From an uncultured Bacteroidales bacterium (lineage in GTDB: Bacteria; Bacteroidota; Bacteroidia; Bacteroidales; Bacteroidaceae): a DNA stretch of 35,375 bases. This document shows positions 1 to 35,375 of the stretch, one piece after another (position 1 is the first letter of the stretch; each line of letters opens with the position of its first letter). A model generated the notes under the pieces. That model saw only the letters and a list, made by a program, of their open reading frames with translations, made no database searches and was not told the DNA's origin. Made by a program: the position numbers and the translations under genes. The stretch lies in assembly GCA_902770725.1 (NCBI GenBank), contig CACXUA010000008.1:29202-64576 (forward strand), written 5' to 3'.

Positions 1-602
1 GCCCAGTCGAGGACCTCATCGCGAGGTGCCCACTCTGTTCCGATGACAAGGAACTTGCCCCAAGTCTCTGTCTTGAACTCCCAAGCAGCATTCTCGAGGG
101 AAGCCTTTCCTTCCCGATTGGGAAAGGCAGCCACCAGATGCTGGGCAGTCAGGCTGTTGCGTTCGTAAGTATAGTATTCGGGGTAATGCGTGAAAGCCTC
201 ATCGCCTCGCGTGTAACCATACTCATGATTGCCAGCCGCTATGATGTAGGGCACACGGCCATCAAGCCTTTCGAGGCAATGGCTGGACCACTCCCACATC
301 TGCCGACTCGTCTGATTGACAGAACCATGACCTGGCACGATGTTCTCGTTGCGCTGTATCAAGTCGCCCGTAAAAAGCACCGCCTTGATGTTGAGGTTCT
401 CGACATTGTCTGCCACCCAAGCCGTACAAAGCTCGTAGATGGGCTGATAAACGCTATTCTTCGTATAGCTCTGTACATCGCCAAAGACAATGAAAGTAAA
501 CGACTTAGGGTCGCTCAACTTCTGCCGGTCAATACGATTCTGCCCCATAGACAAGGTCGTCACGACCAAAAGGCAGAGAGTCATGAGTAAATGTTTCTTC
601 AT
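1..602 (-). CDS. Secreted metallophosphoesterase, N-terminal part (cut by window edge)
   Basis: The frame opens at ATG 602 and runs off the left edge after 200 codons, so only the N-terminal part is visible. Residues 1-20 form a signal peptide (MKKHLLMTLCLLVVTTLSMG, then Q). Calcineurin-like phosphoesterase motifs follow in order: FGDVQ near residue 39, FTGDLIQ near 77 and AGNHEY near 122. The first motif is D-x-Q rather than the usual D-x-H, a variant known in some branches such as the CPPED1-like enzymes. These residues normally bind two metal ions for phosphoester hydrolysis. The substrate cannot be told; export to the periplasm is inferred. A -7 box lies at 630-637 and gives a leader of about 25 nt. 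The gene diverges from the CapA-like gene. Confidence 0.8.
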   Translation of the reverse strand, partial: MKKHLLMTLCLLVVTTLSMGQNRIDRQKLSDPKSFTFIVFGDVQSYTKNSVYQPIYELCTAWVADNVENLNIKAVLFTGDLIQRNENIVPGHGSVNQTSRQMWEWSSHCLERLDGRVPYIIAAGNHEYGYTRGDEAFTHYPEYYTYERNSLTAQHLVAAFPNREGKASLENAAWEFKTETWGKFLVIGTEWAPRDEVLDW

Positions 603-629
603 GGTTGATTTGTTCCTTTATTCTAAGGA

Positions 630-637
630 CAAAGATA
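630..637 (-). promoter_or_regulatory. -7 box of the metallophosphoesterase gene
   Basis: Reads TATCTTTG on the minus strand, a perfect match to the Bacteroidetes TAnnTTTG element, 27 nt before the ATG at 602. I see no convincing -33 element. Confidence 0.6.
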
Positions 638-732
638 CGAAGAAATTAAGAATGAAGAAATAAGAATGAAGAATTATTGGCTTTAGAATTAAAATTATGA
701 ACTATGAACTATGAATTACGAATTATATTTCG

Positions 733-740
733 TACTTTTG
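733..740 (+). promoter_or_regulatory. -7 box abutting the CapA-like gene
   Basis: TACTTTTG matches TAnnTTTG. Only seven bases (CAGTGCT) separate it from the ATG at 748, so the transcript would have almost no leader if that ATG is used. The stretch 640-730 upstream is low-complexity, with stuttered units such as GAATGAAGAA and ATGAACTATGAAC. Confidence 0.6.
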
Positions 741-747
741 CAGTGCT

Positions 748-1935
748 ATGAAGACTAGAAATATGCATTCCAAACTCACAAAACTCGTACGCCCCTTGAT
801 GGGCAGTACGCTTATTCTGCTGACGATGGTGCTGACGGCCTCATCGTGTTACAGTGCTGGCACGAAGGATGACTTGGCAGCCGACAGTTCCCTCACAATG
901 GAGCCTGCCGAGGTGAAGTTATCGCTCCTCATTGCTGGCGACCTGATGCAACATATGCCACAGATCAAGGCTGCTCAGCAATCCGATGGCTCCTATAATT
1001 ACGATGAATGCTTTGCTGGCATCAAGGACGAAGTGGAACGTGCCGATGTTGCTATTGCCAATTTCGAGACAACATTGGCTGGTGCTCCGTATAGCGGCTT
1101 CCCTAAGTTCTCTGCTCCAGACGACTTCCTGAGTGGCGTTGTGGGTGCTGGTTTCGACATCATGCTCACAGCCAACAACCATTGCGTCGATACGCATCGG
1201 AAAGGTTTGGAACGTACGTTGGCAATGATGGATTCTATGGGCGTCTATCACCTTGGAACCTATCGGAACATTAGCGAGCGAGAGAAGAACTATCCTTTCT
1301 TGCTCGAGAAAGACGGGCTCAGAATCGTCCTGCTGAACTTCACTTATGGTACCAACGGCTTGCCTGTGCCTGAGCCTTGCTATGTGAACCTGATGGACAC
1401 GACAGAGATTGCTGCCGATTTGGAGAAAGCCAAGGGGATGAATCCTGACGTCATCATTGCTCTGCCGCATTGGGGAATTGAGTATCAGACCTTGCCATCG
1501 AAGGCACAAAAGGATATGGCAAAGTGGTTGCTGGAACATGGTGTGGATCATATCATTGGTGGCCATCCTCATGTGGCTCAGCCTATTGAGTTGCTTAACA
1601 ACAAGCAGAACCTGATAGCCTGGTCGATGGGCAATGTGGTGAGCAACCAAAGCAAGCCAAACACTTATGGGGGCTATATGGTGCGACTGGAGTTCACCAA
1701 GAACGATTCAGTGACTGTACTCTCCGACCACAACTATTCGCTCTATTGGGTGAGTCGTCCGCCTGATAATGGTTATCGCCATCAATACAGAATCCTACCC
1801 ATTGACTATCCTGATTCCTTGCTGACTGCCAAAGAGAAGACCCTTCGCAGCGCTATTCGTGGCAGCATGCGCAGGCTCATGAAGGAGCACGGCAAAGGTG
1901 AGATTAAAGAATTCCGCTTACCGTCTTCTTTATAA
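748..1935 (+). CDS. CapA/PgsA-like metallophosphatase lipoprotein
   Basis: A 395-aa member of the PGA_cap (CapA) family, a calcineurin-like fold first linked to poly-gamma-glutamate capsule synthesis. The N-terminus is basic, then hydrophobic, and ends in TASSC (Cys34), so it is probably a lipoprotein. Family motifs: AGDLMQ at about 64-68, NFETTL at 105-110, TANNHCVD at 141-148, LPHWGIEY, and GGHPHVAQP in the C-terminal half. No capsule biosynthesis genes are near, and CapA-like lipoproteins are common in Bacteroidetes without a capsule role, so the substrate is unknown. An in-frame ATG at 763 is an alternative start that would leave a short leader. The 3' end overlaps the convergent acyltransferase by 32 nt. 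Confidence 0.82.
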   Translation: MKTRNMHSKLTKLVRPLMGSTLILLTMVLTASSCYSAGTKDDLAADSSLTMEPAEVKLSLLIAGDLMQHMPQIKAAQQSDGSYNYDECFAGIKDEVERADVAIANFETTLAGAPYSGFPKFSAPDDFLSGVVGAGFDIMLTANNHCVDTHRKGLERTLAMMDSMGVYHLGTYRNISEREKNYPFLLEKDGLRIVLLNFTYGTNGLPVPEPCYVNLMDTTEIAADLEKAKGMNPDVIIALPHWGIEYQTLPSKAQKDMAKWLLEHGVDHIIGGHPHVAQPIELLNNKQNLIAWSMGNVVSNQSKPNTYGGYMVRLEFTKNDSVTVLSDHNYSLYWVSRPPDNGYRHQYRILPIDYPDSLLTAKEKTLRSAIRGSMRRLMKEHGKGEIKEFRLPSSL

Positions 1936-2962
1936 ACCTGCTTAGGCTTACGCGAAGATAATCGACAAGCACACAAACGACAAAGACGGCAAGGGTGATG
2001 GCAATACACAGCAGCGGCAACACACACACATTGCTTCTGCTCAACAACTCTGCCGATTCTGCCCAAAGCCAGTTGTGAACTATTGATTGCGTGTGGATGA
2101 TATAGACGGCAAAAGAGAGCGGAGCAAGGAAGAGAATGACTTTCCTGATTCTTTCATTCTCTATACGCCAAGCCTTCGCAATATAGAACATAGCAACAGA
2201 CAAAGGCAGCACCAGCCCATGATAAGCCATCGCAAAGACTGTGTACTGAGTATTCTCGAGCGGATGGTTCTTGTAGAGCGTATAGGCAAACATCACCATC
2301 ATCGTAACGATATAGGCAAGGACGGCTTGACGCATCGAGAAAGCCTGGTCGGCATACTTCCTGATGTAGCCTCCAATCATGAACAGATAGATGAAGAGCA
2401 ACACCTGCTGCTTGCCCATGAGCAGCCATCCGAGCAAAGGCTGGAAGCAAATGATACCTCCTATCACAAGAGCTATTTGATACTGCCTTTTGGAGGCGCG
2501 CTGGAGTGCCCAAGCGATGAAGGGTGCCAGCAGCAAGAGGATAAGATAAGAAGTGACGAACCAATAGTCATTCGAGAGCAGAGGAGTGGCATGACGCAAG
2601 AGCTCCTTGCCCTCGAAAGGCACGATACTCAAAAGGACACAAAGCAGATAGATGCCAACAGCATAGAACCAGGTCGTGCTCCACACCTTCCAGATGCCCT
2701 TCAGCCGCAATTCCGTCCTGTCTATCATGAAGTAGCCCGTGATGAGGATATAGCAGTTCACGCTTGGCAGAGCCATCAGTTTCATGATTTCCAGAACACT
2801 CCAAACGAGGGCTCCTACTGGTGAAGAAGCGTCCACACGAAAGTCTCCATAGATGTCCAAGCCATTGTTAAAGACGTGGTTCAACACTACGCCAGCCATA
2901 GCTAGGATGCGGAGCAGTTCAAACTCTACCCGTCGGCTTCTTCCAGATTCTGTTTCAGGCAT
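1904..2962 (-). CDS. Acyltransferase 3 family integral membrane protein
   Basis: A 352-aa polytopic membrane protein with the acyltransferase_3 signature at the N-terminus: Arg-rich start, then ELLRILAMAGVVLNHV, where the conserved Arg and His lie about ten residues apart. YILITGYFMI and NDYWFVTSYLILLLLAPF are typical of the surface-polysaccharide O-acetyltransferase subgroup (OafA/WcfG-like). About ten hydrophobic helices are visible. The family moves acyl groups, usually acetyl, across or onto surface sugars; the acceptor here is unknown. It is the last gene of a minus-strand run behind bcp and a small secreted protein (16-nt gap). The stop lies inside the convergent CapA-like gene. Confidence 0.8.
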   Translation of the reverse strand: MPETESGRSRRVEFELLRILAMAGVVLNHVFNNGLDIYGDFRVDASSPVGALVWSVLEIMKLMALPSVNCYILITGYFMIDRTELRLKGIWKVWSTTWFYAVGIYLLCVLLSIVPFEGKELLRHATPLLSNDYWFVTSYLILLLLAPFIAWALQRASKRQYQIALVIGGIICFQPLLGWLLMGKQQVLLFIYLFMIGGYIRKYADQAFSMRQAVLAYIVTMMVMFAYTLYKNHPLENTQYTVFAMAYHGLVLPLSVAMFYIAKAWRIENERIRKVILFLAPLSFAVYIIHTQSIVHNWLWAESAELLSRSNVCVLPLLCIAITLAVFVVCVLVDYLRVSLSRFIKKTVSGIL

Positions 2963-2978
2963 TCAGTTTGGATTGGTC

Positions 2979-3557
2979 TTATTGCTTACGCGTTAGTTTG
3001 AACTTGGTCTTCTCGTCCATCTTGCCGTAAAGGTACTTGCCGTCGTCGGAGACAGTCAGCGTGTCCTTTTCCTTGCCGTCGTTGCAGATGATGAGGTTGT
3101 CTTTGACGGTGTATTGCATCTTCTCTGTCGATGGCAAGAGAGCGAAGGCAGCCTTTATTGCCTTTCGCTTCGCCCAACCCATGCCGGCATTCTTCATGGC
3201 CTCTTCGTCGATTTGCAGTTTCATCTTCATCTCCATCTCCTTGTCGCTCTTGAAGGTTACGGTGATGGCGGTCTTCGTGCCCTTCATCGTGACATCAGCC
3301 ATCTTGGCAGCCGCATCGACTTCCTTTTCAATTTTGGCCTTTTCATCGGCAGTCAAGGCTCTACCTTTCTCCTTTGCTGCTTTCGCAAGCGCCTCTGTCT
3401 TAGCTTCTGCCATCTTCTTGTCGATGTCTCCCACCTCGGCCTTCAGTACGTCAGCCATGATGTTGGGATGATAATAGACACGCCCTACAAGGCTTGTCTG
3501 AGCATTAGCAACAAAGGCAATTGCTGCCAAAATGATTATTGAAAACAGTCTTTTCAT
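2979..3557 (-). CDS. Secreted hypothetical protein, beta-rich C-terminal half
   Basis: A 192-aa protein with a clear signal peptide (MKRLFSIIILAAIAFVANAQ). Residues 40-90 are Lys/Ala/Glu-rich and probably helical. The rest looks like alternating beta strands (TAITVTFKSDKEMEMKMKLQID, MQYTVKDNLIICN, DTLTVSDDGKYLYGKM), as in small lipocalin-like Bacteroidetes proteins that pair a threshold strand with a DGKYLY turn. I cannot assign a family with certainty. The start follows GAGGAAAT, a fair ribosome-binding site. It lies 25 nt after bcp and 16 nt before the acyltransferase, so it is probably co-transcribed with them. The short spacer towards bcp is a stutter of purine-rich units (GGTAAA, GGTAAAAA). 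Confidence 0.7.
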   Translation of the reverse strand: MKRLFSIIILAAIAFVANAQTSLVGRVYYHPNIMADVLKAEVGDIDKKMAEAKTEALAKAAKEKGRALTADEKAKIEKEVDAAAKMADVTMKGTKTAITVTFKSDKEMEMKMKLQIDEEAMKNAGMGWAKRKAIKAAFALLPSTEKMQYTVKDNLIICNDGKEKDTLTVSDDGKYLYGKMDEKTKFKLTRKQ

Positions 3558-3582
3558 ATTTCCTCTTTACCTTTTTACCTTT

Positions 3583-4035
3583 TCACTTTTCCAGTATTTG
3601 AGCCGCATGCTCCTTGGTGTTGACCTGCTTGCCGGCAAAGATTTGCTCGATGATGCCGTTCTCGTCGATGATGAACGTAGTGCGAATGGTGCCCATCGTC
3701 TTCTTTCCGTACATGGTCTTCTCGCCCCAAGCACCCATTGCTTCCAAGAGAGTCTTGTCAACATCGGCTATCAAAGGGAAAGGCAAGGCGTGCTTCTCCT
3801 TGAACTTCTGGTGGGATGATGCTGAGTCTTTGCTCACTCCAACCACTTCGTAGCCAGCCCCTTGCAACTCGCCATACCTGTCGCGCAGACTGCAAGCCTC
3901 AGCCGTACAACCACTCGTATTGTCCTTCGGATAGAAATAGAGCACGAGTTTGCGGCCCTTGTAATCGCTCAAAAGAATGTCCTTTCCGTTCTCGTCCTTG
4001 CCCAGAATCTCGGGTGCCTTGTCTCCAATCTTCAT
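3583..4035 (-). CDS. bcp: Thioredoxin-dependent peroxiredoxin (Bcp/PrxQ)
   Basis: A 150-aa enzyme of the AhpC/TSA superfamily that reduces hydroperoxides in the cytoplasm using thioredoxin. YFYPKDNTSGCTAEAC holds the peroxidatic Cys43 and, five residues on, resolving Cys48, the standard Bcp arrangement. VVGVSKDSASSHQKFKEKHALPFPLIAD and GTIRTTFIIDENGII are typical of the family. The frame stays open up to 4095, but I start at ATG 4035 because the protein then begins MKIGDKAPEI as usual, and because the promoter (TATCTTTG at 4066-4073) lies inside the longer frame. Head of a likely three-gene minus-strand operon. Confidence 0.93.
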   Translation of the reverse strand: MKIGDKAPEILGKDENGKDILLSDYKGRKLVLYFYPKDNTSGCTAEACSLRDRYGELQGAGYEVVGVSKDSASSHQKFKEKHALPFPLIADVDKTLLEAMGAWGEKTMYGKKTMGTIRTTFIIDENGIIEQIFAGKQVNTKEHAAQILEK

Positions 4036-4065
4036 AATATTTCTGTTTTGATAATTATCCGAGGA

Positions 4066-4096
4066 CAAAGATACAACATTTTTCCGAACAGACAAA
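4066..4096 (-). promoter_or_regulatory. Full -33/-7 promoter of bcp
   Basis: On the minus strand TTTG (4093-4096), 19 nt, then TATCTTTG (4066-4073), matching the Bacteroidetes TTTG-N19-TAnnTTTG layout. It gives a leader of about 25-30 nt before ATG 4035. Confidence 0.75.
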
Positions 4097-4171
4097 CGAG
4101 TGACGTAGAAAATCCTCGCCTACCCTTCTTGTATATATATAATAATGTGTGACTGCTTTTTTCATGGGAAA

Positions 4172-4190
4172 TTATCGTTTTTCAATAAAA
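4172..4190 (+). promoter_or_regulatory. Candidate operator O1 upstream of the DUF2975/Xre promoter
   Basis: TTATCGTTTTTCAATAAAA contains an imperfect dyad (TATCG, five bases, CAATA). A near-identical copy starts 77 bp downstream at 4249, on the other side of the promoter. Such paired dyads suit a Cro/CI-like repressor, and one is encoded in this operon. Binding is inferred. Confidence 0.45.
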
Positions 4191-4205
4191 TAATTGCCTT
4201 TTTTC

Positions 4206-4236
4206 TTGCAGTATATTAAGAAACGTCTTACCTTTG
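4206..4236 (+). promoter_or_regulatory. Full -33/-7 promoter of the DUF2975/Xre operon
   Basis: TTG at 4206-4208 in the context TTCTTGCAG, 20 nt, then TACCTTTG at 4229-4236. The leader to ATG 4278 is about 35 nt and contains the second operator-like repeat. Confidence 0.75.
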
Positions 4237-4248
4237 CACCGAAATTAT

Positions 4249-4267
4249 TTATCGTTTAACAATAAAA
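4249..4267 (+). promoter_or_regulatory. Candidate operator O2 in the DUF2975/Xre leader
   Basis: TTATCGTTTAACAATAAAA differs from the upstream copy at 4172-4190 only at two central bases, which leaves both dyad arms intact. It lies just after the predicted transcription start, where a bound repressor would block transcription. Confidence 0.45.
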
Positions 4268-4277
4268 CATTACTGTT

Positions 4278-4970
4278 ATGAAGAAGAAACTTCGTTTGTA
4301 TTGCGGTGTGCTGGCGGTGGTGCTGGTGGCTGCTATCGTGTGTGACCTTGTCCATGTCAACTATTCGAGTTCTACCGACAAGGAGCGTGAGGAACTTTAC
4401 TTCGGCGAGGAGCCGGAGGAATTCTCGACGACAGAAGAGATAGAGGGTGGTGTGAGGAGAAAGAGCAAACCGACGATGTTCATCGATGTCAATGTGCAAG
4501 CCCGCCATTATCCTAAGGATTATGCTTTGCTCAGCGAGGTAGATGGTCAGGTGTGCCGCGTGGATATGAAGCAGGTACAACTTGTGATTCCAGCTGACCG
4601 CGTTACGCAGTCCAAGCCTTTCATCATTACATACTGCTCTATTATACCTAATGTGCTGCTACTTGGCTGGTTGGTTATCATTGTCTTCCAAGTGCTGCGT
4701 TCCGTCGCCCGACGGGAAGTCTTCGTCGCCCGCATAGCGAAGAAGCTGGAGCTGGCAGGCATCCTGCTCGTAGCCTTTTGGGTGTGGCAATATATCCGCT
4801 CGTACATTGTGACGCAGGTACTCGTGCAATACGTCAACATGGCATATTACGACATCAAGTGGTTCACGCCGAATTTCATCTGCCTCATCATGGGTCTTGC
4901 GATGATGATAGTCTCGCAGATTATCCTAATGGGCAAGGAATTGCAGGAAGAACAGGAGCTAACCATTTAA
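4278..4970 (+). CDS. DUF2975 family membrane protein
   Basis: A 230-aa protein with four hydrophobic segments (about residues 7-25, 115-140, 155-175 and 195-217) and a roughly 90-residue polar stretch between the first and second that probably faces the periplasm. The C-terminal GLAMMIVSQIILMGKELQ followed by EEQELTI is the DUF2975 signature. This family is nearly always encoded just before a small HTH_26/YozG-type regulator, as here (9-nt gap). Its molecular function is not established; the pairing suggests a membrane partner that senses a signal or restrains the regulator. It lies behind a complete promoter flanked by two operator-like repeats. Confidence 0.82.
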   Translation: MKKKLRLYCGVLAVVLVAAIVCDLVHVNYSSSTDKEREELYFGEEPEEFSTTEEIEGGVRRKSKPTMFIDVNVQARHYPKDYALLSEVDGQVCRVDMKQVQLVIPADRVTQSKPFIITYCSIIPNVLLLGWLVIIVFQVLRSVARREVFVARIAKKLELAGILLVAFWVWQYIRSYIVTQVLVQYVNMAYYDIKWFTPNFICLIMGLAMMIVSQIILMGKELQEEQELTI

Positions 4971-4979
4971 TCTAGAGCC

Positions 4980-5186
4980 ATGAGTATTATTGTAAATGTA
5001 GATGTGATGATGGCCAAGCGGAAGATGTCATCACAGGAACTTGCTGAGAAGATTGGCATAACGGCTGCCAACCTCTCCATCCTCAAGACGGGCAAGGCGA
5101 AAGCCGTCAGGTTCTCAACCCTCGAAGCCATCTGTCAAGCCCTCGACTGCCAGCCTGGAGACATCCTGGAATACAGAGAAGATTAA
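4980..5186 (+). CDS. Small Cro/CI-type HTH regulator (YozG/HTH_26 family)
   Basis: A 68-aa protein that is almost wholly one helix-turn-helix domain: SSQELAEKIGITAANLSILKTGKAKAVRFSTLEAICQALDCQPGDILEY. Helices 2-3 (ELAEKIGITAANLSILK) fit the Xre pattern, and the CQPGDILEY ending is typical of YozG-like regulators. It is expected to bind DNA as a dimer. Two dyad repeats around the operon promoter (4172-4190 and 4249-4267) are the obvious candidate sites for autoregulation. It follows the DUF2975 gene closely and is 14 nt ahead of the TlpA-like gene, so all three may share a transcript. Confidence 0.9.
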   Translation: MSIIVNVDVMMAKRKMSSQELAEKIGITAANLSILKTGKAKAVRFSTLEAICQALDCQPGDILEYRED

Positions 5187-5200
5187 TAAAATAATGTAAG

Positions 5201-6244
5201 ATGAAAAAAATTTGCTTACTGACAATATCCACCCTCGTCACCATGACAGGTTGGACACAAGAGAACAACTACACCATCAAAGCTGACGTCTCAGGCCTTA
5301 TCAAGTATTATGAGGGTCAGGAAAAGGAGCTCAGCGACAGCGTTTATCTTCTGGACTGTACAACCCAAAAGCCCATCACAGAGAAGATGGTCATGAAGGA
5401 CCCCAAAAAGGTAGAACTTTGCGGCTATGTGGACGGTCCCAAGATAATCCAGCTGATGATACTTCAGACGTATGAAGGATGGTCGCGGAATCTGTATGTA
5501 CCCTTGTTCCTGGAGCCTGGTAACATCGTTATAAATGCTAAGGCAGAATCACCCGAGGTGGTAGGAACACCATTGAACAATGTATTTTTCACATGTAACC
5601 GCAAGATTATAGAGGCTTCCAAGAACGGGAACCTTGAAATGGCTGCCAAATATAGTGCAGATTATGTGCTTGAACATAAGGACGACCTTTCTGCCGTACT
5701 GATGCTGTATAGTATGAGAAATAAGACGGATGCAGAGGCAAAAAACCTGCTGAACCTTATAGAGCAATGCGGCGAAAATGTACGTCAGCATCCCCTAACG
5801 TCAGCACTCGTCAAGAAGTTGAATCACCCTCTGGTAGGCGATATGTTCAAGGACTTTGCCGTGGAGTACGATGGCAAAACCACCCGCCTGAGCGACTACG
5901 TGGGTAAGGGTAAGTACGTGCTGGTGGACTTCTGGGCCTCGTGGTGCGGACCCTGCCGTGCAGAGATTCCCAACCTTATCAAAGTATATGAGCAGTACAA
6001 GGAGAAAGGGCTGGTTGTGCTGGGTATAGCCGTTAACGATAAGCCTGAGGATACGCTGAAGGCCATAGAAAAAGATAAGATTACCTACCCCCAGATTCTT
6101 AACTCGCAAGGCATAGCTGCCGAGACATACGCTTTCTCTTCCATCCCTACTATCTATCTGTTTGGTCCTGATGGCAAAATCGCAGCTCGTGAGCTCAGAG
6201 GTGATGATATCAACAAAAAACTGACAGAAATCTTCGGAGAATAA
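5201..6244 (+). CDS. TlpA/ResA-like thioredoxin-fold protein with DUF4369-like N-terminus
   Basis: A 347-aa exported protein: signal peptide at about 1-19 (MKKICLLTISTLVTMTGWTQ), a beta-rich DUF4369-like domain to about residue 130, a helical linker, and a C-terminal thioredoxin domain from about 210. The redox motif W-C-G-P-C has its cysteines at 249 and 252, inside VLVDFWASWCGPCRAEIP; IPTIYLFGPDGKI carries the cis-proline region. Such Bacteroidetes proteins act as periplasmic thiol-disulfide oxidoreductases; partner proteins are not known. A strong hairpin (6265-6297) follows directly and closes the transcript. Confidence 0.87.
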   Translation: MKKICLLTISTLVTMTGWTQENNYTIKADVSGLIKYYEGQEKELSDSVYLLDCTTQKPITEKMVMKDPKKVELCGYVDGPKIIQLMILQTYEGWSRNLYVPLFLEPGNIVINAKAESPEVVGTPLNNVFFTCNRKIIEASKNGNLEMAAKYSADYVLEHKDDLSAVLMLYSMRNKTDAEAKNLLNLIEQCGENVRQHPLTSALVKKLNHPLVGDMFKDFAVEYDGKTTRLSDYVGKGKYVLVDFWASWCGPCRAEIPNLIKVYEQYKEKGLVVLGIAVNDKPEDTLKAIEKDKITYPQILNSQGIAAETYAFSSIPTIYLFGPDGKIAARELRGDDINKKLTEIFGE

Positions 6245-6264
6245 TTAAGTCTATTTATTATACA

Positions 6265-6297
6265 AAAGCTGCCTAGGGAATATCCTTGGGCTGCTTT
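6265..6297 (+). terminator. Hairpin terminator after the TlpA-like gene
   Basis: A 15-position stem with one T-T mismatch and two G-T pairs, running from AAAGCTGCC to GGGCTGCTTT around a three-base ATA loop. It starts 20 nt after the stop. Both ends are A/T-rich, so it may also serve murQ on the other strand. Confidence 0.7.
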
Positions 6298-6334
6298 ATT
6301 ACCTGTTTTCATGTTATCGTAATTAGAGGATTCT

Positions 6335-7153
6335 TCATTCTTCACTCTTCATTTTCAGGGCTTTATCCACGCTGCCGCTTTTAAGGAGGCGTTCTTGCGC
6401 TTCATCGTAACTGAGGCCGAGTGAGTCCTGAATCATCCTTGTGCCTCTATCCACGAGTTTGGCATTGGTGAGTTGCATCTTGACCATGCGATTGCCTTCG
6501 ACTCTGCCCAAGCGAATCATCAGCGAGGTGGAAATCATGTTGAGCACCATCTTCTGAGCCGTGCCACTCTTCATTCTGCTTGAACCCGTGACAAACTCAG
6601 GACCTACGATGGTCTCGATGGGGAACTCTGCTGCTGCTGCCAAAGGTGTATGCGGATTGCTCGTGATGCAACCTGTCAGGAGGCCTTGCTTTCTTGCTTC
6701 GCTGACGGCTCCAACGACGTAAGGTGTTGTACCAGAAGCGGCTATGCCAAGCACAGTATCCGTTGAAGTGGGAGAGAACTTCTGCAGATCTTGCCAGCCT
6801 CTTTCAGGGAAGTCCTCAGCCTTCTCAACTGCATGACGCAGGGCTTTGTCGCCACCTGCAATGAGGCCAATCACGATGTCAGGAGAAAGTCCGAAAGTAG
6901 GCGGCAGTTCGCTTGCGTCGAGCACACCAAGTCGTCCGCTTGTTCCTGCTCCCACATAGAAGAGCCTGCCGCCACGCTTCATTCGTGGTTCGACGGCTTC
7001 CACAAAGGCTTGAATCTCAGGCAGAACCTTGCGCACAGCCTCAGCCACCAAGGCATCTTCCTCGTTGATGTGCCTCAGGATTTCGCCTACCGACATCCTT
7101 TCCAGATGGTCGAAGTGCGAAGGCTGCTCAGTTATCTTGTCTTTTAGTTCCAC
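6335..7153 (-). CDS. murQ: N-acetylmuramic acid 6-phosphate etherase
   Basis: MurQ splits the lactyl ether of MurNAc-6-P to give GlcNAc-6-P and D-lactate in peptidoglycan recycling. Visible: ITEQPSHFDHLERMS near the N-terminus, the SIS-domain phosphosugar loop FYVGAGTSGRLGVLDASELPPTFG (catalytic Glu at about 82), a second acidic site in HAVEKAED, IAASGTTPYV and VTGSSRMKSGTAQKMVLNM. I start at GTG 7153 (272 aa). The frame remains open to 7231, but that extension is low-complexity, does not resemble MurQ and precedes the -7 box at 7158-7165. No other usable start lies between the box and the conserved ITEQPS motif, so leaderless GTG initiation is likely. Confidence 0.92.
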   Translation of the reverse strand: MELKDKITEQPSHFDHLERMSVGEILRHINEEDALVAEAVRKVLPEIQAFVEAVEPRMKRGGRLFYVGAGTSGRLGVLDASELPPTFGLSPDIVIGLIAGGDKALRHAVEKAEDFPERGWQDLQKFSPTSTDTVLGIAASGTTPYVVGAVSEARKQGLLTGCITSNPHTPLAAAAEFPIETIVGPEFVTGSSRMKSGTAQKMVLNMISTSLMIRLGRVEGNRMVKMQLTNAKLVDRGTRMIQDSLGLSYDEAQERLLKSGSVDKALKMKSEE

Positions 7154-7157
7154 GCTG

Positions 7158-7165
7158 CAAAGATA
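7158..7165 (-). promoter_or_regulatory. -7 box abutting the murQ start
   Basis: TATCTTTG on the minus strand with only CAGC between it and the GTG start at 7153. The upstream DNA (7170-7210) is low-complexity (AAATAATGAAGAAATAAAATG) and shows no clear -33 element. Confidence 0.6.
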
Positions 7166-7225
7166 TGAAATAAAAATGAAATAATGAAGAAATAAAATGA
7201 TGAAATAAGCCGAAAAATGCCTTTC

Positions 7226-7272
7226 TTGCAAACATTTGCAAACTGCGAAGTGAACTGCAAATTATTGCAAAC
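7226..7272 (+). promoter_or_regulatory. Paired TTGCAAAC repeats in the murQ/HTH divergent region
   Basis: TTGCAAAC occurs at 7226-7233, 7236-7243 and 7265-7272, with a close variant CTGCAAAT at 7255-7262. The sites form two pairs with 10-bp internal spacing, 29 bp apart, so the two members of a pair face the same side of the helix. The array ends just before the -33 element of the 7331 gene, an activator- or repressor-like position. Confidence 0.45.
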
Positions 7273-7280
7273 AAAAATTC

Positions 7281-7311
7281 TTGCAGCATTCGGCTTTTTG
7301 TCTTAACTTTG
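7281..7311 (+). promoter_or_regulatory. Full -33/-7 promoter of the coiled-coil/HTH gene
   Basis: TTG at 7281-7283 in the context TTCTTGCAG, 20 nt, then TAACTTTG at 7304-7311. The layout and even the -33 context match the DUF2975 promoter at 4206-4236. Leader to ATG 7331 is about 15 nt. Confidence 0.72.
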
Positions 7312-7330
7312 CACTCGAAAACTAACGAAA

Positions 7331-7993
7331 ATGAACGAACTATTGACCATAGTGACCCCAAGAGAGTTATTTCTCATCATCCTCGGAACAGCCATCTACA
7401 TCGTGCTCTTCATCCTGACGGTGCAGAACAGCAAGCGCAAGATTCTGGCCTTGCAAGACAGACTGGATAAGGTACGCGCGATGCAGGAGCAATACGACCT
7501 GGAGGTGGGCGAGAGGAAGATGGCAGAGTTGGAAAGCCTCATCCAGAAACTGGGCGATGAGAACTCGATGCTTCGGCTCGAGCTGGAGGAGAAGAAGCTG
7601 GCGCTGGACTATAATAATAAGGTAGCCATCATCGAGAATGAAAAGAGGCAGCAGGCTGAGACGGTCATCTTCTCGAGCGACGTCTATCGCCGCTTGCAGG
7701 AGTGCCTGAATGCTGGCAGAAACCTGAACTATCAGGACTGGGGCGAGCTGACGCAATTGCTGAACAGCATCTATACGGGCTTCACGGAGAAGCTCTACAG
7801 CCTCTATCCGATGAGCGAACAAGAGTTGCACGTCAGCCTGCTCATCAAGATGCGGCAGCAGCCCAAGGACATCGCCATGCTGACGGCTCATTCGAAGGAG
7901 AGCATCGCCACTACTCGCAGCCGCCTCTATTCGAAGGTCTTCGGACGGAAAGGCTCGTCGAAGGACTGGGACGACTTTGTTCTCACTTTGTAA
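7331..7993 (+). CDS. Membrane-anchored coiled-coil protein with LuxR-like HTH
   Basis: A 220-aa protein in three parts. One transmembrane helix lies at about 12-31 (LFLIILGTAIYIVLFILTVQ). A long coiled coil spans about 32-110 and is rich in Leu/Glu/Lys heptads (LQDRLDKVRAMQEQ, LESLIQKLGDENSMLRLELEEKK). The C-terminal domain from about 160 has MSEQELHVSLLIKMRQQPKDIAMLTAHSKESIATTRSRLYSKVFG, resembling the LuxR/sigma-4-like HTH at the end of many Bacteroidetes regulators. Those usually carry tetratricopeptide sensors; here a bare coiled coil takes that place. Role as a transcription factor is inferred. Repeated TTGCAAAC motifs upstream are possible binding sites. Confidence 0.72.
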   Translation: MNELLTIVTPRELFLIILGTAIYIVLFILTVQNSKRKILALQDRLDKVRAMQEQYDLEVGERKMAELESLIQKLGDENSMLRLELEEKKLALDYNNKVAIIENEKRQQAETVIFSSDVYRRLQECLNAGRNLNYQDWGELTQLLNSIYTGFTEKLYSLYPMSEQELHVSLLIKMRQQPKDIAMLTAHSKESIATTRSRLYSKVFGRKGSSKDWDDFVLTL

Positions 7994-8080
7994 GAATGTG
8001 GGGGCTCGAAAAATAAACTGTTATCTGTTATTATTGTGAATAAAACAAGAAACCGCAAGTCCTTAAATCTTTAAATAACT

Positions 8081-8533
8081 ATGATTGAGTATTTAACAAT
8101 GCATCTTTGGCAGATATGGGCCATAGTGGCTGTAATTTGCCTGATTCTGGAGCTTACGGCTGGTGATTTCTTCATCATCTGCTTCTCTATCGGAGCGGTG
8201 TTTGCCTGCTTGACGGACGCTCTTGGTGGCGGCATCATCCTGCAACTCATCGTGTTTGCTGTCTTCACGCTGGCAAGCCTGTTCTTCGTGCGTCCCTTTG
8301 CCGTTCGCTTCCTTCACAAGGGCGATTCCACTCGCGTCAGCAATGCCGATGCCTTGCTTGGTCGCAAAGGTCGAGTTGTGGAGACGGTGAAAGCCGACAG
8401 CTTCGGTCGCGTACAGATTGACGGCGACATCTGGAAGGCAGTGACGAACGAGCCTCAGGACATCCCAGAAGGCACCAACGTCCGCGTCATCTCGAGAGAA
8501 AGCACAATCATCACAGTGGAAACAATCAATTAA
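8081..8533 (+). CDS. NfeD-like membrane protein
   Basis: A 150-aa short-form NfeD protein. Two hydrophobic stretches cover about 8-70 (LWQIWAIVAVICLILELTAG, FFIICFSIGAVFACLTDALG and LIVFAVFTLASLFFVRPF), followed by an OB-fold-like domain from about 85 (GRKGRVVETVKADSFGRVQIDGDIWKAV, NVRVISRESTIITVE). NfeD proteins pair with SPFH proteins in membrane microdomains, and the SPFH gene follows here after 15 nt. I find no clean -7 box upstream; the 87-nt gap after the HTH gene is A/T-rich with no other clear signal. Confidence 0.85.
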   Translation: MIEYLTMHLWQIWAIVAVICLILELTAGDFFIICFSIGAVFACLTDALGGGIILQLIVFAVFTLASLFFVRPFAVRFLHKGDSTRVSNADALLGRKGRVVETVKADSFGRVQIDGDIWKAVTNEPQDIPEGTNVRVISRESTIITVETIN

Positions 8534-8548
8534 TAAACCTATAAAATC

Positions 8549-9502
8549 ATGGACATTATGACCTACATTCTCATTGCAATCGTCGTTTTGGTGGTACTTT
8601 TCGCCAAGATGGCACTCGTGATTATCCCTCAGTCGGAAACCAAGATTGTGGAGCGCCTCGGTCGCTACTACGCAACCCTGCAGCCGGGCATCAACATCAT
8701 CATCCCCTTCATCGACCGAGCAAAATCGATTGTAGTGCTCAACCACGGACGCTACCAGTACTCAACCACCATCGACCTGCGCGAACAGGTCTATGACTTC
8801 CCAAAGCAGAACGTCATCACGAAGGACAACGTGCAGACCGAAATCAACGCCCTGCTCTACTTCCAGATTGTTGACCCATTCAAGGCAACCTACGAAATCA
8901 ACAACCTGCCCAACGCCATCGAGAAACTGACGCAGACAACCCTGCGTAACATCATCGGCGAACTGGAACTGGACGAGACTCTCACCAGCCGCGACACCAT
9001 CAACAAGAAACTCTCTGCCGTGCTCGACGACGCAACCGACAAGTGGGGCGTAAAGGTGAATCGTGTTGAGCTTCAGGACATTACGCCTCCAGACAGCGTC
9101 CTCACAGCTATGGAGAAGCAGATGCAGGCAGAGCGTAACAAGCGTGCCCAGATTCTCACCTCCGAGGGTCAGAAGGCAGCAGAAATCCTTGCTTCCGAAG
9201 GCGAGAAGACAGCCATCGTGAACAAGGCAGAGGCAGCCAAGCAGGAAGCCATTCTGCAGGCCGAGGGTGAGGCACAGGCTCGCATTCGCGTGGCTGAGGC
9301 AGAGGCAAAAGCCATCGAACTCATCACCGAAGCAGTCGGCAAATCCACCAACCCAGCCAACTACCTGCTCGCTCAGAAGTACATCCAGATGATGCAGGAA
9401 CTGGCCGAAGGCGACAAGACCAAGACCGTCTATCTGCCCTACGAAGCCACCAACCTGCTCGGCTCCATCGGCGGCATCAAGGACCTCTTCAAAGCCGAAT
9501 AA
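8549..9502 (+). CDS. SPFH/Band 7 protein (stomatin/QmcA-like)
   Basis: A 317-aa protein with an N-terminal membrane anchor (about 5-27), an SPFH domain (about 28-190; ERLGRYYATLQPGINIIIPFID is typical), a coiled coil rich in Ala/Glu (about 195-270; QAERNKRAQILTSEGQKAAEILASEGEK) and a C-terminal conserved NYLLAQKYIQMMQEL region. Stomatin-like proteins oligomerise at membranes and organise or regulate other membrane proteins and proteases. Operon partner of the NfeD gene. The transcript probably ends at the hairpin 9582-9615, which lies in a 22-bp repeat array. Confidence 0.93.
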   Translation: MDIMTYILIAIVVLVVLFAKMALVIIPQSETKIVERLGRYYATLQPGINIIIPFIDRAKSIVVLNHGRYQYSTTIDLREQVYDFPKQNVITKDNVQTEINALLYFQIVDPFKATYEINNLPNAIEKLTQTTLRNIIGELELDETLTSRDTINKKLSAVLDDATDKWGVKVNRVELQDITPPDSVLTAMEKQMQAERNKRAQILTSEGQKAAEILASEGEKTAIVNKAEAAKQEAILQAEGEAQARIRVAEAEAKAIELITEAVGKSTNPANYLLAQKYIQMMQELAEGDKTKTVYLPYEATNLLGSIGGIKDLFKAE

Positions 9503-9529
9503 GAGCCAAACGACGGCAATATCATTCAA

Positions 9530-9617
9530 CAACTTAACGTGTGTCGTTCAACAACTTAACGTGCCACGTTTGCCCTTACAGCGTGGAGTATCAGCCGATG
9601 CTCCACGTTGTTTTTAT
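9530..9617. repeat. 22-bp tandem repeat array D (4 units)
   Basis: Units start at 9530, 9552, 9574 and 9596. Cores CGTG, CGTG, CGTG and CACG sit at 9538, 9560, 9582 and 9604, exactly 22 bp apart. The first two units share CAACTTAACGTG. The last two have opposite cores and form the stem of the terminator at 9582-9615. A degenerate earlier unit may start at 9508. Same family as arrays at 17855, 20011, 24919, 29497 and 34125. Confidence 0.8.
9582..9615 (+). terminator. Terminator of the NfeD-SPFH operon, built from repeat units
   Basis: CGTGGAG (9582-9588) pairs with CTCCACG (9601-9607). ATC/GAT extends the stem after one mismatch, with an AGCC loop, followed by TTGTTTTT. The arms are the cores of two neighbouring 22-bp units in opposite orientation. 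Confidence 0.75.
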
Positions 9618-9649
9618 TCACGCTGCTGGCGGCGAGGGGGGAAACGATT

Positions 9650-9863
9650 TGGGACAATTGGGACAATTGGACAGTCGTTTTTTACACGCCCCCATGATAG
9701 AGAAGAGATAGATATATAGACTATATATATCTATATTAAATATTATATATTAATAATTATTATTATAATTATTATTTTTATCATTATTCTTTACTTACTA
9801 CTCTCCTACCCCTGCTTTTTCTTGTGTATAAAATTTATTGTCCCAATTGTCCCAATTGTCCCA
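9650..9863. repeat. Inverted 9-bp-repeat arms around an AT-rich tract
   Basis: The left arm 9650-9670 carries two GGGACAATT 9-mers; the right arm 9843-9863 is its perfect 21-bp reverse complement and extends to three 9-mers from 9837. The 172 nt between hold an A/T tract (about 9716-9835) of short palindromic TATATA/AATAATTATT runs. This is the only gap over 300 bases in the window (9503-9889); apart from this element it holds array D and the HIRAN promoter. The layout recalls iterons beside an easily melted region, but no origin function is shown. Confidence 0.7.
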
Positions 9864-9874
9864 GAAATTTTTTG

Positions 9875-9882
9875 TACCTTTG
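9875..9882 (+). promoter_or_regulatory. -7 box abutting the HIRAN gene
   Basis: TACCTTTG with seven bases (CAGGGCT) before the ATG at 9890, the same spacing and nearly the same linker as at the CapA-like gene. The right arm of the inverted repeat ends 11 nt upstream, so a protein on that arm would touch the promoter. Confidence 0.62.
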
Positions 9883-9889
9883 CAGGGCT

Positions 9890-11143
9890 ATGGAGAAAAT
9901 AAGATTTGATGTGGTGGGATTATTCCATTGGGATGTCCGCGACTACTGGAAGGAATATGCGACGGAGGCTGTGGGCAAGAAACTCACACTGCAGCCTCAG
10001 CCCGAGAACGTGAAAGACCGCTATGCCATCCGTGCCCGCGAAAAGGCTATGCACATCGGCTATGTGGCTGTGTCCGACCAAGAGATGGTCTATCAGGCCA
10101 TGAAGGGCTCAGGGGGCTGGCGGCTGCGTGGAGTTGTCGTGGAAAGCAATCCAGACCCGCCTGTGCTGACCGTAGAGGCCGATGTGGAGAAGGTGGACTG
10201 GGACTACTGTCCTTTCGACGACAGCCCCTACGAAGGCTGGCACTACGACGGCATCTCGCTTCTGCCTCAGAAGTTGGAAAAGCTGGGCGACCTGACTACC
10301 GACCTGATTGACGAGTTGGAGGCTGGCGATGCGAATTACGATACCCTTCGGAAGATGACGGCCCAGTTGCTGAAGACGAGCCTCTATGATGTGAGCCGCG
10401 AAATGACTCGCAACCGCTATCGGATAGAGCGTCTGCTCTCCGTTCAAGAGGACGAACAACTCAGGGAAAGTGCCGTCAGCCTACGTCTGCAGAAAGGCTG
10501 GCTCATGAGCCATGACTATCGCGACAAAGTGGCTCGCTACCTCTTCATCGAACTGCCCACGAAACTGCGCCAGAAAGGCTTCGAACAGAGCCACTACACC
10601 TACGACAACCGACTCGATCAGCTGGAGGCACTCCTGCACTCCTTTCCCTTCCAACTCTACGACAAGTTCCAGAACGACCCTGTCGATTTCCTGCGCGAAG
10701 TCTATTACAATCATGTCCCTCGTCACCTGCTCTTCCAACTCCTGTCTGGCATCATACTGATGATTCTGAAGGGTCGTGCGAGCATCCTAAAATGGGGCAG
10801 AGAAGGCGATACGGAGCCTCTGAAGCAGATTCAGGCACTTGGGCAGCCTTCGGCTCAAGGAGGGAAAGGACCGCTCTTTACAGACGAAGCAGAGCCGTAT
10901 TGGCAGGCCCTGGAGGAGGCTGAATTCGTAGGCCCTGACCGTCGTTTGCTACCCCAGACAAGCCGTCAGCAAGCCGCCTACATCGCCGAACTCTTCGCAG
11001 AGACTCTCGGGCTGAAAAACAGATGGAAACACTTCCAAGAACTCTGGGGCATCAAGAATCTGGCTCAGGAGAAATGGCTTCGACATGAGAATGGCGCCAA
11101 TCCACCTAGGCACAAAGAGATAGACGACATCTTCGAAGAATAA
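9890..11143 (+). CDS. HIRAN-domain protein of unknown function
   Basis: A 417-aa protein whose first 70 residues match the HIRAN pattern: FDVVGLFHW, KLTLQPQPENVKDRYAIRA (Asn40, Asp43) and HIGYVAVSD. In eukaryotic HLTF/Rad5 this OB-like domain binds DNA ends; bacterial HIRAN genes often occur in mobile or DNA-repair settings. The remainder is mostly helical, with a C-terminal region (about 345-395) containing SRQQAAYIAELFAETLGLKNRWKHFQELWG, a compact domain I recognise only vaguely from Bacteroides accessory proteins. The frame is open from GTG 9824, but that extension lies upstream of the -7 box and only translates the 9-bp repeat. Followed by a strong terminator. Confidence 0.72.
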   Translation: MEKIRFDVVGLFHWDVRDYWKEYATEAVGKKLTLQPQPENVKDRYAIRAREKAMHIGYVAVSDQEMVYQAMKGSGGWRLRGVVVESNPDPPVLTVEADVEKVDWDYCPFDDSPYEGWHYDGISLLPQKLEKLGDLTTDLIDELEAGDANYDTLRKMTAQLLKTSLYDVSREMTRNRYRIERLLSVQEDEQLRESAVSLRLQKGWLMSHDYRDKVARYLFIELPTKLRQKGFEQSHYTYDNRLDQLEALLHSFPFQLYDKFQNDPVDFLREVYYNHVPRHLLFQLLSGIILMILKGRASILKWGREGDTEPLKQIQALGQPSAQGGKGPLFTDEAEPYWQALEEAEFVGPDRRLLPQTSRQQAAYIAELFAETLGLKNRWKHFQELWGIKNLAQEKWLRHENGANPPRHKEIDDIFEE

Positions 11144-11181
11144 AGACACACACATAACTCGCTGACAATCAGCACAAGCAC

Positions 11182-11224
11182 CCCCTATATAGGAGCTATA
11201 ATAGCCCCTATATAGGGGTTTTTT
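11182..11224 (+). terminator. Strong terminator after the HIRAN gene
   Basis: CCCCTATATAGG (11182-11193) pairs perfectly over 12 bp with CCTATATAGGGG (11207-11218). Inside, GCT/AGC can add three pairs. TTTTTT follows at 11219-11224. It separates the HIRAN gene from the promoters of the next gene. Confidence 0.9.
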
Positions 11225-11228
11225 CTTA

Positions 11229-11247
11229 TACCTTTGCCGTACCTTTG
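11229..11247 (+). promoter_or_regulatory. Tandem -7 boxes before the primase/DUF3987 gene
   Basis: TACCTTTG occurs twice, at 11229-11236 and 11240-11247, 11 bp apart, directly after the terminator T-run. The leader to ATG 11358 would be about 105-125 nt and contains a small hairpin (GAGATGC/GCATTTC, 11270-11288) and an A/T-rich end made of repeated ACAATTA units. Confidence 0.6.
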
Positions 11248-11357
11248 CAGCAGCAATTGAGATGCAAAACGCATTTCACTTGCTGGTGTCGGAGTGGCCA
11301 CGATGACATGAGAGTAAAATAACAATTATAACAATTAACAATTAAAAAATAGACACT

Positions 11358-13643
11358 ATGCAAGAAAAAACCCAAATGGGCTTTGCCCAAAGCGTTAGAA
11401 GCAGCGTAACGCCCTGCACCCTAGAACTACTCTATGCTCAGATGGACAGCCCTCAGACTGCTAAGATATGCGCTGAGATTGCTGAAGATCTGGAGAAACT
11501 GAAACGCGGAGAAATGACTCGAGAAGCGTTCGAAACACGCAAACGCGACAAGAAGAAACAACTCCCCGTTCTGACCCCTCACGCCACCTTTACAGACGGC
11601 AATCGCTCGAACAAGACTGCCCTGCCTAGCGGACTCTCGATGTACGACATCGACCACATCCAGAACCCTCGCCTCTACTTCGAGACGAAGGTCAAGGACA
11701 GACTCTCGGAACTGGGCATCGTCATGGCCCACGAAACGCCCTCCACAGAAGGTCTGCGCCTCATCTTCGAGATGCCCAAAGGAATGAGTCTGGCAGAGGC
11801 ACAAAGGTGGATGTCCGAGCAGTTGGACGACAGCGACTACGACGGCTCTGTAAAGGACTATGCACGATGCTCGTTCATCGTCCCTCGCGCGTACCTTCTC
11901 TATATCGACGAGCAGGAACTCTGCAAGCACAGAGAAGCCGAAGTCATCAAGAACCCTGAGAACTCTGAAATCTCCGAAATCTCCGAGAACCCTGAGAACT
12001 CTGAGAACATCGATGATTCAGATCCTCTCGAGAACCTTGACCGCAACCTGCGCATCTTCGACCGTTGCCTGGCTGCTGTGGGCCTCAAGCAGGAAGACAT
12101 CGACAAAGTGGGCATCTACAACTGGCACAACACACTCGTCGCCATCCTCTCCATCGGAATCTGCCGACTCATGACTGAAGCAGAACTCAGAAGCGTGCTC
12201 AAGGTGAGGATGCCAAACTACTCGAAAGAGCAGGACTGCAAACGGCTCGTCAGCGATTTCTACAAGGACTACACACGCATGAACGCTCCTATGAGTCCGC
12301 AACTCAGGGCCATCTATGCTGAAAGCGTGACGGGCAAGAAGGACAAACCCGCAACCACCCAGGAACTGCTTGGCGAGGAACCTCCCAAACTGCCCCTGAG
12401 ACTGCCCAAACTCATCAAACTGCTCGTCTCGAAGGAACCCGACATCTACAAGCCTGCAGTCATCATGAGCGTCTTTCCTGCTCTGGGAGCCCACCTAGTC
12501 GATGTGCACTTCCCCTATGCCGACAACACCCTCCACGAAGCCACTTTCATGAACTGCGTAGTGGCACCCATGTCCTCGGGAAAGTCCTGCATCAATCGCG
12601 TCTGCGAACCCATCATGGCCGACATCAAGGCTCGCGACGACGAGAACCGCAAACGCGAAGATGCCTGGAAGGAAGAGTGTCGCTCGATGGGGGCCAACAG
12701 GCAGAAACCCAAGAGACCTGACGACCTGACCATCCAGATCATGTCGAGCGACCTCACAAACGCAGCCCTCGTCCAGAAGCTCCAAGACGCTCACGGACAC
12801 TTCCTCTACACACACATCGACGAAGTGGAACTCTTCGAGCAACTCAAAGTGAACGGCAAGGCAGGACAAATCGGCAAGATCTTCCGACTCGCCTTCGACT
12901 GCGGCTTCTACGGACAGGAACGAGTGGGCATACAAAGCGTGACAGGCAGGCCCCAAATGCGATGGAACTGGAACGCAGCCAGCACCATACAACGCAGCCA
13001 GCAGTTCTTCCGACCCATGATAGCAGACGGCACACTCTCGCGCATCAGTTTCGCCACAATCTTGACAAAACGCGGCATGCCAATACCCGTTCACGGCATC
13101 TACGACGAAGCCTTCAGCGAAGCACTCAAGCCCAGCATAGACCGACTCTGCGCAGCAAAAGGCAACATCGACCTGCCTGAAGCAAAGCGACTCATCCAAA
13201 AACTTGACAAAGAAGCCAAAGATACCGCTTGGCTCACAGACGACGAACAATACGAGAAACAAGCCTATCGAGCCGTTGTCTGCGCTTGGCTCAGAGCAAT
13301 GGTGCTCTACATCGCAGAAGGCAAATGGTCGAAGGAAATCGAAAACCTGGCAATGTGGAGCATGAAGTACGACCTTTGGTGCAAGATGCACTTCTTCGGA
13401 CAACTCCTACATGCACAAATGGCTGGCGAAGTGGTGCGGACAAGGGGACCTAAGAACATGCTCAACATGCTCCCTGACGACTTTACTGTAGAGGACATCA
13501 GGCAAGTGCGAATACGCTTGGAAAAGGACCCCGACCCCATACAGCAACTCACTATGTGGAAGCAGCGAGGCCACATCACCCAAGACGAACAAGGCGTCTT
13601 TCACAAAACACCAGCCTACCTGAAACGAAAGAAATCCTCGTAA
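11358..13643 (+). CDS. BT4734-like primase domain fused to DUF3987 P-loop domain
   Basis: A 761-aa protein. Residues about 70-185 fit the BT4734-like (VirE N-terminal) PrimPol-type domain: GLSMYDIDHI with Asp97/Asp99, STEGLRLIFEM and DGSVKDYARCSFIVPR. A short helical domain follows, then DUF3987 from about 340 with a P-loop variant APMSSGKS (403-410) and a Walker B-like THIDEVEL (485-492). This is the layout of primase-helicase proteins of mobile elements, so DNA replication or a defence/mobility role is plausible but unproven. Residues 198-218 are an acidic linker of Glu-Asn-Pro/Glu-Asn-Ser/Glu-Ile-Ser triplets encoded by a 9-bp minisatellite. No integrase, Rep or mobilisation gene lies nearby. 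Confidence 0.8.
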   Translation: MQEKTQMGFAQSVRSSVTPCTLELLYAQMDSPQTAKICAEIAEDLEKLKRGEMTREAFETRKRDKKKQLPVLTPHATFTDGNRSNKTALPSGLSMYDIDHIQNPRLYFETKVKDRLSELGIVMAHETPSTEGLRLIFEMPKGMSLAEAQRWMSEQLDDSDYDGSVKDYARCSFIVPRAYLLYIDEQELCKHREAEVIKNPENSEISEISENPENSENIDDSDPLENLDRNLRIFDRCLAAVGLKQEDIDKVGIYNWHNTLVAILSIGICRLMTEAELRSVLKVRMPNYSKEQDCKRLVSDFYKDYTRMNAPMSPQLRAIYAESVTGKKDKPATTQELLGEEPPKLPLRLPKLIKLLVSKEPDIYKPAVIMSVFPALGAHLVDVHFPYADNTLHEATFMNCVVAPMSSGKSCINRVCEPIMADIKARDDENRKREDAWKEECRSMGANRQKPKRPDDLTIQIMSSDLTNAALVQKLQDAHGHFLYTHIDEVELFEQLKVNGKAGQIGKIFRLAFDCGFYGQERVGIQSVTGRPQMRWNWNAASTIQRSQQFFRPMIADGTLSRISFATILTKRGMPIPVHGIYDEAFSEALKPSIDRLCAAKGNIDLPEAKRLIQKLDKEAKDTAWLTDDEQYEKQAYRAVVCAWLRAMVLYIAEGKWSKEIENLAMWSMKYDLWCKMHFFGQLLHAQMAGEVVRTRGPKNMLNMLPDDFTVEDIRQVRIRLEKDPDPIQQLTMWKQRGHITQDEQGVFHKTPAYLKRKKSS
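11951..12013 (+). repeat. In-frame 9-bp minisatellite in the primase/DUF3987 gene
   Basis: Seven contiguous 9-mers: GAACCCTGA, GAACTCTGA, AATCTCCGA twice, GAACCCTGA, GAACTCTGA and GAACATCGA. An 18-bp block recurs exactly at 11951-11968 and 11987-12004. The period equals three codons, so length changes keep frame. It encodes the linker between the primase and downstream domains. Confidence 0.85.
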
Positions 13644-13655
13644 CTCTCTAAAAAT

Positions 13656-13689
13656 GAATGGCCCAGGGAAACACTTCCTTGAGCCATTC
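13656..13689. terminator. Hairpin between the primase/DUF3987 gene and sdhB
   Basis: GAATGGC (13656-13662) pairs with GCCATTC (13683-13689). The stem continues through one mismatch to GGAA/TTCC around an ACAC loop. It lies 12 nt after the plus-strand stop but has no plus-strand T-run; on the minus strand ATTTTTA follows, so it may act in both directions. Confidence 0.6.
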
Positions 13690-13743
13690 ACAATAATAAC
13701 AATTAACAGTTTATTTTTCGAGACCCTATGCCCTTGTTCTTGA

Positions 13744-13786
13744 TACAAAACACCCCACCCTACTCTCGGAGGGAGAGCAAGGTGGG
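13744..13786 (-). terminator. Terminator of the sdhCAB operon
   Basis: On the minus strand CCCACC pairs with GGTGGG (13754-13759 and 13781-13786) and CTCTC with GAGAG inside, followed by GTGTTTTG. It begins about 20 nt after the sdhB stop. Confidence 0.75.
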
Positions 13787-13807
13787 ATGATGATTATGAT
13801 GCGTCCT

Positions 13808-14566
13808 TTAATCTGCCAGTTTTGCGCAGATGAACTCACGGTTCAGGCGAGCGATGTTCGAGATGGTCTCGCACTTCGGGCAGACAGCCTCGCAAGCACG
13901 TGTGTTGGTGCAGTTGCCAAAGCCCAGTTCGTCCATCTTCGCTACCATTGCCTTCGCACGCTTCGCTGCCTCTACCTTACCCTGAGGAAGCAGAGCAAGC
14001 TGGCTCACCTTCGAGCTGACGAAGAGCATTGCAGAGCCGTTCTTGCAGGCTGCCACGCAAGCGCCGCAACCGATGCAGCTGGCGCAATCCATAGCCTCGT
14101 CGGCATCTTCCTTCGGAATCAGAATAGCGTTTGCATCCTGAGCCTGACCTGTGCGAACCGTTGTGTAACCACCAGCCTGCATAATCTTGTCGAAGGCATT
14201 GCGATCGACCATGCAGTCCTTGATGACTGGGAAACCAGCCGAGCGCCAAGGCTCAACGGTGATGGTCTCGCCGTCCTTGAACTTACGCATGTAGAGCTGA
14301 CAGGTTGTAGCTCCGCGCTCAGTCTTGCCATGAGGCGTTCCGTTGATGTAGAGCGAGCACATACCGCAAATGCCTTCGCGACAGTCGTGGTCGAACACGA
14401 AAGGCTCCTTGCCCTCATTGATGAGCTCCTCGTTCATGATGTCGAGCGCCTCAAGGAATGAGGTGTCGTCAGGGATGTTCTTCAACTCATGCGTGTCGAA
14501 GTGACCCTTGTCCTTAGGACCGTTCTGCTTCCAGAACTTTATCGTAACACTTATATTCTTAGCCAT
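13808..14566 (-). CDS. sdhB: Succinate dehydrogenase/fumarate reductase iron-sulfur subunit
   Basis: A 252-aa subunit carrying electrons between the flavin and quinone sites of complex II. It holds the [2Fe-2S] ligand set CREGICGMC plus a later Cys (ATTCQ), then the ferredoxin-like set [14 protein letters not shown] and [14 protein letters not shown] for the [4Fe-4S] and [3Fe-4S] clusters. Last gene of the operon, 5 nt after sdhA. In anaerobic Bacteroidales this complex usually works as fumarate reductase in the succinate pathway; the sequence alone does not fix the direction. Confidence 0.96.
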
Positions 14567-14571
14567 AATTG

Positions 14572-16554
14572 TTAATTCTTATAGTTACGTGTCTGTACCT
14601 TAATGATCTCATAATTGAGGGGCTCTTTGACGAGTTCGGGTGCTTTGTCGTCGCTGCCTTGATAGTCCCAGCAGCCAACATAGAAGAAGTTCTCGTCGTC
14701 GCGCTTTGCCTCGCCTTCCTCGGTCTGATGCTCCTCGCGGAAGTGGCCACCACAGCTCTCTTCACGATGCAGGGCATCGTAAGCTACGAGCTCGCCCATC
14801 AGGATGAAGTCGCGCAGATGGATGGCCTTGTCGAGCTCGACGTTGAGGCCTTCCTTGCTTCCAGGAATGAAGAGGTTGGTGTCGAACTCCTTACGAAGCT
14901 CCTTGAGCAGCTTCAAGCCTTCCTCCAAGCCTTCCTTCGTGCGACCCATGCCGACGTGCTCCCACATGATGTGGCCAAGCTCCTTGTGGATGGAGTCGAC
15001 AGAGCGCTTGCCCTTGATGTTCATCAGACGGTCAATCTCCTTCTCGACAGCCTTCTCCGTTTCAGCGAACTCAGGCAGGTCGGTTGAGAGACGTGGCCAG
15101 ATAGCCTGGTCTGCAAGGTAGTTCTGAATGGTGTAAGGCAGTACGAAGTAGCCGTCAGCAAGTCCCTGCATGAGGGCAGAAGCGCCAAGACGGTTTGCTC
15201 CGTGGTCTGAGAAGTTGCACTCGCCGATAGCGAAGAGGCCAGGGATGGTGGTCTGCAACTCGTAGTCAACCCAAACGCCGCCCATCGTATAGTGGATGGC
15301 AGGGAAGATCATCATGGGATAGTAGTAATCGACGCCGTCCTTTGTGCAAGCCTTCTCGCCTGGATTGACGTCGGTTATCTCCTCGTACATATCGAAGAGG
15401 TTGCCATAACGCTGACGAATCTCGTCGATGCCGAGGCGCTGGATGCTCTCCGAGAAGTCGAGGAACACGGCCAGACCGGTGTTGTTCACGCCGAAGCCCT
15501 TGTCGCAACGCTCCTTGGCTGCACGGCTGGCTACGTCGCGAGGAACGAGGTTACCGAATGCCGGGTAGCGGCGCTCCAGATAGTAGTCGCGATCCTCTTC
15601 AGGAATCTCATAGCCCTGCTTTGTTCCTGCCTGCAATGCCTTTGCGTCCTCGAGCTTCTTCGGAACCCAGATACGACCATCGTTACGCAGCGACTCAGAC
15701 ATAAGAGTCAGCTTCGACTGCTTGTCGCCATGCACAGGAATGCAAGTGGGATGAATCTGAACGTAAGAAGGATTAGCCATCATTGCGCCCTTGCGGAAGC
15801 ACTGAACGGCTGCTGTGCAGTTACAACCCATAGCGTTCGTCGAGAGGAAGTAGGTGTTGCCATAGCCGCCAGTAGCGATGACGACAGCATTTGCGCTGAA
15901 GCGCTCCAGCTTGCCAGTCACGAGGTTCTTGGCGATGATGCCACGAGCACGACCGTCAACAATCACTACATCCTCCATCTCGTAACGGGTGAACAGCTTC
16001 ACCTTGCCTCTTTGAACTTCCTTACTCAAAGAAGAGTAAGCACCGAGAAGCAACTGCTGGCCTGTCTGACCCTTAGCATAGAAGGTACGGCTTACCTGAG
16101 CGCCACCGAACGAACGGTTTGCCAGCATGCCGCCATACTCACGAGCGAAGGGTACGCCTTGTGCCACGCACTGGTCGATGATGTTGTTCGACACTTCGGC
16201 CAGACGATAGACGTTGGCTTCGCGAGCACGATAGTCACCACCTTTCACTGTATCATAGAAGAGGCGATAAACGCTGTCGCCATCGTTCTGATAGTTCTTG
16301 GCTGCATTGATACCACCCTGAGCTGCGATAGAGTGAGCGCGACGGGGCGAGTCCTGAATGCAGAAGTTATATACATTGAAGCCCATCTCGGCAAGGGAAG
16401 CGGCAGCACTTGCACCAGCAAGACCTGTACCTACTACGATGACGTCGAGCTTCAGCTTGTTCTTTGGGTTCACCAGACGCTGGTGAGCTTTATATTCTTT
16501 CCATTTCTCAGGCACTGGACCTGCAGGAATCTTCGAATCTAATACTTTTGCCAT
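14572..16554 (-). CDS. sdhA: Succinate dehydrogenase/fumarate reductase flavoprotein subunit
   Basis: A 660-aa flavoprotein, full length for the Bacteroidetes/Bacillus-type enzyme. The Rossmann motif [19 protein letters not shown] lies at about 40-58. [18 protein letters not shown] contains the His that normally holds FAD covalently. [29 protein letters not shown] and [18 protein letters not shown] belong to the substrate and FAD sites. It interconverts succinate and fumarate on the cytoplasmic face of the membrane. It lies between sdhC and sdhB and is co-transcribed with them. Confidence 0.97.
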
Positions 16555-16594
16555 AACTTATGTCAATTATTAATTCTTAATTCATAATTCATAA

Positions 16595-17287
16595 TCAGAT
16601 GCCACAGCTACTGCCGCAAGAGCCGCAGCCCTGTATGGCAAACACAATAACAACGGCAGCGAACATCAGCACAACGATGGTTGCGTAGATGTTGCCGATG
16701 CAACGCCAGCGGTTGAACCAAATCTTACCGCTCACACCAAGCGTCTGCATAGCGCTCCAGATGCCGTGGGTCAGGTGGAACCACAATGCTGCGAGCCATA
16801 CAAGATACAGGCCTGAGTAAACGGGACAAGAGAAGGTCTTCTTGATCCAGAACACTCCATTTGCAGCATTCTCAGCAGCCTCGCCGTCGATGAGCTCAGC
16901 GGCCATCATGTGCCACCAGAAGTTGTAGAGGTGCAAGCACAGGCCCAGGCAGATGATAATGCCGAGGGCAAGCATGTTCTGGCTGGCCCACTCCACTTTC
17001 TCGGGCTTGTCTGTCACAGCATACTTGTTGTTGCCGCGAGCCTTCCAGTTCTGGAATGTCAGCCAGAAAGCATAAACGAAATGAATGAGCACAAGGCCTG
17101 CCAAGGCCACAGTCGCCGCTACGGCGTACCAGTTGGCGCCCAGCATCTCGCAAATCATGTTGTAGCCTTCTTCGCTAAAGAGAGCTACGACGTTCATGCA
17201 GGCATGGAACGTCAGGAACAGGACAAGCGCGACACCGGTGACGGACATCACTACTTTCCTGCCGATAGATGAATTAATTAACCACAT
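16595..17287 (-). CDS. sdhC: Succinate dehydrogenase/fumarate reductase cytochrome b subunit
   Basis: A 230-aa membrane anchor with five hydrophobic helices, matching the single-subunit Bacteroidetes type, so no sdhD is expected. MWLINSSIGRKVVMSVTGVALVLF opens the protein. Candidate haem ligands are the His residues in FLTFHACMN, LIHFVYAF, LCLHLYNFWWH and WFHLTHG. It carries electrons to and from menaquinone. Oddity: the last 11 residues (GCGSCGSSCGI) hold three Cys in Gly/Ser spacing after the final helix, which I do not know from other SdhC proteins. First gene of the operon; promoter at 17363-17370. Confidence 0.94.
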   Translation of the reverse strand: MWLINSSIGRKVVMSVTGVALVLFLTFHACMNVVALFSEEGYNMICEMLGANWYAVAATVALAGLVLIHFVYAFWLTFQNWKARGNNKYAVTDKPEKVEWASQNMLALGIIICLGLCLHLYNFWWHMMAAELIDGEAAENAANGVFWIKKTFSCPVYSGLYLVWLAALWFHLTHGIWSAMQTLGVSGKIWFNRWRCIGNIYATIVVLMFAAVVIVFAIQGCGSCGSSCGI

Positions 17288-17335
17288 AGAAATAATGAAT
17301 TAAGTTATATTTAGTGTTGGTTTTATGTGCGCATG

Positions 17336-17351
17336 TACCTTAATTTAGGTA
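17336..17351 (-). promoter_or_regulatory. Palindromic operator-like site in the sdhC leader
   Basis: TACCTTAATTTAGGTA is an imperfect 16-bp palindrome 11 nt downstream of the sdhC -7 box. Its minus-strand half TACCTAAATTA recurs exactly at 17432-17442, directly after the -7 box of the divergent mnmG gene. Such twin placement at two start regions suggests a shared regulator. Confidence 0.45.
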
Positions 17352-17362
17352 TAATACGAAGG

Positions 17363-17393
17363 CAAAAGTACACAAAAAAGGTTAAATGCGCAA
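17363..17393 (-). promoter_or_regulatory. Full -33/-7 promoter of sdhCAB
   Basis: On the minus strand TTG (17391-17393), 20 nt, then TACTTTTG (17363-17370). The leader to ATG 17287 is about 70 nt. Confidence 0.75.
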
Positions 17394-17423
17394 CTTTTTC
17401 GAGGAAATGTTGCAGGAATTGAG

Positions 17424-17442
17424 TACTTTTGTACCTAAATTA
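17424..17442 (+). promoter_or_regulatory. -7 box of mnmG with adjoining operator-like sequence
   Basis: TACTTTTG at 17424-17431 is followed at once by TACCTAAATTA at 17432-17442, so the repeat covers the predicted transcription start. ATG follows at 17460. No clear -33 element. Confidence 0.65.
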
Positions 17443-17459
17443 GATGTAAGGCAGAACAG

Positions 17460-19427
17460 ATGGAGTTCAAATATGATGTCGTAGTCGTCGGTGCTGGCCA
17501 TGCTGGATGCGAGGCTGCAACGGCTGCCGCAAAACTCGGAGCGAAGACTTGTCTCATTACGATGGACATGAACAAGATTGCCCAAATGTCGTGCAATCCT
17601 GCCATCGGTGGCATTGCCAAAGGCCAGATCGTCAGGGAGATTGACGCGCTGGGAGGTCACACAGGCGAGGTGACGGACGCAACAGCCATTCAGTTCCGTA
17701 TGCTGAACCGCTCGAAAGGACCTGCTATGTGGAGCCCAAGAGCTCAATGCGACAGGGCAAAATTCATCTGGACCTGGCGCGAAATACTCGAGAACACTCC
17801 CAATCTTTCTATCTGGCAAGACCAAGTCGTAGAACTCCTCACGGAGGAACTTCCAAACGCGGCCTGCCGAGTTGCCAAACATGGCGTGCCGAATTGCCAA
17901 ACGCGGCGTGCCGAGTTGACCGATGTGGCGTGCTGGGTTGCACAACGTGGCGTGCTGGGTTTGCGAACTATGCTGGGAGTGACTTTCCATGCACCCTGCG
18001 TCATCATCACGGCTGGCACGTTCCTGAACGGACTGATGCACATCGGACGCACCAAGATTCCAGGTGGTCGTTGTGCTGAACTGCCGAGCCTCCATCTCTC
18101 TGAGAGCATCGCAGCTTGCGGCATAACTGTTGGCCGCATGAAGACTGGCACTCCTGTTCGCATAGACGGACGTTCCGTAGATTTCTCCCAAATGCAAAGG
18201 CAGGACGGAGAGACCGACTTCCACAAGTTCTCCTACATGGGCGAACCGCGTCAGCTGCCACAACTCCCGTGCTGGATTACCTACACAAACGAGGCTGTTC
18301 ACGAGCGTTTGCGTGCTGCCCTACCCGACTCTCCGCTCTATAACGGGCAGATTCAGAGCATCGGTCCGCGTTACTGCCCAAGCATCGAAACAAAGCTCGT
18401 CACTTTCTCCGAACGTACTGAGCATCAGCTATTTCTGGAGCCAGAAGGCAGTTCGACAAGGGAACTCTACCTGAACGGCTTTTCGAGTTCGCTCCCCATC
18501 GACGCTCAGATTGAAGCGCTGAAACTGATTCCTGCTTTCCGCAACCTGCAGATCTACCGTCCAGGCTATGCCATCGAATACGATTACTTCGACCCAACGC
18601 AGCTTCGACACTCGCTGGAATCGAAGATTGTCAATGGTCTCTTCATGGCTGGACAAGTGAACGGAACAACTGGCTACGAGGAGGCTGCAGGCCAGGGACT
18701 GGTTGCGGGAGTAAATGCAGCTCGCAAGATTGCCGGACTCGAGCCGTTTTTCATGCGAAGGGACGAGTCTTACATTGGCGTCCTCATTGACGATCTGGTA
18801 ACGAAAGGCGTGGATGAGCCGTACAGAATGTTCACCTCGAGGGCTGAATATCGCATCCTGCTTCGTCAAGATGATGCGGACGCCAGACTCACAGAACGCA
18901 GCTACGAAATGGGCTTAGCAAGCCGAGAACGTTATGACCATTGGCTACGCAAGAAGCAGACAATCAGCGAGATAGAGAATCTCTGCAGCAACTTCAGCGT
19001 GAAAGCCGCGCTGATCAATCCAGGCCTGAAGGCTCTGGGAAGCGAGCAGCTGCAACGAGGCTGCAAACTCATCGATCTGGTGATGCGACCACAGCTCAAC
19101 CTGACGAACCTCGCAACACTCATCCCTACCCTATCCGACAAGCTGAACAGCATCAAAGACCGTCGCGAAGAAATCATCGAGGCTGCCGAAGTTCGCATCA
19201 AATACAGCGGATACATACGCAGGGAGAAGGAAATAGCAGAGAAGATTCAACGCCTCGAAAACATCCGCATCAAGGGACGTTTCCAATACGAGGACATCAA
19301 ATCGCTCAGCACAGAAGCCCGTCAGAAACTCACGAAAATAGATCCTGAGACGATGGCGCAGGCCAGCCGAATCCCTGGAGTCAGCCCCAGCGACATAAAC
19401 GTCCTGCTGGTCATGATGAATCGATAA
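17460..19427 (+). CDS. mnmG: tRNA uridine-34 5-carboxymethylaminomethyl modification enzyme, with repeat insertion
   Basis: With MnmE, MnmG (GidA) modifies wobble uridine 34 of certain tRNAs, using FAD. Visible: FAD loop VVGAGHAGCEAA (9-20), SCNPAIGGIAKGQ with the first conserved Cys45, GPRYCPSIE with the second, and a C-terminal helical domain ending IPGVSPSDINVLLVMM. At 655 aa it exceeds the usual 620-630. The excess lies at residues 131-166, where the normal short turn before LRTMLGVTFHA is replaced by sequence from five 22-bp repeat units (17855-17964). The frame stays intact on both sides, so the gene looks functional. A parS-like palindrome follows the stop. Confidence 0.95.
   Translation: MEFKYDVVVVGAGHAGCEAATAAAKLGAKTCLITMDMNKIAQMSCNPAIGGIAKGQIVREIDALGGHTGEVTDATAIQFRMLNRSKGPAMWSPRAQCDRAKFIWTWREILENTPNLSIWQDQVVELLTEELPNAACRVAKHGVPNCQTRRAELTDVACWVAQRGVLGLRTMLGVTFHAPCVIITAGTFLNGLMHIGRTKIPGGRCAELPSLHLSESIAACGITVGRMKTGTPVRIDGRSVDFSQMQRQDGETDFHKFSYMGEPRQLPQLPCWITYTNEAVHERLRAALPDSPLYNGQIQSIGPRYCPSIETKLVTFSERTEHQLFLEPEGSSTRELYLNGFSSSLPIDAQIEALKLIPAFRNLQIYRPGYAIEYDYFDPTQLRHSLESKIVNGLFMAGQVNGTTGYEEAAGQGLVAGVNAARKIAGLEPFFMRRDESYIGVLIDDLVTKGVDEPYRMFTSRAEYRILLRQDDADARLTERSYEMGLASRERYDHWLRKKQTISEIENLCSNFSVKAALINPGLKALGSEQLQRGCKLIDLVMRPQLNLTNLATLIPTLSDKLNSIKDRREEIIEAAEVRIKYSGYIRREKEIAEKIQRLENIRIKGRFQYEDIKSLSTEARQKLTKIDPETMAQASRIPGVSPSDINVLLVMMNR
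17855..17964 (+). repeat. 22-bp tandem repeat array F inside mnmG (5 units)
   Basis: Units start at 17855, 17877, 17899, 17921 and 17943. Positions 9-12 read CCTG once, then CGTG four times. Units share AAAC, GG before the core and GC after it, as in the intergenic arrays. Because 22 is not a multiple of three, units are read in rotating frames: unit 1 (AACRVAKHGV) and unit 4 (VACWVAQRGV) give a 22-residue protein repeat. The arms are GC-rich instead of TTAA, which keeps all frames free of stops. Confidence 0.88.
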
Positions 19428-19441
19428 GTTTCACGTGAAAC
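19428..19441. promoter_or_regulatory. parS-like ParB binding site
   Basis: GTTTCACGTGAAAC is a perfect 14-bp palindrome directly after the mnmG stop codon. The 16-bp window 19427-19442 matches the Spo0J/ParB consensus TGTTTCACGTGAAACA at 15 of 16 positions. parS sites cluster near chromosome origins, and mnmG (gidA) is origin-proximal in many bacteria. ParB binding here is inferred. Confidence 0.72.
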
Positions 19442-19473
19442 AATTGCACGCAAAAAGTATAAATACAATAAGT

Positions 19474-20004
19474 ATGAATAACGAATATCTATTGAAAAAC
19501 CTGCGAAATGTGCCTGATTTCCCAGTGCCTGGAATACAGTTCAAGGACGTTAGTACGCTGTATAAAAATCCAAAGTGCCTGAAGATAATGGTCAACGAAC
19601 TGTATGACCTTTACAAGGACAAAGGCATAACAAAGGTCGTGGGCATTGAGAGCCGAGGCTTTGTAGTTGGGGCCGCATTGGCAGTCAAACTGGGAGCTGG
19701 GTTCGTGATGTGTCGTAAGCCAGGCAAACTCCCTGCAGAAACGCGCAAGGAAAGCTATATGAAAGAGTACGGCAAGGACACCATCGAGATTCACACAGAT
19801 GCAATCGAAGAGAAGGATGTCGTGCTGCTCCACGACGATCTCCTCGCTACAGGAGGCAGCATGAAAGCAGCCTACAACCTCGTCAAGCAGTTCAATCCAA
19901 AGAAGATATACATCAACTTCATCATCGAGCTGACCATCGAAGGACTGGATGGCAGGTCTGTTTTCGACAAGGACGTAGAGTTAACAACACTCCTGAAGAT
20001 ATAA
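19474..20004 (+). CDS. apt: Adenine phosphoribosyltransferase
   Basis: A 176-aa type I phosphoribosyltransferase making AMP from adenine and PRPP in purine salvage. N-terminal NVPDFPVPGIQFKDVSTL, GIESRGFVVGAALA and RKPGKLPAE belong to the family. The PRPP loop is VVLLHDDLLATGGSMKAA. I start at ATG 19474, which gives MNNEYLLKNLRNVPDFP as in close family members. An upstream GTG at 19435 is in frame but lies inside the parS-like palindrome, so it is unlikely to be a start. The 22-bp repeat array begins 6 nt after the stop. Confidence 0.94.
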   Translation: MNNEYLLKNLRNVPDFPVPGIQFKDVSTLYKNPKCLKIMVNELYDLYKDKGITKVVGIESRGFVVGAALAVKLGAGFVMCRKPGKLPAETRKESYMKEYGKDTIEIHTDAIEEKDVVLLHDDLLATGGSMKAAYNLVKQFNPKKIYINFIIELTIEGLDGRSVFDKDVELTTLLKI

Positions 20005-20010
20005 GTTTTG

Positions 20011-20142
20011 AAACTTAACGTGGTTAAATTCCAAACTTAACACGCTTAGTTTGTCAATTTAACACGCTTAATTGACGAATTAAGCACGCCTAATTTGAAA
20101 TTTAAGCACGCCTAATTTAAGGACTTAACGTGGGACAATAGA
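20011..20142. repeat. 22-bp tandem repeat array B (6 units) between apt and uvrC
   Basis: Units start every 22 bp from 20011 to 20121. Cores at positions 9-12 read CGTG, CACG, CACG, CACG, CACG, CGTG. Arms are TTAA- or TTAAG-like, for example TTAAGCACGCCTAA in units 4 and 5. The array fills nearly the whole apt-uvrC gap and its sixth unit runs into the uvrC ATG at 20142, so it forms the uvrC translation start region. Confidence 0.88.
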
Positions 20143-21980
20143 TGGAGAAAAGTGCAAAGGAAATACTGAAAGCCTATTTAATGGGGATTGTAAGCAATCT
20201 GCCTGAGTGCCCGGGCTGCTATCAGTATCTCGATGAGACTGGTACCATCATCTATGTCGGCAAGGCAAAGAACCTGAAGCGACGTGTTTACTCGTATTTT
20301 TCGAAAGAACACGATAATCGAAAGACAGCTATTCTCGTGTCTAAGATACGGGATATCAAGTACATAGTCGTCAAGACGGAAGAGGATGCTCTCCTGCTTG
20401 AAAACAACCTCATAAAGCAATGGTCGCCTCGTTATAACATCCTGCTCAAGGACGGCAAAACGTATCCAAGCATCGTTGTAACCAATGAATACCTGCCACG
20501 CATCTTCCAAACTCGCAAGATAGACAAGCGTCTTGGCACTTATTTTGGCCCTTACAGCCACGTTCCCACGATGTATCTTCTGCTCGAACTTATTGGGAAA
20601 CTGTATCCTTTAAGGCGTTGCAGAGAAATTATAACAGCCAATTCCATCGAAAATGGCAAGCATAAAGAGTGCCTGGAGTACCATATAAAGAACTGCAAAG
20701 CACCATGTACAAAGCGACAAAGCCACGAAGAATACATGGAATATATCGCTGAAGCAAAAGAAATCCTGAAGGGAAACACGGCACAACTGGAGCGGCAAAT
20801 GCTCCAACGAATGCAGGAATATGCTGCAAAACTACAGTTCGAAGAGGCAGAAGCAATTAAGCAAAAGTACATTCTTCTCGAGAATTATCGCAGCAAGAGC
20901 GAGGTCGTAAGCAACTCCCTCCATAATATAGATGTCTTTAACATCGAGAACAATGAAAAGGTGGCCTACATCAACTACCTTCACGTCACAAACGGTTGCA
21001 TCACGCAGGCCTTTACCTTTGAGTATGCAAAGCGCCTCGATGAGCCAGATGACGAGTTGCTTGCAGCAGGAATCATAGAGATGCGACAACGTTACCACAG
21101 TGAAAGTAAGGAAGTTATCGTACCGTTTCCCGTGGAACATTTAGGGGAGGATTTGCTCATCACAGTGCCTCAAAAGGGAGACAAAAAGAAGTTACTTGAG
21201 CTTTCCAGACTGAATGTCTTGCAATATAAGAAGGATAGGATTAGTCAGAGCGACAAGTTAAATCCTGAACAAAAGCAGGTGCGTTTGATGAAGGAACTGC
21301 AAGAAGCACTTCACCTCCCTACCCTACCGATGCAAATTGAATGCTTTGACAACTCGAACATCAGTGGTACGGATGCAGTTGCTGGCTGCGTCGTCTTCAA
21401 GAAATGCAGGCCAAGTAAGCAGGATTACCGCAAATACATAATAAAGACTGTGAGCGGGCCTGATGATTATGCCAGCATGCAGGAGGTGGTTCGACGGCGT
21501 TACAGTCGTATGATAGAAGAAGGAAAGCCCCTACCCGACCTGATAATTACGGATGGAGGGCGTGGACAAATGGAGGTCGTAAGAGAGGTTGTTGAGGATG
21601 AACTGCAGCTATCTATACCGATTGCGGGTCTTGCAAAGGATGACAAACACAGGACAAACGAACTGCTCTTTGGATTTCCTCCACAAACGATAGCAATGAA
21701 AACGGATTCTCCGCTGTTTCGTCTGCTCACGCAAATACAGGACGAAGTGCACAGATATGCCATTACATTCCATCGCGACAAACGCAGCAAGCATCAAATT
21801 GCAAGCATTCTGGACAACGTTCCTGGCATTGGACCGAAAACAAAGACGTTGTTGCTGAACAGATTTCACAGCGTGAAGCGAATCAGGGAGACAGAAGAAG
21901 ATGAACTTGCAGCTGTGATTGGAGCCTCGAAAGCTAAGGTTTTGAAGGAATTCCTTGCAGATGCCGATAAAAAGTCGTAG
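20142..21980 (+). CDS. uvrC: Excinuclease ABC subunit C
   Basis: UvrC makes both incisions in UvrABC nucleotide excision repair. The 612-aa protein has a GIY-YIG nuclease domain (about 22-100; GCYQYLDETGTIIYVGKAKNLKRRVYSYF), a Cys-containing region (RRCREI, HIKNCKAPC), a UVR motif (about 205-240; QEYAAKLQFEEAEAIKQKY), the RNase H-like second nuclease (IECFDNSNISGTDAVAGCVVF, DLIITDGGRGQM) and a helix-hairpin-helix end (LDNVPGIGPKTKTLLLNRF). I use ATG 20142, directly after the repeat array; ATG 20181 is an alternative that still keeps the GIY-YIG motif. No purine-rich ribosome site is seen in the repeat. First gene of a run with dtd, a MazG-like gene and deoC. Confidence 0.95.
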   Translation: MEKSAKEILKAYLMGIVSNLPECPGCYQYLDETGTIIYVGKAKNLKRRVYSYFSKEHDNRKTAILVSKIRDIKYIVVKTEEDALLLENNLIKQWSPRYNILLKDGKTYPSIVVTNEYLPRIFQTRKIDKRLGTYFGPYSHVPTMYLLLELIGKLYPLRRCREIITANSIENGKHKECLEYHIKNCKAPCTKRQSHEEYMEYIAEAKEILKGNTAQLERQMLQRMQEYAAKLQFEEAEAIKQKYILLENYRSKSEVVSNSLHNIDVFNIENNEKVAYINYLHVTNGCITQAFTFEYAKRLDEPDDELLAAGIIEMRQRYHSESKEVIVPFPVEHLGEDLLITVPQKGDKKKLLELSRLNVLQYKKDRISQSDKLNPEQKQVRLMKELQEALHLPTLPMQIECFDNSNISGTDAVAGCVVFKKCRPSKQDYRKYIIKTVSGPDDYASMQEVVRRRYSRMIEEGKPLPDLIITDGGRGQMEVVREVVEDELQLSIPIAGLAKDDKHRTNELLFGFPPQTIAMKTDSPLFRLLTQIQDEVHRYAITFHRDKRSKHQIASILDNVPGIGPKTKTLLLNRFHSVKRIRETEEDELAAVIGASKAKVLKEFLADADKKS

Positions 21981-22033
21981 CTTTGCACTATATAATGAGG
22001 AATAGAGTAGGGGAGAACACAACCTGAAGAGAA

Positions 22034-22486
22034 ATGAGAACAGTCATACAGAGAGTACAAAGGGCCAGTGTCAGCATCGAAGGCAAGACAGTGTCGAGCA
22101 TTGGAAACGGGCTGTTGCTATTACTTGGCATTGAGGCTGCAGACACCGAAGAAGATGCCCTGTGGCTGTGTCGGAAAGTGCTTGGATTAAGGATATTCGA
22201 CGATGAAGCGGGCGTCATGAACCGCAGCATCATGGACATCGACGGGGAGATTATTGTCGTGAGCCAGTTCACGTTGTTCGCCAGCTACAAGAAAGGCAAC
22301 AGTCCCAGCTGGTTACGTGCTGCTGGACACGAGCATGCTGTACCAATGTACGAACGCTTTGTCGAACTGCTCAGCCAGGGGCTTGGCAAGAAGGTGGGCA
22401 CTGGTGTGTTTGGTGCAGAGATGAAGGTCGAGCTTATCAACGACGGGCCTGTGACGATTTGTATGGATACAAAGAATAAGGAATAA
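22034..22486 (+). CDS. dtd: D-aminoacyl-tRNA deacylase
   Basis: DTD removes D-amino acids, and glycine from mischarged tRNA(Ala), from tRNA. The 150-aa length is standard. It begins MRTVIQRVQRASVSIEG and carries both active-site motifs: SQFTL in the middle and NDGPVTI near the end, the latter being the Gly-cisPro element. It starts 53 nt after uvrC and sits 6 nt ahead of the MazG-like gene, an order common in Bacteroidetes. Confidence 0.95.
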   Translation: MRTVIQRVQRASVSIEGKTVSSIGNGLLLLLGIEAADTEEDALWLCRKVLGLRIFDDEAGVMNRSIMDIDGEIIVVSQFTLFASYKKGNSPSWLRAAGHEHAVPMYERFVELLSQGLGKKVGTGVFGAEMKVELINDGPVTICMDTKNKE

Positions 22487-22492
22487 CAGAAT

Positions 22493-22816
22493 ATGACGAT
22501 ACGAGAAGCGCAAGAACGTGTAGATCAATGGATTAAGACGTATGGCGTACGCTATTTCAACGAGCTGACCAATATGGCTTGCTTGACAGAGGAAGTAGGG
22601 GAGTTGGCTCGTGTAATGGCGCGAAAATACGGCGAACAATCGTTCAAAGATGGTGAGAACCAGGATGTTAGCGAAGAGATGGCTGATGTGCTTTGGGTTC
22701 TTATCTGCCTTGCGAACCAGACGGGGGTCGATTTGACGGCTGCTTTGGAAGCAAGCATCGAGAAGAAGACTGCTCGAGATAAGGAGAGGCACAAGAATAA
22801 CTTAAAATTAAAATAA
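22493..22816 (+). CDS. MazG-like nucleotide pyrophosphohydrolase
   Basis: A 107-aa all-alpha NTP pyrophosphatase of the MazG/iMazG type. The metal-binding acidic motifs are CLTEEVGELARV and DVSEEMADVLWVLICLANQTGVDL. Proteins of this size hydrolyse nucleoside triphosphates to monophosphates for pool cleaning; the preferred nucleotide is unknown. It lies between dtd and deoC. The 89-nt gap to deoC is A-rich with loosely repeated AAAACNG words and no clear promoter. Confidence 0.88.
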   Translation: MTIREAQERVDQWIKTYGVRYFNELTNMACLTEEVGELARVMARKYGEQSFKDGENQDVSEEMADVLWVLICLANQTGVDLTAALEASIEKKTARDKERHKNNLKLK

Positions 22817-22905
22817 CTGTAAAACTGTTAAGAAAACAGAACGGCATTAAACTGCTGGAACGATAAAACGGTCAAAACAACAGAACAACATAAAACCTGA
22901 ATAAC

Positions 22906-23802
22906 ATGGAAACAATCGAAAAAAGCAAGTACGATCAAATGCTCGGGCAGTATAATACTGCACTGAACGACAGTGAGATAGCTGCTAAAGTAGCCGAAAT
23001 CATCGAGAAGAAAGTGCCGGAGAACGACACGCTGGCAGTCAAGAAGTTCCTGATGGGCAGCGTGGAACTTACGACACTCAAGACGACAGACTCCGAGGAG
23101 AGCGTCCTCGCGTTCACAGAGAAGGTAAATAAGTTCGAGGATGCTTACCCTGAACTGCCCCACATCGCTACCATCTGCGTCTATCCCTGCTTTGCAAAGA
23201 TAGTGAGCCAAAGCCTTGAGGTAGAAGGTGTTGAAGTGGCTTGCGTCAGTGGCAGCTTCCCATCTTCACAGGCTCTGATAGAGATAAAGACCGTCGAGAC
23301 TGCCCTTGCCCTGAAGGATGGCGCAACGGAAATCGACATCGTGATGAGCGTGGGCAAGTACTTGAGCGGCGACTACGAGACACTTTGCGACGAGATCAGC
23401 GAGTTGAAGGCTATCTGCGGAGACAAGAAGATGAAGGTCATCCTGGAGACCGGCCTGCTGCCAAGCGCTTCGGACATCAAGAAAGCGAGTCTGCTGGCGA
23501 TGTATGCCGGTGCGGACTACATCAAGACGAGCACGGGCAAGGAGAAGCCGGCGGCCACTCCGGAAGCAGCCTACGTCATGTGCCAAGCAATCAAGGAGTA
23601 CTACGACAAGACAGGAATCCAGATTGGCTTCAAGCCTGCTGGTGGCCTCAACACGGTGCACGACGCGCTCATCTATTATACAATAGTAAAAGAGGTGCTC
23701 GGCGAGAAGTGGCTCACCAATCAGTGGCTGCGACTTGGCACAAGCAGGTTGGCGAACTTGCTGCTGAGCGAGGTCGTTGGTGAAGAGGTGAAGTTCTTCT
23801 GA
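22906..23802 (+). CDS. deoC: Deoxyribose-phosphate aldolase
   Basis: DeoC splits 2-deoxyribose-5-phosphate to glyceraldehyde-3-phosphate and acetaldehyde. The 298-aa protein shows ATICVYPCFAKIV, the Asp of TEIDIVMSVG (Asp144), the Schiff-base lysine in GADYIKTSTGK (Lys207) and the second active-site lysine in IGFKPAGGL (Lys243). It is longer than the roughly 220-260-aa bacterial forms because of an N-terminal helical region. Probably the last gene of the uvrC-dtd-mazG run. Confidence 0.95.
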   Translation: METIEKSKYDQMLGQYNTALNDSEIAAKVAEIIEKKVPENDTLAVKKFLMGSVELTTLKTTDSEESVLAFTEKVNKFEDAYPELPHIATICVYPCFAKIVSQSLEVEGVEVACVSGSFPSSQALIEIKTVETALALKDGATEIDIVMSVGKYLSGDYETLCDEISELKAICGDKKMKVILETGLLPSASDIKKASLLAMYAGADYIKTSTGKEKPAATPEAAYVMCQAIKEYYDKTGIQIGFKPAGGLNTVHDALIYYTIVKEVLGEKWLTNQWLRLGTSRLANLLLSEVVGEEVKFF

Positions 23803-24039
23803 AAAAGTGAAAGGGTGAAAAAGTAAACAGGTGAAAAAGGACGAGGTGCGAACGGGCGGAACATTTTTCAGCAGTAAAAACGTCATTTTACCTTCACGAG
23901 AATCGATTATTTGAAGCCTCGGGGCTTGGCGGACGAAAAGAAACGATTCTCAGAGGCCCATTTTGAGCCTAAACAGTTGAACTAAAGAGATTTAAGCCCT
24001 AAAATAGTGAATAGGAAATTTTTTAAAATAGAAAAAGAA
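23803..24039 (+). other. Structured leader/spacer between deoC and the OmpA-family gene
   Basis: The first 50 nt are a purine-rich stutter of GTGAAAAAG-like units. Then GAGAATCG (23898-23905) pairs with CGATTCTC (23944-23951), enclosing a second perfect hairpin AAGCC-TCGG-GGCTT (23914-23927). AGGC/GCCT can form a third helix after 23953. No good -7 box is seen. It could be the deoC terminator region or a structured 5' leader; it fits no riboswitch class I know. Confidence 0.5.
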
Positions 24040-24867
24040 ATGAAGAAAAGGAGTCTTTTGATGCTTGGAATGGCATGTTTGCTGCTCTCATCGTGTGTGG
24101 TTAGCAAGAAGAAGTTCGAGATTGCCGAAGCCGGCCGTTTGGCTGCACTCTACAGCCGCGACAGTCTGGCCGACTTGCTTGGGATGACCAGGACGGACTA
24201 TGCCATTCTCGACGAGTTGCGGAACGGCTTGTTGAACGACACAGCCTTGCTCAAGAACAGCATCCGCAACTATCAGCAGTTGCTCGCCACAGGTCAGAAC
24301 GAAAATCAGAAACTCAGTGCAAACCTGAAGGACCGCGAGAAGACGATTGCCGAACTGCAGAAGATGATCGACCAGCAGAACAAGAAGGTGAAGGACCTGC
24401 TCAGCAGCGTGAAGGATGCCCTGCTTGGATTCAGCAGCGACGAACTGACCGTGCGCGAAGAAGGCGGCAAGGTCTATGTGGCGATGAGCGACAAGCTCCT
24501 GTTCGAATCGGGCAAAGCCATCGTGAACGAGCAGGGTAGGGCAGCGCTAGGCAAGCTGGCACAAGTGCTCAACAAACAGACCGACATCGACGTCTATATC
24601 GAGGGACACACGGACAACGTGCCCATCAAGACAGCCGTCTTCCAGGACAACTGGGACCTCAGCGTCATTCGTGCCACATCGGTTGTGCGCATCCTGACCG
24701 AGACCTACGGCGTCAATCCCCTGCAGATACAGCCATGCGGTCGAGGCGAGTTCAAGCCTGTCGATGTCAACACCACGCCCGAGGGCAAAGCCCGCAACCG
24801 TCGTACGGAGATCATCATGGCTCCGCGCCTCGACAAACTGTTCAAGATGCTCGAAGAGAGCAAGTAG
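24040..24867 (+). CDS. OmpA-family peptidoglycan-binding lipoprotein
   Basis: A 275-aa lipoprotein: signal sequence with lipobox LLSSC (Cys19), a long coiled coil at about 60-125 (NQKLSANLKDREKTIAELQKMIDQQNKKVKDLLSSVKD) and a C-terminal OmpA/MotB domain from about 145 (LLFESGKAIVNEQGRAAL, YIEGHTDNVPI, LSVIRATSVVRIL, NRRTEIIMAP). The domain binds peptidoglycan, so the protein probably tethers the outer membrane to the wall. I start at ATG 24040 because the lipoprotein signal then begins MKKRSLLML; an in-frame GTG at 24007 would add 11 residues ahead of it. Its transcript likely ends at the repeat-made hairpin at 24919. Confidence 0.9.
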   Translation: MKKRSLLMLGMACLLLSSCVVSKKKFEIAEAGRLAALYSRDSLADLLGMTRTDYAILDELRNGLLNDTALLKNSIRNYQQLLATGQNENQKLSANLKDREKTIAELQKMIDQQNKKVKDLLSSVKDALLGFSSDELTVREEGGKVYVAMSDKLLFESGKAIVNEQGRAALGKLAQVLNKQTDIDVYIEGHTDNVPIKTAVFQDNWDLSVIRATSVVRILTETYGVNPLQIQPCGRGEFKPVDVNTTPEGKARNRRTEIIMAPRLDKLFKMLEESK

Positions 24868-24918
24868 CTGTTTCAAAGAGATATAGGCCTTTAGGTAAAG
24901 AACACTAATGAGTCGGAA

Positions 24919-24960
24919 AAGATGGCACGCCGCGTTTGACATTTCGGCGTGCCATCTTTG
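24919..24960 (+). terminator. Repeat-derived hairpin after the OmpA-family gene
   Basis: AAGATGGCACGCCG (24919-24932) and CGGCGTGCCATCTT (24945-24958) are perfect reverse complements around a 12-nt loop; one more A-T pair extends the stem. Only a short CTTTG follows, so termination may be partial. Confidence 0.6.
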
Positions 24961-25006
24961 TCAACTTGGCACGCCATCTTTCGAGGTGCGGCACGCAGCG
25001 TTTGAC
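24919..25006. repeat. 22-bp tandem repeat array E (4 units)
   Basis: Units start at 24919, 24941, 24963 and 24985, with cores CACG, CGTG, CACG and CACG. Arms are GC-rich (ATGGCACGCC, CGGCGTGCCAT), like the copy in mnmG and unlike the TTAA-rich arrays. Two units end in CGTTTGAC. Units 1 and 2 have opposite cores and form a perfect 14-bp stem. Confidence 0.85.
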
Positions 25007-25085
25007 GAAGAGCTATACCTCTTTTGTTAAGGCAACTTTTCGTGCAGTTTTTCGCCTAAGACATCGCTATGTCGAAAATTATTTG

Positions 25086-25093
25086 TATCTTTG
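25086..25093 (+). promoter_or_regulatory. -7 box of the S41 protease gene
   Basis: TATCTTTG, a perfect TAnnTTTG match, 42 nt before the ATG at 25136. It probably drives the protease-ybeY-ruvB group. No clear -33 element. Confidence 0.65.
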
Positions 25094-25135
25094 CGAGCGT
25101 ATTTAGCATCTTACACATATATATAATATAGCATT

Positions 25136-26740
25136 ATGAAAAGATTCGCCTTAGCAGTCGTCACGTTGCTCACTTGCATGAGCCTCTCGGCACAATGGCG
25201 CTTCGGCAACTCGCCAGCGAACAACAATGCAGCCAACGACTTGGAGCAGAACATGCAAAAGCTCGTCATGGCCAGCGTTATGATAAACAACTTCTACGTC
25301 GATAGTGTGGACTCGAAGAAGCTCACGGAAGACGCCATCAACGGCATACTCTCCAAACTCGACCCGCACTCGGCCTACACCAACGCCGCCGACACCAAGA
25401 AATTCACCGAGCCGTTGGAAGGCTCCTTCGAGGGTATCGGCGTGCAGTTCAACATGTTAGAGGACACGCTGCTCGTCATCCAGCCCGTGCCAAAGGGACC
25501 GAGCGAACGCGTCGGCATCCTGGCCGGTGACCGCATCGTCAGCGTGGCAGATACAGCCATAGCCGGCGTGAAGATGAGTCGCGAGGAAATCATGCATCGC
25601 CTGCGCGGCAAGAAGGGAACCATCGCCCACCTCGGCATCGTGCGTCGAGGCATCAAGGACACGCTCTACTTCGACGTCAAGCGCGACCGCATCCCCGTCA
25701 ACTCGGTCGATGCCGCCTACATGGTGACGCCCACGATCGGACTCATCCGCTTCAACAACTTCGCGCAGACAACACACGACGAAGTGGTGGAAGCCATCAG
25801 GAAACTTAAGGGCGAAGGCATGAAAGACCTCATCGTGGACCTTCAGCAGAACTCGGGCGGCTTCCTCCAAGCCGCTGCCGACATCGCCAGCGAGTTCCTT
25901 TCAAAGGGCGACATGATAGTCTATACGAAGGGGCGCAGCGTACCCAACCAGGAGTTCCGAAGCACTGGAGGCGGCTGTTTCCAAGAAGGTAAAGTGGCCG
26001 TCCTCATCGATGAATACAGCGCATCGGCTGCCGAAATACTCTCCGGAGCCATACAGGATCAGGACCGCGGCATCGTCGTCGGACGTCGTTCCTTCGGCAA
26101 AGGCCTCGTACAACGCCCGTTCAATATGCCCGACGGCAGTATGATACGACTCACCACAGCACGCTACTACACCCCAAGCGGCCGCAGCATACAGAAACCA
26201 TACGAGAAAGGAAAGAACCTCGACTACGCCAAAGACGTCATCAATCGCTACAATAAAGGCGAACTGACCAACGCCGACAGCATCCACTTCCCTGATTCCC
26301 TGCGCTACCAGACCCTGCGAAAAGGCCGCACAGTCTATGGCGGAGGCGGCATCATGCCCGACTACTTCGTGCCGCTCGACACAACTCGCTATGCGAAATG
26401 CTACCGCGAACTGTCTGCCAAAAGCATCATCATCAACGCCAACCTCAAGTATATGGACAAGCATCGGAAGAAGTTGGCGAAAGCTTATCCCACCTTCGAG
26501 AAGTTCAAAGCCGAGTTTGAACTGCCGCAGGAACTCATCGACGAGATATTTGCAGAAGGCGAAAAGCAGAACATCAAACCAAAGGACGACGAGGAACGGC
26601 AAAAGACAACAGACAACATCCGACGCATCGTCAAAGGACTCGTCGCGCGAGATCTGTGGGACATGAGTGAGTACTTTGCCCTCATCTATGACGACGACGA
26701 AGTGGTCAAAAAGGCGGTCGAACTGCTGCAGGCTCCATGA
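25136..26740 (+). CDS. C-terminal processing peptidase, S41 family
   Basis: A 534-aa exported Ser/Lys protease of the CtpA/Prc family. Signal peptide at about 1-20 (ALAVVTLLTCMSLSAQ). A PDZ domain spans about 95-180 (FEGIGVQFNMLEDTLLVIQ, GPSERVGILAGDRIVSV). The protease core contains VDLQQNSGGFLQAA, IDEYSASAAEILSGA with catalytic Ser297, and GRRSFGKGLVQ with Lys322. A C-terminal region of about 130 residues is helical and charged. Such proteases trim periplasmic proteins from the C-terminus. Its stop overlaps the ybeY start by 4 nt (ATGA), which implies coupled translation. Confidence 0.93.
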   Translation: MKRFALAVVTLLTCMSLSAQWRFGNSPANNNAANDLEQNMQKLVMASVMINNFYVDSVDSKKLTEDAINGILSKLDPHSAYTNAADTKKFTEPLEGSFEGIGVQFNMLEDTLLVIQPVPKGPSERVGILAGDRIVSVADTAIAGVKMSREEIMHRLRGKKGTIAHLGIVRRGIKDTLYFDVKRDRIPVNSVDAAYMVTPTIGLIRFNNFAQTTHDEVVEAIRKLKGEGMKDLIVDLQQNSGGFLQAAADIASEFLSKGDMIVYTKGRSVPNQEFRSTGGGCFQEGKVAVLIDEYSASAAEILSGAIQDQDRGIVVGRRSFGKGLVQRPFNMPDGSMIRLTTARYYTPSGRSIQKPYEKGKNLDYAKDVINRYNKGELTNADSIHFPDSLRYQTLRKGRTVYGGGGIMPDYFVPLDTTRYAKCYRELSAKSIIINANLKYMDKHRKKLAKAYPTFEKFKAEFELPQELIDEIFAEGEKQNIKPKDDEERQKTTDNIRRIVKGLVARDLWDMSEYFALIYDDDEVVKKAVELLQAP

Positions 26741-27153
26741 TAACCTACAACACCATAAATATAGCGATGCCGGACATCGCCGAGGCAGAGGTCTCGGCGT
26801 GGGTCAAGAGCACAGCCGCCACATATAATAAGGTCGTTGGCGACATCAACTACATCTTCGTGGACGACGAAACCATGCTCGACATCAATCGGCGCTTCAT
26901 CGGGCACGACTATTACACAGACCACATCGGCTTCGACTACAGCAAGGATGGCGCTCTGAGCGGCGACATCTACATCAGCCTCGACACCGTCAAGACGAAT
27001 GCCGAGCTCTATCATGTCAAGCCAGACGAGGAACTCCGGCGCATCATCATTCACGGCCTCCTGCACCTCTGCGGCCTCCGCGACAAGACAGACAAGGAAA
27101 GGCAACTGATGCAACAAGCCGAGGACCGCGCCCTGACTCATCAAACCCATTAA
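26737..27153 (+). CDS. ybeY: Endoribonuclease YbeY, rRNA maturation factor
   Basis: A 138-aa UPF0054 metalloprotein needed for 16S rRNA 3'-end processing and ribosome quality control. NYIFVDDETMLDINRRFIGHDYYTDHIGFDY and GDIYISLDTV are characteristic. The metal site is HGLLHLCGLRDKTDKER: the first two His are present, while the position of the usual third His holds Arg-Asp-Lys, a shape I recall from other Bacteroidetes YbeY proteins. Its start overlaps the protease stop, and its last codons lie in a 9-bp repeat shared with the gap to ruvB. Confidence 0.92.
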   Translation: MITYNTINIAMPDIAEAEVSAWVKSTAATYNKVVGDINYIFVDDETMLDINRRFIGHDYYTDHIGFDYSKDGALSGDIYISLDTVKTNAELYHVKPDEELRRIIIHGLLHLCGLRDKTDKERQLMQQAEDRALTHQTH

Positions 27154-27172
27154 CCCTATTAACCCCATCAAC
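27137..27172 (+). repeat. 9-bp minisatellite across the ybeY stop codon
   Basis: Four 9-mers in a row: CTCATCAAA, CCCATTAAC, CCTATTAAC and CCCATCAAC. The ybeY TAA (27151-27153) is inside the second. The repeat makes up nearly the whole 21-nt gap to the ruvB GTG, leaving no recognisable ribosome-binding site. Confidence 0.7.
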
Positions 27173-27174
27173 AA

Positions 27175-28203
27175 GTGGAAGATTTCGACATAAGACAAGA
27201 AGGCAGGCAGAAAGAAAAGGATTTCGAGAACGCCCTGCGGCCTTTGTGCTTCGAGGACTTCAGCGGACAACAGAAAGTCGTCGAGAATCTGCGTATCTTC
27301 GTCGAGGCTGCGAAGTATCGCGGAGAACCCCTCGACCACACACTCCTGCATGGCCCTCCAGGCTTGGGCAAGACCACACTCTCCAACATCATAGCCAACG
27401 AGCTCGGAGTAGGCTTTAAGCTCACCAGCGGCCCCGTGCTTGACAAACCTGGCGACCTGGCCGGCATCCTCACTTCCCTCGAGCCGAACGATGTGCTCTT
27501 CATCGACGAGATACATCGCCTCTCACCCATCGTGGAGGAATACCTCTACTCGGCTATGGAGGATTACCGTATCGACATCATGATCGACAAAGGCCCCTCG
27601 GCACGAAGCATCCAGATAGATTTGGCGCCCTTCACGCTTGTGGGAGCCACCACACGCAGCGGCCTGCTCACGGCTCCCCTGCGAGCACGCTTCGGCATCA
27701 ACATGCACCTCGAGTACTACGATGCCGACACCTTGCAGAAGATCGTAATGCGTTCGTCCAGCATCTTGGGCGTACCCATCGACTTCGAAGCCGCTGGCGA
27801 GATTGCCAGCCGCAGTCGTGGCACACCTCGTATCGCCAACGCCCTGCTCCGACGCGTCCGCGACTTCGCGCAAGTCAAGGGAAACGGCCGCATCGACCTC
27901 GATATAGCACGCGTCGCGCTTGAGGCCCTCAACATAGATCGCTACGGTCTCGACGAGATAGACAACAAGATCCTGACCACCATCATCAACAAGTTCCAGG
28001 GAGGCCCCGTGGGAATCAACACGATAGCCACAGCCATAGGAGAAGACGCAGGCACCGTCGAAGAGGTTTACGAGCCGTTCCTCATCAAGGAAGGCTTCAT
28101 CAAACGCACGCCCAGAGGCCGCGAAGTCACCGAACTCGCCTACAGGCATCTGCACATTTCCCCGTCGAAAGATGGTTACATTCAGGGCGACCTCTTTGGA
28201 TGA
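27175..28203 (+). CDS. ruvB: Holliday junction branch migration helicase RuvB
   Basis: A 342-aa AAA+ motor that drives RuvA-bound Holliday junctions. Walker A GPPGLGKT (60-67), Walker B in [11 protein letters not shown], the sensor/Arg-finger region [19 protein letters not shown], and the C-terminal winged helix ([39 protein letters not shown]) are all present. It starts with GTG at 27175, where the protein begins in the normal register; no ATG fits. It follows ybeY by 21 nt. ruvA and ruvC are not in the window. Confidence 0.97.
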
Positions 28204-28267
28204 GGTGTACTTCTGAAGTTTGTGTAACAAATAGTAAATGGTTAAATGATTAAATGGTAAATATAAC

Positions 28268-29497
28268 GTGGTACTGAATTACATCTGGATTGGCTTCTTT
28301 GCCATTGCGTTTCTCATCGCAATAATACAACTTTTCTTAGGCAACACCGACGTCTTCCCTGCTATAATGAACAGCACGTTCGACAATGCGAAGACCGCTT
28401 TCGAGATATCCATCGGCCTGACAGGCGTGCTTTCCCTATGGATGGGCGTCATGAAGGTTGGCGAAAAGGGCGGCCTGGTCAACGTCATAGCGCGTTGGCT
28501 GTCACCCCTCATGGTGCGTCTCTTTCCCGAAATCCCCGCAGGTCATCCTGTCTTCGGACACATCTTCATGAACTTCAGTGCTAATATGCTGGGACTCGAT
28601 AACGCTGCTACTCCGCTGGGACTCAAGGCGATGGAGGGCATGCAGGAACTCAACAAGCAGAAGGACACCGCAACGAACGCGATGATTATGTTCCTTGTGT
28701 TGAACACCAGCGGCTTGACCTTGATACCAGTCGGCGTGATGACTTATCGCGCGGTGGCTGGTGCGGCACAGCCCACGGACGTCTTCATTCCCATCCTCAT
28801 CGCGACAGCCATTGCCACGCTGGCAGGCATGATTATCACAAGCCTGTACCAACACATCAACCTCTTCAATCGAACCATCATGGCGTTCGTGCTCGGCCTT
28901 TGCCTCGTGGTAAGCGGCGTAATCTGGATTGGCACGCAGGTGGACCAGGAAACCATGAACAAGTGGAGCACCGTAGTAGCCAACGTCTTGCTTTTCAGCA
29001 TCATAATGGCCTTCATTTGGGCTGGTGTGCGAAAGAAGATAAACGTCTATGAAGCCTTTGTTGAAGGTGCGAAAGGCGGCTTTGATACTGCCATCCGCAT
29101 CATCCCCTACTTGGTTGCAATCCTCGTAGCCATCGGTGTCTTCCGTGCTTCGGGAGCGATGGACTTCATCATAGACGGTTTGGGCAAGTTCGTTGAAATG
29201 CTTGGTGGCAACGCAGACTATGTTGCGGCACTTCCAACAGCCATCATGAAGCCCCTGTCCGGCAGCGGAGCCCGCGGCATGATGGTCGATGCGATGCAGC
29301 AGTACGGCCCCGATTCCTTCATCGCCCGCCTGTCGTGCATCTTCCAGGGAGCCACCGATACGACCTTCTACATACTGGCCGTTTACTTCGGCAGCGTAGG
29401 TATCCGCAAGACGCGCCACGCCGTTATGGCTGGCCTCCTGACCGACATCTGCGGCGTCATTGCAGCTATTGGTGTAGCAGCCATCTTCTTTGGATAA
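28268..29497 (+). CDS. Fused SpmA/SpmB-like nucleoside-recognition (Gate) membrane protein
   Basis: A 409-aa polytopic protein with about ten hydrophobic helices. The first half resembles spore maturation protein A (STFDNAKTAFEISIGLTGVLSLWMGVMKVGEKGG, NMLGLDNAATPLGLKAMEGMQELN); the second resembles SpmB (GAKGGFDTAIRIIPYLVAILVAIGVFRASGAMDFI, LPTAIMKPLSGSGARGMM, GATDTTFYILAVYFGSVGIRKTRHA). Bacteroidetes carry this fusion without sporulating; its substrate is unknown, though Gate-domain relatives transport nucleosides or ions. The start is GTG 28268, giving VVLNYIWIGF. The 64-nt gap after ruvB is low-complexity (AAATGGTTAAATGATTAAAT). Its stop codon is the first edge of repeat array A. Confidence 0.87.
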   Translation: MVLNYIWIGFFAIAFLIAIIQLFLGNTDVFPAIMNSTFDNAKTAFEISIGLTGVLSLWMGVMKVGEKGGLVNVIARWLSPLMVRLFPEIPAGHPVFGHIFMNFSANMLGLDNAATPLGLKAMEGMQELNKQKDTATNAMIMFLVLNTSGLTLIPVGVMTYRAVAGAAQPTDVFIPILIATAIATLAGMIITSLYQHINLFNRTIMAFVLGLCLVVSGVIWIGTQVDQETMNKWSTVVANVLLFSIIMAFIWAGVRKKINVYEAFVEGAKGGFDTAIRIIPYLVAILVAIGVFRASGAMDFIIDGLGKFVEMLGGNADYVAALPTAIMKPLSGSGARGMMVDAMQQYGPDSFIARLSCIFQGATDTTFYILAVYFGSVGIRKTRHAVMAGLLTDICGVIAAIGVAAIFFG

Positions 29498-29628
29498 AAC
29501 TTAACGTGCTTAGTTGGTAAATTAGGCGTGCTTAATTGGCAAACTTAACATGCTTAATTGGCAAACTTAACGTGCTTAATTTGCAAACTTAACGTGCCTA
29601 ATTGGCAAACTAAGCACGCCTAAATTTC
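29497..29628. repeat. 22-bp tandem repeat array A (6 units) between convergent genes
   Basis: Six uninterrupted units start at 29497, 29519, 29541, 29563, 29585 and 29607, with cores CGTG, CGTG, CATG, CGTG, CGTG and CACG. The consensus is AAAC, TTAACGTGCTTAA, then TTGGC. The array runs from the last base of the SpmAB stop codon into the gluQRS stop codon (29627-29629), so the gap is entirely repeat. TTAGGCGTGCTTA in unit 2 and its exact reverse complement in unit 6 can pair over 13 bp. Confidence 0.92.
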
Positions 29629-30523
29629 AAATGCAGGCAGTGACGTCTTTCGTCGGGACATTCTGCCAGTCGAACATAGGCAGGAGATCCTGAGGCTTTA
29701 AGGGAGTAGGAGAGGGGAGGATGCCTGCACAAAAAGCGAGAAAACCTACGATTTCATCGGGATTTTTATGTTTCTCTCGGAGTACAGAAAGGTCGAGGGA
29801 CTTGTCACGCTTGCAGAGGCGTTGGCCGTTTTCGTTGATTAAAAGCGGATGATGAATGTAGGTCGGCTCCTGGAAGCCAAGGGTGCGATAGAGGTGCAGC
29901 TGTTGTGGGGTACTCAACAAAAGGTCGCGACCTCGCACCACCTCCGTGATGCCCATCAGCGCATCATCAACCACGACGGCCAACTGATAAGCCCATGCTC
30001 CGTCCTTTCGCCTGAGTATGTAATCCCCACAATGCTTCGCCAGGTTCACACATTGCTCGCCGTAGTGACCATCTTGGAATATTATGTCCTCATCTGGGAC
30101 TATAAATCTGGTGGCATGAGGCACATTTTGTGCCATTTCATCGAACTTTTTGCCCCTGCAAGTGCCAGCATAAACGATGCGACCATCCGTTTCGTGAGGC
30201 GCTTGAGTGGCCATGATGTCGGCACGCGTACAGTAACAAGGATAGGTGAGGCCAGCTTCTTCCAACTGCTTGAGATAGTGCTTGTAGATGTCCCCGCGCT
30301 GGCTCTGCCACACAACCTCGCCGTTCCAAGGCAGTCCGAGCCACTGCAAGTCGTCCATCAACTGCAGGGCAAAGTCCCGACGCGAGCGATCTGGGTCGAT
30401 ATCCTCGATGCGCAGACGCCACTCTCCACCCTTGCTCTTGGCCGAAAGCCACGAGAGGAGTGCACAAAACACGTTGCCCAAATGCATTCTACCAGTTGGG
30501 GACGGAGCAAAACGACCTGCCAT
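29627..30523 (-). CDS. gluQRS: Glutamyl-queuosine tRNA(Asp) synthetase
   Basis: A 298-aa paralogue of the GluRS catalytic domain without the anticodon-binding domain; it attaches glutamate to queuosine in tRNA(Asp). It begins MAGRFAPSPTGRMHLGNV (HIGH region), has the zinc ligands of the family (CYC in YPCYCTRAD, then Y-x3-C in VYAGTC), and GQRLCKRDKSLDL in place of KMSKS. I start at ATG 30523; the longer frame to 30556 overlaps the preceding gene. The polyprenyl synthase stop TGA is separated from this ATG by a single T, so the two genes are translationally coupled. Confidence 0.93.
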   Translation of the reverse strand: MAGRFAPSPTGRMHLGNVFCALLSWLSAKSKGGEWRLRIEDIDPDRSRRDFALQLMDDLQWLGLPWNGEVVWQSQRGDIYKHYLKQLEEAGLTYPCYCTRADIMATQAPHETDGRIVYAGTCRGKKFDEMAQNVPHATRFIVPDEDIIFQDGHYGEQCVNLAKHCGDYILRRKDGAWAYQLAVVVDDALMGITEVVRGRDLLLSTPQQLHLYRTLGFQEPTYIHHPLLINENGQRLCKRDKSLDLSVLREKHKNPDEIVGFLAFCAGILPSPTPLKPQDLLPMFDWQNVPTKDVTACI

Positions 30524-30524
30524 A

Positions 30525-31496
30525 TCAGAAGACTCTTTCTGCGACGAAAGAGGCAAGGAGGTGCAGGGATTCAGTTACTGAGGCATCGCGAGTGTCATCG
30601 ATCAGGCCGTCGGCCATGCCCTGCATATCTTTCATGTGCCACGCTGCATACTCCAATCCGCCCTCACTTATCGAGAACTTGATGAGTTTTTGAATCTCTC
30701 TTTGAGTTGCTTCACGACGTCGAACCTTCAAAGCCAACTCGTGCATCGACTTGTCCTCGCTGTGCTTGACGGCATAAATGGCTGGCAATGTGAGCTTTCC
30801 CTCCTTCATGTCGTTGCCGACGGGCTTGCCTATCTCGGCCGTTCCATAGTCGAAGACATCGTCACGCAACTGGAAACAAATACCGATGAGCTTGCCGAAC
30901 TGTGCCAAACGCTCTGCATCGGCTTCAGCACCGCCTGCTGCCAAAGCACCCAAGCGAGCACAGACAGAGAACAGACTCGCCGTTTTGCGAGAGATGATGT
31001 CGAAGTAAGCAGCCTCCGAGAAAGTGTCGGAATCCTTGTTATTCAACTGTAGTAGTTCACCATCGGCAAGCGATTGTCCGAGCTGAGCAATGTACTGAAC
31101 CACCCGAACATCCTCGGTCAAAGCAGCACATTCAAGCGCCTTGCTCAGTATATAATCACCGGCAAGAACAGCGGCTTGATTGGATAAAAAGGCATTCAAA
31201 GAGGGCAATCCGCGGCGACGATCGCTTTCGTCCACCACATCATCGTGTACGAGGGAAGCCGTGTGAAGCATCTCCAGAGCCAAAGCCACATTGATGACTT
31301 TGTCGTCCACATTGCCCACCATCTTTGCCGAAAGCAGGACCAGAAGCGGACGGAGCTGCTTTCCCGGTGCCTTGAGCAAGTGTTCGACAGTTTGTTCCAG
31401 CAAGGGATTGTCGCTATAAAGCGTTTTGCGGAAAGCCTCGCCAAATTGTTCCAATTCAGTCGCAACAGGAGCCTTTATCTTATCAAGTACGTCCAT
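30525..31496 (-). CDS. Polyprenyl diphosphate synthase (trans-isoprenyl, long-chain type)
   Basis: A 323-aa all-alpha prenyltransferase that adds isopentenyl diphosphate units to an allylic starter, probably for the menaquinone side chain. It has KQLRPLLVLLSAKM, the first Asp-rich motif in HDDVVDESDRRRGLPS (85-89), GDYILSKAL, GEL and the second motif in QLRDDVFDYG (212-216). Small residues (Ala-Ser) a few positions before the first motif suggest a long product, but length cannot be read reliably. It precedes gluQRS on the minus strand and diverges from polA. Promoter box at 31516-31523. Confidence 0.92.
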   Translation of the reverse strand: MDVLDKIKAPVATELEQFGEAFRKTLYSDNPLLEQTVEHLLKAPGKQLRPLLVLLSAKMVGNVDDKVINVALALEMLHTASLVHDDVVDESDRRRGLPSLNAFLSNQAAVLAGDYILSKALECAALTEDVRVVQYIAQLGQSLADGELLQLNNKDSDTFSEAAYFDIISRKTASLFSVCARLGALAAGGAEADAERLAQFGKLIGICFQLRDDVFDYGTAEIGKPVGNDMKEGKLTLPAIYAVKHSEDKSMHELALKVRRREATQREIQKLIKFSISEGGLEYAAWHMKDMQGMADGLIDDTRDASVTESLHLLASFVAERVF

Positions 31497-31515
31497 TTAT
31501 CTCATCTTTAGAGTG

Positions 31516-31523
31516 CAAAATTA
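31516..31523 (-). promoter_or_regulatory. -7 box of the polyprenyl synthase-gluQRS operon
   Basis: TAATTTTG on the minus strand matches TAnnTTTG, 19 nt before the ATG at 31496. No clear -33 element. Confidence 0.55.
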
Positions 31524-31555
31524 CATAAAAAAGTGCTTCTTTCATATTTTTTCCG

Positions 31556-31563
31556 TACTTTTA
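31556..31563 (+). promoter_or_regulatory. Probable -7 box of polA
   Basis: TACTTTTA matches TAnnTTTG at all but the last base, 22 nt before ATG 31586. A purine-rich AAAGGACAGAAAAAG follows and can serve as ribosome-binding site. Confidence 0.45.
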
Positions 31564-31585
31564 CAACATAAAAGGACAGAAAAAG

Positions 31586-34111
31586 ATGCAGAAACTCTAT
31601 TTACTGGATGCTTACGCACTGATTTATCGTGCTTATTACGCCTTTATTAAGAACCCGAGAATCAACTCGAAGGGCGAAAACACGTCAGCAATCCTTGGCT
31701 TTGTCAACACGCTGGAAGAGGTCATCTCGAAGGAAGCTCCAACACATCTGGGCGTTGCCTTCGACCCGCACGGCGGCACGTTCCGACACGAGGCCTACCC
31801 CGAGTACAAAGCCCAACGCGAGGAAACGCCCGAAGCCATCAGGTTTGCTGTACCCATCATCAAGGATATCTTGGCCGCCTACCACATCCCCGTGCTCGAA
31901 GTTCCTGGCTTTGAGGCGGACGACGTCATCGGCACGTTGGCTCATCAGGCTGACCTGAAGGGCATAGACACCTTTATGATGACGCCCGACAAGGATTTCG
32001 GACAACTCGTCACAGAACGCATCAAGCAGTACCGACCTGCTGTGGGAAGAAACAGCGAGGCAGAGATTCTGGGCATCGAGGAAGTGAAGAAGAAGTGGGG
32101 CTTGCAGTCACCCAGCCAAGTCATCGATATGTTAGGACTGATGGGCGACAGCGTCGATAACATCCCTGGCTGCCCGGGAGTGGGCGAGAAGACAGCTCAG
32201 AAACTCATCGAGGAGTTCGGCAGCATCGAAAATCTGCTGTCATCGACGGACAAACTGAAGGGCGCGCTCAAGGAAAAGGTAGAGGGAAACGTCGAGAAAA
32301 TCAAGCAAAGCAAGTGGCTGGCCACTATCAATCAGGAGGTTCCAATCAGCCTCGACATGGAACTTCTCGAGTTGAAAGAGCCCGATAGGGACAGGTTGCA
32401 GGATATCTTCAAACGCCTCGAGTTCCGTCAACTCTTGAATAAAAGAAGCCCCCTCCCTGCCTCTCCGAAGGAGGAGGAGGAGAGCCAACCTGCCAAGAAC
32501 AACGATGGTTCCTTGCAGCTTGACCTGTTTGGTGCAGCTCCGGAAAGCAAACCTACTGCCTCGACAAAAAAGGTCGAGCAACCACAACAACTTGACCTCT
32601 TCGACCAGCCAAGCAGCCCAATTCCTGCTACTTCGAAGGTTGAAGAACCTGCCGAACCATTCGTCGTGAAAGATGGGGTAGTTGTTGGTCACAACCTGAA
32701 GGCTAATTGGAAAGAGCTCAAGGCACAGCATCTCACCGAACTCCCCATGTTCGATACGGAGATTGCACACTATATCCTGCACCCCGAAATGCGCCATTAT
32801 CTGGATTATCTGCTGTCCATCTACGGCTGCAAGAACCTCTGCGAACTCAAACAAAGCCTGGAGGAAGAACTCAAGAAGGAAGGTTTGTGGAGCCTCTTCA
32901 CAGACATAGAGATGCCACTCATGCCTGTCCTCGCAGAGATGGAGGAGGCTGGCGTAATGATTGACACTGAGGGACTTAAGGAGACCAGCAGGCTGTTCAC
33001 GGAGCAGATGCTGGCTTTGGAACAAGAGATACACAGCTTGGCTGGCCTGAACTTCAATATAAGCAGCCCGAAGCAGGTGGGCGAAGTGCTCTTCGAAACA
33101 CTCAAACTCGACTCAAAAGCCAAGAAGACCAAGAAAGGGCAATACGTCACAAACGAAGAGGTGCTTGAGGCCCTGAAACGGAAACACCCGATTGTCGGCA
33201 AGATTCTAGAGTATAGAGGACTGAAGAAACTGCTGGGCACATACATAGACGCCCTACCTGGACTCATCAATCCACAGACCGGACACATCCATACTTCATT
33301 CAATCAGACTGTTACGGCAACGGGTCGTCTGTCGTCGTCGAACCCCAACCTGCAGAACATTCCCGTTCGCGATGCCCAGGGAAAAGAGGTGCGCAAGGCG
33401 TTCATACCTTATCCGGGACAGCTTTTCTTCAGCGCCGATTACAGCCAAATAGAGCTGCGCATTATGGCTCACCTCAGCAAAGACGAGAACTTGATTGAGG
33501 CTTTCCTGCAAGGAAACGATATCCATCAGGCAACAGCCGCTAAAATCTTCAAGAAGCCGCTTGAAGAAGTCACTCCAGACGAAAGACGGAAGGCCAAGAC
33601 GGCTAACTTTGGCATCATCTACGGCATCAGCGCCTTTGGTTTGGCAGAAAGGATGGGTGTATCTAGGACGGAAGCCAAACAGCTTATAGATGAGTACTTT
33701 ACGACCTATCCTGGCGTGAAGGCCTACATGGACAAGAGCATCGAAATGGCTCGCGAAAAGGGTTTCACGGAGACCATCTTCAAGCGTCGTTGCCAGTTGC
33801 CCGACATCAACTCGAACAACTCGGTGGTTCGCGGTTATGCAGAAAGGAATGCAATCAATGCCCCTATTCAGGGTTCGGCAGCCGACATCATCAAGATTGC
33901 CATGATTCGCGTCAGCCGGCGCATGAAAGAGGAGGGTTTGAAGTCGAAGATGATCCTGCAGGTGCACGACGAACTCAACTTCTCGGTTCTGCCTGAGGAG
34001 AAGGAGAAGTTGCAAGCCTTAGTGATAGAAGAGATGCAAGGTGCAGCACAGCTCAGCGTCCCCCTCATCGCCGACTGCGGCTGGGGCACCAACTGGCTCG
34101 AAGCACATTAA
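31586..34111 (+). CDS. polA: DNA polymerase I lacking a functional 3'-5' exonuclease
   Basis: An 841-aa family A polymerase (E. coli: 928). The 5' nuclease/flap domain spans about 1-285 (FEADDVIGTLAH, TPDKDFGQLV, GLMGDSVDNIPGCPGVGEKTA). Polymerase motifs are intact: ADYSQIELRIMAHLS (617), RRKAKTANFGIIYG (667) and QVHDELNFSV (792). Between them the proofreading domain is cut down. There is no Exo I DxE motif, the Exo II site reads VVGHNLKANWKEL without its Asp, and the Exo III YxxxD motif is absent before IEMPLMPVL. A linker (286-360) holds two copies of QLDLF, at 311-315 and 335-339, a match to the sliding-clamp binding pentapeptide. Confidence 0.96.
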   Translation: MQKLYLLDAYALIYRAYYAFIKNPRINSKGENTSAILGFVNTLEEVISKEAPTHLGVAFDPHGGTFRHEAYPEYKAQREETPEAIRFAVPIIKDILAAYHIPVLEVPGFEADDVIGTLAHQADLKGIDTFMMTPDKDFGQLVTERIKQYRPAVGRNSEAEILGIEEVKKKWGLQSPSQVIDMLGLMGDSVDNIPGCPGVGEKTAQKLIEEFGSIENLLSSTDKLKGALKEKVEGNVEKIKQSKWLATINQEVPISLDMELLELKEPDRDRLQDIFKRLEFRQLLNKRSPLPASPKEEEESQPAKNNDGSLQLDLFGAAPESKPTASTKKVEQPQQLDLFDQPSSPIPATSKVEEPAEPFVVKDGVVVGHNLKANWKELKAQHLTELPMFDTEIAHYILHPEMRHYLDYLLSIYGCKNLCELKQSLEEELKKEGLWSLFTDIEMPLMPVLAEMEEAGVMIDTEGLKETSRLFTEQMLALEQEIHSLAGLNFNISSPKQVGEVLFETLKLDSKAKKTKKGQYVTNEEVLEALKRKHPIVGKILEYRGLKKLLGTYIDALPGLINPQTGHIHTSFNQTVTATGRLSSSNPNLQNIPVRDAQGKEVRKAFIPYPGQLFFSADYSQIELRIMAHLSKDENLIEAFLQGNDIHQATAAKIFKKPLEEVTPDERRKAKTANFGIIYGISAFGLAERMGVSRTEAKQLIDEYFTTYPGVKAYMDKSIEMAREKGFTETIFKRRCQLPDINSNNSVVRGYAERNAINAPIQGSAADIIKIAMIRVSRRMKEEGLKSKMILQVHDELNFSVLPEEKEKLQALVIEEMQGAAQLSVPLIADCGWGTNWLEAH

Positions 34112-34124
34112 ACAGCTAATTATA

Positions 34125-34250
34125 AAACTAGGCGTGCTTAGTTGGAGAATTAAACGTGCTTAGTTCGAAAAGATCACGTGGATAATTTGAAAAGTTCACG
34201 TGTGAAGTTGACAAAGATCACGTGTGAAGTTGACAAAGATCACAGGCATT
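34125..34250. repeat. 22-bp tandem repeat array C (6 units) between convergent genes
   Basis: Units start at 34125, 34147, 34169, 34191, 34213 and 34235 (the last cut by the antiporter stop). Cores read CGTG in the first five, and in units 3-5 the core is extended to the palindrome CACGTG. Units 4 and 5 differ at two bases only. The array begins 13 nt after the polA stop and reaches the antiporter stop codon (34250-34252), so it fills the gap between the two convergent genes. Confidence 0.88.
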
Positions 34251-35375
34251 CAAATTACCATCGACAGCATGCTGAGGTCGGCTTCCTCGCCCACAACCCA
34301 AACGATGTCGCCTTGAGTGAATTGACGCTTTGCTGGAACTGTGTCGAGATGACCTTCCTGATTCTCCACTCCAACCACCATACAATGGTAACGCAAACGG
34401 AAATCTATTTCCTGAAGGGTCTGTCCGATGAGGGGACTACTTTCGCTTAGTCGGATGGAGATGACAGAGAGATTGTGCTTCTCCTTGTTCCGCTCCTGTA
34501 AAGGCAGCACTTCCTGTTCGCTTCTCAACCGCAGAGATTCGATGGCTTCGCTGCCAGCCACTACTTCGAGAATATCGCCAGGATAGATGCGATGGCCTCC
34601 TCCAGGAATGTTTATCCTGTGTCCTGAGCGCAGAATTGCAGCAATATGCACGCGATCTGTCTTGCCGAAATGGAGTTGGGAAAGCGTCTTTCCGCCCCAA
34701 CGAGAATGAACAGGAATCTTAACGCGAGCTATTTGCAAGTCCTTTCCCCTGAGCCGACGTCCATAACTCAACACATTCTGCTGTTCCCTGAGTTGCAGAT
34801 TCTGCTTGAACGTACGCTCCATCTTTATACTCGTAAACTTGACAACTCTGCTCACCACCATGAAAATGAGAGCTGCTATGCTGATTAAAACCTCCCATAC
34901 CCACCAAAGAGGTGAAACGTACGACACTACATTATATGTTATTATTAAGCCAAGAATGGCCTTCCCTAACAAGATGAGTCGGACGAGGAATGCATTCATT
35001 TTCCCCGATGAAATCAGGTATTTAACCTCTCTACTACGGTTCTTCTTGATGACAATTGGTCTGATGCAAGGCGAAAGGAGCAGAAGGGTGATGATACAAC
35101 AAACAAGGGTGCCGTACCATTCGCCTAAGATGTGCTTGCAGAGAGGCAATATCGTGGCAAAACTAAACAGGGTAAGCGCAATACTTATCGTGAGATAAGC
35201 AGCAGTTTGAAACAGAATTGCGGGCAAGAAACGCTTCCAGGCTATACCTTTTGAAAGCCTGACACGCTCTACTCTCTTGTTTATCGAAAGCGTTTTGCCG
35301 CGATTGATGAGCGACTGTATCTGGTCGCTCAAGGAATTTTCTATGTGATTGGCAGCCTTCGGAGAGAGTTTTATG
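34250..35375 (-). CDS. C-terminal part of a cation:proton antiporter with two TrkA_C (RCK_C) domains, cut by window edge
   Basis: The frame is open to the right edge, and residues upstream of the first TTG codon (35332) read KLSPKAANHIENS, a natural linker, so the true start lies outside. Visible: four hydrophobic helices (VRLSKGIAWKRF then LPAILFQTAAYLTISIALTL, LVCCIITLLLLSP, LILLGKAILGLIITYNVVSY, WEVLISIAALIFMVVSRVV), followed by two regulatory domains. The first is at LQIARVKIPVHSRWGGKTL...YPGDILEVVAGSEAI; the second is at LSVISIRLSESSPLIGQTLQ...TQGDIVWVVGEEADL. RCK_C domains bind ligands and gate K+ or Na+/H+ transporters. Bacteroidetes carry CPA2-type antiporters with this tail; the ion is unknown. 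Confidence 0.78.
   Translation of the reverse strand, partial: IKLSPKAANHIENSLSDQIQSLINRGKTLSINKRVERVRLSKGIAWKRFLPAILFQTAAYLTISIALTLFSFATILPLCKHILGEWYGTLVCCIITLLLLSPCIRPIVIKKNRSREVKYLISSGKMNAFLVRLILLGKAILGLIITYNVVSYVSPLWWVWEVLISIAALIFMVVSRVVKFTSIKMERTFKQNLQLREQQNVLSYGRRLRGKDLQIARVKIPVHSRWGGKTLSQLHFGKTDRVHIAAILRSGHRINIPGGGHRIYPGDILEVVAGSEAIESLRLRSEQEVLPLQERNKEKHNLSVISIRLSESSPLIGQTLQEIDFRLRYHCMVVGVENQEGHLDTVPAKRQFTQGDIVWVVGEEADLSMLSMVI

Follow-up and report, generated by a model that had tools for sequence, protein, structure and literature searches.

Evenly spaced 22-bp tandem arrays with changing letters suggest a chromosome-wide DNA element recognized through its shape and spacing in a gut and rumen group of Bacteroidales

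The chromosome of an uncultured member of the Bacteroidales carries many tandem arrays that keep a 22-bp step while their letters vary, which suggests a hitherto unknown DNA element, spread over the whole chromosome and recognized by its shape and spacing instead of its sequence, in a gut and rumen group of this order. The arrays share a geometry and, inside protein genes, a register; their paired positions covary there, their places are conserved and spaced more evenly than chance, whole units are gained and lost, and in one gene an array adds no length. It is possible, though we lean towards doubt, that they represent a new class of chromosomal element that is set by geometry: inverted 11-bp bricks on a two-turn lattice at conserved, evenly spaced places, with a register kept to the single base across the clade and the letters replaced.

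Six of the arrays, none assigned to a strand, lie in the window, by which we mean the whole stretch of 35,375 nucleotides that was analysed. Array A (9525–9617) starts 26 bp past the stop of a forward-strand gene (8549–9502); with only two good 22-bp units, besides two degenerate ones, it is weak among the six. Array B (17853–17964), of five 22-bp units, is carried in frame within the coding sequence of mnmG (gidA; 17460–19427, forward strand; Pfam GIDA), a location that the sequence-only reading of this DNA had missed. Array C (20011–20142, six units) fills the gap between an apt-like gene (stop at 20004) and a uvrC-like gene (start at 20142). Array D (24918–25006, four units) lies 3' of a forward-strand gene (24007–24867), and a degenerate edge dyad is seen behind it at about 25008–25026. 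Array E (29497–29628, six units) fills the gap between convergent genes ending at 29497 (forward strand) and 29627 (reverse strand). Array F (34125–34250), of five full units and a broken one, occupies the gap between a forward-strand polA-like gene (stop at 34111) and a convergent reverse-strand gene ending at 34250. The names apt-like, uvrC-like and polA-like were read off the translations alone.

All six arrays were found where the sequence-only reading had placed them. Their 22-bp self-match is 0.50–0.80 per array, against 0.25–0.27 in shuffles; none of the 1000 dinucleotide shuffles made of each array reaches it, either in this measure or in its 11-bp dyad lattice. Pairs of CACG/CGTG words lie 22 bp apart 24 times in the window, compared with a mean of 2.8 over distances of 5–89, and the next three peaks are at 44, 66 and 88 bp. 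The core had been assigned to unit positions 9–12, but in array D it begins one base earlier. The exceptions to the core that had been listed (CATG, CCTG and a broken last unit) do exist, but in other arrays than claimed: CATG, at 29549, belongs to E instead of A, CCTG, at 17863, to B instead of F, and the broken unit (CAGG), at 34243, to F instead of C.

The idea of a genome-wide element is borne out by the sampled part of the host genome, where chains of at least three CACG/CGTG cores number 57 in 411 kb (including a few off-phase duplicates or chance chains), against 0–1 in five shuffles; arrays are thus commoner than in shuffled sequence. With eight chains dropped beforehand, 811,197 bases hold 82 CACG-core arrays (367 units), among which we read three as off-phase duplicates and one, L154:16276 within a coding gene, as due to chance; the density is biased upward because the first 20 stretches were picked partly for holding matches. 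The two-turn step is upheld: 104 sites in the 811 kb sampled have a 22-bp step, as against 0–2 for each of the other steps between 17 and 28 bp. In all seven genomes of the genus that were sampled (49–811 kb each) 22 bp is the top step, with differing letters, and in some relatives the step is 21 bp. At uvrC loci, 22-bp sites are present in 16 of 17 (L030–L046) versus only 25 of 59 more distant loci, and several 22-bp arrays in more distant relatives are without dyad symmetry. Nine genomes that belong to other families of this order were sampled over 254 kb without a single 22-bp self-match site being found.

A step near two helical turns (21 bp in some relatives) could also sum local bends into intrinsically bent DNA, and a wedge model gives a strong bend for GGTATACC, one of the four other array types put through it. 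In the same model 65 host arrays nevertheless bend less than their own shuffles (25.4 vs. 35.1). Curvature was rejected on this count, and we find it hardly credible as an explanation.

The sequence-only reading treated the CACG/CGTG core as what defines the arrays. This is not borne out, for core-less families keep the 22-bp step: CCTATAGG arrays and ACATGT arrays in the host, and CTGCAG arrays in the sister species G005 (letter families were counted in 19 of its 20 stretches, excluding L318, which the spacing test includes). Relatives have many other letters. Close relatives have 22-bp arrays at the same places as the host but with different letters, and several letter families occur within one genome, even within one array. 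The homogeneity of units within an array, by contrast, is upheld. Because dyads occur every 11 bp, the 22-bp unit amounts to two inverted 11-bp bricks; the bricks alternate in orientation, a trait of the REP/BIME type. In host units, the inner variable positions of the two arms match at 0.55–0.59, compared with 0.47–0.49 for other arms of the same array. The centres are AC or GT, and AT and GC together account for only 3 of 367 units, a count that is partly by construction because chains were picked by CACG/CGTG. The asymmetric AC/GT centre points to serine-recombinase crossover sites as a candidate, which was considered.

The arrays are rare in divergent-gene gaps and mostly lie near gene 3' ends. 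For gaps of at least 80 bp, the arrays number 6 to 67 divergent gaps, 17 to 44 convergent gaps and 43 to 121 tandem gaps, counts that are approximate because the ORF calls are mechanical. The spacing is more even than chance, 5–6 kb being the commonest distance: its coefficient of variation in the host is 0.49, versus 0.69 when 3'-type gaps were drawn at random (the lowest of 5000 draws being 0.53), a test that rests on the same mechanical ORF calls. Over-even spacing is repeated in G005 (p=0.0064); for G008, with p=0.044 over 7 gaps, and for G012, with p=0.10 over 5 gaps, the result is weak. The places are also conserved among relatives. At the place of array B in mnmG, most relatives compared have an array with other letters; the apt–uvrC place of array C looks empty in L033.

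Inside protein genes the geometry can be followed base by base. The dyad register is identical to the single base in 18 of 20 mnmG sequences and in 12 of 14 M16 peptidase sequences; the M16 analysis took in all 30 M16 loops, and 1 of the 16 outgroup loops has the lattice. Paired positions covary, at 0.66 vs. 0.48 permuted in mnmG and 0.63 vs. 0.44 in M16, and in neither gene does any of 2000 permutations reach the observed value. These permutations ignore relatedness, which only the slid-register controls account for; with registers shifted by 3–5 bases, pairing in mnmG and M16 is no higher than in their own permutations. Counted from the 3' anchor, the mnmG register stays constant and the 5' offset varies with the length of the loop, which places the correction of the reading frame at the edge of the array. 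Array length in mnmG differs among sequences by near-whole units. In a GSCFA gene no length is added at all: each of the 21 aligned orthologues has a segment of 41 aa, four of them with an array (23 were tried and two were unmapped). The remapping of GSCFA on both strands covered 9 of 11 loops, excluding L268 and L270, with L272–L278 outside the comparison; that of M16 covered 15 of 17.

Such arrays could also act in the transcript as rows of RNA hairpins, for termination, 3' end protection or pausing. Their 3' location would fit, as would the slight surplus of G-T mismatches relative to A-C ones on the mnmG and M16 coding strand (ratio 0.82, vs. 0.60 from composition) and a folding of −0.336 per nt, compared with −0.233 for dinucleotide shuffles and −0.290 when right arms are permuted genome-wide. 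Permuting the right arms within an array, however, leaves folding unchanged (−0.333), and selection for hairpins at the level of the unit was rejected for this reason. Since arrays lie within mnmG, M16 and GSCFA coding sequence, these cannot be terminators; moreover, some arrays (L018:8558 and L024:13156) have non-complementary arms in most units, and the window has no Rfam match. RNA hairpins are improbable as the explanation.

Rickettsia palindromic elements are inserted units of about 100–150 bp that are tolerated in frame inside protein genes. The arrays likewise place palindromic DNA in frame, but they form a tandem lattice and add no length in GSCFA. More generally, a mobile repeat, inserted in the manner of a MITE, a REP/BIME or an RPE and kept evenly spaced by target immunity, would account for the many dispersed copies, for the one empty site (apt–uvrC in L033) and for the arrays in coding sequence. 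We consider it very improbable: the same places are occupied in relatives, the GSCFA segment is of one length with or without an array, and there are no shared ends, the commonest 10-mer of the 70-bp flanks occurring in only 4 of 77 arrays. Neither array E, searched for in plasmids and phages, nor two unit 20-mers, searched for in viral contigs, gave a match. RAYT (Y1_Tnp, PF01797) has no match in the host genome (80.6% complete) or in G005, G008 and G012, all incomplete drafts, and a RAYT-driven REP was rejected for lack of a match in the host and these three close relatives. Across the genus, PF01797 matches were found in 5 of 19 genomes searched (all incomplete drafts), three of them over the cut-off. 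CRISPR was rejected as well, as the units are contiguous without unique spacers.

REP/BIMEs, in the accounts consulted, are also short palindromes of alternating orientation in many dispersed, mostly intergenic copies, and BIMEs are reported there to bind gyrase and IHF (PMC2817692; PMC3733652). The arrays differ in lacking fixed letters, a GTAG tag and, for the host and its three close kin, any match to RAYT; their step is exactly 22 bp, they are evenly spaced at conserved places, and one coding array adds no length. The Porphyromonas MITE that the sequence-only reading had in mind is probably BrickBuilt of P. gingivalis, described in the portion of the source used here as a 23-nt unit with leader, tail and terminal inverted repeats, of one sequence in 19 copies, always intergenic (PMC4596501). 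Both consist of spacer-free tandem units close to two helical turns in length (23 nt in BrickBuilt) in a Bacteroidales genome; identity with BrickBuilt or another MITE was rejected, as array flanks have no common terminal inverted repeats, leader or tail (4 of 77). PINSR of the Prevotella intermedia group, as excerpted, is a 188-bp repeat without terminal inverted repeats or known function that occurs between genes 177–184 times per genome, with some three quarters of the copies at places common to two strains; it is set apart by description only, as one 188-bp sequence family for which that account reports no 22-bp step or dyads (PMC4755523). By title, no paper on such arrays was found among the matches listed, and a term search of the main text of the RepRanger survey, as available, did not find Prevotella named (PMC12306157). 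In sum, the REP/BIME, MITE, phage or plasmid, curvature and terminator readings fit poorly.

The serious rival to a binding lattice is a purely mutational or selfish origin, in which template switching and 22-bp slippage would extend and homogenize short quasi-palindromes, with nothing bound and no use. Gain and loss of whole units is indeed seen between sister species, with single-unit 22-bp changes at 5 of 25 orthologous sites and a sixth less certain. Arrays compared at orthologous sites also show copying between units, and at C3:7275 two centres have flipped from GT to AC. Template switching is described, in the parts of the sources considered, as homogenizing arms and inverting the spacer (PMC8604942; PMC8794818). 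The letter-agnostic arrays, the mosaic half-sites in host arrays, the GSCFA array without added length and the prevalence of both AC and GT centres (with the same partial bias by construction) suit this origin too. It leaves unexplained the over-even spacing and conserved places, a single 11/22-bp step across unrelated letters, and the absence of 22-bp self-match sites from the nine genomes of other families. We hold it to be unlikely. Local amplification from a dispersed seed, as the sequence-only reading proposed, is doubtful given the conserved places, the lack of common ends and the absence of added length in one gene.

There is, we think, a good possibility, if short of an even chance, that the arrays are a chromosome-wide binding lattice for a putative chromosomal protein. 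Each array forms a row of 11-bp bricks of alternating orientation, and dyads therefore fall every 11 bp, or one helical turn, with the pattern repeating every 22 bp. Cooperative binding by a protein is plausible; it would be a dimeric or oligomeric DNA-binding protein, or a small family of them, with a loose or fast-changing letter preference. Positions about 5–6 kb apart may serve chromosome organization (domain anchoring, topology or packaging), with selection causing the even spacing; where no free gap is nearby, the array would be placed in a tolerant protein loop. Letters could be rewritten by unit slippage and hairpin template switching, and the latter could also flip the AC/GT centre. 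Against the lattice count the arm-to-arm match of host units, only slightly above that of other arms in an array, the non-dyad arrays in distant relatives and the mixing of letter families in one genome or array, which would be unusual if a single protein read the sequence. Among the 699 ORFs sampled, which make up about a third of the genome, no family of DNA-binding paralogues stood out.

The iterons of plasmids, to which Rep_3 initiators bind, are tandem sites of about 22 bp, or two helical turns. Since iterons can have this length, a Rep_3 initiator is attractive as the binder. The likeness ends there, as the arrays sit around the chromosome, are mostly dyad-symmetric and come in many letter families. 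The Rep_3 protein, found in 26 of 81 genus genomes, is 100% identical between the host and G005, in which many arrays differ; being conserved where the arrays are not, it was rejected as their letter-switch. The host's chromosomal Rep_3 is probably a second-chromosome initiator.

Bacterial repeat families are normally recognized by shared letters, and an element defined only by geometry is therefore missed by ordinary searches. If such a class is real, it would imply either protein machinery that recognizes dyad symmetry and spacing, or machinery whose letter code shifts from one sister species to the other, taking hundreds of sites with it. A functional lattice would point to a new chromosome-organizing system in a group abundant in gut and rumen, as well as to a rare case of hundreds of sites changing code between sister species. 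A mutational origin would instead offer a natural laboratory of template switching able to rewrite protein loops. The sister pair of the host and G005 makes either reading testable.

All six arrays of 22-bp units claimed by the sequence-only reading are present in the window, at 9530-9617 (array A), 17855-17964 (B), 20011-20142 (C), 24919-25006 (D), 29497-29628 (E) and 34125-34250 (F). There are 24 pairs of CACG/CGTG words at a distance of 22 bp, where distances 5-89 average 2.8, and every array exceeds 1000 of 1000 shuffles both in 22-bp self-match and in a lattice of dyads spaced by 11 bp. After array A, an AT-rich stretch is flanked (9649-9670 and 9837-9863) by a 9-bp repeat, TTGGGACAA, and its inverted copies, ATTGTCCCA.

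The window is bases 29202-64576 of contig 8 in a draft of 2.26 Mb (134 contigs, 80.6% complete), and the closest named record in a UvrC comparison is uncultured Prevotellaceae bacterium isolate RUG606 (98%). Gene names were read from translations (apt, uvrC, polA) or are Pfam-based (mnmG, M16 peptidase, GSCFA). A test blind to the letters (self-match of 60% or more across 66 bp at a single distance) was applied to 811,197 host bases, the first 20 stretches picked partly for holding matches and a further 20 chosen mostly by contig number. At 22 bp it scored 104 sites, and the other distances from 17 to 28 had 0-2 each, in line with the genome-wide extent first proposed. CACG-core arrays numbered 82, with 367 units (8 chains dropped). 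Of the 367 units, 355 have AC or GT at the centre and 3 have AT or GC, an excess that is partly by construction because chain finding used CACG/CGTG with single exceptions allowed. The units consist of 8-bp half-sites that mix a limited set of words (AACTTAAC, AACGCGGC, AAGATGGC and others). At inner variable positions, agreement between a unit's own arms (0.55-0.59) modestly exceeds that between other arms of the same array (0.47-0.49) and between random arms (0.39-0.43).

Among relatives (80 uvrC loci from genome records, plus stretches of further genus genomes), the step of 22 bp, or 21 in a few, is kept with changed letters: CCCCTATAGGGG, GTATAC, CTGCAG, TTAA, ATAT and CCGG centres, among others. 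The commonest step is 22 in all seven genus genomes sampled at 49-811 kb; 20-kb samples of G011 and G014, of the same genus, held no 22-bp self-match site. At least one site occurs in 16 of the 17 loci L030-L046 vs. 25 of 59 more distant ones (L048-L108; loci listed singly), and dyad symmetry is absent from several 22-bp arrays of the latter. Across 254 kb from nine genomes belonging to other families of the order, the self-match test picked up no site at 22 bp, although a looser dyad finder had 2 matches in G039. By crude word count, arrays are CACG-type, TATA-type or other in 97, 6 and 5 cases in the host (n=108) and in 26, 8 and 6 in the sister genome G005 (n=40; one stretch omitted), and differing families are sometimes joined in register. 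Arrays with a 21-bp step (two B-DNA turns) were seen in L050, L053, L057, L060, L070, L081, L093 and L216, and L107, from a record titled uncultured Phocaeicola sp. (another genus), has four arrays of one consensus, AGCG-nnn-ATAT-nnn-CGCT, within 22 kb. A distinct 9/18-bp repeat type lies near arrays at L037:14614-14798 and 18221-18441 (GCTATAGAG-like) and L035:18490-18640 and 20935-21086.

Some arrays lie inside genes. Of 15 scored inside ORFs, several are in mechanical ORFs or N-terminal extensions, and that of L154 is a chance run within an lpxB-like gene. Array B is in frame within mnmG. In 19 relatives (L029-L047) the segment between fixed anchors measures 78 nt (2), 81 (1), 99 (6), 120 (2) or 144 (8); the 5′ offset moves with this length, and the dyad register from the 3′ anchor is identical in 18 of 20, counting the window (L037 and L045 differ). 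Two of the 18, L040 and L041, with two units only, fail to beat their own shuffles. In the M16 peptidase, the lattice exceeds at least 96% of shuffles in 14/14 sequences from genomes of at least 74% identity (L219-L232; loops of 147 nt in 11 and 168 nt in 3). The register modulo 11 is common to all eleven 147-nt loops, L220 being a three-way tie; by a stricter measure from the 3′ anchor it is common to 12 of 14 (L220 off by one; L229, with asymmetric units, off). Outgroup loops have the lattice in 1 of 16 (L247). The GSCFA gene has an array in four orthologues (L249, L250, L251, L253); as the segment is 41 aa in all 21 aligned (23 tried), with or without array, the array would most simply have arisen by substitution in place.

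The dyads covary. In M16 (11 loops), the share of cells that pair is 0.63 for core dyads vs. 0.44 with letters redealt, and 0.59 vs. 0.40 for spacer dyads; in mnmG (9 loops, off-register L037 included) it is 0.66 vs. 0.48 and 0.57 vs. 0.43. Not one of 2000 permutations came up to these values; permutations ignore relatedness, which slid controls take in. With the register slid by 3 to 5 bases, pairing does not exceed that of the matching permutations, though one side measure, that of extra pair types, was equalled by only 85 of 2000 for mnmG at a slide of 3. Complementarity is only 0.16 of cells at the central pair and 0.37 at the brick midpoint. Paired arms could act as RNA hairpins; this reading is weakened by the arrays inside genes and by a folding test with permuted arms.

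Whole-unit gain and loss, anticipated by the sequence-only reading, is seen between host (G000) and sister at 5 of 25 orthologous sites (a few of the 25 are Rep-locus repeats): C4:4699, C11:18774, C11:39777, C12:2143 and C14:15979 are exactly one 22-bp unit apart, both in length and in the alignment, once a one-base extraction offset is allowed for. At C13:10042 the alignment likewise shows a one-unit difference, with an uncertain end. Some arrays are near-identical and many replaced, within flanks mostly 90-99% alike; at C3:7275 units turned neighbour-like, with two former GT centres now reading AC. According to PMC8604942, template switching makes the arms of inverted repeats alike and inverts the spacer; PMC8794818 discusses it in connection with hairpin stems and inversions of the loop. 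A cycle of mutation alone accounts well for the letters but leaves the conserved places and the spacing unexplained.

Of 20 uvrC loci (L029-L048), several of which stop short of one of the three places, 16 have a detected array at the mnmG place, 11 between apt and uvrC (array C) and 11 at the place of array D, downstream of the gene at 24007-24867 (+). The apt-uvrC place is empty in L033 and without array also in L034, L037, L038, L043 and L046; these five share there a near-identical palindrome, GTTGCGTTG(C/T)CAACGCAAC. Spacing in the host sample has its mode at 5-6 kb (81 gaps). The CV of array gaps is 0.53 vs. 0.89 under random placing (minimum 0.66 of 2000; stretches pooled), and 0.49 vs. 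0.69 under random choice among 179 mechanical 3′-type gaps of at least 80 bp (minimum 0.53 of 5000). A profile scan puts 4 of 67 gaps under 2.5 kb (null mean 20.3, minimum 9 of 5000). Even spacing recurs in G005 (27 gaps, p=0.0064); in G008 (p=0.044 from 7 gaps) and G012 (p=0.10 from 5 gaps) the samples are too small. Arrays number 6 for 67 divergent, 17 for 44 convergent and 43 for 121 tandem gaps (mechanical ORFs, a few duplicate arrays included).

REP/BIME, BrickBuilt, PINSR, RPE and iterons each resemble the arrays in one feature and fail in others. PINSR is closest in setting: P. intermedia carries 177-184 intergenic copies, of which roughly three in four occupy shared places (PMC4755523). 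We rate the arrays as new in kind because they lack sequence identity, the trait defining known repeat families; PINSR, on its description as one 188-bp sequence family, would stay apart. At L013, 22-bp repeat families (12883-13010, 13040-13130, 13514-13650, 13760-13880) surround a Rep_3 initiator gene (11072-12577, -) and a ParA-like gene (14416-15303, +), likely a second-chromosome origin with iterons. For P. intermedia, a Rep_3 gene is reported on the second chromosome, but no iterons beside it (PMC4755523).

Intrinsic bending of the arrays is contradicted by a curvature model of host arrays. A geometry that persists as letters change, a register held in common, and places that are both evenly spaced and conserved together argue for a function at the DNA level. 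Its simplest reader would be a protein dimer that occupies 11-bp bricks along one face of the helix; none was found in 699 sampled ORFs, roughly one third of the genome. The function that we propose, somewhat short of an even chance, is that the arrays may form a chromosome-wide binding lattice for such a protein.
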